This document shows positions 1-64,000 of a stretch of 64,000 bases of DNA, one piece after another. The notes beneath the pieces were generated by a model. The model had not been told where the DNA came from. It saw only the letters and a list, made by a program, of their open reading frames with translations, and ran no database searches. A program made the translations under genes and the position numbers. Numbering within the stretch: position 1 is the stretch's first letter; the number at the start of each line of letters is the position of its first letter. This DNA comes from Sphaerolaimus hirsutus (Eukaryota; Nematoda; Chromadorea; Monhysterida; Sphaerolaimidae), in the NCBI GenBank assembly GCA_964036195.1, contig OZ038451.1, forward strand, positions 24,569,927-24,633,926. The letters run 5' to 3'.

Positions 1-1535
1 ATAGAACCAGCTCCATGGCATCAGCTCTGATATTCATATGTTTCATGTTTCATGTTTCAAGCTTAATCAAAAAAGCTGATTATGAAATGAAAAATATGTG
101 AAAAATTGGTGAAAAAGTATAACGACAGCACAGCCTCCAGTAGAACGACACCTCGTATAGAACGGCACCTCAAATATAACGGCAGGTAAAAAGGTGAAAA
201 GAAAAATAGAACGGTGCTCTTCTATTAGAAGAAATAGGGTAAAAAAATTAAGAATAATAGAAATAATTTTTTCGAGTTTTTTGGGGGGTATACTCAAGCC
301 GGGAATTCTTCAAGGGGGGGGGTCATTATTTCGTCAATGGCCATGTTTCTATCAACTCACTTAACGAAATATACATTATTAACAAAAGAACGTGACACTG
401 TATTTACCTACCTAAATTAGGTAGACAAAACTTAATTGATCATATGCCTAAAGGGGAGATTTATTCAAGGGGGATTATTTTTTCCTCAGGTGTATAAAAT
501 GGGGAATTTTTCAAGCAAATACGGTATATGCACCATAAATACAATATACCACTGGTTGTACAATACACTACCTGTAATGATAAATACAACCCATATTTCA
601 TATCTTAAGGATCACATGGATAATATTTATCGACTTGTCATCCATTTTTTTGGCTTCCCGGAGGTATAAAAAAACACATTTTATCTCAAGTGAAACGGCG
701 ACAAAAATTTTTTTACAGAATTGTAATGCTTGGGTAGTTTGAAATCATTTTCAATGAATTTTCATTCTATTTGACTGTCTTTGTTGATGCATTTTAATAA
801 GAGAATAAGCTTATTTTTCAATCAGATAAATATTTACAGTCTTAATCCATCAAATACCAGTAAATTCATTATATTCACTTCCTCGAAGGCTTTATTTAGT
901 CCAATGTTTTGAACCCTCAATTTCAATGTAAGGTAAACTCAAATATATACAAATTAATTGAAATTAACCCCACACCCCCATTGAAATTAAAACACCCCAC
1001 ACATGTGTAGTGTCTGGAGAAAATTTTACATGACTCTACTATCATAAAACCCTAGGATAGTAAACTAATGACAACAAAACAATACCGTGTCACATTAGAG
1101 CCATGGGCCACCCTGTGCAATGCGCATTGCAGTTGACAATATGACAGAAAGGATAGACTATAAAGGACCTGATGCGTCTTCACCCACATGCATGAACAAT
1201 GATGTCAAGAACACACAGAAATATATTTAGCCTCTGTGTTTTTGTTTTACACATGTACACGGCGACTGAACCCAAAATAGAAATAAATTGTAGGAAGTTA
1301 CTTTAAAAAGCATCAACTCAAGAAAACACAGAAGCGATAATGATACTTATCATGCTAAATATTTATTGGCTGCCACTGTTACCCTTAGGTGTACTCACCA
1401 TATTTGCTTCTTTTTAAGATTAATCTGTATGTTTTTCTGGTTAATTGTCTGGTTACCCAATCTGATTTAAAATGTAAACATCCATCCATCATATTTGGTT
1501 TCGATGTGCACATGCAAAAATTACTAGGATGGACA
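1..1535. other. non-genic stretch with remnants of a G-rich TIR element
   Basis: No exon could be supported here. Between about 290 and 525 there are G-runs and the phrases TTATTCAAGGGGG and AAATACGGTAT, typical of the right half of the CCGTATTTCCTCG element family seen elsewhere in the window, so this is a degraded copy. The rest is AT-rich DNA with no recognisable signal. Confidence 0.5.
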
Positions 1536-1537
1536 TA

Positions 1538-1974
1538 CCGTAAATCCTCGAATAAGTCCCCCCTTAGCTTTTTATTTTTTTTTGTCGGGCGGGTTACTCG
1601 CATAAGTCGCGCTTTTGTACGCTCGTGCAAGCATTTCTTTCTTGTCGCTGCCCTCATGGTTTCGGTTGCAGACAGTGAACACTAAAAAAGTGACCACCTG
1701 ACTACACAAAAGCGCGACTTATACGAGTAACCCGCCCGACAAAATAAAATAAAAAGCGAATAGGCAGACGGCCAAGAAATGACGAAATAGTTATTTCCGG
1801 GCCAAAATCGAAGCGAAATACATCGTTTTGCAGTATCGGCGACCTTGAGGGATGGTTTCGTATATTTTACAAACCGCCTTGCTCTCGGTGCATGTGCGTC
1901 AATGCGGCTGAACTTTAAAAAACCTGTAGGGAGAATTTAATCTGGCCCCTGGGGACTTATTCGAGGATTTACGG
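1538..1974. mobile_element. TIR element, CCGTAAATCCTCG family, TA target
   Basis: The ends are perfect inverted repeats (CCGTAAATCCTCGAATAAG on the left and its complement on the right), flanked by TA on both sides as expected for Tc1/mariner-type elements. The interior holds a second inverted pair around CGGGCGGGTTACTCG (about 1587-1743). No transposase frame is present, so it is non-autonomous. The small open frames on both strands here are products of the inverted repeat. Confidence 0.75.
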
Positions 1975-1976
1975 TA

Positions 1977-3540
1977 CACAAAGTTTTCTTTTGTAAATTT
2001 TCTGTCAAAAACACATTTTTGCACAAACACAGCACCAAAAACTAACCCACTTACCTATGTTTATTTTTAAAAAGCAAACAAAGTACAGAATTTCATCTTA
2101 AAAAAGAAAGATAGAAAAAGTTTAACAACACTGAGCATCTTGATCTTGTATCAGCTGCATGCGGATTATGTACAGTGCATGCAAAACAATGATTTTGATG
2201 ATGGTTCTGCTAGTTAATCAGTCTGCCAGCGAGTGTTGTTTTCCAGTTGCTTTGCTACAATTGACTTGTCATAAAAGTGGCACTTGCAGCTAGTCAAACA
2301 ATGAATAGGTGAAGAGAAAAATAAGTTACCAAAAAATTGTGATGAGTGATGTGACTTCATAATTTGAAGGAAAGATGTAAATATATTGAAATGAATTGAA
2401 ATGTATGCTTGAAAATAAGCCATGTAAATTAATTGTCCATTGACTGCTTTTCCATTTATCAATGCTACATCCACAAAATCCCAAATCAATTCCCTCCATA
2501 GCCGGAATTACGGCCAATTTTTTCACTGTCCGGTGCTGAACCTGACATATTCAGTGAAATTTCAATTAAAAAATCTATTCAATGTCAGCGGCCAACGGTA
2601 ACGTGGGTGGCTTCCGTACGCCTGAACTGTACAGTACTGGGGGTGTCGTGCACATCCCCAAAACTCCGAATTGACCTCCTCACAGCTGTTCAGTAGTTTT
2701 TTTAGTCAAAAACCCCTGAGTGCTGAACCTGGCTTAGACAGTGATTTTTCCAATGGCTAGATTCATTTTTAATCTCAAATTTTTCATTCAAATTGGGATA
2801 TCACATCTAACATACACCATTCTTGTCTGATGATTCATTCTGTGACTTCCATTTATTTTATGCTTCACTTTTCATTTGCTGCTAGGCTGTAAACATGCCT
2901 TGTTCAACTTGAGTCAATCATAGAGTTTACTTTGTGAATGTAAAGTACCCATGTTTCTAGATATTTTTGTTTGCTTATATATTTCTGTCATTTTATAGTT
3001 CACTGAAATGATGGGCTGCCACAAACCGTCTTTACTGGCCTTGGTACCAATCTTGCAGTCGGTCATGTGGTAACTTTAAGGCAAGTTTTTAAATTCTAGT
3101 GTCAAATGCTGTTGTGCGAAATAGATTTTTGTTCAAACTTACTTCACTGCAGCTTCCCTGTTTTGAACGCTTGTCGAATCATGTGACGCTTTTCGAAATT
3201 GGTCCCGATGAGCCATGCTTAACCCACATCTAAACCCATTGCACATCTAGACCGACCGCACATCTAATTTTACCCATCACACATCTAAGCTAATCGCACA
3301 TCTAAACCCCCAAATAGATGTGGATGGGCTGAGATGTGTGATGGGCTGGGGATTACCAGAGTTGTTAAAAATACTGAACTTTTTTCAAAGTAGGGTAAAC
3401 GTAAACGTAAAGTATTTATTTTTTATACAGGTATTTTTTGGAAGAAACGTGAACGTATTTACGCAGTACTCGACTATACGTATTTCTTGAGTAAACGTAA
3501 ATACGTTTTAGCAACTATGCATTTGACAAAACGCTTAGAT
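1977..3540. other. non-genic stretch, nothing recognised except a short direct repeat
   Basis: AT-rich DNA without supportable exons. At 3220-3350 the phrase CACATCTAA recurs with spacer words (CCCATC, CCGCA) and then appears inverted as AGATGTG, giving a small imperfect inverted repeat. From about 3357 a CAGAGTTG-type end begins, with AAACGTAAA motifs to about 3520. It resembles the simple-motif hAT elements, but I could not find a matching target duplication. Confidence 0.4.
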
Positions 3541-3544
3541 AGGT

Positions 3545-4436
3545 ACCGTATTACCTCCAATATAAGGTATCCCTCTAATATAAGGTACCCTCTAATATAA
3601 GGTATACCTTTTGGCATTTTTGAATGCGACGAAATAAATATAAGGCATACCTCTAATATAAGGTATACCTCTAATACAAGGCACTTCTGGCTGCATGCCA
3701 ACGGTACAAAATCGTCAAATCTGTTGCCAAACATGGTGGAAAACGATGAAAATGGTGCTGAAGGGCACTCAGACAACTCTGTGTCAATTTGTATTAGGCC
3801 TGGTTCACCATTTCATTACATTCCAGTTCGATAAAATGAATTGCGTTGTTTTTCACTTTTGGTAATATGTTTGAAAAATCTGATGAAAACAATATAAGGT
3901 ATACCTCTAATATAAGGTACCCTCTAATATAAGGTATACCAAAACGCCGAAAAAAACTGACAAAATTAATATACCGTATTTCCTCGAAATACCCCCGGGG
4001 GGTTTATTGTTTCAGAGTGAGAATTTTGAGGGGGGGGTTAAGCGAGGGGGGGTATTTCGAGGGGGGGGGTTTCGCCAGAAATTTTTTGAAAACCAAGTAC
4101 TAAATTGTCGTCTGAAACGTACGCAGACGTCGAAAATGCAACAAAAATCGCCATTTATAAGACTCTAAGGACTTGTATAAGTGTGTAGACGTATAATCAC
4201 TGTTCTCACATAACAGAGTCATCGTTTTTAACGTGTGTTTTGCATTACCCGGATGACAAACCGCAGCCTTTGTCATTTACGTTCTCTATACACTAAATTG
4301 GGGGGGGGGTATTTCGAGAGGGGGGGGGGGTTTATAAGTTCATAGAGTCCATTTTGAGGGGGGTATTTCGAGGGGGGGGGGGGTATTTTGAGGAAATACG
4401 GTACCTAATGTATACCTTGTATTAGAGGTAATGCTG
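3545..4436. mobile_element. TIR element with CTCTAATATAAGGTATAC repeats, interrupted by a second element
   Basis: It begins with CCGTATTACCTCCAATATAAGG and ends with an inverted relative (CCTTGTATTAGAGGTAATGC). An 18-bp unit, CTCTAATATAAGGTATAC, is repeated at about 3560-3690 and 3890-3950. The right part is interrupted by the element at 3974-4401, so this copy is the older of the two. No protein-coding content is seen. Confidence 0.6.
3974..4401. mobile_element. TIR element, CCGTATTTCCTCG family, TA target
   Basis: The ends CCGTATTTCCTCGAAATACC and complement are bordered by TA. The interior is dominated by G-runs broken by GGTATTTCGAGG, plus a conserved middle (ACGTACGCAGACGTCGAAAA, AACGTGTGTTTTGCA) that recurs in the copies at 16.6 and 43.7 kb. 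It is non-autonomous and nested in the 3545-4436 element. Confidence 0.75.
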
Positions 4437-5739
4437 TATATGTTGCGTGAAGTGGACAATTTTAAAACTTGAACTTAGAACCTTGAACATGCAGTTGTTT
4501 TCACAGCTTTCAGGTGGTTGTAGAAATGAAAGCCCAATAATTAATTGTATATCCGAGATTATCAAGTGAAAAACGTGTCGTCAGTAATTGATGAATTTGT
4601 TAGCAGAAGAAATTACTTTTTCGTGCGGCGGGGCAACTCTGGCGAACTGAACTGAAAATTCTCATGCTTTTTTATGTTGAAAAGCTATAGGTATACCTGG
4701 CAAGAACGAACCTATTTACCTATAAATGCATTGCATGAAAGTGTTTCTCGCCTACACAATAATAATAAATTGAATGTATTTATTTATAGTATAGCTCTCG
4801 CAACGTACCCACTCATGATTCATGTATTTTATTTTTGGTCTGTTCTGATGTCATCTTTTTGAGTTCAAAGCGCATGTCTTTTTTGTGGAATTGTTGTCTT
4901 GCCGACGCAACTCTATGGATTCATTTTATAAGGTAATTTCTATTTATGGTGTACTTTGTTACCTAGCTGCCCTTTAAATATATCTGATGAAAAATATCGT
5001 CATTAACGATGGAAAACCGAAATTAATCGTTAATCAACTTAAGTGGCTATACATCTCGCTATTATTGTGCTGGCTATCAAATGACGTCCATAAATCGTGT
5101 TCTGCGATATTTTTTATATCCAGTTTAATTGGATTTACCGTATTTCCTCGAAATACCCCCAGGGGTTTATTTTTTCAGAGTGGAAATTTTGAGGGGGTAT
5201 TTCGCGGGGGGGGGGGGGCTTTTTCGAGGGGGGATTATTATTTCGTCAGAAATTTTCACGAAATTCATAGTAATGAGTACGCTTTTCTCCACCTATACAA
5301 TTGCGAAAGAACTGCACGCTAAGCATGCTTCAATGCAAAAGATAGGAGGCACAATCGCAGGCCTGATTGTGCCCAATTCGTGTGTGTTTTTGCACACAAT
5401 GCAGTCACTATTTATTAGTACAAATGCCCTTTACAAACACGATCCACAATCTTGACAAACAGGGTTAGTAGATGGCAAAGTTGCTTCCCAAGAATGCAAT
5501 TGCACATGTATAGGGGGTTGACTTGAGTTTTTAGGGGCTGAGTTTACAATTCAGGGTTGAGTTGATGGGTGTTTATAAATTAGGGTTGAGTTGACAGAAG
5601 TTTAAAAATAAGGGGCTGTTGACACAAGTTCACAAATTAGAGGCCGAGTTTATGGGAGTTGAGTTGATGGGTGTTTGCCAAATTAGGGGCTGAGTTTATG
5701 GGAGTTAACAATAACATTACCATAATCCTTAAGTGAGGC

Positions 5740-8520
5740 CCCCGGGGCTAAAAAATATAAATTGTGATATAATGCATTTGTGGGTTACTGATTACAATGA
5801 TTTGAAATATGCACTCCATTCTGACAGTACATTACAATAACCCTGAAATTGAACCCAAAATGGGGCCAAAACTTTCAAATTGTGAAATGATGCATTGTGG
5901 GTTTCTAATTGCACTGATTTGATATATAATGCACTCCATTTTGACACTACATTACCATAACCCTGAAAATGAACCACTGGGGCCAAAATCTTTCAATTTG
6001 TGAAATGATGCAATTTTGGGTTTCTGATTGCACTGATTTCAAATTTAGGTTTCTGATTGCACTGATTTGATATATGCACTCCATTGACACTACATTACCA
6101 TAACCCATTAATGAACCCATGGGGCCAAATACTTTCAATTTGAGAAATGATGCATTTTCGGGTTTCTGATTGCACTCATTTGAAATATGCACTTCATTTT
6201 GACACTACATTACCATAACCCTGAAATTGAACCCAAAATGGGGCCAAAACTTTCAAATTGTGAAATGATGCATTGTGGGTTTCTAATTGCACTGATTTGA
6301 TATATAATGCACTCCATTTTGACACTACATTACCATAACCCTGAAAATGAACCACTGGGGCCAAAATCTTTCAATTTGTGAAATGATGCAATTTTGGGTT
6401 TCTGATTGCACTGATTTCAAATTTGGGTTTCTGATTGCACTGATTTGATACATGCACTCCATTTTGACACTACATTACCATAACCCTCAAAATGGACCCA
6501 TGGGGTTAAATACTTTCAATTTGAAAAAAATGATGCATTTTCAGGTTTCTGATTGCACTCATTTGAAATATGCACTTCATTTTGACACTACATTACCATA
6601 ACCCTAAAATGAACCCCCTGGGCCAAAAACTTTCAAACCATAAAATGATGGATTTGTGGGTTTCTGAGTGTAGCGATTTCAAATATGCCCAGGGCTTAAA
6701 AAATTAGAAATTGTGAAATGATTCAATGTGGGTTTCTAATTGCACTGATTTGAAATATGCACTCTGTTTTGACACTACATAACCCTGAAAACTACATAAC
6801 CATAACCCTGAAAATGAACCTCTGGAGCCAAAAACTTTCAATTTGTGAAATCATTCATTTTTGGGTTTCTGATTGCACTGATTTCAAATTTGGGTCTCTG
6901 ATTGCACCAATTTGATATATGCACTCCATTTTGACACTACATTACCATAACCCTAAAAATGAACCCATGGGGCCAAATACTTTCAATTTGAGAAATGATG
7001 CATTTTCGGGTTTCTGATAGCACTCATTTGAAATATTCACTTCATTTTGACACTACATTACCATAACCCTAAAATGAACCCCCTGGGCCAAAAACTTTCA
7101 AACCATAAAATGATGGATTTGTGGGTTTCTGAGTGTAGCAATTTCAAATATGCCCAGGGCTTAAAAAATTAGAAATTGTGAAATGATCCAATGTGGGTTT
7201 CTAATTGCACTGATTTGAAATATGCACTCTGTTTTGACATGACATAACCCTGAAAACTACATAACCATAACCCTGAAAATGAACCTCTGGAGCCAAAAAA
7301 TTTCAATTTGTGAAATCATTCATTTTTGGGTTTCTGATTGCACTGATTTCAAATTTGGGTCTCTGATTGCACCAATTTGATATATGCACTCCATTTTGAC
7401 ACTACATTACCATAACCCATTAATGAACCCATGGGGCCAAATACTTTCAATTTGAGAAATGATGCATTTTCGGGTTTCTGATAGCACTCATTTGAAATAT
7501 GCACTTCATTTTGAAACTACATTACCATAACCCTAAAAATGAACCCCCTGGCCCAAAAACTTTCAAACCATAAAATGATGGATTTGTGGGTTTCTAAGTG
7601 TAGCAATTTCAAATATGCCCAGGGCTTAAAAAATTAGAAATTGTGAAATGATTTGATGTGGGTTTCTAATTTCACTGATTTGAAATATGCAATCCATTTT
7701 GACACTACATAACCCTGAAAACTACATAACCATAACCCTGAAAATGAACCTCTGGAGCCAAAAACTTTCAATTTGTGAAATCATAAATTTTCAGGTTTCT
7801 GATTTCACTCATTTGAAATATGCACTTCATTTTGACACTACATTACCATAACCATAAAAATGAACCCCCTAAGCCAAAAACTTTCAAATCATAAAATGAT
7901 GCATTTGTGGGTTTCTGATTGTAGTGATTTCAAATATGCACTCCATTTTGACACTACATTACTAAAACCCTGAAATTGAACCCCTAGACCCAAAAATTTC
8001 TTATTGTGAAATGATGCATTTTGCAGGTTTCTAATTGCACTGATTTGAAATGACTCAATTTCAACTCTACATTACTGTAAGCCTTAAATTGAACCCATGG
8101 GGCTAATAAATTAGAAATTGTGAAATGATGCATTTGTGGCTTTTTGATTGCCTTGATTTGAAATATGCACTTCATTTTGACACTACATTACCATAACCCT
8201 GAAAATGAACCCCCAGGGCCAAAAATTTTCAAATCATGAAATGATGTGTTTGTGGGTTTCTGATTGTAGCGATTTCAAATATGCACTCCATTTTGACACC
8301 ACATTACTAAAACCCTGATAATGAACCCCTGGGCACAAAAACTTTCAATTTGTGAAATGATGCATTTGTGGGTTTTTTATTGCAGTGATTTGAAATGTGC
8401 ACTCCATTTCTACTCTACATTACCATAACTTTTTAAGTCTAACCCCTGGGGCTAAAAAATTGAAAATTGTGAATTGATGCATTTGTGGATTGATGATAGT
8501 GATTTTTTGAAATATTCATA
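5740..8520. repeat. tandem array of about 120-bp units in Helitron copy 1
   Basis: The phrase TTTGACACTACATTACCATA followed by AACCCTGAAAATGAACC, CTTTCAATTTGTGAAATGATG and GGGTTTCTGATTGCACTGAT recurs more than 20 times with small changes and some higher-order grouping of unit variants. The same array in opposite orientation lies at 25.95-27.8 kb and 38.6-40.98 kb. Confidence 0.9.
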
Positions 8521-9139
8521 CCATTTTCCAAATTAGGGGCTGAGTTTACAGGAGTTTCCAAACTAGGGGCTGTGTTTACAGGATTTAGAGGGGGTCCCCA
8601 TGGGGTGCCATTTTTGGGGGGTCTCCAGGGGGTAGGGTTGGGAATTTCAAAATTTTCGGTTCCGGTTCTAGGTTCTCGGTTCCAAAAGATTTCGGTTCGG
8701 GTATCGGTTCTCGGTTCCTGAAAATTTTTGGTTCCGGTTCTCGGTTCGGTTCTTAAACTCGGTTCCGGTTCGGTTCTTTCGGTTCTAAAATGATCAAAAT
8801 TTCGGTTCCGGGTAATAAAATAGCCGGGTATCGGGTAATAATCGGCTGAACAACAGAGAAACAATACACCCAAGTTTACATGTGTAAGTACATTGGTTGG
8901 ATATTTCATACTACAGGAGCATATCACAGCTTATTATTTCATGGTAGAATGCAGAAATCAGAGTTGTTATAATAATACTGGTATTTAAAAAAAGTGTAAA
9001 AGCAAACATATACGTTTTCTGTACTCGCGTACTTTCAAAAAGTACACGAGTAAATGAGTACTGGTATTTTTTTCTGGAGGAAACATAAATGTATATATGT
9101 AGTATGCGAGTGAGTACACGTATTATTTTGAGTACAAAC

Positions 9140-9843
9140 TAGGGTTGGCCGATGTTTTTTTAAACGTTTTTTTTTTTTTAAAACGTTTAAAAAAAAAAAA
9201 CATGATGCCCGAAATGTTTTTTTTTATTTAAAAACATCGGCCGAAATTTTTAGTACTAAGCACTAGGTATTTTGCAAAATTTTTGCGCGCAAGCGCGCAA
9301 TTTCACACACAAATTGACATTGGTGGTTGTTTTCATTGGTTTTGTTGCATTTTTAGTATCAAAACATGCATTTCTATGTGCTACCATGGGTGAATAAGCC
9401 GACATATGTTGCTGTAATATATAATGTTGAGGTAATGTGCTTCCATGTACCTCCACAGTGTGTAACTTCACTCCCAAAGTAACAACCTCCTTTTAAAACA
9501 TTGTTTGATCACTATTCCGTGCCAAACTTTACCTGAAGTCACGAACATTCGACTATAAGGCGATATACGAACGATATGTCGACGAAAAATGGATATTTTT
9601 GACACAAATCACCACTTATAATGCTATCCCATGGCTCCACAGCCATTATATGGTCATATTTAACATCACAGAGTATTGCCACTGTCTGATATACCTATAT
9701 ATGTTGACACTAGGTCATATCTGGGAGCTTTAAAAAAACAACGTTTTTTATTATAAAAAAAACGTTGTTTTTTTAAAAAAAAAACGTTTTTTTAATAAAA
9801 AAAACATCGAGTTAAAAAAAACGTTTTTTTTCTTCCAACCCTA
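9140..9843. mobile_element. hAT-type element with AAACGTTT motifs, copy 1
   Basis: It begins TAGGGTTGGCC, ends CCAACCCTA, and has the perfect 8-bp duplication GTACAAAC at 9132-9139 and 9844-9851. Both ends are runs of AAACGTTTTTTT and its complement; the middle (about 9240-9730) is ordinary sequence containing TTTTTGCGCGCAAGCGCGCA. It is 704 bp and closely matches the 705-bp copy at 53689-54393. Confidence 0.88.
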
Positions 9844-9937
9844 GTACAAACATAAATAACTTTTGCCAACTACAATTCAAACTGCCACAAAACCAAACTG
9901 AAAACTACTACCAGTGATAATGTGTATACTGCAGCGA

Positions 9938-10102
9938 CATTACACCTTACAATGAAATCTACCATATCCCATCTGAATAAACGAACATACATAAAAAATT
10001 TCATCATATTTATAAAAGCAATTTGATAAATATGATGAATTTTTTTTATGTTTGTTCTTTTATTCAGGTTGGATATGGTAGATTTCATTGTAAGGTGTAA
10101 TG
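9938..10102. mobile_element. small foldback element with about 35-bp inverted ends
   Basis: CATTACACCTTACAATGAAA and ATCTACCATATCC on the left are matched by their complement on the right, and the middle is also largely self-complementary (CATAAAAAATTTCATCATAT). It could fold into one long hairpin. It lies inside the CGGTTC element at 8633-10425. Confidence 0.65.
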
Positions 10103-10434
10103 GCGCTGGAGTATATGTGAAATTACACGCTCCCGCGCAATCATTTTGAAAACAGATGAATTTTGCAATTCTGAACACGCACCAAGATGTTCAGCTGCTG
10201 TTTAAAGGCTTAGATGTAGGTGTTGAAAAAACGCTGTTTAAAAACTTTAAGATTCCTAAAACATTTTCGGTTCTTTCGGGTATTTACTTCGGTTCCGGGT
10301 ATAAGTGCCGGTTCTCGGTTCCGGTTCGGTTCTCAAGCGCGGTTCCGGTTCTCGGTTCTCGGTTCCAAAATTTTGCTCGGTTCTCGGTTCGGTTCGGTTC
10401 GGGTCGGTTCGGTTCCCCAACCCTACCAGGGGGT

Positions 10435-10910
10435 GCCATTTTCTGGAGGTACATATGGGGGTGCCATTTCAAGGGGGTCCACATGGGATGCCATTTTTTG
10501 GGTGGTCCCCAGGGGTGCCATTTTTTGGTGGTCCTCAGGGGGTGCTATATTTTGTTTTGCGGGGGGGTCCATAGGGGGTGCCATTTTGGGGGGGGGTCCC
10601 CAGGGGGGTGCCATTTTTGGAGAGTCCCCAGGGGGAGCCAACTTTGGGTGGGTCCCCAGGGGGTGCCATTTTTGTGGGGGTTCCTAGGGGGTGCCATGTT
10701 TGGGGGGTCCCCAGGGGGTGCTATTTTTGGGGGGTCCCAAGGGGGTGCCATTTTTGGGGGGTCCCTAAGGGGTGCCATTTTTTGGTGGTCCTCAGGGGGT
10801 GCCATATTTGTGGGGCCCTAGGGGGTCCCATTTTTGGGCAGTTCCCAGGGGGTGCCACTTTTGGGAGGTTCCCCAGGGGGTGCCATTTGGAGGGGGGTCC
10901 CCATTGGGGT
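10435..10910. repeat. G-rich minisatellite of Helitron copy 1
   Basis: About 16 units of roughly 30 bp with GGGGTGCCATTTTTGG and GGTCCCCAGG recur here. The unit is a multiple of three in places, which keeps long glycine- and proline-rich frames open on both strands; these are not genes. The complement occurs at 24.56-25.94 and 37.77-38.3 kb. Confidence 0.9.
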
Positions 10911-11872
10911 GTCAGTTTTTGCAAGCCTCTGAGTAGTGGGTACCTATAGCAGGATTCTCTCCAACCTTCAGTTGGGTTTTGTGGTTCTCTACAATTTATA
11001 CCACAAGGATTTACAAACACAAAAAGAACAGCAAAGCACAAATGTAACCAATTGAAGATTACAACAAAGTTTGACACCTTGCAAAAACCACACTATCATA
11101 TCACAAAACCTATACCACACAGAATGCACACTGCACACCATCATACCAAATCGCAAACTGTCTACATTTTACTACCGAGTTTCATGCCCAACCATTTTAC
11201 AGAAGTTTACAAAAATCCATTCCAAAACATTGCATCTTTGGTATTGGTCTTGTTATTGTTGGTAGATTACATACCGCATTTCAAAACACATGCCTAGCAT
11301 GTGGGCAAACTTAACTAAAGTATCATATTTTCTCCAATGGTATTAATTGTAGAGAACCACAAAACCCGACCGAAGGTCGGAGAGAATCCTGCTAGTATAT
11401 ACACAAAACAGGTAATCAATGTGTCCAAGTAGGGTATATTTGGACATATCAACGTCTATCGCTACACAAACTAGTTAGTATATGTGTACCTGCGATGCGA
11501 ACTGCGACCATTTTTTACATCATGTACATTGCATACACCATGTACATAAATCCAGACGGGGGGTATTTCGAGGGGGGGGGGGTTAATTCAAGGGGGGGGG
11601 GGGTAAATCGAGGAAATACGGTACTTAAGGTAGCTGAGCAAAGACGAACGCTATTCATTCGAAGGCTTTCGATTTATAATGGAATCCGAGTAGTTTTCAG
11701 CGCACATGGTCGTATTCTCAGCAGTGGCGATTTCGTAAAAAAAATTATCCATCCCCCGCAGTGCCAGCTCTAAACAGCAAAGATGTGACGCGCGGCGGGT
11801 GTTCAGCGCGTCTACGCGAAGCCTACCTTATCGTCCGCTAGCCGGCCATGAGCAGCGGGGCATAGCGGCTGG

Positions 11873-12501
11873 ATGCACGCCGGTCGCATGGAGCGGCCGC
11901 GCTCGCCCGCCTTCGCGTTCGACGACGAGTTGGACGAGGCGGCGGCGGCGCGGCGCGACTACGACAACCTGATGCGGCGCTTCCTCACCAGCCAGCACCA
12001 GCTCTACGTGCAGAACATGCACCTGAACGACATCTACCACACGTTGCGCAGACGCGGCGTGGCCACGCTTCGCTTTGCGTCCGGCGCTACCGTCGACCTG
12101 GTTCCAGTCGCAGAGCTGTAAAATGGCCTGTGAAATGTCAGATTCCATACAAAGAGTCAAACGTCATGGAAAACGCCCTGCAAAATGGCAACCAAAATGG
12201 AAACCGGCATTTTACATGACTTTTGACACTTTGCATGATATTTGACATTTTACAGGGCATTTTACATGGTCTGGGACTGCCCCCTGGTAAAGTACGAGTC
12301 TGGCCGGCCGGTGGAGTTCTTGTCGCACGCGGACAACAAGCGCGCGCTCGGCCCAACGCGGCAGCCGTCGCGGCACGACTGCAAGAACAAGCTGCCGCCG
12401 GCGACGCGCTACAGTCAGCGCAGCATGCTCAACTTCAATGGGAACCTGTGCAATGGCGACGCGTACCACTCCGTTCCGCAGCCGCACGAACTTCAGAAAC
12501 C

Positions 12502-12535
<34 letters not shown>

Positions 12536-15500
12536 CGGCAGCGGCACTTTGATCGGCAGCCGCACTCCGCGCGGCCAGGTGCCAGTTCCGCAAATTGAGA
12601 AGTGCGAAGTAAACTGGCAAAAGCGAAGTAAAACGGCAAAGCGAAGTAATTAAGCGAAGCATAAGAATTTCTCTTCGCTTTTGCCATTTTACTTCTCAAT
12701 TCACTTTGCCTTTGCCATTTTATGTCTCACTTCTCAATTTGCGGAACTGGCCCCAGACCTCGCCCTCGTGGGCTGCTATGACAGAATGCATTCCGAGATA
12801 CGGGCGAGCAAGAAACACTCCGAGGTGTGAGATTACAATAGTTGTTAAAATGTATTTACGTTTACTCAAACATATGTAAACTTGAGTACTGCGTAAATAC
12901 GTTTACATTTCCTCTGGAAGTACAGAAGACGCATTTCGTATAGGGTTTTTATCGGCTTCAGCGAGGCATAGAATCGAAAAAAGTAGAAGAAAGTTTTAAA
13001 AAAGGAAAAAATAGTCAAAATTTGTTATACAAGCACATATGTAGGTATATAGTCAAGAATAGCTGAAAATTGCAAAATGCAGATACCGTAGATTCACTAG
13101 TGAATTTGAACGTGAAAAAGGGCAACAATAATTGAAAATTAGTGATTTTGAGTGATAATTGGGGTAAAATTTCTCAGAAAAACTCACCTTCACATTTTCT
13201 TGTGAAAAAGGTACTCATGAGTAAAAGTAAATAAACTTACTTTACGTTTTCTGTACTCACGGGTGAGTAAAAAATAAAAACTTTACTTTTACGTTTATCC
13301 GCTCTGCCCCTAAACTAACTACCGTATTACCTCGAATTAACCCCCCCCCCCCTCGCAATACCCCCCTAAATTTCGCCGAGGAAATAATAACCCCCCCCCC
13401 CCTCGAAATATCCCCCCCCCTAAAATTGAGTGTAACGTGAACGTACATGACAGATACCTAACGATGGCAAAAAAAAATTCGAAAATTCGAAAATATTTTC
13501 GAATTTTCGAATTTTGTCATGATTTTCGAATTTTTATTCCACCCCTGGAAAAAAACACTTAAAAATCGATTTATTTTTCAAAAAATTCGAAAATTCAAAA
13601 ATTCGAAAATAGTTTTCGAATTTTTCAGGGAATTCAAGGTGACAAAAAGCGATCTTAAGTTCAGCGTGCTAAATAAAGCGACAATTGATATGTGGTGGGT
13701 CTGACCTCTGAAAAAGTCCCATGTAACGAAAAACAAACATTGAAAAACATTTAAATGGCATCCGCGGGGGCAGCGGCGGACTCCATCTATTTATGACATC
13801 TATTTAGGAATGCAGGGAGCCGCCCAAACAATTAGAACCGCGGCGCTCTACTTCCGCGGATACAGACTCTGGTCCATCAAAAAAATCGCTCGCGGGTCTT
13901 CCGAGGGGCAGTCACACAAACATTTTTGGAAGGCATTCTGCCCCAGTGAAAATGGTGCAAACTAATCCACATAAGTGTTTCTACCATTTGTCATGTTAAA
14001 GTGATATGAAATTGTCATGTCATGCTTCACTTACAGTGAAATTAAGGTTAAAAGGGGCTCCAAACATGAAAACAGTCCAAATACTGTGTTTTAAGCTACA
14101 AATTCAATCTTTTTCTGAAAAAATTCGAAAATTGCCAAAAAAGATTCGAAAATTCATAAATTCGAAAATTAAATTCAAAATTCGAAAATTTGAAAAATCA
14201 TTTTAGAAAAAACACTTAAAAATTTTAATACTTTTTTTCTGGGAGGTTTGCCATCGTTACAGATACCGCCGTTTGTCATCTGTACAATGCAGAACACACG
14301 TTAAAACTCGTTAACTTCACGTTTCCCCCCATGGACTTCTTCCCCCCGTGGTGTGATGCATTAGCGTTATGTCCGTGCGGACATAACGCTAATGGAACAC
14401 GACAAAACGGTAATGCAACACGACAAAACGCTAATGCAACACGGACAAAACGCTAATACAACACACTCCGGGGCAAGTTGTCCACGGGGGAAAAGTACCT
14501 GGAATCGTTAAAACTGATGATTAAGTGACGTTAGGGAAGGGTTTTTGTGTATATACAGTTATATATGTATGCCTATAAACACATATACATCTATGTAATT
14601 GTTTGATTTTTCTACATCTGCGTATGGGGAATTTCCGAAAATTTCTGGCGAAATAATAGACCCCCCCTCGAATTATCCCCCCCCCTCAAATTTTGCTGGC
14701 GAAAAAATAAACCCCCTGGGGGTATTTCGAGGAAATACGGTAACAAACTACTTTGAAAAAAGTTCACTACTTCTAACAACTCTGGGGAGGTTACTCAATT
14801 AATTCACATGAGTGTGGATGTTAGATAAAAAAGAAGCGACCCATCGCAGGAGGGTATCTACCTTAGCGTGTTCGGCGACCTGGCCGACTTCCGACCGCAG
14901 TCCTCCAGCGTGTCGAGCGGCATGGCGCGGCAGAAGGAGATGGACGATTACCTCACTTGGCTCAGATCAGAGGACAGCAACAGAAAGGTGAGACGCACGT
15001 TATTTGAGCAGTTTACCTAAGTTCTTTTGTAATATTTGTGTCTGCGGCCACCACTTTGCAATCCTGCGAAACATTTGGTTAACGTATTTCCTTGAAATAC
15101 CCACCTCGAAATACCCCCTCAAAATGACCACTATGAATTAATAGACCCCTCTCGAAATACCCCCCCCCGCCCCAAATTGAGTGTGAACTGAACGTAAATG
15201 ACAAAAGATGCGGTTTGTTAACCAGGCAATGCAGAACACTTTTAACACAATGACTGTGTTACGTTAGAACAATTTTTATACCATCTACATTCTAACATAC
15301 TTATAAAGGTGCATACGTTACACACAACAAATAAGTACTGCGTGTTCAAGAAATTTCTGGCGAAATAATAACCCCCTCACCGAAACCCCGAAACTGTGAG
15401 AATATCAACTCCCGGGGTGCATTTCGAGGAAATGCGGCATGTTCATAATTGACCAGAAAAACTCGAAAATGCGATAGGTAATTTAGTACGAAAAATCCGA

Positions 15501-18500
15501 AAATTAAACTCAAAAATTCACAATTGTCCACAGTGTTCACCTCCTTACTACCAATTCGACCATCCAAAATTCCCAGGTACTTACCCCCGGACCAGACCGC
15601 CGGCGACCCGACGAGCAGCAGGGCGGCCACGAGCCCCTGTACACGTCGAACATCGAGCTGGCGGACAAGCCGATGGCGAACAGGAGCGCGGGCGCCATGT
15701 TGTTGGCGGCGCCGTTGGTCGACCCGGCGCTGTGCGCCAGCGACAGACAGCGCAGGGCGTCCATTGCTGGTGAGAGGATGTTCACTGCATAGTTGTTTAA
15801 ACATATTTACTTTTACTCAATAAATACGTATACTCGAGTACAGAGTAAAAATGTTTACGTTTCCTTCGAAAAAAGTTCCTGTGCTCGCTTTTACGTATAC
15901 CTTTTGAAAATATACATGTACAGAAAACGTATTTCTGATTGGCGTTTATGCTGCGATTACAGCTGGGCGTAAAATTGACTGGCGTAAAATTGATCTTTGG
16001 GTGTAAAATTGATTACAGGTGAATGGATAAAGATATGGCGTTGTAATTTCAGTCAAAGAAAGCGCACATGCAGATGTTGCTTGTGCCCAATGCTCATCAC
16101 TTTAATTTTCATTTTTAATTTAATAAATCATCAGTTTTTTTTATTTTACTAGAAGTTATGAATTTTGGCACAAATTTTTTTAATTTTACACCCGAATTTT
16201 ACACAACTTATGGCGCATAATTGAAAAAATTGTGCTAAAATTCATAACTCCCAGTACGATTTTAATAAACTCATGAGCTTTGGACACAAGAAACGTCTGC
16301 ATCACAGCTTTCTTTGACTGAAATAACAATGTCGTATTTTTTCAATTCATCTGTAATTTATTTTATGCCCAAAATCAATTTTATGCCCGAGCTGTAATCG
16401 CAGCATTATAAAGGTTTTTAATGCATGGAAGGAATGATGAAAATGCACAAAATGGAGAAAAATAGCCAAAAGATAGTAAAGATTGAAAACATTGAAAACA
16501 AAAAATTTAAAAATTAAAAAGATGAAAATGATTAAAAATATGAAAATTTGTGATTTTGGGTGAAAATTGTGGTAAAATTGTTAAAAATACTAAGTTTTCC
16601 ACATACCGTATTTCCTCGAAATACCCCCCGGGGGTGATTGTTTCATAGTGGTCCCGAGAGGGGGGGGGGGGTTAAACGAGGGGGGGTATTTCGAGGGGGG
16701 GGGGGTTATTATTTCACAAGAAAATTTTTGAAAACCAAGTACGAAATAGTCGTCTGAAACGTACGCAGACGTCGAAAAATGCAACAAAAACCGCCATTTA
16801 TAAGGTTCTGTAGACTAATATTAGTATGTAGATGGTATGTACCAGAGTTGTTAAAATACCGGTATTTTTGGAAAGTGTAAGTGTAAGTGTAAATACACTT
16901 TCCAAATTTCGAGTATGTATACCAAAAGTGTAAGGTATTTTAAAAATACCTAGGAAAGTGTAAAAAAAGTGTAAGTGTAAATTTTTTTTAGAAAGAGCTC
17001 TCACTGTTGAGCATTAGAATACACCACTGTTTTCACCTTTAGATCAATATATTTGTCATTTTTATGCATCATTTCACATTTTACTGCCTTTTATGAAACA
17101 TTTCAGACTGTAGCAAATACTGTAGTGGTATGAAGTTCACTAATAATGGCACTTTTTCAGTGTTGATATTTACTGATTAAGCAATGCGATACACACTGCT
17201 TAAATGCAAGATTGGACATGCAGCAAATGTCAATGCAAAAGCCAGTTGACTTTGTGTCCAACTGGTGAATTTCCATTGATCTTGTCCTTTTTACAAAAGT
17301 ATGATGAAACTGTAGAATACCTTGAGTACTGATCAAAGGTTGGAGATCGAAGGCTAGTTTGTACATTTGCCATATTTTCTACATTCAATGCATAACTGCA
17401 TGTGTGTACTATGCAGTTATTTTTTGTACATGACCCTATTTTATGCTTTCTCAAAAGCATAAAACAGGGCCATCTGAAAGAAAAAAATACACTTTCTGTA
17501 CCCGGGTATTTGGCTCAGGAAAGTGTAAAAAAAGTGTATGGGTATTTTATGAAAGTGTAAGTGTAAGTGTAAATATAAATACCCATTTACCCGGGTATTT
17601 CGGGTAAGTGTAAATACACTTTCGCAACTCTGGTATGTACACTGTTCTAACGTGACACCGACGTTGTTTTAACGTGTGTTCTGCAGTACACAGAACACAA
17701 ACTGCAGTATTTGTCATGTACGTTCCCTTTACACTCAATTTGGGGGGGGGGTATTTCGAGGGGGGGGGGTGATTGTTTCATAGTGGTCCCGAGAGGGGGG
17801 GGGGTCAAACGAGGGGGGGGGGGTATTTCGAGTATTTTACTCAGTAAAGAGTATTTTACTCACGTTTATTCATGGGCAAAGGTAAAAACTTTAGTTACGT
17901 TAAGTTACTTTACGTTTCCTGTACTCGGTGGTGAGTAAAAATAAAATACTTTACGTGTACGTATACTCTGAAAAAAGTTTGGTATTTTAACAACTCAGGT
18001 TTAGTGACCTGTGACTGAAAATAGATTCTAGCCAACTTCGAGCTACTAGTCATGCGAGTTTGCACACTATCAGACACTAACCCTAACAAATAGTCAAATT
18101 CAAAAACACGCGCAATCAACCAAGCAATCAACTGATCCACCAATCACAGACTTGGTCGGTCAGCGGCTGCGCGACCGCGACCGCGGCGACAACAACACGG
18201 CGGCGGGCAGCGCCAGCGTGCAGCTGCGACGCAAGGCGTCCGTTTGGAAGGCGGCAGCGGCACTGGGCGCGCTCACCAGGCCGCTGCACAACCAGCGCAG
18301 GACTAAGAGGAAAACGCAGGTGGGTGAAAAGTGGGTGTTAATCTGAGATTACAGCTTGACGGAGAATAGGTAACGGAAAATTGATTACATGAGAGTGTAT
18401 GAGATGGTACAGGGCTCAAATATTTCATGGATAGTAAATATATTTATCAATATTTGTATTGTGTCGAAAGCACAGCGTATACAATCACAGCTGGATCATT

Positions 18501-18716
18501 TCGAGGGGGGGGTCAATTCAAGGGGGTATTTCAAGGAAATACGGTATTAAAATCAAAGCGCCATCCATCGCACAGATCGACGAGGCGTTCGCGGCGGCGC
18601 ACGCAGTCAAGCTGAAGAATCACAACGCACAGCAAGCCAGGACTGAGAAACGCTGGCTTTTTCCGCTCAGGGTCAAGGCGCCGCCGCCGCCGGACATGGT
18701 CGCCAAATTGATTTGA
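11873..18716 (+). CDS. seven-exon gene of unknown function (about 425 residues)
   Basis: Exons with matching phases are 11873-12117, 12256-12578, 12757-12824, 14850-14987, 15577-15769, 18150-18319 and 18576-18716 (stop TGA). They sum to 1278 bases, an exact number of codons. Exons are GC-rich with G/C third positions, unlike the AT-rich introns. The N-terminal part is acidic and helical (FDDELDEAAAARRDYDNLM), and exon 2 carries a glutamine run encoded by CAG repeats at about 12502-12531. Later exons hold SVFGDLADFRP, a basic block (HNQRRTKRKTQ) and a proline-rich C-terminus (APPPPDMVAKLI). I recognise no family. The start could be 11873 or ATG 11888, and upstream exons are possible. Introns 1 and 2 coincide with small transposable elements. 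AATAAA at 18984-18989 is a likely polyadenylation signal. Confidence 0.7.
12103..12282. mobile_element. TIR element (TGTAAAATG family) forming intron 1 of the 12-kb gene
   Basis: The inverted ends CAGTCGCAGAGCTGTAAAATG and its near-complement ending GGTCTGGGACTG enclose TGTCAAA/ATGCAAAG-type words typical of the family. CCTGGT occurs just outside both ends (12097-12102 and 12283-12288), a possible target duplication. The donor GTAAAATG (12118) and acceptor TTTTACAG (12255) both lie inside the inverted ends, so the intron is carried by the element and some of its end sequence stays in the coding exons. Confidence 0.65.
12502..12531 (+). repeat. CAG trinucleotide run encoding polyglutamine
   Basis: Ten CAG codons in the exon 2 frame of the 12-kb gene encode ten glutamines. 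This run also produces the leucine-, alanine- and serine-run frames seen in other frames and on the other strand. Confidence 0.9.
12579..12756. mobile_element. foldback element that is the whole of intron 2 of the 12-kb gene
   Basis: The intron starts GTGCCAGTTCCGCAAATTGA and ends TTTGCGGAACTGGCCCCAG, so its two ends are inverted repeats. Inside, GCGAAGTAAA and AAGCGAAG words are mirrored by CTTCGCTTTTGCC. Almost the entire 178-bp intron is the element, with donor and acceptor at or beside its ends. A second copy lies at 48438-48651 inside intron 5 of the 46-50 kb gene. Confidence 0.75.
13322..14740. mobile_element. CCGTATTACCTCG TIR element carrying a nested hAT-type insertion
   Basis: The ends CCGTATTACCTCGAATTAACC and GGTATTTCGAGGAAATACGG are bordered by TA. 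The host element is interrupted at 13459-14259. A related uninterrupted copy at 57591-58016 shows the pre-insertion arrangement. It lies within intron 3 of the 12-kb gene. Confidence 0.75.
13459..14259. mobile_element. hAT-type element filled with ATTCGAAA motifs
   Basis: It begins TAACGATGGCAAA and ends with the complement, with the perfect 8-bp duplication CAGATACC at 13451-13458 and 14260-14267. The outer 150-200 bp on each side are repeats of AATTCGAAAATTCG; the centre is ordinary sequence with no frame. It is nested in the element at 13322-14740. Confidence 0.85.
15948..16406. mobile_element. foldback element with 32-bp inverted ends
   Basis: ATGCTGCGATTACAGCTGGG at the left matches CCGAGCTGTAATCGCAGCAT at the right, followed inward by CGTAAAATTGA and TCAATTTTATG. 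The two halves pair over most of their length. It lies in intron 5 of the 12-kb gene and has no coding content. Confidence 0.7.
16607..17845. mobile_element. CCGTATTTCCTCG TIR element with nested AGTGTAAA element
   Basis: It opens next to TA with CCGTATTTCCTCGAAATACC and shares its middle with the copy at 43735-44107. Its right end is lost at GGTATTTCGAG, where a run of AGTATTTTACTC motifs (to about 17990) begins. The nested element at 16853-17632 interrupts it. Confidence 0.65.
16853..17632. mobile_element. hAT-type element filled with AGTGTAAA motifs
   Basis: It begins CAGAGTTGTTAAAATACC and ends CAACTCTG, with the perfect 8-bp duplication GTATGTAC at 16845-16852 and 17633-17640. Both ends are AAGTGTAAGTGTAAATAC-like repeats. 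The related element at 43735-44107 has GTATGTAC once at the matching place and is an empty-site control. Confidence 0.87.
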
Positions 18717-18983
18717 TCTCGATTTTGATGACGATTTTATTGTTTTTGTGAATTGTGATTTATTTACACCAAGCTTATCACATGAGCTTTACCTTTTTTG
18801 TGAAGTTTTGAAGTTATTATTCTGTTGCGGTGAGCTTTTCCATTTTACCTTTCATTCCTATTCTATCTTGACCGGCGATATTCAGTTCAGTGGATAGCAT
18901 ATGCTGTACATAATATTTATGCGCGTATTTCATTTCTACATATGACACAGAAATGAAATGTTTATTTAAAGACAGTTTGATTT

Positions 18984-18989
18984 AATAAA
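18984..18989 (+). promoter_or_regulatory. polyadenylation signal AATAAA of the 12-kb gene
   Basis: It lies about 270 bases after the stop codon of the seven-exon gene, inside TTTAATAAAAATT. Position and strand fit that gene. Cleavage site not determined. Confidence 0.5.
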
Positions 18990-19318
18990 AATTATAAAGT
19001 ACGCCGAGGTATGGCTGCCAAATATCCCTGAAAAAATCGAAGGGAGTTTATTGTTTCACCAGCAAAGTTTAACGGGGTGTAAATTCGTGGGAGGATATTC
19101 GAGGGGGTTTATTTAAGGAAGCATAAACATTCTTAGGCGTGATGAATATTAACACCATTTGTTCCCAATACCTACTCAAATTCAATGCACAATATTTCCT
19201 CGAAATACCCTTTAGGCGGTTTATTATTTCGTCAGCCCATTTTTAGAAGGGTTAATTCGAGGGAGCTTATTCGAGGGGGGGTATTATAAAGGCCATATAA
19301 GCGGCGGCGGGTGTTTGA

Positions 19319-19838
19319 CAGAGTTGTTAAAAGTACTGAATTTTTTTTAAAGTAAACGAAAACGTAAAGTATTTTTCTTTTACTCACCCCTGAGTACAGA
19401 AAACGTCAAGTATTTTTAAAATACTTTTGCACTGTGTAAAACGCGAGTAAAATACTTTTTTTCAGAGGAAACGTGAAAACGAAAAATTTTCTGGAGAAAA
19501 CGTAAAAAACGGGTATTTTTCTCACAGAAAATGTAAAAGTTAGTATTTTTATCAGAAAAAGTCAGTATTTTTCAATTTTTACTCTGATACACACAAAAGA
19601 TGTGTTTTTCTCTCCTGCTAAGTATTTCTTGTGAAAATGTCTTATATTTGTCACTTTCTGTTTGGCAAAATGACATTTTCTGTCCCTTAACAATACGTTT
19701 TCTGTACTCGCGTACTTTCAAAAAGTACGCGAGTAAGTGAGTACCAGTATTTTTTTCGCGAGGAATCGTACACGTATTTACGCAGAACTCGAGTATCTGT
19801 AATTATCGAGTAAATGTAAATACGTTTTTACAACTATG
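19319..19838. mobile_element. hAT-type element with GTAAACGTAAA/AGTACTCG motifs
   Basis: It begins CAGAGTTGTTAAAAGTACTG and ends TACAACTATG, with near-perfect flanks GTGTTTGA and GTGTTTGG (7 of 8). The interior mixes AAACGTAAA, AAAGTATTTTT and GTACTCGCGTAC. It lies between the 12-kb gene and the F-box gene. Confidence 0.7.
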
Positions 19839-20419
19839 GTGTTTGGTTGCAGCGTCCCCGTTTTGTTGTCTTCAGCCATTTATCTGGCTTTGGAAATTTG
19901 GCTTTATCTTGTCCACTATTTCGAGGCACTGATCATTTCGACTATTGTTCAGTTGCCTGAAAAAAGTATGGAGTAGCGATGGTAAAGCGCAAGGAAAAAA
20001 TGCATATGACGTGGCGCCCTTTGGCGGCCTCAATAACTTGTGAAAAAAAAAATTCTAATATCAAAATATGCCAGACGAGTTTAGAATACTTGAGAAAATA
20101 ATTTTCTAATCAAACTGCGCCTTTAGCTAACTAAATACAATCAAACGAAATAAATATATCGTTTGCGTTGCTCGTTTTACAAAAAAGTATATAGCGCGGG
20201 TGAGGAAATTGGTTGCAGACAATGGCCATCCGCTCCAATAAATAATGTGGTCGAGTGGTCACATATTTTTGACGCACACGTGATGCGATCTCTTGGTGCG
20301 TTGGATTACAACGCATAAATATTTATTAGAATGTGAATTTTCAGGAGAATACATAAAAAAACAAATCGACAAACATTAAATTCCTGACATTTTTAGCAGT
20401 TGTACCTAATGGGGCAGGC

Positions 20420-20629
20420 CTGATACGCACAATTGCCCCTTTACGCACATTTGCCCGTTTTTTTCACTTGACACTTTTTCAAGTGATTTTCTCATATAAG
20501 TGAAGTGAACAAAGTTGCGCAATGACATTAGTGAACTTTTTTCACTTCACTCGTATCTGAAAATCACTTGAAAAAGTGTCAAGTAAAAAAAACGGGCAAA
20601 TGTGCGTAACGGGCAGATGTGCGTATCAG
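20420..20629. repeat. long near-perfect palindrome, foldback element
   Basis: CTGATACGCACA at the left pairs with TGTGCGTATCAG at the right, and inside AAACGGGCAAATGTGCG pairs with its complement, as does GAAAATCACTTGAAAAAGTG. Nearly the full 210 bp can form one hairpin. It lies upstream of the F-box gene; no target duplication was identified. Confidence 0.75.
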
Positions 20630-20810
20630 TGCACCCCCGTACCTAATCATGCATAATCAAGTAAATTGTCCCACTCACAGGAATACCGGTAGACCAGAAA
20701 TATGCCGCCAAAAATACACCCATGAAAGAAACTTTTTGTTCATACTTGTACAGACATAAACTTTGCCAAATTCTTTACCGGCTCGCCAAAATCGTGTAAA
20801 TATTAATATT

Positions 20811-22777
20811 ATGGAGAACTTACCAATTGAAATACTTGCTGCCATCAGAAACCACCTATCACTCAAGGATGCAATAGTTTCTGCATTTACCTGTCGCAGA
20901 ATGCTCTCTTTATGTGCCCCAATATTGGCCACACATATTGTCGATCTGCGGATTGTTTTTGAGGAAAATGCCTGTATACCGCAGGTGACGTTGTTGAGAA
21001 ATTCATTTGATATTTCATTTCGAGAGCAAAAAAACTACTTTTGCAGATAGTCGCAGAGACGCGAGGCAATGATAACCAGTTTGAATTGTGCATATCACTA
21101 TGTCAATGTGCGGAACCCCACGCACTGGATGGACATTTATCACTGCTGCAAATTCTGATTCCACTGATATCTCCACACTTGGAAAGGGTATGTATGTTTT
21201 TGATCCCCCTTTACCTACTTTTCATTACATTTTCAACCTCCCTCATTAATATTTTATAAATCGTTTTTTTTTATAAATAAGGCACCTGAATGAAAACTAG
21301 TTCCCCCATTTTAAGCTCATAATCGAGGACTACTTCTTGCTGAAATCTTCCTTCATTCGCGGTCGCACAATGGATGCTGTACTCAGCCCCGTAGTTGATG
21401 GCGGCCACGAGAAATTGTGCTGGCTAGAAATGCATAATGTTGATCTGTCGATGGTCGGACCAAAAAGTATGATTTTGATTGGCAAAATGAAAAGTCTTGG
21501 ACAACTTGCAGTGATTGAATGCGGTGTCAGGGTTGGTGGATAGTTTAACTTGATAAGTTAGGGTTTAAAATGACAAAATGGTGGATAAAACACAGGTGCC
21601 ACTGTTGACAGACATGGCCTTTGAGGAACGGGTTTTTGCTGCTATGGTCCAATGCACTCTAGTGGATTTACAGCTCACTGCCTGCCAGTATGTTACAGAT
21701 AGACTTCTCAGGTATGCATTTTTCAACAACACACAATGACTGCATTAGAAACTGTGCCATTAATATAGGTGGCAGTTCCACAGCCTGTAAAGTATCATGT
21801 CAAGTGCCAAATGTCATGCAAAGTTTCAATCAATGTTTATATAAAATATTATTACTGAACTGTTGATATTTTGCATGACGTTACACTTTTCAGGGTGCAG
21901 GACTGTGCCCAGTGGTTGTTCTGGTGTAGACTAAATGTTGCATCACCAAACCATTTAAGCAAGTCATTTGTTCAATCAAAATTCATAACACATACTCGGT
22001 GACATCACACTTTGCATGGAAACATACCCATCAGAATAATGAACCAAAAATCATAATCAGTCTTTCACCATAATATTTAGTTTTCACTATGGAATAATAA
22101 ATTACAAAATTTATCACAAGATTTTATTCAGTAAATTATGGTAGGATTCTTTGCAAATTCTGCACTCAGTATACAAACAAATATTTTTTTGTAAATAGAA
22201 ACAGTGCATACATTCTCAAACTCAGGTATGTGTCACGGGTGTGTAATTGTTTGGAGCTAGCTGATTTCAGTGGCTGCAAAGGTGTAACTGCAAAGGGCAT
22301 TGCACATTTTGCTGAGACAATTGCACATAGGAAGTCACCCATTTTGTCCTTGAAGGTAAAATGAGGAACTTCCCAATTTCAAAACTTTCAAACAAATTGT
22401 GACACTACAGAAGCCTTTACAGATGAAAAACACATCAGTCACATCATGTGAACTGCAGATGCATCTATGCCATGAGTGTTCACCAGCTACCAAACAAGGC
22501 CCATGGGCAGTGACTCAATTGAACTGCTGTCATGAGCTTGGCGCCACTGCAAATCATGTGACCTTGTTGCATTCAGCTAGACATCCTGATAAGAAGATTA
22601 TGCTGTATGCATGATCTAACTCAGGTTCTCATTAGGATTATGATCATTATTGCCAGTGGACATCTGCAAGCTTTGCGCACTTTGCTGATCAATGATTTCA
22701 ATAACCATGTGCTTAATGACATCGATATGTTAATGTTGCATCATTGCCACTGCAGCAAACGCTTGTGGAAGTCCTAA
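20811..22777 (+). CDS. F-box/leucine-rich-repeat protein (six exons, about 309 residues)
   Basis: Exons are 20811-20984, 21047-21187, 21316-21531, 21596-21711, 22226-22355 and 22625-22777 (stop TAA); phases match at every junction and introns 1-3 are only about 60-130 bp. Residues 1-40 read as an F-box (MENLPIEILAAIRNHLSLKD, then SAFTCRRMLSLCA). Later exons have leucine-rich-repeat phrasing, clearest in exon 5 (NCLELADFSGCKGVTAKGIAH). F-box proteins normally bind SKP1 and bring substrates to a cullin-RING ubiquitin ligase, with the repeats choosing the substrate; that role is inferred from family. The ATG at 20811 fits the F-box start. It is short for the FBXL group, and the last exon is a weaker repeat. 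Intron 4 holds a TGTAAAG-family element. Confidence 0.72.
21771..21909. mobile_element. TGTAAAATG-family TIR element in intron 4 of the F-box gene
   Basis: GGCAGTTCCACAGCCTGTAAAG on the left is matched by the complement of CTTTTCAGGGTGCAGGACTG on the right; GTGCCAAATGTCATGCAAAG inside is typical of the family. It lies wholly within a larger intron and is non-coding. Confidence 0.55.
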
Positions 22778-23440
22778 GATTTCTTCAATTTACTCAGAGC
22801 TTATAGAAAGGTTGTACAGCTCCAACTCTACAAACATACCCTCCAGTTAATGTGTAAATACTGTGCAGTGCTCCATTGTTGTTCCTGTTTGCTGTGTTCA
22901 AACTGCTGTTTTTACTAAGTTGAGGGTGGTGGTGTAGGCTGATTGTTCAAAGTGATACAGATGTGAAACTTTTTTTCTATCATTCTTAGTTGCCTATGTT
23001 TATACATTTTTGTCGATATACATACAAAGTCATAAGACCTCCTTCAATGGTGCAATTTTAAAATCGGGCATTTTGAATGGGCTAGGTGAGACTATTGTAA
23101 GTCAAATAGTTTTTAATGCGATGTGGGTCAAACAAGTGCAAAAGAAAAACTAAATGGTGAAATTTTTACCCAGGGAAAATAGCCTAATATTTAGGGTTCA
23201 TATTTTGTGATAAATGATATATTGAATGTGAATATTGTGCATAGTTGTGTAGTATGTTACTTCCACAATTAAAAAATTATTATTAGATTTCTTATCAAGT
23301 GTGTGCATTTGCATCTTGGGTACAATGGTTGATGGGAACACATTAAATGTATTGCAACTATACTTCTTTCAGCTCACTAAAGTAAAACCACATGTTGCCA
23401 TATTGGAACACAATGCAGACAAATTCACAAAATTACAAAG
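22778..23440. other. intergenic stretch between two convergent genes
   Basis: It lies between the stop of the F-box gene (+) and the polyadenylation region of the cysteine-rich gene (-). AT-rich, no exon or repeat recognised. It should hold the 3' untranslated parts of both genes. Confidence 0.4.
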
Positions 23441-23453
23441 GTACCTTTGCCTT

Positions 23454-23459
23454 TATTTG
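23454..23459 (-). promoter_or_regulatory. polyadenylation signal AATAAA of the cysteine-rich gene
   Basis: On the minus strand GCAAATAAAGGC occurs about 140 bases after the stop codon at 23598-23600, a normal distance for a short 3' untranslated region. Confidence 0.5.
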
Positions 23460-23597
23460 CAATGCACTGAATCATTTCAAAATTAATTTAACTGTCAATG
23501 TTTGATCACACCAGCTATCAAATGAATTTGTACAGTACATCAGTGTTTACGAAACCATGCCATGACTAGTTCAACTCAAGCAACTCTGAGTGTATCA

Positions 23598-26500
23598 TTA
23601 CTTGCAGCTGCATGCACCCTTGCAGGTGCCTTCACCACCACAGGATGGAGTGCCTTCTGAAAGACTGCACTCTGCTCCAGCAGAGCATTCTGAAACAGAC
23701 AATTTGAAATGAATATTTTTTCTGATGATAGCTGACAAATAGGATCACATTTAGAATACAATAGAATTTAGAACAACTCACGTGGAGCTTTGCAAATGCA
23801 TTCTGGTGCAGCTGTAGTGTCGGTGTCTGCGCGCTTTCTGCGCCTCTTGCCACCTGCAGCTTCTGTTGTCGTTGTCGTCGCGACAGTTGTTGTCGTAACC
23901 GCTGCTACTACCGGCGCTTTTACATCGCACAGTGTTAACATGTCGGAATATTTCACGCAAGTGCCATAACCGCAGATGCCACTCCAATCGCTGTAGCACT
24001 TTTGTTTGTTTTTGTCATAGTCTGCTCTTGTGCTTTTTACAGCTGCAGATTTGTTCAAATGGTCAGATTTGTTAAAACACTAGCAGGATTCTCTCCGACC
24101 TTCGGTCGGGTTTTGTGGTTCTCTACAATTAATACCATTGGAGAAAATATGATACTTTAGTTAAGTTTGCCCACATGCTAGGCATGTGTTTTGAAATGCG
24201 GTATGTAATCTACCAACAATAACAAGACCAATACCAAAGATGCAATGTTTTGGAATGGATTTTTGTAAACTTCTGTAAAATGGTTGGGCATGAAACTCGG
24301 TAGTAAAATGTAGACAGTTTGCGATTTGGTATGATGGTGTGCAGTGTGCAATCTGTGTGGTATAGGTTTTGTGATATGATAGTGTGGTTTTTGCAAGGTG
24401 TCAAACTTTGTTGTAATCTTCAATTGGTTACATTTGTGCTTTGCTGTTCTTTTTGTGTTTGTAAATCCTTGTGGTATAAATTGTAGAGAACCACAAAACC
24501 CAACTGAAGGTTGGAGAGAATCCTGCTATAGGTACCCACTACTCAGAGGCTTGCAAAAACTGACACCCCAATGGGGACCCCCCTCCAAATGGCACCCCCT
24601 GGGGAACCTCCCAAAAGTGGCACCCCCTGGGAACCGCCCAAAAATGGGACCCCCTAGGGCCCCACAAATATGGCACCCCCTGAGGACCACCAGAAAATGG
24701 CACCCCTTAGGGCCCCCCCCCCCAAAAATGGCACCCCCTTGGGACCCCATAAAAATAGCACCCCCTGGGGACCCCCCAAACATGGCACCCCCTAGGAACC
24801 CCCACAAAAATGGCACCCCCTGGGGACCCACCCAAAGTTGGCTCCCCCTGGGGACTCTCCAAAAATGGCACCCCCCTGGGGACCCTGTGCATTCTGTGTG
24901 GTATAGGTTTTGTGATATGATAGTGTGGTTTTTGCAAGGTGTCAAACTTTGTTGTAATCTTCAATTGGTTACATTTGTGCTTTGCTGTTCTTTTTGTGTT
25001 TGTAAATCCTTGTGGTATAAATTGTAGAGAACCACAAAACCCAACTGAAGGTTGGAGAGAATCCTGCTATAGGTACCCACTACTCAGAGGCTTGCAAAAA
25101 CTGACACCCCAATGGGGACCCCCCTCCAAATGGCACCCCCTGGGGAACCTCCCAAAAGTGGCACCCCCTGGGAACCGCCCAAAAATGGGACCCCCTAGGG
25201 CCCCACAAATATGGCACCCCCTGAGGACCAGCAAAAAATGGCACCCCTTAGGGACCCCCCAAAAATAGCACCCCTGGGGACCCCCCAAACATGGCACCCC
25301 CTAGGAACCCCCACAAAAATGGCACCCCCTGGGGACCCACCCAAAGTTGGCTCCCCCTGGTGACTCTACAAAACCCAACTGAAGGTTGGAGAGAATCCTG
25401 CTTTAGGTACCCACTTCTCAGAGGCTTGCAAAAAGTGACCCCCCAATGGGGACCCCCTCCAAATGGCACCCCCTGGGGAACCCCCCAAAAGTGGCACCCC
25501 CTGGGAACCGCCCAAAAATGGGACCCCCTAGGGCCCCACAAATATGGCACCCCCTGAGGACCACCAGAAAATGGCACCCCTTAGGGACCCCCTAAAAATG
25601 GCACCCCCTTGGGACCCCCCAAAAATAGCACCCCCTGGGGACCCCCCAAACATGGCACCCCCTAGGAACCCCCACAAAAATGGCACCCCCTGGGGACCCA
25701 CCCAAAGTTGGCTCCCCCTGGGGACTCTCCAAAAATGGCACCCCCCTGGGGACCCCCCCTCAAAATGGCACCCCATATGGACCCCCCCCCCCCCCGCAAA
25801 AAAAATATAGCACCCCCCTGAGGACCACCAAAAAATGGCACCCCTGGGGACCACCCAAAAAATGGCATCCCATGTGGACCCCCTTGAAATGGCACCCCCA
25901 TATGTACCTCCAGAAAATGGCACCCCCTGGAGACCCCCCAAAAATGGCACAATTAGAAACCCACATCAAATCATTTCACAATTTCTAATTTTTTAAGCCC
26001 TGGGCATATTTGAAATTGCTACACTCAGAAACCCACAAATCCATCATTTTATGGTTTGAAAGTTTTTGGCCCAGGGGGTTCATTTTTAGGGTTATGGTAA
26101 TGTAGTGTCAAAATGAAGTGCATATTTCAAATGAGTGCTTTCAGAAACCCGAAAATGCATCATTTCTCAAATTGAAGGTATTTGGCCCCATGGGTTCATT
26201 TTTAGGGTTATGGTAATGTAGTGTCAAAATGGAGTGCATATATCAAATTGGTGCAATCAGAGACCCAAATTTGAAATCAGTGCAATCAGAAACCCAAAAA
26301 TGAATGATTTCACAAATTGAAAGTTTTTGGCTCCAGAGCTTCATTTTCAGGGTTATGGTTATGTAGTTTTCAGGGTTATGTAGTGTCAAAACAGAGTGCA
26401 TATTTCAAATCAGTGCAATTAGAAACCCACATTGAATCATTTCACAATTTCTAATTTTTTAAGCCCTGGGCATATTTGAAATCGCTACACTCAGAAACCC

Positions 26501-29500
26501 ACAAATCCATCATTTTATGGTTTGAAAGTTTTTGGCCCAGGGGGTTCATTTTAGGGTTATGGTAATGTAGTGTCAAAATGAAGTGCATATTTCAAATGAG
26601 TGCTATCAGAAACCCAAAAATGCATCATTTCTCAAATTGAAAGTATTTGGCCCCATGGGTTCATTTTTAGGGTTATGGTAATGTAGTGTCAAAATGGAGT
26701 GCATATATCAAATTGGTGCAATCAGAGACCCAAATTTGAAATCAGTGCAATCAGAAACCCAAAAATGAATGATTTCACAAATTGAAAGTTTTTGGCTCCA
26801 GAGGTTCATTTTCAGGGTTATGGTTATGTAGTTTTCAGGGTTATGTAGTGTCAAAACAGAGTGCATATTTCAAATCAGTGCAATTAGAAACCCACATTGA
26901 ATCATTTCACAATTTCTAATTTTTTAAGCCCTGGGCATATTTGAAATCGCTACACTCAGAAACCCACAAATCCATCATTTTATGGTTTGAAAGTTTTTGG
27001 CCCAGGGGGTTCATTTTAGGGTTATGGTTATGTAGTGTCAAAATGAAGTGCATATTTCAAATGAGTGCAATCAGAAACCCGAAAATGCATCATTTCTCAA
27101 ATTGAAAGTATTTAACCCCATGGGTCCATTTTGAGGGTTATGGTAATGTAGTGTCAAAATGGAGTGCATGTATCAAATCAGTGCAATCAGAAACCCAAAT
27201 TTGAAATCAGTGCAATCAGAAACCCAAAAATGCATCATTTCACAAATTGAAAGTTTTTGGCCCCAGTGGTTCATTTTCAGGGTTATGGTAATGTAGTGTC
27301 AAAATGAAGTGCATATTTCAAATGAGTGCAATCAGAAACCCAAAAATGCATCATTTCTCAAATTGAAAGTATTTGGCCCCATGGGTTCATTAACGGGTTA
27401 TGGTAATGTAGTGTCAATGGAGTGCATATATCAAATCAGTGCAATCAGAAACCTAAATTTGAAATCAGTGCAATCAGAAACCCAAAATTGCATCATTTCA
27501 CAAATTGAAAGTTTTTGGCCCCAGTGGTTCATTTTCAGGGTTATGGTAATGTAGTGTCAAAATGGAGTGCATTATATATAAAATGAGTGCAATTAGAAAC
27601 CCACAATGCATCAAAACATATACAATTGTGAAAGAATCATTTCACAATTTGAAAGTTTTGGCCCCATTTTGGGTTCAATTTCAGGGTTATTGTAATGTAC
27701 TGTCAGAATGGAGTGCATATTTCAAATCATTGTAATCAGTAACCCACAAATGCATTATATCACAATTTATATTTTTTAGCCCCGGGGGCCTCACTTAAGG
27801 ATTATGGTAATGTTATTGTTAACTCCCATAAACTCAGCCCCTAATTTGGCAAACACCCATCAACTCAACTCCCATAAACTCGGCCTCTAATTTGTGAACT
27901 TGTGTCAACAGCCCCTTATTTTTAAACTTCTGTCAACTCAACCCTAATTTATAAACACCCATCAACTCAACCCTCAATTGTAAACTCAGCCCCTAAAAAC
28001 TCAAGTCAACCCCCTATACATGTGCAATTGCATTCTTGGGAAGCAACTTTGCCATCTACTAACCCTGTTTGTCAAGATTGTGGATCGTGTTTGTAAAGGG
28101 CATTTGTACTAATAAATAGTGACTGCATTGTGTGCAAAAACACACACGAATTGGGCACAATGAGGCCTGTGATTGTGCGTCCTATCTTTTACATTAGGCA
28201 TACCTAGCACGCAATTCTTTCACAATTGTATATGTTTTGATGTGCATTATCAAGGTTTCTCGCATTTACCAGCTTCCACCGAAACACATTGACAGCCCTT
28301 TGTGTCAACACTAGTACCAAATGTCATCGTGCACGGCGTGTTAAGAATTGTCGGTGGTCCACTGTCAGGGATATCGACCTCTGAGCAGAATGAGTTTGCA
28401 TCACAATCTTGTGGTGGTTCAGAATTGGCAGCTGGGTTTGCCCAACATGGTGCTCCAAGTCTTGCTGACGTTAAAGGAACCTGCGACATATTTTCTGCCA
28501 TGAATTTTAGACAAGCTACATTTTCATTTACAACCAACTTGTACACCACATTGGCACTTGTAGAGTGACTTGTCTGTTGATTGCTGGCATACAGAAGCTT
28601 TCAAGTTGCTTTTGAATGCAGTATCCGTGCTGACAGCTGGGTCCACACATTCAAGAGACTCATCAGCTGCTGGCAACGTGCAGTTTAGGCTTGAGGAACA
28701 GATTGAGGGGGCTTCGTATGGCTTTGGCACTGCATTCGAGGGACTCGGGTATTTGGTGGTCAATTACCCGTAATTTTGCTCAGTTGGTTCGATCGAACAA
28801 AACTCACTATCAGTCGCACAACTGCAGAAATAATTTCCACTGGTTCCCTCCTGTTTACACGGTGTGGCTTCAGACACGGTTTTGCCACCACATTGCTGCT
28901 CCTCTCCCTGGGTACACTTTGTCCCTTGCAGACAGATTGGAACTGGGACCAGATGAAAATGTTTAAATGATAACAATCATATCCACAAATCACAGATCAC
29001 ACAAATCAAAGTTGCAAACTGACATCCAGTCCCGGTCTGCTTGGTGGGGTCGCCAGCTGTGGACATTTCTGGCTTGCATGCACATAAGCACGCTGCACTG
29101 GCAGTCACTGCAAGCACAGAAAACTGATATTAAACCAATTTGCATGCCTAAATACTTGATAGCCGTTGATATTTTGGCAACGGAATGGAGACATTAGGTA
29201 TATTGGTACTAGTGATGTAAAAAGCGCCAGACTTTTGGCGCCAAGCGCCAAAAGCGCCATGGCGCTTTTGGCATGCGAGCGCCAAGCGCCAATGGCGCCA
29301 CAGCAAAATAGCGCCAAGCGCCAAAAGCGCCATGGCGCTTTTCTAGACCATGGCGCCAAGCGCCAATGGCGCCACGGGATGATGGCGCCAAGCGCCAATA
29401 GCGCCAGCGCCAAAAAAATTTGCTGCATAAAGTGCAGCGATGCAAATGCAGTGCTATCTATTTGTTTGTCAACTAGTTCCCATCCCAATTCAAAGCTTGC

Positions 29501-32500
29501 TTGCCAAGTAACACTATCCAGTGTTGTATACACATATACCATATTTCCTCGAAATACCCCCCTTCAATTAACCCCTCGAAATACACCCCGTCTGGAATAA
29601 GGTAGAGCATGTATCCAATGAACATGATACATTCATAGCTGCGAATTTACATCGCAGCTATACATGGCTTTGTTTATGGAACGATCTATGGTAATATGAA
29701 CAAAATATATCCTATTTAGTCATCTAATTACGTTTTGGGTACAAAAAACTATACTTTACTACGACCCTTCATAAAAATTCCCCCTGAATAAGCACCCCTC
29801 GAAACTCCCCTCAAAATTTGCACCCTGAAAAAATAAACCCCCTGGGTGTATTTCGAGGAAATACGGAAGGTACTTCATGCTGGTATTTCATACCACAGTA
29901 AAAATACAACTTCATTTGCAATATAATGCAACACTATGCATTTGAACGCTCGTCATCAAGCCTAGAATTGGGATGAAAACCAGTTGACATAAAATGTCGT
30001 TGAAAACTCGTGCGTGTAGGCCCATTTTTTGGTAAAAGTTTTGAATATCCTTGCAATTGCATGGACATGGTTTACAAAATAAGCAAGTAGAGGGTTTGTT
30101 ATTCCTGTAACACACTTACAGTAACACATTTACTTATGTAACTCATGTAGGCAAGGTCTTTTTACATAAGAAAAATGATTATTTTTTGTACTACTTGGCG
30201 CTTTTTTGGCGCTTTATAAAACACTAGCGCCAAGCGCCAATGGCGCCACGACATCATAGCGCCAAGCGCCAAAAGCGCCACGGCGCTTTTCGGTAGCACA
30301 GCGCCAAGCGCCAATGGCGCCACAGCAAAAAGGCGCCAAGCGCCAAAAGCGCCATGGCGCTTTTTGCTTTGGCGCTAGCGCCAAGCGCCAGCGCCATGGC
30401 GCTTTTACATCACTAATTGGTACCCAGTAATTGGAGCGGTGACGTCTAGCTATTTCATTAGCTAGTTATTTAAAAAAAACTCATTGTCGATCGACAGCCT
30501 ACCTATTTAAATTAAAACTGATACTTACGACAGACGCTCATATCCTTTGCAGCACCACTACTAACATCTACTCTGCAATAATTGGCATCACCACAGTCAG
30601 TCACCGCAGTTGCAGCTTTGCAGGTTTGTCCATGATTCTTGCACTTTGCGCCTGAAACCACCGTGTTTAATGCATGTGTCCAAAACTCCAACGTACTGAA
30701 AATCTCACTTCTCACCATTCGGGCAAATTTTACACTTGCAATTTTCCGCCCCCGACGAGGGGCAAGCAATGAAAATGTAGGCGTTGTTGGTGTCTTTAGT
30801 TTCTTGCATGCAACTTCCGATCACCCCGCCGCAGTCTAGATCGGAGTAACACTTCTTGTCAAACACGCAGCTTGTGTTGGTGGCTGAACGAGGGTTGACG
30901 CGATTTTTGGACATGTTTACGCTACTGACGCACTTGGATGGGACTTACGACAGCCGCCGCAAGTGCCGATCTTTTCGCCACTTCCGAGCCCACAGGATTT
31001 ATAGGCTCCACCACAATCGGAATCTCCATTAGGACACGCTTTGCCTTGCGTGCAATCTGCGGATGGACACCAGTACCAATGTGTAAATATTTACTTTCTA
31101 TCCTGGAGGCAGACTAGGTAAATTGGAACGTAAAGCACCCAACACGAGCGTAAGCGCGTGAAATTACACCCCTTATATTCTGATTCTAATAAACTTGACG
31201 CCAGGGGCAACTTCCAGACGCTGTAAAATGCCCTGTAAAATGTGAAATGTCATGCAAAGTGTCAAAAGTAATGTAAAATGCCTAGTAAAATGGCAAACGA
31301 TCTCCATTTTCCGGGGCATTTTACATTACTTTTCACTCACTGCATATCATTTTACATGGCATTTTACAGGGTCTGGCACCAGTGGCCCTACTTCCTTCAA
31401 CAACTCTACCAACTCGAGCACTTCTCGCAGTAGCCCTTCGCAGACGAGCCATCAGCCGCCCCGGTCTGCGTGCAAGTGCCGTCGGTCAAGGGGCCGGCTG
31501 GTTTGTTGCAGTAGGTGGTGTTGGTGCACGAGGTGCCCGCGATGCAAGCTGAATTTTGGGGTTGTTTTAAAAAAAGAAGTTTTTTAGAATGTTCTTGAGT
31601 GAATATTCCACTTTCAGCTTCAAAAACAGTCTGTTAATTCAATTGTGGACTGAAAAAGTGACGAAAAGTGCCACTTCCAACGACAACTTAACCTGGTCCA
31701 ACAGTAAAGTATTGCGACGCTGTGCAGTATCCACACGACACAGGGCAGGTAATTCTCGCCTGCGGGTGGCCGCACTTGCCACCTGCGACAACTTTTGAGC
31801 AGTAAGTTGCATCGACGGCGTTTTCCTTGCACGGTGCTGCAGTTTGCATGTAGCTGACATCCTTGATCGCCTGGTCGTTGCCACCCACTGCGCGATTTTA
31901 CGTCGGGGTTCACAAAATGTACCTTGGTATAGGGTTCAAACGGGATCCCGATCCCGATCCCGGATCCCGTGAAATTCCGGGATTTACCAGTCCCGATCCC
32001 GATCCCGATCCCGAAACCCCAATCCCGATCCCGATCCCGATCCCGAAATCTCAAAAATACCAATCCCGATCCCGATCCCGAAAGTTTTCAAATCCCGATC
32101 CCGATCCCGAGAAACTCCCAAGTCCGGGATCCCGATCCCGGAAAAATTAGTGGAAATTATAAAAAGTGAAATAATGACGTTTTTGCATGCAAAAAAGTGG
32201 ATGCAATCCCCCAGCGTCAATTTTATGCCACTTTTCTGGCATCCAACAGTGTTTTGAGACCTTTATGAACAACTGTGAATGCCAGAAAAATGGCCAAAAT
32301 CTCTATCCCTAGAACCCAATCCCGATCCCGGAAAAATGCCTATCCCAATCCCGATCCCGATCCCGTGACCCCAATCCCGGCCAATCCCGATCCCGATCCC
32401 GATCCCGAAATCTCAAAAAACCAATCCCGATCCCGATCCCGATCCCGAAACCCCAATCCCGATCCCGATCCCGATCCCGAAATCTCAAAAAGTGAATCCC

Positions 32501-33788
32501 GATCCCGATCCCGATCCCGAAAAGTCAATCCCGTTTGAACCCTACCTTGGTATCCATTTACACTTACGTATTATCTCGGATAATTCCCCCGGGAATTACT
32601 TTTTCGTCGGACTTTTTTTTTTGGGGGGGGGGGTTATTCAAGGGGAATTATTTTTGTCAAAATTTTCAAGCATGTTTCTATCACGGCATTCTACAAAAAG
32701 CTTTATGCTTTGCAAACACACTAACATGCCATTTTTGTTCAAATTGATCCTATGCCCTTCGAGGGGGGATTACTCGAGGGGGGGGATTATTTTGTCAGAC
32801 TTGTCTAACAGGGGGGAGGGAATTATAAAAGGGCAATTTTTCAAGAGGGGTGATTATTCAAGAAAATACGGTATATCAAATAAATAACATAGCCAAAACA
32901 GAATAACAAACAACAGAGAAAAACAAACGCATTTCCTTGCATAAGTTGCAGCAGTACAAATTTTTCATGCGCTCATTGTAGAGACAAGTATTGCCCAGCC
33001 AGTGGAAATTTGACGCATGGTTTGCATTGCTCGTTATGCGCGTAATCTGTGATTTACACCAGCCGCTCGAACGCCAGTTGAGACATATGCGCTGACCTGG
33101 GTGCAAATTCAATTAGTCCCACCCGGGTTTTTCTCAGAGTTGTTAGAATTACTGAACTTTTTTCAAAAGTATATGTAAATGTAAGTATTTTATTTTTATT
33201 CACAACAAAGAATAGAAAATGTAAAATAGTTTTTTTTACTTGTTCTCATGCGTAAATGTGAGTAAAATACTTTTTTCCCCAGGAAAATGTAAAACCGAGT
33301 ACTTTTCCGCTGGACATGTGCTACTGGACAGTACTTTTTACATGTGAGAGTGAGTTTTACACTGAAAGACACAATATACATATGTCATTGTTAGCGATTA
33401 TTTAGTACTTTTTAGAAAAATGATATGATTTCTTCAAAACTGTCTTATTTTAGCAACAGAAAATTGTGATTTTAGCAACAAAAAATACATTTTCTCTGTA
33501 CGCGTGTAATTTTAAAATGTACGCGTAAAAGTAAGTACATTACTTTTTGAAAATATATATGTGAATGTATTTACCGCGTACTCGCGTACGCGTATTTTTC
33601 AAGTAAATGTACGTACATTTTAACGACTGTGGTTTTCCTTGTGGCCCGTAAGGCGTAAACTTCAAGCATGATGATCTTCCGCTAAAAATAATTTTGTAAG
33701 AACGGTGTTAACCGATATTTTTACCTTGTGCTGAAGGGATCTCCTTTGCAAGTTGCGCAATAAAAATGAACAAAATGAGGTTCTGCAT
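23598..33788 (-). CDS. modular cysteine-rich secreted protein (about 13 exons, 590 residues)
   Basis: In transcript order the exons are 33725-33788, 31693-31887, 31410-31548, 31195-31220 (tentative), 30949-31056, 30716-30883, 30529-30651, 29024-29107, 28808-28942, 28547-28729, 28270-28464, 23782-24042 and 23598-23689. Exon 1 encodes a signal peptide (MQNLILFIFIAQL). Most other exons begin and end in phase 1, the classic pattern of shuffled extracellular modules, and each brings a cysteine set. Exon 2 ends like a ShK-type domain (TCPVSCGYC); others carry CYSDLDCGG, DCGDANYC and CYSDWSGICGYGTC. Exon 12 has a threonine-rich linker and a basic furin-like site (GGKRRRKRAD); the protein ends KGACSCK. 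No membrane segment is seen, so secretion is likely. No whole-protein family recognised. The exon 3 to 4 junction only works if the 26-base exon is real. Confidence 0.7.
24560..25945. repeat. C-rich minisatellite of Helitron copy 2
   Basis: Units of about 30 bp with CCAAAAATGGCACCCCCT and GGGGACC form three blocks separated by duplicated 3'-module sequence. They keep proline-rich frames open up to about 209 codons; these frames are not genes. Confidence 0.9.
25955..27800. repeat. tandem array of about 120-bp units in Helitron copy 2
   Basis: This is the reverse complement of the array at 5740-8520, with phrases such as TTATGGTAATGTAGTGTCAA and ATCAGTGCAATCAGAAACCC. It is followed by the CTCAGCCCCTAA minisatellite to about 28010. 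Confidence 0.9.
29210..30415. mobile_element. hAT-type element filled with GGCGCCAA/AAGCGCCA motifs
   Basis: It begins TAGTGATGTAAAAAGCGCCA and ends TTTTACATCACTA, with the perfect 8-bp duplication ATTGGTAC at 29202-29209 and 30416-30423. About 200 bp at each end are near-continuous GCGCCAAGCGCCAAAAGCGCC. A CCGTATTTCCTCG-type element (about 29540-29872) is nested inside. The whole lies in an intron of the cysteine-rich gene. Confidence 0.88.
31204..31388. mobile_element. TGTAAAATG-family TIR element at a splice acceptor of the cysteine-rich gene
   Basis: The left end CCAGACGCTGTAAAATGCCC and right end GGCATTTTACAGGGTCTGG are inverted repeats. On the minus strand the last bases (TTTTACAG) serve as the acceptor of the tentative 26-base exon 31195-31220, which itself overlaps the element end. 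Confidence 0.6.
31930..32545. mobile_element. hAT-type element filled with GATCCC motifs
   Basis: It begins TAGGGTTCAAACGGGATCCC, ends with the complement, and has the perfect 8-bp duplication CCTTGGTA at 31922-31929 and 32546-32553. Most of the 616 bp is (CCCGAT)n broken by short spacers such as CTCAAAAA; only about 150 bp in the middle is different. It lies in intron 1 of the cysteine-rich gene. Aspartate-proline frames here are artefacts. Confidence 0.9.
32574..32873. mobile_element. TIR element, CCGTATTTCCTCGAATAATT variant, degraded left end
   Basis: A left end like CGTATTATCTCGGATAATTCC and a right end AAGAAAATACGGTA enclose GGGAATTATTTTTTCGTC and ACTCGTCTAACAGG phrases shared with 46476-46769. 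Non-coding; lies in intron 1 of the cysteine-rich gene. Confidence 0.55.
33135..33631. mobile_element. hAT-type element with GTAAATGTAAG/GTACGCG motifs
   Basis: It begins CAGAGTTGTTAGAATTACTG and ends TTAACGACTGTG, with flanks GTTTTTCT and GTTTTCCT (7 of 8). It is related to the 19.3-kb element and lies in intron 1 of the cysteine-rich gene. Confidence 0.65.
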
Positions 33789-34549
33789 TTTATTAATTCC
33801 TGAAGTTGACTGAACCAAAAACCTTTCAGAACACGGAAGCCTTTTAACCTTTTGAAACATGCATAATTAGTCTTCCCGTGGCAGGTGCAAAATTACGATG
33901 TTTGTTCAATACAGATGAGTAAACAACAACAAATTTGCATACTAAATTAGACCGAAGTGTCAATGATAAATAAATAAAAGTACTCTTCACCTGAGATAAA
34001 TTGAAACGAAGAATTTCTGTCATTTTTTACTCATAAAGTGTAACATACCTAAATGTAAAAGTACTATTCTACTGAAAAATGTAAAACTGGGTATTTTTTC
34101 AATTCTTCTATTCGTGAATATTTAGTGTTCTTTATGCTTAATGGAATGTTTCTGAAGACCTTACAATCCGTATTTAAATAAAATTTCCATACAATAAATA
34201 CTACAGAAAATGTTTTCCCCAAAATGTACCATAAATCATCCAATAAGTCGCCAGGGGCAGGGTTGGTTTTATAAAAATCATTTGTATACAAATTGTATAA
34301 AAATTGTATAAAAATGTATTTTATTTTAATTTTATTCTTGTTTCATTTTATTTTATTTTATTCCAAAATAATAATAAAATGATAAAATGGACCATTTTAG
34401 AAATTTTTTTACAAAATCAGAATCTTGCGTGCAAGTGTAAGCAAAAATGGGTGTCCAAAAATTGTAAAATTCCAAAAATTTTAAACGTAAATGTATAAGC
34501 AGTTCACCTAATGAATTTATGTAGAGGGTTGTGTACATTTCCGAGCTTA

Positions 34550-37240
34550 CAATAATTTAAACATTTCAGTTCTACTTCGACGTTGGTTTTGGGCGATTCG
34601 GTGGGCGAACGTGGCGTTGACGTTTTCGGCTACGTCGCTGCGCTACGTTGGCAACGTGCATTTCCGTTTTTCCGGTGCCCCATTGTGTTATGTGTGTCCT
34701 TTTGGCCAAGGAAAGGATTGGAGGTATTGAGGATCTGACACAAAGTTGACGCTGTGATGTAGATAGTTGTTTTTCTTTGTTTAGGAATTTTTTTTTTAGT
34801 TAATTAGGTAGTTTTTTGTAGTTTTTTTTAAAGAAAGTGAGACAAGTGAGGTGGCAACAATGTTGTTTGTGACAGATGGATTTAAAAAGTATTTTTTCAT
34901 TTTTATTAGCAGTTTAGATTGCATGACGGAGTTTCACTTATTTTTCTCTAAGTAAAAGAGTGACGCTGCGGTTACGTGTCGTAGTGCGTGAATGGTCAGT
35001 GATGACTGAGGGCACATAGGTTGAGATTTGGCTAACTTTCGCTGCATTTTTTTAACTGAGGGCCGTGGCTATTGATCTAGTATGTACTGTGCATTTCTGC
35101 ATTTTCGAATTGAGAAGCAAAAGTTGATTTACAAGCGATTTTACAAAAGTACACTGATTATAGAGGTGCGGTGATGATTGGTGTTGAAAATGAGAGGTAA
35201 TTAAAAGAATCGGGTCTAACTCGACAGGCATGATCTCATGTCTAAATGCCTACTCCCTTGGCTTGTTGTGAGAACAGCCCAGTCCGCCGATCTCATCGAA
35301 ACAAGCACCCATACAGTGACAAGTGTACTTATTTTTGAGAGAATTGAGCAGTTCGGTATTTTCGGGGTGTGGTTTTTGCACAGTACGTATGGGATCAAAG
35401 CCGTGGCTAACTAATTAACATTCTGGTAGCAGAATGAGTGGTGTAGCAGCGAGAGTGGTCATTTTCATGGTAAGTGTTTTCGGTAGTTAATGGCTGTTGC
35501 GTTTCGGCATGTGGCAGTGGATTCATTTAGAGGTTGTTTAGTTTCGAACCTTCTAAAAAATCATGCAATCTACACATGCATTTGAGCTAAGAAGATTAAA
35601 GTTGTTAAAATTTCAGTTGCCAGTCATTTGCATTCGTATTTTTACTTTGCGTTATACCGATTTCACATTCATTTCAATTCTAGGTTTGGTAGGGAATAGG
35701 TAAAACTCGCTCACGTATGTTAATTTTTATTGGATTTTTACTTTTGCAACTTCGCTATTTTTTATCTACCTAATCCTAGATTGATTGTTTTTTTTTTGAG
35801 TATTTCCTTTTCCCCTAGAAAACTGATAACTTGACATTTGGATATTTAGGAATTTATGCAAATTTCGTGGTTGATCTTTATTATACAAAGAGATGAAATA
35901 ATAAGCCGCTTGTTTTTCCTGTTTTTTCCCGTATATTTTGATAAGTGTAAAGGTGATTTGATTTGAGTGAGTATTTTATCACTCGGGTGGAATTTCCGTT
36001 AAGCGTCTTTAAAACGGTACCGTAATTCATTTTTACCTTGACAGTCAGTGTGAAAGTTAATTCCATTCGCTTTACCGGTATCCTAATTTTATCATGGATT
36101 ATCCCACTTACGACATTTTTTCGTTGTGTATTAATAATACGTGTGCGTCTTATGCTTTGGATATCAACGTTATCTTCGTTTACTATACGCTCTTTTTACT
36201 GATGGGATTATTGTTCGCGTGTTTGTTTGTCTCGCTTATCGCTGTGTGTTTCCCCGTTCGTGGAGGTGGTTTTGGATTTTCGGTAGAGTTCGCTGAGTAA
36301 TTTTTGAATCGCCCGCCATTTTTTCGCGCTAAAACAAGTTTTTACAGTATCTCTTGTGTTTTTCCTGTTCTTTTTATTCTTCTCGCATTCGTTCATTTTC
36401 TATTTTCGTACTCGTTCCCGTTCCCATCCGTTTTTGCGCGTGAATTCTTTGTGTTTTTGTGTACTTTGATCGACATATCCTGTAAACTGACGCCGTGAAT
36501 AATTTTAGGTATGCCTATTTTCAAATTCCGTGTGTCCGTCAAATCGGCTGTAAGCATGCTTCTCGTGGTATGTGGAAGTGTTGTCTGGACTTGGCTTATG
36601 TTGTTGCGTATAAAAGTGTACCGTAATTTAGAATAGGGGTCGATTCAGTCGAAATTGCTTCAGTTTTATTTCTTGGAGTGTTTTCGAAGGTTTTGTGCCG
36701 CTGGTTAGAAACTCGCTCTCAGTGTGTTCCCTGTGTTCTATCTGAATGTGTGAATTCTGAGTCTAAAAAATCGCCTAAAATGAAATCTCTTCTAAAAACT
36801 TCGGACCCCTTGGTGTAAATTAGACATTCAACTAATTGCTAGCGCGTTGATAAAAACGCCATTCGCTAAAAAGCTAACTTAATTGACATAGCGTACACCT
36901 GTGACATTCACTTCAGTGAATTCACCATTGTGCGTTGCGAATTCAATCGGTAGTCGCTTTTCCGTTGCCTTACTTTGTCGCTCATCCAACGAGTAGGTGT
37001 GAGATCGGTAAAACTTGGCAGTTTGCCATAGTGGAATTTGGTTGAGTAAAAAGCAGCCGGTGAAAATTCATGACACAAGGTCAGAAAAATGTGATAATTA
37101 GACCTAAAGATAAAAAACGTGTGACAAATTTTTCCATTATTTTGCAAAAGTTGCATGCAGTAGGTATTGTTAGCTAGTTGCAGTGTTAAGTTGCAATTAT
37201 CGATAAGAATGGTTTGCATTTTCAGTAGAAGGATTACAGG
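34550..37240. other. unrecognised T-rich DNA inside the 34-42 kb hAT-like unit
   Basis: About 2.7 kb of non-repetitive sequence on the + strand is rich in T and G. The only frame of note is 36094-36300 (68 codons), which encodes a hydrophobic segment (VIFVYYTLFLLMGLLFACLF); after its TAA the same frame stays open to 36498. T-rich DNA gives hydrophobic frames by chance, so I do not call a gene. GC-rich host-type exons are absent. Confidence 0.4.
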
Positions 37241-38289
37241 AGTGTGCTGGGCGCATTTGTAAAAGACTAGCAGGATTCTCTCCGACCTTCGGTCGGGTTT
37301 TGTGGTTCTCTACAATTAATACCATTGGAGAAAATATGATACTTTAGTTAAGTTTGCCCACATGCTAGGCATGTGTTTTGAAATGCAGTATGTAATGTAG
37401 CAACAATAACAAGACCAATACCAAAGATGCAATGTTTTAGAATGGATTTTTGTAAACTTGGTTGGTAAAATGTAAAACTGTTAACTGTAAAATGGTTGGG
37501 CATGAAACTCAGTAGTAAAATGTGGACAGTTTGCGATTTGGTATGATGGTGTGCAGTGTGCATTCTGTGTGGTATAGGTTTTGTGATATGATAGTGTGGT
37601 TTTTGCAAGGTGTCAAACTTTGTTGTAATCTTCAATTGGTTACATTTGTGCTTTGCTGTTCTTTTTGTGTTTGTAAATCCTTGTGGTATTAATTGTAGAG
37701 AACCACAAAACCCAACTGAAGGTTGGAGAGAATCCTGCTATAGGTACCCACTACTCAGAGGCTTGCAAAAACTGACACCCCAATGGGGGCCCCCCTCCAA
37801 ATGGCACCCCCCCGGGGAACCCCCCAAAAGTGGCACCCCCTGGGAACCGCCCAAAAATGAGACCCCCTAGGGCCCCACAAATATGGCACCCCCTGAGGAC
37901 CACCGAAAAATGGCACCCCTTAGGGACCCCCCAAAAATGGCACCCCCTTGGGACCCCCCAAAATAGCACCCCCTGGGGACCCCCCAAACATGGCACCCCC
38001 TAGGAACCCCCACAAAAATGGCACCCCCTGGGGACCCACCCAAAGTTGGCTCCCCCTGGGGGCTCTCCAAAAATGGCACCCCCTGGGGACCACCCCAAAA
38101 TGGCACCCCCTTAGGACCCCCCTGCAAAAAAAAATATAGCACCCCCCTGAGGACCACCAAAAAATGGCACCCCTGGGGACCACCCAAAAAATGGCACCCT
38201 ATGTGGACCCCCTTGAAATGGCACCCCCATATGTACCTCCAGAAAATGGCACCCCGTGGAGACCCCCCAAAAATGGCACCCCATGGGGA

Positions 38290-38615
38290 CCCCCTCTAAA
38301 TCCTGTAAACACAGCCCCTAGTTTGAAAACTCCTGTAAACTCAGCCCCTAACTTGCAAACTCTCGTAAACTCAGCCCCTAACTTGCAAACTCCCATAAAC
38401 TCAGCCACTTATTTGTAAGCTCCCATAAACTCAGCCTCTAATTTGAAAACTCCCATAAACTCAGCCCCCAATTTTGGAAACTCCTGTAAACTCAACCCAT
38501 AATTTGGAAACTGCTGTAAACTCAGCCCTAATTGGGATACTCCAATAAACTCAGCCCCTAATTTAGAAACTCCCATAAACTCAGCCCCTAATTTGGAAAC
38601 TCCCGTAAACTCATT
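38290..38615. repeat. minisatellite of about 34-bp units (AACTCAGCCCCTAATTTG)
   Basis: About ten units with AACTCAGCCCCTAATTTGGA and AACTCCCATA recur between the C-rich minisatellite and the 120-bp array of Helitron copy 3. Shorter versions occur at 5520-5700, 8530-8590, 27820-28000 and 40990-41170. Confidence 0.85.
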
Positions 38616-38619
38616 TTCA

Positions 38620-40980
38620 GGTTTATGGTAATGTAGTGTGAAAATGGTATGAATATTTCAAAAAATCACTATCATCAATCCACAAATGCATCAATTCACA
38701 ATTTTCAATTTTTTAGCCCCAAGGGTTAGACTTAAAAGGTTATGGTAATGTAGAGTAGAAATGGAGTGCACATCTCAAATCACTGCAATAAAAAACCCAC
38801 AAACGCATCATTTCACAAATTGAAAGTTTTTGTGCCCAGGGGTTCATTATCAGGGTTTTAGTCAAATGGTGTCAAAATGGAGTGCATATTTGAAATCACT
38901 ACAATCAGAAACCCACAAACACATCATTTTATGATTTGAAATGTTTTGGCCCTGGGGGTTCATTTTCAGGGTTATGGTAATGTAGTGTCAAAATGAAGTG
39001 CATATTTCAAATCAAGGCAATCAAAAAGCCACAAATGCATCATTTCACAATTTCTAATTTATTAGCCCCATGGGTTCAATTTAAGGCTTACAGTAATGTA
39101 GAGTTGAAATTGAGTCATTTCAAATCAGTGCAATAAGAAACCTGCAAAATGCATCATTTTACAATTAGAAATTTTTGGGTCTAGGGGTTCAATTTCAGAG
39201 ATTTAGTAATGTAGTGTCAAAATGGAGTGCATATTTGAAATCGCTACAATCAGAAACCCACAAATGCATCATTTTATGATTTGAAAGTTTTTGGCTTAGG
39301 GGGTTCATTTTTATGGTTATGGTAATGTAGTGTCAAAATGAAGTGCATATTTCAAATGAGTGCAATCAGAAACCTGAAAATGAATGATTTCACAAATTGA
39401 AAGTTTTTGGCTCCAGAGGTTCATTTTCAGGGTTATGGTTATGTAGTTTTCAGGGTTATGTAGTGTCAAAATGGATTGCATATTTCAAATCAGTGCAATT
39501 AGAAACCCACATCGAATCATTTCACAATTTCTAATTTTTTAAGCCCTGGGCATATTTGAAATAGCTACACTCTGAAACCCACAAATCCATCATTTTATGG
39601 TTTGAAAGTTTTTGGCCCAGGGGGTTCATTTTTAGGGTTATGGTAATGTAGTGTCAAAATGAAGTGCATATTTCAAATGAGTGCTATCAGAAACCCGAAA
39701 ATGCATCATTTCTCAAATTGAAAGTTTTTGGCCCAGGGGGTTCATTTTTAGGGTTATGGTAATGTAGTGTCAAAATGAAGTGCATATTTCAAATGAGTGC
39801 TATCAGAAACCCGAAAATGCATCATTTCTCAAATTGAAAGTATTTGGCCCCATGGGTTCATTTTTAGGGTTATGGTAATGTAGTGTCAAAATGGAGTGCA
39901 TATATCAAATTGGTGCAATCATAGACCCAAATTTGAAATCAGTGCAATCAGAAATCCAAAAATGAATGATTTCACAAATTGAAAGTTTTTGGCTCCAGAG
40001 GTTCATTTTCAGGGTTATGGTTATGTAGTTTTCAGGGTTATGTAGTGTCAAAACGGAGTGCATATTTCAAATCAGTGCAATTAGAAACCCACATTGAATC
40101 ATTTCACAATTTCTAATTTTTTAAGCCCTGGGCATATTTGAAATCACTACACTCAGAAACTCACAAATCCATCATTTTATGATTTGAAAGTTTTTGGCCC
40201 AGGGGGTTCATTTTAGGGTTATGGTAATGTAGTGTCAAAATGAAGTGCATATTTCAGATGAGTGCAATCAGAAACCCGAAAATGCATCATTTCTCAAATT
40301 GAAAGTATTTAACCCCATGGGTCCATTTTGAGGGTTATGGTAATGTAGTGTCAAAATGGAGTGCATATATCAAATCAGTGCAATCAGAAACCCAAATTTG
40401 AAATCAGTGCAATCAGAAACCAAAAATGCATCATTTCACAAATTGAAATTTTTTGGCCCCAGTGGTTCATTTTCAGGGTTATGGTAATGTAGTGTCAAAA
40501 TGAAGTGCATATTTCAAATGAGTGCAATCAGAAACCTGAAAATGCATCATTTCTCAAATTGAAAGTATTTGGCCCCATGGGTTCATTTTTCGGGTTATGG
40601 TAATGTAGTGTCAATGGAGTGCATATATCAAATCAGTGCAATCAGAAACCTAAATTTGAAATCAGTGCAACCAGAAACCCAAAAATGCATCATTTCACAA
40701 ATTGAAAGTTTTTGGCCCCAGTGGTTCATTTTCAGGGTTATGGTAATGTAGTGTCAAAATGGAGTGCATTATATATCAAATCAGTGCAATTAGAAACCCA
40801 CAATGCATCATTTCACAATTTGATAATTTTGGCCCCATTTTGGGTTCAATTTCAGGGTTATCGTAATGTACTGTCAGAATGGAGTGCATATTTCAAATCA
40901 TTGTAATCAGTAACCCACAAATGCATTAAATCACAATTTATATTTTTTAGCCCCGGGGGCCTCACTTAAGGATTATGGTA
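38620..40980. repeat. tandem array of about 120-bp units in Helitron copy 3
   Basis: It has the same units and orientation as 25955-27800, including the same order of unit variants in several stretches, so the array was copied with the element rather than expanded independently. Confidence 0.9.
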
Positions 40981-41412
40981 ATGTTATTGTTAACTCCCAT
41001 AAACTCAGCCCCTAATTTGGCAAACACCCATCAACTCAACTCCCATAAACTCAGCCTCTAATTTTTAAACTTGTGTCAACAGCCCCTTATCTTTAAACTT
41101 CTGTCAACTCAACCCTAATTTATCAACACCCAGCAACTCAACCCTGAATTGTAAACTCAGCCCCTAAAAACTCCAGTCAACCCCCTATACATGTGCAATT
41201 GCATTCTTGGGAAGCAACTTTGCCATCTACTAACCCTGTTTGTCAAGATTGTGGATCGTGTTTGTAAAGGGCATTTGTACTAATAAATAGTGACTGCATT
41301 GTGTGCAAAAACACACACGAATCGGGCACAATGAGGCCTGTGATTGTGCCTCCTATCTTTTGCATTGAAGCATGCTTAGCGTGCAGTTCTTTCGCAATTG
41401 TATAGGTGGAGA

Positions 41413-41790
41413 TAATGCAAAGTGTCAATTGTCATGACAAAAGTAGTAAAGAGTCAATTGGCATCTCAAATGTCAAGCAAAGTATAATTGTCATGACAAA
41501 TGTCGTGCAGAGTGTAAATTGTGTATCTGAATCTTATGTTTTGGTATCTAAACCTTATATGTTGGTATCCAAATCTTATGTTTTTGTATCCAAATGTTCA
41601 CACAAGATTTGGTTACAAAAACAACAACATTTGGATACAAAATATAAGAATTCGATACAATTTGCTTTACAGTTTCCACTTACATTTTTGTCATGACAAT
41701 TGACACTTTACTTAACATTTTCATGAAAATTGACACTTTCCATTCCATTTCATATGACATTTTGACACTTTACATCCCCAGCTCCGCGAA
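41413..41790. mobile_element. right part of a TGTAAAATG-family TIR element split by Helitron copy 3
   Basis: AAGTGTCAATTGTCATGAC near the left is mirrored by GTCATGACAATTGACAC near the right, closing with TTGACACTTTACATCCCCAG. The matching outer left end (GTGCTGGGCGCATTTGTAAAAG) is found at about 37240-37266, on the far side of the Helitron. Confidence 0.55.
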
Positions 41791-42591
41791 TGAACAGGTT
41801 GAACTATAAACAACAGAAACAAATTTTACAAAAAATATGAATTTTTATACAATTTTTACCAAAATATGAATTTGTATACAATTTTACAAAATTTTTACAA
41901 AAATTCGAATTTTTATACAATTTTTATTTTTATTTTGAAATTTTCCATTTTATTTTATTTTATTCTTCAATTTTTCATTTTATTTTTATTCTTTTCTGAG
42001 ATTTTGCCAACCCTGGCCAGGGGAGTTATTTTTCGTCAGTTTTTGTGGCTGTGAGTTATTAGAGCGGGGTGTTATTTTTTCCTCAAACTAATAACAGGAG
42101 GGTTATTCATGGGGTGGGGTTTTTTTCGGAGAGGGAACTTATATGATCATTTACGCATAGTCAATAAGCATTCAAAAATATGTTTTCTGCACTCAAAAAA
42201 GTATTAATTACTTTTTTGGAAGCAAACTTATCTAAACATGTTCCGTACTCACGTATAAATACTTAGCTTTCGAGTAAAAGTAAATATGTTTTCTGAACTG
42301 TGGAACAGTAAGTGGGTACCTATATTTACTATAAATTATTCACGCCAATGTTTGAGCAGCGGTATAAATTGCATAACATAACATATTATTTACAATTTAA
42401 ATTTCAAAATTTCGAAATGAGCATGTGCGTAAAATGCTAATCAAAACACGACAATGCTAAATGTGATGATGCTGTCGTTTACCACCAACAATTATGTACC
42501 TAAATATGTTTGATTGTAGGTATATTTGGCGGACCGCAAAGTATGCGCCCAAAATTAGTTATGTCTCATTCGATAATTTTTACTTACCTAA

Positions 42592-43007
42592 ATCCTCGAA
42601 TAAGATCTCCAGGGGAGTTATTATTTCGTCAGAAATTTTGGAGGGGGGAGTTATTCAAGGGAGGGAGTTTTTTTTCTCAGAACTTGCACTTTGTTCCTTT
42701 CGTGAATGCATTCCATCAAATCATGTAATCCAGGTATAAAACAGTTCAAAAACAACAAAAACGAGGTTTTCATGCTAAAATTAGTGTTCATCAGTATCTG
42801 AATCATTCGAATACTCATGGTGGATACACATCAAATACCCAGAGGGGGAAGTTATTCAGGAGGGGGGAGTTATTGAAGGGGAGGAGTTATTTTTTCCTCA
42901 CCTGGCCAACAGGGGGGAGTTATTCAAGGGGGATGTTATTCAACAGGGGAGGACTTATTCAAGGGGGATGTTATTCAAGGGGGAGGACTTATTCAAGGAT
43001 ATACGGT
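42592..43007. mobile_element. TIR element, CTCGAATAAG variant
   Basis: AAATCCTCGAATAAGATCTC at the left and TTCAAGGATATACGGTA at the right enclose GGGGAGTTATTATTTCGTC and ATCAAATACCC phrases shared with the copy at 51219-51538. Non-autonomous. Confidence 0.6.
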
Positions 43008-43291
43008 ATGTACGTACCTCCATAAAAAGAAAAATATTTTCAAAAGAAAAAGGCGCAGTCGAGTGCAACCAACGTATGTTTTTTTGAAGTTTAATTTATG
43101 AACTTTAATTATAATAAATGATGACGTCATGATGGAGTGTTCCCCCAGAAAATAGCATAGCATGCGGTCCGCGCAGTATATTTCTGATCTTTTCACAGGA
43201 CAATATATTTATGCAAATTGGAAGCGAGCCGAAGCATTTTGTAATCAAAGTGTAATAAGTGCCAATAATCAATATGCCAATAGGGCGTATC

Positions 43292-43724
43292 CAGGGCCGT
43301 ATCCAGGGGGGGGGGCGGGGGGGGCTGCAGCCCCCCCCTCCCGGGGCGAGACCAGAAAGTGACCGGAAAATGCGACTTTTTCAACGTCAGCGTAAAAATT
43401 TTTGCGCGCAAGCGCGCATTCTCCACCAGACATAAAGTATTATCATCATATTTGCTCCATGTGGCCGAAAATCGTCATAAATACACTCGAGTGTTCTGCT
43501 TTTTGCTGTTTTGTATGTATATTTACATACATATACAGCGTTCCATGACGCTGACGCCAATGCCAATGGCGCCATGGCGTGGCGCCTACTAATGGCGCCA
43601 GCGCCATGGCGCCATTCCGCCACTATGTAGATCAAATTTTAGGGGGGGGGCTGAGCCCCCCCCCCTCGCCGGCCTCCGTAAACAAGCAGCCCCCCCCCGC
43701 TCAAAAATCCTGGATACGTCCCTG
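43292..43724. mobile_element. hAT-type element, CAGGGCCGTATCC ends
   Basis: It begins CAGGGCCGTATCCAGG and ends CCTGGATACGTCCCTG, with the perfect 8-bp duplication GGCGTATC at 43284-43291 and 43725-43732. The interior has C- and G-runs, a GGCGCCATGGCG-rich block at about 43545-43615 and the core TTTTTGCGCGCAAGCGCGCA. A left-truncated relative lies at 61383-61781. Confidence 0.85.
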
Positions 43725-43734
43725 GGCGTATCTA

Positions 43735-44107
43735 CCGTATTTCCTCGAAATACCCCCCGGGGGGTGATTGTTTCATAGTGGTCCCGAGAGGGGGGGGGGG
43801 TTAAACGAGGGGGGGGGGGGGGGGTATTTCGAGGGGGGGGGGTATTATTTCACAAGAAAAATGTTGAAAACCAAGTACGAAATTGTCGTCTGAAACGTAC
43901 GCAGACGTCGAAAAATGCAACAAAAACCACCATTTATAAGGTTCTGTAGACTAATATTAGTATGTAGATGGTATGTACACTGTTCTAACGTGATTCCGAC
44001 ATTGTTTTAACGTGTGTTCTGTACTATGTAGAACACAAACTGCCGTATTTGTCATGTACGTTCTCTTTACACTCAATTTGGGGGGGGGGTATTTCGAGGA
44101 AAAACGG
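43735..44107. mobile_element. TIR element, CCGTATTTCCTCG family, uninterrupted copy
   Basis: Ends CCGTATTTCCTCGAAATACC and TATTTCGAGGAAAAACGG are bordered by TA. It is the uninterrupted counterpart of 16607-17845 and carries GTATGTAC once. Confidence 0.75.
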
Positions 44108-44193
44108 TAGGTAGTGCTGTGCAGTCAAGCACAATAAAATTCAGGCGGCTTTTTGACAGGGGCAGGACTCGACGTAGTGAATGCACTCGTAAG

Positions 44194-45042
44194 TAGGGTT
44201 CAAACGATATATCGTATCGAATATCGAATATCGGATATCGACCACTTTTTAATATCGAATATCGAATATCGATATCGAAAATTTTGAAAAAATATCAAAT
44301 ATCGATATCGAATATCGAAAATTTTGAAAAAATATCGAATATCGATATCGACCATATTTTCGATATATCGAACCTGTATAATGTCCTTAATTAAGTTATT
44401 TTTTTTGTTTTGAGATATTTGTGATTAATTTGATTTGCTTATAGTATCTAAGTTGATGAGTAAAAGTAAAGTATTTAATGTCATCTTTGTTGGAGTGCTT
44501 ACTCCACATTTCTTGTATTTGGTTTGGCCACATACCTACTGAACTACCTACCTCAAATTTGAAGCCAGAAAATGCTGATATGCTGCTTTTTTTGCAACAT
44601 GCCCTTTAAACAATTGGGTTATAAGTATGAATTGTAATATCTACCAATTTTTGTTTGTCTGATACAATTTGATTCATCATGTTTTTTCTTTGATTTTCTC
44701 ATTCTGACTATTGTAAACCTTGTTAAAATCAATTGTACTTTTCAGTAAAGAGATAATCAACCATGTTTGCAACCATATGAAAATACAATATGCTGCTTGA
44801 AATATCCCTTGCTATACCAAAAGCTAAATATCGAATATCGAAAATATCGAAATATCGATATCGAATATCGACCATTTTTTAGTATCGAATATCGAATATC
44901 GATATCGAGGGTCCATATCGTATCGAATATCGATATCGAAAATTTTGAAAAAATATCGAATATCGAATATCGATATCGAAAATTTCTAAAAAATATCGAA
45001 TATCGAATATCGATATCGAAAAGTGATATCGTTTGAACCCTA
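44194..45042. mobile_element. hAT-type element filled with ATATCG motifs
   Basis: It begins TAGGGTTCAAACGATATATC and ends CGTTTGAACCCTA. The flanks CTCGTAAG and GTTGTAAG agree at 6 of 8 positions. The outer 180-220 bp on each side are ATATCGAATATCGATATCGA repeats; the middle 430 bp is plain AT-rich DNA. It has the same TIR as the GATCCC element at 31930-32545 but a different internal motif. Confidence 0.8.
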
Positions 45043-46151
45043 GTTGTAAGTGAAAAAAAAACTGGATATACTCGGCGGACTTGATGCTCTGCACTCGCAC
45101 TTCTTGGCAACATCTCAGGGGAAAAAATAATAAGGAAAATTGAAGAATAACATAGGCAAAATAAAATAAAATGAAAAATGAATAAAATTACAATTTTGCT
45201 TAACCCTGCTGACGTTGGAAGCATGCCAATGATAATAAAAGCATGCTACAATAGGTATTTTAGTACAAATACGGCAAAATTCATTGTTGTGAATACGTTA
45301 ACGTAAAACTTCATAACGGCAATTAAGTTGAAATTCTTTTTTATGAAAATCACATCAGTCGTTGGCACACTTCCAGCGTGATCACCATTCGTGCAAGGCG
45401 CAAAGTCACTGGAATATTACAGTGCGCGCAGATATTTTGGTTTGCATTTTCTTTTTTGTTCGCTTGTGTCGCTAGTGTAGTCATTCGCACACTAGCGACA
45501 CAAGCGCGAAAATCCCGATTTGACTCGCGCCCAAGTTTGTTTACGAAAATCAAAAATTTGTATGGGAAAAACGTCAATAATGGTGCCGGCAAATTCTCTG
45601 CGGTTTAGAAATCTTTAGACGGGCGCGAGTGGGCGGAGTCGCGATGTCTCGTTGTTTACGCGGCCGAAAAAATAAATAAAAAATAGAAATTTCTGCGTGC
45701 ACTGTACGTACAATAGTCGCGTCCAAAATTAATTGTAAATCGAAAACAATCGAAAACACAGGGCAAATGGATCCGATTGTACTCACATTGGGTGAATGCA
45801 ATTATTCCGGGCCAAACTTTTTCAAACATTACCTCGTCCTTATGATGTGATTGCGTTATGAAAGTGGTGGTCTTCAGGCCGCTCTTGTCGAATCTCAAAT
45901 ATTTTTCGATATACTCGATGCTTATTTATTTAATGTTTTACCGACAGGCGCAATGGTAACGCACAAGGGAAAGATTATCGCCATATAAAAACGACCATTC
46001 GTTCCCAATATTTTTTGGCCCATAAAATTTAAAAAACAAATTGAAATTAGGCTCCGCCCAGCCAAGAGTGGATTCGTTGTACCTGCGTATCGTCGTTCTG
46101 TCCGCCGTCCGCCGTTGAACTTTTGATTTGACCGATTGAATTTTATCTAAG
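45043..46151. other. stretch upstream of the 46-kb gene, one perfect hairpin
   Basis: No exon is supported. It contains the hairpin at 45461-45506 (listed separately). The last few hundred bases should include the promoter of the gene starting at 46152; no TATA box stands out. Confidence 0.4.
45461..45506. repeat. perfect 18-bp inverted repeat with 10-base loop
   Basis: CGCTTGTGTCGCTAGTGT (45461-45478) is followed by AGTCATTCGC and then the exact complement to 45506. It is not part of a recognised element family in this window. Confidence 0.8.
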
Positions 46152-49100
46152 ATGGACAATAATCGATGCGAGGTAAACTTTTCGATCGTCGTGGCCTTTT
46201 ACGATTGATTCCAAGTTTTGGCACCCTGCCAACTTTTCATTTTCGTTCCTTCATTCCGCAGGACGCGGCGTCTAGGTACGGACAATCGGGGGGAGCGCGC
46301 CGGCGGCCGCCAGCGCTACAATTGATTCAGGTCGGAGATTTGCGGCGTTTAAATCAACGTTGTCCTTTCAACGTGCTTAGGTGTTTACCTATTCAGCTGT
46401 TCTAAAAACTTCCGCTGGGACTCGTGCGAGCCCTTCAGAATATGTCAATTTGTGGCGGTTTATAGCTTATACATACCGTATTTCCTCGAATAATTGCCGC
46501 GGGGAATTATTTTTTCGTCACACTTTTAAAGGGGGCTTTTCGAGTGGGGAATTATTGAAGGGGGAAGTATTTTTTCGTCAAAGTCTTCAAGCATGTTTCT
46601 GTCAATTTATTTAATGTAATATGCTATGAAACAGCTTACAACGTGTTCTTTTTTGTTCAAAGGATACTCAACAAATTGATCATATGCTTAAGGGGGAATT
46701 ATTTTTTTCTCACTCGTCTAACAGGAGTTAGTTTTTCAAGTGGGGGAATTATTCGAGTAAATACTGTATGTTAGTAATCTCCTAGTGAAGGTTATCTGGT
46801 CATTGACGGCATAATCTTATCCGAAATTTCTTTTATCGCTGTTTTTTTCTTCAGCCGAACGAACAACATAACGAGGTGGCGGCGATAAACCAGTCTGGTT
46901 CTATTTCCATGCCCGACACTCCATTCTTTCACGATGACAGGTTGTAATGTGTTGAGTTCAGTACACTGAAACGTTTCGTCACCCAATTTTGAAAATATCC
47001 ATTTGGTAAATTATTTACAAGGAATTGTTAATCTTTAACACAGTTTTCATTCGGGTTTATTTTTTACCATTCAAAGGGATTGCGTTCGGCAGATTTCGCT
47101 GTTCCGCATTTATAGTTCCGCATGCAAAAACGCTCCAATGAGGAACTCAAATTTTCAGTCGTCAACATTTTTCAGCCAAAGTCACACCACAGGAATTTTA
47201 AGTCATCCGTTCGAACGGTTTTGGACGCGTAAGCGGAATACGTATCTTCAAAAAATCTTAATTTTTGGATTAAAAAACAGGCCATCAAGAATGTTTGAAG
47301 GGTTTCCGGGTCCGTTTAGCAATCCGCATCCACGTATAACTTTGTCTCGTCTCCGTTCTGAAAAAATTTTTCCGCTGTTAGTACCGATACAAAAAAAATT
47401 CGAACGTTCGAACTAAAAATTCATGTGTGAGGTGCGCCAAAGTGACCACGTCAGCTTGCAGGTTTAGCACCTATGCAGTTAACACATAAATTTTGCGTAG
47501 TTAAACCTCTGCGTATACCCACAGTTTGACCTTGCGATGGCAGTAAAAATATGATCGTTGAAAAAATCTACCAGTGCCGCTACATTTAATTAATGTCCCC
47601 TCCCACACGCAGCGAAATCAAGAGTTTGCACGACCGCATCGCCGCACTGGAAGCTAGCAACGCCAGGAATCAGGCGCGCATGGCCCAGCTGGTGCAGGAG
47701 TGCGCCGTGGCCGTGGAGAGGGCGCATCAGGTTAGATTACCTACTTGCGGGGGTGGGCTGGATTTTGACCCCCCACCGGGGGTTGGATTGATGTTTAGTA
47801 AATCGCTCCTCCGGGGGGATAGATAAATAATTGTTGCTGAAACTGAGTTGAAACTTGTTGTTGTTGTTTTTATTGGGGGGAGGGGTTCGCAGGGGTTCAA
47901 TATAGAGGCGTTTTTTCGAGGTATAGAAGGAACAAAAAGAGAAAAGTCGCTAAAAGTAGGTGAAAAATAGCTCAAAATAAAAGAAAAGACATGAACTAGC
48001 GATTTTTGAGTGAAAGTTTGGGTAGAATTTCTCAAAAATCGCTCCAAAGATAGATAGCTGGGCGATTGGGGGGGGGGGGGTTTCTGGGGGTAGTAGCAAA
48101 AAAATGTGCCTCCGGGATAGACAGGTAGCTGAGCGGTTTAACCCCCCCCCCGAACCCCCCTTTCCTACCCCTGATTACTTGACCATTGCTTTTGAACCGG
48201 CAATTCATTTCTTATAACTGAAAATTCATTTCCAGTGGCAGCACGAAGCCGAGCAGCTGCGCGCCAGGTTGAACGCCACTTATCACGCTGCGATTGACGC
48301 GCCCATGCCGCCATTGACGGGCGCTCCCAGTGTGCCGCCGCCGCGGCATAGTGCAGTGGGCGTGGGTGGGGTGGCTGTGGCGACCACTGGACTGCAGAGA
48401 CCGATTATGGACAAGAATGAGGTTGCTTTGAAGTACTGGGGCCAGTTCCGGAAAATGAGAAGAGAGAAGTGAAATTGCAAAGGCGATGTGAAACGGCAAG
48501 TGAATTGGCAAAAGCGAAGTAAATAAAAAGAAAAAGTAATTTCTCTTCGCTTTTGTCATTTCACTTGCCAATTCACTTGCCATTTCACTTCGCCTTTGCG
48601 CTTTTACTTCACCTTTACCATTTCGCTTCTCATTTTGCGGAACTGGCACCTGGTTTTACTTGTACGGCGGACCGCGTGCTGTGCATTTTTCAGAGTGAAA
48701 CACTAACTCTCCATTATGACGTCATCATTGATAAAATAAACCAAAAAAATTCTTCGAAAAGAAATGCTTTCAGACAGTCCACTCCGCCTTTTTTTCAAAA
48801 TATTCTTTTGAAAGTGCGTGCATAAGTATCGCGTTGCTGCGTTCGCGCGTAAGACATAAGTAATTTTGGGCGCATACTCTGCAGTCAGCCAAGTTTAGCA
48901 GAGGGTCATGGACCACAGTTAACAATCCATTCTAGCCATAACATTCTCAGAACGTGTTGATCAAGCCCATGAGCCCCGTGGACGACACCGGCGACGGCGG
49001 CATCGCGCCGCGGCAAGTGCGTTCCCGCGGCGGCGTCACTGCGACGCCGGAATCCGACGAACAAAGTGCCGCGCGCAATCGACCCCCGACAGTTAACAAG

Positions 49101-50710
49101 CCCTACGTGGCGTGCAATTATGACTGTGAGTTTGTAGTTGGGCATTTTGAGGTGCGAGTAGGGTTCGAACGGGATCCCGATCCGGAATCCTGGAAAATTT
49201 CGTGATTTGGTAGTCCCGAACCCTCGATCATGATCCCGAAATCTCAAAAAAAAACTAATCCCGAAACCCCAATCCCGTTTAAACCCTATAAGTTCTAGTG
49301 CGCTCGTAGCAGCGTCATATTTTTCCTGGAACTTAATTTACGTCCCGGTCATTCCAATAAAATGGTTGACGTTTTTCTCAGATGAACACGATGAGTACAC
49401 GGGCGGGTCGAAGGGCATGGAGGCGCACGTGTATGTGCCCGCTCCGGCGGTTACCAGCGTCGCCAATGCTTTCTACACTTTTCGCGCCCAGGCCGGCTGC
49501 CCCCAGTCCCAGGTTTTTTGTGGATAAATATAATTGTGATGGTCGGGAAAATCGTTTTTTTTTAGTCCCGTTTTCAAGCAAAGTTATTCATGAATTTTTT
49601 AAAGTGTTCAAAAACGACCGGTAATTTTTATATTATTGCCCTATTATCGCTTGGAAAAAGGGAATTTTTTGGGGAAAAAATTGGGTTCGGGTAGGGGGTC
49701 CAAAAAAATCCAAACAAAAACAATCTACAAGACCGCTGAATAGAAATACTGAATATTTTTCCACCATGACGTATTCCAGCTGGATTTCTCGAACGTGGGC
49801 GCGTGCGCGTCGGGCTTCCTGCCGCTGACGGTGGTCAAAGTGAGCGCGCCCGACTGGCGCCAGCTGCACGCCGCCTCGTCGCTGCTCAGCCAGTTGGCCA
49901 TCAGCGCCTCCAGCATGCACGGTGACAAATTTACTGCGTTTTGGAGCTGTGCGTACTATTTAGTTGACGCCGGATGTGAACTGGTTTCGACGTCAAATAT
50001 ATCGTATTCTCAAATGCGGATGTCGCATTGTCGGCCCACACGCTGGTTGACACACGTGTGTCGACCGGTCTCTGTCAACTCAGATTTCAGCTTCACGTAT
50101 CGCAGAGCGATCTCCAAATGCACAGGCACACAGGATCGCTCAGCGACACGTGAAGCCGAAATCTGAGTTGACACGGACGTGTTTACAATCACACGTGTGT
50201 CAATTAGTGTGTGGGCCACCATTATGGAGGAATGAAAAATGCGGTGTGTGCATTTGTACATCGTTTTGCAATCGCTGCACTAAAATTCGAATTGACATGG
50301 CAACCAGTTGACAGTTGACACTCGGTCCGGTGTCAACTAGTGCGCGTAGCGCCATCGCAGCAGTTGACCGGAGTATGCAGGGCTAATCCGAACAACCTCG
50401 CAGGTGAAACGTCCGCTGGCCTGCAATCGGCCAGCTCGTCCGGAGTGGCCGCGCCGTCGCTCGCTGCATTCCAGCAGCGCAACTCGCAACCGGTACCGGA
50501 CCACAATGCCACCGCGGTACGTTGTAAACGTTAAAATCTGTCGTTTTCTAACTCGCAATGCCCGGTCAAATCAACTCTTGTCAACTAGCAACTAATTCGA
50601 AGGCTCTCAACGTTCGAATGTACCATTCCGCGGTAACTGGGGAGCCGCAGTACGTGGGGGTGGCTAATACGGCCGTGCAGCAGCGCGGCGAGATCAAAGG
50701 CACGAAGTGA
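46152..50710 (+). CDS. ten-exon gene of unknown function with a coiled-coil region (382 residues)
   Basis: Exons are 46152-46172, 46262-46330, 46855-46940, 47613-47730, 48236-48421, 48951-49125, 49382-49512, 49780-49921, 50404-50516 and 50603-50710 (stop TGA). The 1149 bases make 383 codons, and every junction phase agrees, which supports the model strongly. The start MDNNRCE is a seven-codon first exon. Exon 4 and the start of exon 5 give a heptad-like helix (SLHDRIAALEASNARNQARM, then EAEQLRARLNA), likely a coiled coil. The middle is proline- and glycine-rich, exons 7-8 look globular (AHVYVPAPAVTS; FLPLTVVKVSAPDWRQL), and the end is polar (VQQRGEIKGTK). No signal peptide or membrane segment. 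I recognise no family. Introns 4, 5, 6 and 8 hold transposable elements. Confidence 0.72.
46476..46769. mobile_element. TIR element, CCGTATTTCCTCGAATAATT variant
   Basis: It starts TACCGTATTTCCTCGAATAA and ends ATTCGAGTAAATACTGTA, with GGGGAATTATTTTTTCGTC inside. It lies in intron 2 of the 46-kb gene. Confidence 0.65.
47735..48175. mobile_element. G-rich element with TTTCCTACCCCTG end in intron 4
   Basis: GGGTGGGCTGGATTTTGACC, AAATCGCTCCTCCGGGGGGA and CCCCTTTCCTACCCCTG match the element at 54582-55272 in the selenoprotein M gene. Non-coding; ends not resolved exactly. Confidence 0.5.
48438..48651. mobile_element. foldback element, GCCAGTTCCGCAAA family, copy 2
   Basis: GGGGCCAGTTCCGGAAAATG and its near-complement ending GCGGAACTGGCACC bound a self-complementary interior of GCGAAGTAAA-type words. 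It is the same family as the element that forms intron 2 of the 12-kb gene. Here it lies 16 bases inside intron 5 (48422-48950). Confidence 0.7.
49159..49290. mobile_element. short GATCCC-type hAT element remnant
   Basis: TAGGGTTCGAACGGGATCCC and CCCGTTTAAACCCTA match the ends of the 31.9-kb element, and a few CCCGAT motifs remain. No clear target duplication; it lies in intron 6 of the 46-kb gene. Confidence 0.6.
50033..50215. mobile_element. TIR element with TTGACACACGTGTGTC ends in intron 8
   Basis: GGCCCACACGCTGGTTGACA at the left is matched by the complement of GTCAATTAGTGTGTGGGCC at the right; inside, AACTCAGATTTCAGCTTCACG is also inverted. A related copy lies at about 60750-60920. Confidence 0.7.
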
Positions 50711-51218
50711 GCTGCGTCCGGGTGAAGATACAGAAGTGTTCCAGTTTTGAGTTTCAGGGATTTTTCACGGTTGATCATATTACTTTTGTGTTCGCATTTC
50801 TAAAAATTTAGTTTTTGTTCATTATGGTGTTGTTGTAATGGTTGCATACATGTATTCCTATGCTCAAGTAAGGAATCACGTTTTAAAGTGCCCACACACG
50901 CTAGTTGACATCGCAAATTTGTGTCAACTAAATAACAGAAAACAAATTTTTTAAGCACCACACTTAACAGAATCAATGAAAATTAAGTGTCATTGTGTAA
51001 AATTAACTGTGCTCGATTAGATAGGAAAGTTGAAATCAAAAAATTCACTAAAATTTAGTTGATACAAATTCAGTTGACATCCAGTTTGTGTGGCGCCAAA
51101 TTCACGGGTGAAATACGGGAGTCACTGAAGTATTGTGGGCATTCATCCAGGTAGATAGCAAGTAGCGCTTTTGGGAATTATTGCAGAAATGGTGGAAGAA
51201 GCGCGGTGGTCCGCCATA

Positions 51219-51538
51219 TACCGTATATCCTCGAATAAGACCCCAGGGAAGTTTTTATTTCGTCAGAATTTTTGGAGATATTCAAGGGAAGAGTTATTTT
51301 TCCTCAGAAATTACGCTTTATTCCTGTATGAATGCATTCCATCAACTCGTGTAATCTAATATTTAACGTTTCAACAACGAAAACACGATATTCATGCTAA
51401 AATTCGTGTTCGTCGGCATCCTAATTATTCAAATGCACATTGTGAATACACATCAAATAACCATAGGGGCGATTTATTCAAGGGGAGTTATTTTTTCCTC
51501 ACTCGGCCAACAAGGGGAGTTATTCAAGGATATACGGT
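51219..51538. mobile_element. TIR element, CTCGAATAAG variant, TA target
   Basis: TACCGTATATCCTCGAATAA at the left and TTCAAGGATATACGGTA at the right are inverted repeats, with ATTTCGTCAGAATTTTTGG and GAATGCATTCCATCAA shared with 42592-43007. Confidence 0.7.
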
Positions 51539-52657
51539 ACACTTTTGGGTGGTGTAGTTTGGTGCACAATAGATGACAACTAAAATATTTTTTTAATGAA
51601 TTGAGCTTAAGTAATTAGGATTCTTAGGCAAATAAATAAGTATTTAGGCATGTAGGTGAGTATGGTTGTAAAAATCAATTTTTTCGAGCTGCTTGATTTA
51701 TATAATGCCTATAGAGCCATGTGATAGCATTAGAAGTTGTGATTTCTGCCAAAAATTCATTTTTATGTTTCATCTAATGCTTGGCTCTTTGGCATGGACA
51801 CATAGTGCTTAAAAAAGCTTCAGAGGTTCACACATTGAGGATGCTTTTTTACACTTCAGAAGTATGTGGAAGCACATTTGTTGAATCTCATACCTATATT
51901 TACTTCAGCTTGACTAAATGACTGAGTGAAGAAATGAATGTTTGTCACCAAAAAAAGCAAAACCAATGAAAACAACCCTCACCGGTATACTAAAATGCGT
52001 GCTTGCACAAATGCAAAATACTAATGAATTGCTACATAAAATTTGCCTTCTACTCTAATTAAAAATTAGGTCGACGTGATTTAAAAAATCAGATTTATTC
52101 AAACATAAAAATCAAGTTTAATGTCTCTGTAGTTTGTAGTGAGTATCCATCTAAATCAGAAACTTGTTTGATACCTCAACCCGCCTCCACAGCTGAATTA
52201 CTTTCTCGGTCACATAAATATTGTCTCATAGTGTAACCGTTTGCTTTATTCATATCTAGTGTGTTTTCTGTTAAATCTTTGGACCAGTTAGCGTTTTTTT
52301 GTATTTTGCAATGTTTGGAGCGAATATTTCTTTTGAGTTTGTTAAAAATCGTTTTCAGGGTTCTTTCCATCGATTTTAATCATGCGTGTTTTACCCATCT
52401 GTATCGTTGCATAATGCTGCACTTGACTTGTGAATGTGTTGTAAATGTTTTCAGTTCGCATAGCACTGGATAAATTCGCCGATCCGTAGTTTTTCATTTT
52501 ATATTGGGTGACTGCAAAATATAACAATTACATAGTAAGTGATGTAGTGAGAGTTCGCCGAAAAGTTCACAACCTAACTTTTTTTGGTGCTCCTGTCGCA
52601 CGGTACACTGAAGCTTTTGGTTCAGGTTTCGAACGTTTTTGTGTACGGAATTGCATT

Positions 52658-52805
52658 TAGGCCCCAAACACGCTAGTTGACATCGACACCAAATGTCAAC
52701 TGGTTCCGTTCCCAATTCAAATCGTCGGCTCGTCAGCAAGCTTTGAATCGGGATCGGCGCCAGTTGACATTTGGTGTCGATGTCAACTAGCGTGCGCGGG
52801 GCCCT
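52658..52805. mobile_element. 148-bp foldback element with about 50-bp inverted ends
   Basis: CTAGTTGACATCGACACC and AAATGTCAACTGG on the left are mirrored on the right by CCAGTTGACATTTGGTGTCG and GTCAACTAGCGTG. Both arms continue into GGCCCC/GGGGCCC at the ends. It belongs to the GTTGACA group seen at 50.0, 50.9, 56.2 and 60.7 kb. Confidence 0.7.
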
Positions 52806-53253
52806 TAATTGCATCTTGATTAATAAATAAAAATCCTCGATTTTGCAGAAAGTTCTATCGGTCAGCCATCAGATTTATAATCAATCCTCCACGCAATTTA
52901 CACCCGATGCGCACCACTTCAAAGGCGCTGTTTTTATACATTTCCATTTACCGCATCTTAAAACGAACGCAAATTTTTCGGTGTACCGTGCGCCAATAAA
53001 ACGTTTTACATTTTACCAAGATTTTCAGGCACGTTTGTTGAGGACTCGTTTACGCACAAGAACGCTGAAGCTATCGTAAAAATTTACTTCCAGTAAGACA
53101 CTTGTGTTATGGTATATAATGAATCTCGGTACCCTAAAAACGAATCACAAAGTTCCATAAAATGCACACAAATCATAAAAAAACACAACCTAATAGTACG
53201 AAATAAGCACCCAACCAGACAGTAAGCAAAAAGCACCAAAAAGCACAACTTTT

Positions 53254-53310
53254 GGCATCGGTCACATGGGTTCTGGTTGTCCAGTTTCACCCTATGACGT
53301 CATAATAGCC
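53254..53310 (-). promoter_or_regulatory. SECIS element of selenoprotein M
   Basis: On the minus strand this region reads as a SECIS RNA. A lower stem GGC/GCC is followed by the core ATGA (53303-53300) opposite CGAT (53260-53257). Stem II is GTCATAGGGT paired with ACCCATGTGAC (10 pairs, one bulged A). The apical part has the unpaired AAA, 12 bases after ATGA, then a small extra stem CTGG-ACAA-CCAG, as in form 2 SECIS. It lies downstream of the selenoprotein M stop codon in the same orientation and would direct selenocysteine insertion at its TGA. Found by eye; folding software was not run. Confidence 0.82.
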
Positions 53311-53688
53311 GCACTAGTGTGGGCCTCTGCTTACAGGAATGTTGGGTGTGTGCCAAGTTGTGGAGTGTGGGATTTTTTGTGGTATTTTTGCTTGACTGGA
53401 AAATTGGTTTTTGAATTTCGCATGTGAAAGGTCTCGGATCGTTGAACGTGGAATTGATACTCCGCGAAGCGCATGCTTTACACGTTTCTGAACGAAACTA
53501 CATATTGACATCATTTATCGAAAGAGAATTGTTCCAAAAGTATTGAAAATCCATGTTATAATTTGTGTAATATAATTTGAAACTTTTGTTGAGGTAGGTG
53601 CATGAGTGTGTCGTTGGTGCACGGTCGCATGAGACATAAGTATTTGACCATGCAAAGCGTGCAGTCCGCGAAGTACGCTACCCCACAC

Positions 53689-54393
53689 TAGGGTTGGCCG
53701 ATGTTTTTTTTTAAACGTTTTTTATTAAAAAAAAACGTTTTTTTTTAAAAAAAAACACGACATCCGAAATGTTTTTTTTTAAAAAAAAACATCAACCGAA
53801 ATTTTTAGTACTAAGCACTAGGTATTTTGCAAAATTTTTGCGCGCAAGCGCGCAATTTCAGACACAAATTGACATTGGTGGTTCTTTTAATTCGTTTTGT
53901 GGCATTTTTAGTATCAAAGTATCCATTTCTATGTGCTACCATGGGTTAATAAGCCGTCATATGTTGCTGTAGTATATAATATTGAGGTAATGTGCTTCCA
54001 TGTACCTCCACAGTGTGTAACTTCACTCCCAAAGTAACAACCTCGTTTTATAACCTTGTTTGATCACTATTCTGTGCCAAACTTAACCTGAAGTCACGAA
54101 CATTCGACTACAAGGCGATATACGAACGATATGTCGACGAAAAATGGATATTTTTGACACAAATCACCACTTATAACGCTATCCCATGGCTCCACAGACA
54201 TTATATGGTCATATATAACATCACAGAGTATTGCCACTGTCTGATATACCTATATATGTTGACACAAGGTCATATCTGGGAGCTTTTAAAAAAAAACGTT
54301 TTTTATTAAAAAAAAACGTTTTTTTTTAAAAAAAAACGTTTTTTTTTAAAAAAAAACATCGAGTTAAAAAAAAACGTTTTTTTTCCAACCCTA
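53689..54393. mobile_element. hAT-type element with AAACGTTT motifs, copy 2, in the selenoprotein M 3' UTR
   Basis: It begins TAGGGTTGGCCGATG, ends TCCAACCCTA, and has the perfect 8-bp duplication CCCCACAC at 53681-53688 and 54394-54401. Length 705 bp, near-identical to 9140-9843 including the central 480 bp. It sits between the stop codon and the SECIS of selenoprotein M, adding 713 bases to that distance. Confidence 0.9.
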
Positions 54394-54436
54394 CCCCACA
54401 CTCCACCACCGGGCACTTGAGCGGCAGGAAGACGAC

Positions 54437-56551
54437 CTACAACTCCCCCTCGGTCTCCTTTTCCTCCTTGGGTCTCATCTGGAAGCCGTTGTCGTTCAAC
54501 AGCGCGTTGCACTGGTCGCGCGTGTATTCCGACAGATCTACCGACTGTAAATTGGGGGGGGGGGGGCGTTGATTTGCGTGTGGGTCAGGGGTATTCTAGA
54601 TTTTGACCCTCCGGGGGGTTGGATAGATAGCAAATCGCTCCTTCGGGGGGATACATAGCCGAATTTTTTTTTTGGGGGGGGGGGTTCGCGGGGGTTCAAT
54701 ATATAGGTATAGAATGTTCAATTTCGAGGTATAGAAGGAAGAAAAGGGATAAAATCGCTACAGGAAGGTGAAAAATAGGTATATAAGCACATAGTACTAA
54801 AATAGCTCAAAATAGGCAGTTAGCCATATGAACATGTGATTTTGGAGGTGAAAATCTAAACAATGGTATGAAAAATAGCGATTTTGAGCGAAAATTGTGG
54901 TACAGTTTCTTAAAAATCGCTCCAGATTTCCGTTTCCGCTTTCCGCAGGCAATTTTTTCCGGCAAGTGCAAAAAAAATTTTATTTCCGCTTTTCCGCAGG
55001 CAAAATTCTTTCCGTTTTCCGCAGTCAAATTTTTTTCCGTTTTCTGTTCCGTTTTCCGGCAAGTACAAATATTTTTCCGTTTCCGTTTTCCGGCAAGTGC
55101 AAAAAATTTTCCGTTTCCGTTTTCCGTAAAAAAAAAATTGTTGACACCCTAGTAGAAAGCTGGCCATTTGGGGAAGGGGGGTTGGGCGATAGTAGCCCAA
55201 AATTTTGTTTCCGGGATACATAGATAGTTTAGCTGGGCGGTTTGGGGGGGGTAACCCCCCTTTCCTACCCCTGGGGTAGGTTAATTAAGGGTGGATCAAA
55301 TGAATCTAACGTCGCCCAGCTGCTTGCCGCTCTCGTCGATCCAGAGCAGCTCGGGCGGCGCGCCGGGCATCGCCTTGAACACCACGTCCTCTCCGCTGGA
55401 AAGGGGTGGTCCAAAATTTGGGAAGTATTCCGGAAAATTCGAAAAGTTTTTTTCGAAAGATAACACTAAAAATTGAAACACTTTCAACACCTGGGGCAGT
55501 CCCAAACACTGTAAAGTGTAAAGTTAAGTGTCAAATGTCACATTAAATGTCATACAAATTTGTCAATTGTCATGCAAATTCTAAGGCCTAGTGTCAATTG
55601 TCATGCAAAGTAATAAAATCGTTGCATTTTGTTTCGATTGACATTTTACTTGTCATTTCGCACCCGACTTTACACTTTACAGGACCCGGGAATTGACATC
55701 GTTAAATGATAGGCACCGCATTTAAACTCAAATGGCTTCAAAGTTGAATTATTACGAGTTTAGAGAGGAAGGACAACGAAAGGAATTCAAACATAAATTC
55801 TATCGCTAATCCCACACTGCCTTGACAGGTGACAACGAATTCAATACCGATGATCAAAAATGTCTCAGAGTCATTTGTCTGTTCATTTACCAGTTTTCAT
55901 ATTTTTAACTGAAAGGAATTTCACTAGTTATTAATTTCGTGTTACTACGAACGAGCCCTGGAATGGGAAAAATCGTAAATTTTTTGAGAAAGTGAACATT
56001 TATGTGTTTTTGTTTGTGTGAAAATTCGCTGACCGTCTGAAACTCGATAATCACCAGACAAAGGTATCTGAACAATCACTTACAGCTCATATCCGGAAGT
56101 ATGCTAAATTGGCGTTAGCGGACATAGGCATTGTATTTATTGTGATGGTGGTATGCACACCAGTTGACAGCCACAATTTACGAAGAAATTAAATCTGTTT
56201 TAAACAAATTTGAGTTAACGGGATGAATAGACTGTCAACTACTGTTGACAGAGGTGATTCAGTTGAAGATAATAAATAAAGGTGCGCTAAAACAGATTTA
56301 TCAGCTTGAGAAATTGCCGCCTGTACAAATCTGCCAGCAGACACACAACCAGCCAATCCCCAAAAACACCCCCCCCCCCAAACTCACTAAAGAGGCATGT
56401 CCTGCCGAATGAAGGCTTTCACCTCCGGCAGGCGGTTCAAACGTCACCCGCTGCAGCTCTCCACGCGCACCGACTTGGTCCCGTCCGGCTTGCTCACGCC
56501 CGCCGCCGCCAGCGACACGGCGGCAAAGATCAAAGACAAACGCAACAGCAT
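54437..56551 (-). CDS. SELENOM: selenoprotein M with in-frame selenocysteine TGA
   Basis: Three exons in phase: 56388-56551, 55311-55395 and 54437-54544 (stop TAG), giving 118 residues including selenocysteine. Exon 1 has a signal peptide (MLLRLSLIFAAVSLAAAG), then VRVESCSGU with TGA at 56446-56444 as residue 36, followed by RLNRLPEVKAFIRQDMP. Exons 2-3 continue PGAPPELLWIDESGKQLGD and DLSEYTRDQCNALLNDNGF. The order and wording match the selenoprotein M/Sep15 thioredoxin-like fold, an ER oxidoreductase. The redox site is CSGU rather than the CGGU of the human protein. The C-terminus EGEL may act in ER retention. Reading TGA as stop would give a useless 35-residue peptide, while homology continues past it and a SECIS lies downstream. 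Introns carry several small elements. Confidence 0.92.
54582..55272. mobile_element. G-rich hAT-type element in intron 2 of selenoprotein M, with nested TTTTCCG element
   Basis: CAGGGGTATTCTAG at the left and CCTACCCCTG at the right enclose GGATAGATAGCAAATCGCTCC-type sequence shared with 47735-48175. The flanks are only similar (GTGTGGGT, GGGTAGGT). At about 54925-55151 a block of TTTTCCGTTTCCG repeats ending GACACCCTAG is probably a separate insertion. Confidence 0.55.
55493..55692. mobile_element. TGTAAAATG-family TIR element in intron 1 of selenoprotein M
   Basis: GGGGCAGTCCCAAACACTG and TAAAGTGTAAAG at the left are mirrored by CTTTACACTTTACAGGACCC at the right, with CAATTGTCATGCAAA words inside. 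It is entirely intronic. Confidence 0.65.
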
Positions 56552-57590
56552 TTTGGGGGCACCTTGGGTTGAGAGATGGGAAGTCGGTGTGAGGTGAAAT
56601 GAGATTGGATCACGGCAAAGGGAAATTAGAAATGGTGATATGGCGCGCAACGCACCACCCAACTGAATCAAGGGTCATAAATGTGCAGTCGACGAGAATG
56701 GCGAATCGATGGGTTTGATGAATGAAATTCATTGCAAAAAATGGAAGAATAATTGACGGTAGACACAGACAGCAAATTTCCGGACTAGAAACTGGGCTTA
56801 GATTCACAGTAGGTGAGTGCATAATCGACCGACGTAAATATGTACACATTTGTATCCAAGAGCGACAGTTTAAAAAAGCTTCCCATGAAGAACAAAAGCA
56901 TTTGAAGGGTGTGCTTCTAAAAGTACCGATCTACCAAAAATCGATTTTGAGATAATCGCGATTGAAAGTTTGGAGCATGCAATACCCATACATGGGTATT
57001 GGGTATGGGAATTTTGGGTAAGGGTATTTCGGCCATATTGTTGGGTATCCACATGCATGGGTATAATCATTGATTATACACATAACACTAGCTATATAAA
57101 ATTTAGGGAATTGTATTTTTGTAGTACAGTACATTTTAAAGGAACAAATTGGTAATAGCGTGTAGATCGGTATTTTTTAAAGCACAAAATCAGAAAGCTG
57201 TAGATCGGTACTTTTACCCATAATAAAAAAGCACAAAATGAGTTTTTGCGCAAGCGGACGCCGATCTGACATCGGTACTTTTAGAAGCACAAAAAATAAT
57301 GTGCAGATCGGTACATTTCAAAGAACAATTTTGAAAAAAGTGTGTAGATCGGTACTTTTAAAGACACAAAAGCTGAAAAAGCTTGTAGATCGGTACTTTT
57401 AAAATTTCAAAAACTGTAATTTGCGATTTTTTTGCTTTTTTCGACCCCCCATATCTCAAAATTGAATTTCGCACCCCCCACATATTATATATATTTTTGA
57501 AGCGCATTTTTATGGGGACCCCAAAAATGGTCCTAACTCAAATTTGAAAAATTTGTAGATCGGTACTTTTAGAAGCACACCCTTCATTTA

Positions 57591-58016
57591 CCGTATTACC
57601 TCGAATTAACCTCCCCCCTTGAATTAACCCCCCCTCGAAATACCCCCCTAAAATTTGGCTGAGGAAATAATAACCCACCGCACCCTCGAAATACCCCCCC
57701 CCCTAAGATTGAGTGTAAAGAGAACGTACGTACATGAGAAATACCGCAGTTTGTGATCTGTACAATGCAGAACACACGTTAAAACCGATGATTGAGTGAC
57801 GTTAGGGAAGTGTTTATGTGTATATCAATACTTTTATATATGCCTATAAACACATATACATATAGGTATGTAATTGTTTGATTTTTCTACGTCTGAGTAT
57901 GGGGAATTTCCAAAAATTTATGGCGAAATAATAGGCCCCCCTCGAATTATCCCCCCTGAAATTTTGTTGGCGAAATAATAAACCCCCTGGCGGTAGTGCG
58001 AGGTAATACGATATAT
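57591..58016. mobile_element. CCGTATTACCTCG TIR element, uninterrupted copy
   Basis: TACCGTATTACCTCGAATTA at the left and GCGAGGTAATACGATA at the right; the interior AACGTACGTACATGAGAAATAC corresponds to the site interrupted in the 13322-14740 copy. Non-coding. Confidence 0.7.
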
Positions 58017-58910
58017 ATTTTACTTTTTTTTCTATAAGACAAGAGTGGCTTTCGATGAAGCAGCACGATATTTCATGGTAAAAAGTAAGGAAAGTAAGAG
58101 TCAAATAAAAAGCGTGCGGTGTTTACAAATAGAAGAGCCCTAGTAAAAGTATTAAAGTAAAACGTCGATATAAAAGAAAATGCGCTACCAATGACTAATT
58201 GATTTACATGTCATGTCCAAAAATGGAAGCCATGTGAAGTAAATATCACTCATATGTGGTAATATGTATTTAGAAAAATTCACAACAACCAAAAAACCCA
58301 GCATTTAGGGATGGAACCATTTTTAAACTGATCTTTTTGGAAAATCTGATCCGATCAGAACAGATTTTTAAAAATCAATAGCCGCTATTTTTGTATTAAT
58401 ACACTTGCGCAAAGGGTTTTTTTACATGTACACTTCGCGCATTTTTTGTTCTCACTGTCGACGATAGGCATGACAATTACATGAGTGGACTTCAAAAAAA
58501 TCATATAATTATTTACCTAGCATCAAAGACATTTTAAAAATCCGATCTAAACTTTTTTAATTGATTTTAAAAATCAGACAGCTAAAAATGGCCTTACCAT
58601 TTCCCGCATCAGTCATAAATATTGGAAGATTCAAGTGCCTACTGCGGAATTTATATAAGAAAACCCGCAACACGGACGCATGCATAACGCATTTCCTCGC
58701 AAAACACCCCGATATTTTTGATGGAGGGGCTTTTTAAGCGCGACATAATTGTTATAAAAGTTTTCACCAATCAACGTAAATCACTATGAAAAGCCGGTAA
58801 AAAGGTATAAACTGCATAAATGGTACCTATTGGGATGTGTATTCCAAGAAAATGCGCTAATACATAAAACATACAGGGTGACCATGGACACCCACAAACA
58901 TGTATACTCA

Positions 58911-59600
58911 GCGGACATCACACTTAGTATGAAAACCTACCATCAGGGGTCTCCTAGGGGGGGGGGGGCTGGGGGAGGCTGCCCCCCCCCAAATCCGCCA
59001 GCTATCTATCTATCCCGGAGGCTGCTCAGGTATCTATCTATCCCGAGGCAAATTTTTTGGCTACTACCCTCAAAGACCCCCCCCCCCGCCAAATCGCTCA
59101 GCTATCTATCTATCTGGAGTGGTTTTTGAGAAATTTTGCCCCAATTTTCGCTCAAAATCGCCAATTTTCGCACCTTTTTATAGTTTTTCACCTTCAAAAT
59201 TGTGCTCTCCGGTTATATGCATGGTTATATGCCTGTTTTTAGCCATTTTAAACCTACTTTTGACCACTTTTAACCGATTATTAGCGATTTTTCCCCCTTA
59301 CGGCCTTCTATGCTCTGAAAAAGCCTATATATTTTGCCCCCGCGAGCCCCCCCCCAGAAAATTTTTTCAGCTATCTATCCCTCCGGAGGAGCGATTTGCT
59401 ATCTATCCAGCCCCCGCGATGGGCCAAAATCTTGGAGACCCCTGCGCCTACCATAATCCATCAGAATAATGAACCAAATATTATACATTTTTTTCATCAT
59501 AATTTTTCGTTTTTACTATGGAATAATTAATTACGAAATTTATCAGAAGATATTATTCATAAAATTATGGTAGGTTTTCATACTAGGTGTGATGTCCGCC
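58911..59600. mobile_element. TIR element (GCGGACATCACACTTAGTAT) with a nested CAGGGGTCTCC element
   Basis: GCGGACATCACACTTAGTAT and GAAAACCTACCAT at the left are mirrored at 59567-59600. It is interrupted at about 58945-59448 by a G/C-run element beginning CAGGGGTCTCC and ending GGAGACCCCTGCG, flanked by CCTACCAT on both sides. The nested one contains CTATCTATC repeats. Confidence 0.65.
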
Positions 59601-60175
59601 AAGTATTCTATTATGCTAATCACAATCAGTTTTGCAAGGTCGTTTTGATTATACACAATCTTTTTCAAAATAACGGGTAATAAATCAGCGAAGAAAGACG
59701 GTGACCAAGCTCCCGATTTCTCGGGCAAAAATACTGTTTTTTACAAAGCAGACGAATCTTATTCACTTACGTTATCGCAGTAGGCTTATCAAATGAACTC
59801 TTCAGTCAAGGGCTGGAGCGATATGTCGTATTGTATATCGAAAGTATTTAAAATTAATATAGTCCACCAACCGCGCACTTTTCAATGGAATTTACCATAT
59901 TCTCGGATATAACGACAACATTTTTGTTGTTTTTCCTTCATAACACTACATTGCTCTCACTATCGATGGATTCTGTGCAAAATTTCTCACGTGACTGTAT
60001 TTATCAAAATACGGTAACATTCATTGTATAACGTTCAGTCCGATCACTACCTATGAATATCGCCTCGAATATCGATCACTTTTTTTATAAATATTCGTCG
60101 TGTTATAACTTTTTTTATAAATGTGTTAAAATCGAAAAGTCACATCGCCCCACCCTTAACCCCTTTTTACAACCT

Positions 60176-63100
60176 TCAATCGTCAACAATAACTTCACTC
60201 GGTAGATCGGCTTCCTGCCGCGCCGCCTCAGCTAAAACATCGGCGACATAATATGGCATGTGGTCCAGGACCATGCGGGAGCTCATTTTGATGTGCGTGA
60301 ATTTCCTGCGCGGAAAAGTAATCAAATACTTTCATTACCGACAAATTAATAGTGATAGTGAACAACGGTGAGAATCTATCACGAATATGTCAAATCGCCG
60401 GCTTTCTCCAAACCTAATCCATAGTCTGGCAAAATGCCAAATTCCCCATCCAATACACACATAATACCCAACCACAAAACCGACCACCAGAAAAAAACAA
60501 AAAAAACAATAAATATCACCAACTTGTAATCGCTCCAATTAGTGTGCAGCGCCGTGGTGGGCGGGGGGTGCCACACCGGTTCGGAGCCCATCGGCTGTTG
60601 TCGTCGAGGCATCACGTGCATCACGCGACCGGGACAGTGCAGCGATACCCGCTGCGTCGCTTGCGACCTGTCAGAGAGTGGATTTGTGGGGAGTTTTGTG
60701 GTCGATAGAATTGTCGATGTCGATCGATAACATAAAGACGATCCACAGACTAGTTGACACACGTGTGTCACTGGTCTGTGTCAACTCAGATTTCAGTCTT
60801 CACGTGTCGCAGAGCGGTCTTCCAATGAACTTGCAGTGAGATTTATTTTTCAACATTGCCGCATGTGCATTCGGAGATAACTCAGCGACACGTGAAGCCG
60901 AAATCAGTTGACACACGTGCGTCGGGTTCAAACGGGATTGACGTTGATCGGGGTTGGCTTTTTGAGATTTCGGGATTGGGATTGGCTTTTTGAGATTTCG
61001 GGATCGGGATTGGCTTCGTCAGATTTCGGGATCGGAATCGGGATTAACATTTCGGGATCGGGATCACGATTGGCATTTTTTCGGGATGGCGATCTTGGCC
61101 AAAAATATGGTTTTCAGGGGGGGTTGTATTTGGGGGGGGGGGTTAGGTTTAGAAAATTTAGCCGTCAACTAGTACGCGCACCGTCAACCACGAAAACACG
61201 AACCTAGCCGATGCATCCTCATCGTCTTCGAGCACAATCCAAGGCGGCACTGCGCCCTGCCGCGGCGCCTGACCGCCCGCCGCCGGCAACCCGCTGCTCG
61301 TGGGCGACATCAACGCCGGATTGCCCACCGTCTGCGAGTGCACGCGATCAGAGGTGAAGTTTGGGGTGCTGACTAGTTGGTGCAGCCCCCCCCCCCCTCC
61401 CGGGGCGAGACCAGAAAGTGACCGGAAAATGCGACTTTTTTAACTACAGCGTAAAAAATTTTGCGCGCGAGCGCGCATTCTTCACCAGACATAAGGTATT
61501 ACCATCAGATTTGCTCCATGTGACCGCAAATCATTATAAATACACTGAATGTTGTGCTTTTTGCTGTTTTGTATGCATATTTACATACATATACAGCGTT
61601 CCATGGCGCTGACGCCATCGCCAATGGCGCCATGGCGTGGCGCCTACTAATGGCGCCAGCGCCATGGCGTCATTCCGCCACTATGTACCTAAAATTTTAG
61701 GGGGGGGGCTGAGCCCCCCCCCCCTCGCCGGCCTCCGTAAACAAGCAGCCCCCCCGCTCAAAAATCCTGGATACGTCCCTGGGGGGGGGGGGTTAGTGAT
61801 AGTGCCCAAAAAATTTGCCAAGCCCAATTTGGGAGTAAACACGCCCCCAATAAACCCTTGAGCCACGCCCACTTCCAGTCCAGGCAACCAAAACCCACCT
61901 CAAGCATTCCATCGGTGCCGTAGCTGTGCTGGCCAGCCAAAGACCTTTGCCTGCCCAACAAGGGCGCCGCGCCGCTGCTCCGACCCGGCGGCATGGACGG
62001 GCCTACTACGGGGTCGGGGGGCGGAGTCTCGACTGCCCCGTCTGCGATTGGTGCGACGGATTTGGGTTTGGGATAGGTGATGGTACGTGGATGCGGCGGT
62101 CTGTGCCGGTGCGCATGTAATCCCGGTGCACATTTTGGCCAAATAATTTCCGCATTTTTCCATCACACTGATATTTTATAAGTAAATCGGTCGTCGTTCA
62201 TAAGTAAATCGGTCTTCGTGCTGTCAATTCTCTACAAAATACACCGAATGGCGTGCCAGTTGCTGTATGTATGCATAATTTACAAAATTAGAGATTCTTG
62301 GCGCCAATAACAATGGGTCTACATGTGCACTGGGTTTACATGCGCATCGGGTTTTCGCCGATGCGGCTTCCATTCAGCGTGTAAAGGTATCGTTGGAAAA
62401 AAAAGAAAAGGAACGACACGAAAAAATGACACGACAAGACAAAGACAAATGAAACACGAGTGAAACCGCCACCAAACACAGAACCTCACACCACATCCAC
62501 ACATCAACCTGATAGCGATGGCAGTGGTCTGGAGCGCCTGCTAACGACCCTGACCATCACTTGTCCACCGGGACCCGTCTGCGAGCCGGAATTTGAACCA
62601 TCCCCGAGATCGGCGGTCTCGCCGCTGCCGCCGGCGCCTATGCTGCTCACCACAGCGGGGGAGCCTGTTCGAAGGTTCCATTTGTTGGCACACTGCCAAT
62701 TGGCCGGCACAAAGGACTGGGGTTAAGCGAAAGTAGGCGTGATTTTAGAAGACTGCACGAATTTGGGGGACTGAGTAAACGGCGCGGAGCGGTGGAGAGG
62801 CGACGCGACACGTTGCAAAATTATTGGACGCATGGAAATGGACACGTTGTAAAGTGAGCGCGCGGGCTGTCGCCTACCATAAATCGCCTCTATATAAAAT
62901 GCATGTGAACGTGACACAGATGCTGACAAACCGCCGTAAATATTTATCGTCGCATATATTTAGTAAGAATTAGTTTATTCGGGGTTGTAGATGATTCGCA
63001 CACGCTGCTACTACGAACGCATGCTTATTAGTGGGAATCCTACCAATAAAACACGCCACTCTACAAATTACTGCTTTAGTAAATTACGGTTTGAAAATCA

Positions 63101-63708
63101 GAATGAAAGTACAGTGTGATTGGCATAGGCAACAGCGTGTTTAATTCTGATCCCAATTGATCAATTTCGTATGGTTCAATCGAAACATAGAAGAAAAGCA
63201 TTGGTCAATGTCGATAAAAGTTCTAGAAAAAAAACCTTTACGTAATTTATTTTATTTTCAAGGTATAAATTTGACATTTTGACATGATGTAGGCCATTTG
63301 TGTACACCCGGTGTACAATTGATCTGTTGAGAACAATACCGACTGCAGCTAGAATGGATCACCCTGTACCATTATTCTGCGGCTAAAATACTCGGTTAAA
63401 AATGAACGAATCGCAAAAGCAACCCAAAGCAAGTGCCCTAAATTCGATCGTTACCGGACTGATTGACTAGGTAGGCTTCATCGTCAGCGACATCCTCCAC
63501 CCAGCCTACACACACAAAAGTTGGCAACAAATAGTTAATATCGCAGATAGACTCCGCCCACATACCAATTTGGGTGTGCAGCGGCCGCTGGGGGCCGCAG
63601 AGCAATTTGAAGCAACCCTTGAGTAGAATCTCGTACTTTGCCAGCTCGCAGCGTTCGATTACATCGACTATGTCCTGGCGAAGTTCGGTCATCGATTCGA
63701 AAGACATT
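60176..63708 (-). CDS. DAGL: sn1-specific diacylglycerol lipase, C-terminal part (5' end beyond the window)
   Basis: Supported exons in transcript order are 63566-63708, 63455-63505, 62509-62716 (frame unsure), 61899-62100, 61204-61331, 60524-60667 and 60176-60305 (stop TGA). The first reads SFESMTELRQDIVDVIERCE and LAKYEILLKGCFKLLCG, the helical block after the lipase core. The last two read VSLHCPGRVMHV, then NWSDYK, then FTHIKMSSRMVLDHMPYYVA, matching the conserved end of the DAGL catalytic region, where the PGR..H block carries the catalytic histidine. The family releases 2-arachidonoylglycerol from diacylglycerol at membranes; the membrane segments and catalytic serine lie beyond the right edge. 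The middle exons are a low-complexity proline/serine linker. The exon at 62509-62716 does not fit neighbouring phases cleanly, so an exon may be missing. Confidence 0.75.
60750..61180. mobile_element. GTTGACACACGTGTGTC TIR element interrupted by a GATCCC-type remnant
   Basis: GACTAGTTGACACACGTGTG with TCAGATTTCAGTCTTCACG and its inverted partner (CGTGAAGCCGAAATC) lie at 60750-60920. At about 60928 GGGTTCAAACGGGATTG begins a run of CGGGATCGGGATTGGC motifs without a matching right end. GCCGTCAACTAGT at 61162 looks like the displaced right end of the first element. All lies in an intron of the lipase gene. Confidence 0.5.
61383..61781. mobile_element. left-truncated relative of the CAGGGCCGTATCC hAT element
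   Basis: It shares GAGACCAGAAAGTGACCGG, the GGCGCCATGGCG block and CCTGGATACGTCCCTG with 43292-43724, but the first bases of the left end are missing. It lies in an intron of the lipase gene. Confidence 0.7.
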
Positions 63709-64000
63709 CTGAGAGTGGGTTAGTGGGTTGTGGAAATGAGGTAGGTGGGATGATTGGAGGGAGTATGATGGGGAAAGGTGAGAATTGGTGAGATTTGTTA
63801 CAGATTCTATTTGGCTGACGCCGCCAACAGGATGTTTATCACAATTTTTTGGAATTTTTGAGAGAAAAAAATTACAGCGAGATATTTTCGATTCAAGCGA
63901 ACGACCGGGGAACACCCTTCCAGCACCTACGGAACCAGACTGACGTTTTCTTTGAACCATTCAGACTCGAATCTTTCAAAAATTCGCGCGTAATACTCAA
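63709..64000. other. window edge, probably lipase intron
   Basis: Upstream (minus strand) of exon acceptor TCTCAG at 63709-63710. No frame here resembles the lipase core, so it is treated as intron up to the edge. Confidence 0.4.

Follow-up and report, generated by a model that had tools for sequence, protein, structure and literature searches.

How a transposase changes its DNA-binding specificity when all of its binding sites must change as well is, to our knowledge, an unsolved question. It is raised by the 64,000-nucleotide stretch of nematode DNA analysed here (the window), in which a group of hAT-type insertions carry arrays of short motifs, and by related elements elsewhere in the genome that combine the same ends with other motifs.

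Array elements in the window and in the genome

The first-pass annotation listed eight insertions with terminal inverted repeats (TIRs) and 8-bp target-site duplications (TSDs). All eight elements exist, with TIRs in 8/8 and perfect duplications in 7/8, and one of the positions was corrected, the start of E4 having been off by 10 bases. All are described on the forward strand. E1 (8633–10425; TSD CCAGGGGG) is a hAT-type non-autonomous element with CGGTTC arrays, and E2 (9140–9843; TSD GTACAAAC), a AAACGTTT element, is nested inside it; a second AAACGTTT copy, E2b, lies at 53689–54393 (TSD CCCCACAC). The other elements are E3 (13459–14259; TTCGAA arrays; TSD CAGATACC), E4 (16843–17632; AAGTGTA arrays with 16 copies; TSD GTATGTAC), E5 (29210–30415; GGCGCC/AGCGCCAA arrays; TSD ATTGGTAC), E6 (31930–32544; ATCCCG arrays with 42 forward and 3 reverse copies; TSD CCTTGGTA) and E7 (44194–45042; ATATCG arrays), which has the same TIR as E6 and an imperfect TSD (CTCGTAAG / GTTGTAAG, 6/8). 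Two single ends were also found. One belongs to a TTTCCG element on the reverse strand (54927–55151, tip at 55151, inner limit approximate; TIR TAGGGTGTCAACAA), for which a partner end was looked for and not found, and the other to an E6-like element on the forward strand (60924–61090, inner limit approximate; GGGTTCAAACGGGATTG), for which no partner end was seen.

The TIRs of hAT elements begin with C/TA-G, and the short TIRs observed here are of this kind, with TAGGG, TAGTG and CAGAG starts; the start of E3, TAACG, is a poorer fit. Among exact duplications flanking C/TA-starting pairs in the window and 20 loci, the 8-bp length stands out with 37 pairs, including redundant matches in one satellite (locus L009) and in E4 and a few array-less elements, against 12 pairs at 6 bp, 14 at 7 bp and none at 9 or 10 bp. 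The window has nine exact 8-bp pairs, some of them within satellites or arrays, and three Markov sequences gave 0, 1 and 0. The TSD pattern of Ac-type hAT elements is nTnnnnAn. In 33 hand-picked TSDs, counted on both strands, the frequency of T at position 2 and that of A at position 7 are both 0.47, compared with approximately 0.29 for each base in the genome sample, which is a bias and not a rule. Rows from satellites, those of the CAGGGG type and others without arrays were excluded from this selection, as were most with an imperfect TSD; the left copy of E7 was retained. Assignment to a foldback or long-TIR class was rejected because the printed ends match over short TIRs only and the non-palindromic arrays prefer one strand. 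Minisatellites of 27 bp and 116 bp beside the elements appear to be a separate repeat.

In 8/8 window elements the core motif is more frequent than in any of 100 Markov simulations. By itself it accounts for 14–43% of the sequence in the seven elements measured (from the window, four whole elements and one without its nested insert), and the earlier description of interiors made largely of one motif was therefore overstated. The same description had the motifs as self-complementary and present in both orientations, which fails for most of them. The core is palindromic in 3/7 motifs (AAACGTTT, TTCGAA and GGCGCC), and the dominant strand is identical in both halves of all 16 scored non-palindromic elements, which represent seven families. 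Specifically, the forward and reverse counts are 30 and 0 for CGGTTC in E1 and 36 and 10 for ATATCG in E7, and the motif of E4 is split 13 to 3 with the reverse copies in the minority. Since the non-palindromic arrays prefer one strand throughout an element that is bounded by inverted TIRs, its two ends are unlike.

Many motif families coexist within this one genome, and further array families of the same kind were found in 200 kb sampled at fixed positions. A genome search with the first 508 bp of E1 returned at least 42 rows, at least 40 of which were near-full-length with 96–100% identity (40 of 2759 candidates scored). Eight E1 loci were fetched, with four minus-strand ones left out; they include the window copy (L001), two copies with perfect TSDs (L007 and L008) and one (L003) whose right end was not seen.

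Transposase exons and a full-length element

The hAT dimerisation domain (PF05699) gave 11 matches at E ≤ 1e-6. In seven of these loci (L029, L030, L032, L033, L034, L035 and L039) the domain is enclosed by TIRs and by a TSD that has no more than a single mismatch. ATATCG arrays lie on either side of the domain in L036 and L038 and downstream of it in L037, with the right TIR present in all three, and the match in L031 falls within the longer element. The elements bearing a transposase exon bear arrays too. E7 itself contains a remnant of the C-terminal transposase exon (44487–44606, forward strand), which was detected by tblastn against the exon in L037 as segments of 20 and 19 residues with 75% and 95% identity (E = 2e-4 and 1.1e-5 in a small database of loci). 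The domain was found in the TIR groups TAGGGTGTCAA, TAGGGTTCAAAC and CAGAGTTG. The hAT assignment made by the first-pass annotation accordingly holds for three TIR groups, on the basis of a single full-length element and of coding remnants. None of the 11 matches at this threshold links a transposase to the groups of E1, E2, E3 and E5, and the remaining TIR groups are assumed to be hAT-derived as well.

The full-length element, C3:40743–46748, is 6,006 bp long, has a perfect TSD (CGCCAAGG) and belongs to the CAGAGTTG group. TACG/CGTA occurs 17 times in its first 300 bp and 8 times at positions 5701–6000, and otherwise 0 or 1 times per 300 bp. Full-length partners lacking the motif had been named beforehand as evidence against a binding-site reading of the arrays; the single element examined spoke in favour of that reading, its ends being motif-rich, with a TACG-type motif that is similar but unequal to that of E4 and is the exact motif of no window element. 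At its left end TACGCG, which is near-palindromic, is present on both strands (6 and 4 copies), and the one-strand rule can therefore not be extended to this element. Its dimerisation domain matches that of Hermes (7.8e-13), and the comparison with Hermes beyond this domain gave no significant match (0.8 bits). The RNase H-like core matches a tardigrade hAT protein (P0001) with 21% identity and E = 4e-19 in pairwise BLASTP; in a database search with the core, P0001 was the sole protein at E ≤ 1e-6 (E = 2.3e-13). Pfam gave no hAT match for the sequence pieces that precede the dimerisation exon. A BED-like finger, with C-x2-C and H-x4-H in two exons, was recognised by eye and has no PF02892 match in Pfam.

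PF02892 gave seven matches in the genome at E ≤ 1e-4, five of them at C1 7466186–7488779, one at C1:7679975 and one at C6:14237406, with no enclosing array element in the pieces read around them. The C1 group is taken as host genes. Two further BED copies were examined. The one on C6 is interrupted by a TTTCCG element, and one of its zinc ligands is gone; for the one on C1, the sequence read did not extend to the array. Two frames of a 7.76-kb element in the window (34258–42015) were scanned without a Pfam match.

Replacement of motifs on shared ends

E4 (AAGTGTA) and L034:1–754 (AAGCGTA) are alignable along both arms. The same single-base change is found at 14 of 15 alignable sites, with one site unchanged and one more site unalignable, and 29 of the 199 other arm columns differ. 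Since L034:1–754 starts with base 1 of its locus, no duplication was observed for it. A third version, AAACGTA, is present in L010:5745–7236, whose arms align with those of E4. In E4b, one AAGCGTA was observed where E4 has AAGTGTA. Genome-wide, one left-arm pattern gave 2,155 exact matches versus 0 in a reversed control; among the 85 left arms in the matches listed, 37 have GTG at all three sites, 35 have GCG and one has ACG, and 12 are mixed. The TIR TAGGGTTCAAAC is likewise common to ATCCCG, ATATCG and GGTCCC arrays, and E6 and E7b have the tail AAAAGTCA-motif-TTTGAACCCTA in common with the motifs swapped. At the level of sequence, these alignments show that related families can have the same ends with different motifs, and that in E4-type elements the motif is replaceable at nearly all sites while the TIR and layout are kept. 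The switch took place once or a few times in the past, and the numerous uniform copies are descendants and not independent cases. Such concerted switching lends indirect support to the reading of the arrays as binding sites in an arms race. No description of it for hAT arrays was found in the open-access listings and excerpts consulted, and prior notice in subscription journals or Repbase is quite possible.

Neutral homogenisation, in which slippage, unequal exchange or gene conversion keeps the arrays growing and uniform without selection by a transposase, would fit the higher-order tandem units within arrays (e.g., 35–40 and 71–74 bp) and the length variation within a family (402–615 bp in the five ATCCCG elements measured). 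It is nevertheless unlikely to account for the switch, because the changed sites of E4 and L034 lie in several contexts, at matching positions and in both arms, and conversion tracts of at most ~10 bases by our estimate would be needed to leave these contexts untouched. The switch could also be purely mutational, with AAGTGTA as the deamination product of AAGCGTA. The E4/L034 difference is C to T at CpG, and some copies are mixed, such as L026:1801–2939 with four GCG, three GTG and two GCA. However, deamination on two strands predicts GTG and GCA in similar numbers, while E4 has 16 and 2; CpGs outside the motif are similar in number in the arms sampled (6 in E4 and 7 in L034); deamination of AAGCGTA at its CpG does not yield AAACGTA; and the observed/expected CpG ratios, 0.92 for the genome sample and 0.88 for the window, indicate little general decay. 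We consider CpG decay improbable as the cause. That the arrays are sites for a host protein (a transcription factor, insulator or silencer) instead of the transposase has a precedent in other transposons, in which host-factor sites can occur, but it is very improbable here because the motif is restricted to both ends of the single full-length element read and the motif sets are unlike between the TIR groups seen.

Putative transposase-binding sites and comparison with known systems

The array elements are probably internally deleted hAT derivatives, with arrays of putative transposase-binding sites that would track a changed binding specificity. Internal deletion of full hAT elements would have produced the non-autonomous copies, as shown for three TIR groups and assumed elsewhere. 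By analogy with Hermes, Ac and Herves, the arrays may serve as subterminal sites to which the BED finger most likely binds, and the short TIR may be recognised by the catalytic part of the transposase. The unlike ends could make left–right pairing distinguishable, as needed by Hermes, and the many sites might raise the affinity for an oligomeric transposase. The switch itself may have been caused by selection for copies matching a transposase with an altered DNA-binding domain, and copies tracking that change would split one family into separate substrate groups. More tentatively, the genome may hold a fossil series of transposon re-keying, in which the TIR as the catalytic key stayed fixed and the DNA-binding key was swapped base by base at ~15 scattered sites per element; a hAT lineage would then split into mutually exclusive transposase–substrate pairs, and the driving force might be the need to evade non-autonomous copies that act as parasites. 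Because one TIR and layout occurs with several versions of the motif, and one group has 2,155 matching arms, these elements would permit a direct test of specificity change in a transposase, and the same genome would yield a natural table of BED-finger specificities.

The comparison with known systems draws on excerpts of the cited papers. A coral element, CMITE, was considered as a counterpart and rejected, the elements described there being piggyBac-like. Galileo of Drosophila has several near-end binding sites for the DNA-binding domain of its transposase (PMC3688188) and is similar in this respect to the elements described here, while it differs in its long terminal inverted repeats and in belonging to the P superfamily and not to hAT. 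In the mosquito hAT element Herves, the short motif CG/AATTCAT is repeated at both ends, as are the motifs here; it is critical and sufficient for binding, and it is also bound as a direct-repeat tetramer (PMC3143072). Herves is however one element, and the excerpt mentions no switch. Maize Ac/Ds has the TIR C/TAGGGATGAAA, in agreement with a C/TA-G start, an 8-bp TSD and subterminal AAACGG hexamers that are cooperatively bound, and its non-autonomous derivatives retain the hexamers (PMC3260210). The present elements share the TSD length, subterminal hexamers and hexamer-bearing non-autonomous derivatives with Ac/Ds, in which a single hexamer is used family-wide, the excerpt making no mention of a switch. 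Hermes, a housefly hAT element, combines its TIR with short subterminal repeats, which are bound by BED fingers and have opposite orientation between its two non-equivalent ends, and little mobilisation is left when the element is symmetrised as LE/LE (PMC10368747). The TIR with subterminal repeats, the unequal ends and a homologous dimerisation domain are the likenesses to our elements. The repeats of Hermes are the 4-base AAG(T/C), with 17 and 14 occurrences (PMC10368747), whereas the array elements described here have motifs of 6–8 bases that make up 14–43% of the seven measured and fall into many motif families in one genome.

Array elements in the window and the genome sample

All eight insertions claimed by the first-pass annotation were located in the window (C2:24569927–24633926, in a searched genome of 348,482,957 bases and 762 contigs) by searches for terminal inverted repeats (TIRs) and duplications, direct reading and a TIR scan. 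The 8-bp target duplications are perfect in seven of them, the exception being E7 (44194–45042, ATATCG arrays; CTCGTAAG versus GTTGTAAG). E2 (9140–9843) is inserted within E1 (8633–10425, CGGTTC). TIR pairs with an exact 8-bp duplication numbered nine in the window, several of which are repeats within satellites or arrays; three Markov sequences gave 0, 1 and 0.

The window was analysed together with a genome sample of 200 kb taken at fixed positions (20 loci on 11 contigs). TIR pairs starting with C/TA were found 37 times with an exact 8-bp duplication, a number that includes redundant matches and some array-less elements, 12 times with 6 bp, 14 times with 7 bp, and never with 9 or 10 bp. Further array families in the sample and window are those of TTTCCG (TIR TAGGGTGTCAA), ACCGTA (TIR TAGGGTGGCAGA, 219 bp), CGGTCC/GGTCCC (TIR TAGGGTTCAAAC) and AAACGTA (TIR CAGAGTTG / CAGTGTTG), as well as relatives of E5 that are richer in GGCGCC and GGCGCCAT. 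Among 25 elements that we picked from the element lists, the motif count was higher than in any of 100 Markov simulations for 8/8 window and 14/17 sample elements; the three others were a 105-bp element of locus L025 and both CAGGGTTGG elements, in which the chosen word merely equals the simulated maximum. The core motif covers 14–43% of element length in the seven elements measured. In our own list of 11 array motifs, ten contain CpG (CGGTTC, AAACGTTT, TTCGAA, GGCGCC, ATCCCG, ATATCG, TTTCCG, CGGTCC, ACCGTA and AAACGTA) and AGTGTA is the sole CpG-free one. Binding of Ac is sensitive to CpG methylation, and by analogy the CpG-bearing motifs may possibly act as a methylation gate on array elements.

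Other repeats were also observed. A 7,758-bp CAGGGTTGG hAT-like element with the exact duplication GCCAGGGG occupies 34258–42015 of the window and has shorter relatives at L010:7280–8279 and L026:803–1708. It contains a block of 27-, 30- and 116-bp minisatellites (37766–41108), one of three window copies of a composite repeat (27-, ~29- and 116-bp tandem units) that occur in two orientations; the others lie at 5541–10921, which houses E1, and 24554–27986. A further TIR pair, TAGGGATGGCC..., flanked on both sides by CTCATTAG, spans ~1.09 kb at L040:1912–2999.

hAT dimerisation exons and a full-length element

The hAT dimerisation domain gave 11 genome matches at E ≤ 1e-6. In seven of these loci, array-bearing elements with TIRs and an 8-bp duplication enclose the domain, the duplication being perfect in L029, L030, L032, L034 and L035 and differing by one mismatch in L033 and L039. 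ATATCG arrays flank the domain on both sides in L036 and L038 and lie downstream of it in L037, with the right TIR in all three; L037 and L038 are overlapping loci, ~850 bp apart. In the window, E7 retains pieces of a hAT C-terminal exon at 44487–44606. The array elements of three TIR groups are thus of hAT origin, and the claimed hAT type holds for these; none of the 11 matches linked a transposase to the E1, E2, E3 or E5 groups.

The domain in L031 is part of a longer element of 6,006 bp (C3:40743–46748) with the TIR CAGAGTTGTTA and the duplication CGCCAAGG on both sides. It encodes a putative C-x2-C / H-x4-H finger spread over two exons and a core with 21% identity to a tardigrade hAT protein (E = 2.3e-13 in the database search and 4e-19 in a pairwise comparison), and its dimerisation domain matches that of Hermes (7.8e-13). 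A Pfam scan of the element called neither the finger nor the core pieces, and the match of its core to the Hermes core was not significant. Counted per 300 bp, TACG/CGTA occurs 17 times in the first block, 8 times in 5701–6000, and 0 or 1 times in the other blocks. The expectation that full-length partners carry the motif in their ends was therefore borne out for this one element, in which the motif is restricted to the ends, although its TACG-type word is not exactly that of any window element. An unpaired end (CTGAGTTGTTAAAATACC) on the minus strand at window position 17998 resembles its right end.

A dimerisation exon is kept by the non-autonomous elements L029, L030, L033, L034 and L036–L039, and the matched stretch is stop-free in 9/11 domain matches; speculatively, short dimerisation peptides could poison the transposase. 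A transposase related to the full-length one lies at C6:2267067 (L049, L050); it has lost one zinc-binding histidine, and a TTTCCG element interrupts it upstream of the BED exon. Five BED zinc fingers lie over 22 kb at C1:7466186–7488779 (L040–L042, L044, L045). They probably belong to a multi-BED gene of the host or to a gene cluster, and the pieces read showed no array element around them.

Word change within TIR groups

E4 (16843–17632), a second copy of its type in L012 (E4b), L034:1–754 and L010:5745–7236 can be aligned in both arms, and their array words are AAGTGTA (16 copies), AAGTGTA (15), AAGCGTA (17, taken over L034:1–1000) and AAACGTA (14), respectively. Between E4 and L034, 15/16 sites are alignable, of which 14 differ by the GTG/GCG change alone and one is unchanged, while 29/199 arm columns differ outside the motif. 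The switch is found in 12 of 13 alignable sites (of 15) between E4b and L034, with 29/210 other columns differing; E4 and E4b are identical in the motif at 15/16 sites and differ in 16/192 other columns. Opposite the 15 alignable sites of E4, L010 has AAACGTA 11 times, ATACGTA once, AAATGTA twice and AAGCGTA once (40/198 other columns differ); opposite the 12 alignable sites (of 17) of L034, the numbers are 9, 1, 1 and 1 (29/167). The switched sites occur in several distinct contexts and in both arms, and the probability of a 14/15 switch under independent change is ~2e-19, a rough value that treats sites as independent. A near-complete change of word has occurred within the E4-type group. That AAGTGTA is mere deamination of AAGCGTA is quite improbable, since CpG decay would yield GTG and GCA alike, whereas E4 has 16 and 2. 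A further relative, L026:1801–2939, has mixed words (4 GCG, 3 GTG, 2 GCA).

A left-arm pattern with three variable words had 2,155 exact genome matches (reversed control, 0), and a right-arm pattern had 933 (positions without letters). Letters were taken for 85 of 100 listed places among the 2,155, all on contig C1: 37 had GTG and 35 GCG at all three words, one had ACG at all three, and 12 were mixed. Uniform arms thus numbered 73/85, whereas in 20,000 shuffles they averaged 19 and never exceeded 34. These counts show a pair of large subfamilies, in each of which the word is fixed; the uniform copies do not add independent switches.

Two other TIR groups give weaker evidence of switching than the E4 group because they were compared without site-by-site alignment. 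The TIR TAGGGTTCAAAC is common to arrays of ATCCCG (5 elements), ATATCG (3) and GGTCCC (1); cross-occurrence is limited to a single ATATCG within one ATCCCG element and a single GGTCCC within another. A common tail backbone, AAAAGTCA-motif-TTTGAACCCTA, is seen in E6 (31930–32544, ATCCCG) and E7b, with the motifs swapped; the remaining two ATATCG tails read AAAAGTGA, and the GGTCCC tail diverges more. The left end TAGGGTTGGGAATTTCAAAATTTTCG is found with mainly CGGTTC in E1, L007 and L008 (30, 30 and 31 copies, each also with 3–4 TCGGGT and 6 CGGGTA) and with mainly TCGGGT in L013:5470–7393 (15 copies, 1 CGGTTC).

Motif orientation and comparison with Hermes and Herves

The earlier claim that the motif is used in both orientations was not supported for non-palindromic words. 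After exclusion of eight elements with a palindromic word and the one of 105 bp, which was too short, from the 25, the same strand dominates in both halves in 16/16 elements, which represent seven families and hence not 16 independent cases. For example, the halves have 14 and 16 forward and 0 reverse copies of CGGTTC, and 14 and 13 copies of CGGAAA (TTTCCG) with 0 on the other strand. Minority reverse copies exist in E4 (13 versus 3) and E7 (36 versus 10). The 6,006-bp element departs from this one-strand rule; its left-end word TACGCG, which is near-palindromic, is on both strands (6 and 4).

We infer that the array word would be the BED-finger site of the transposase, and that many sites per element would aid recruitment of an oligomeric transposase. 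One-strand arrays may mark the left and right ends as unlike, and the word would track changes in the transposase. The closest mechanism is that of Hermes, whose BED fingers bind short repeats, cooperatively at a quasi-palindrome; cooperative binding of this type could also account for the palindromic families. According to PMC10368747, STR2-7 are antisense at the Hermes left end and STR1-5 sense at the right end, and little mobilisation is left in Hermes with two left ends. If the ends are drawn inward per this numbering, the repeats of both Hermes ends would also lie on one strand. In Herves, a direct-repeat tetramer of a comparable motif is bound (PMC3143072).
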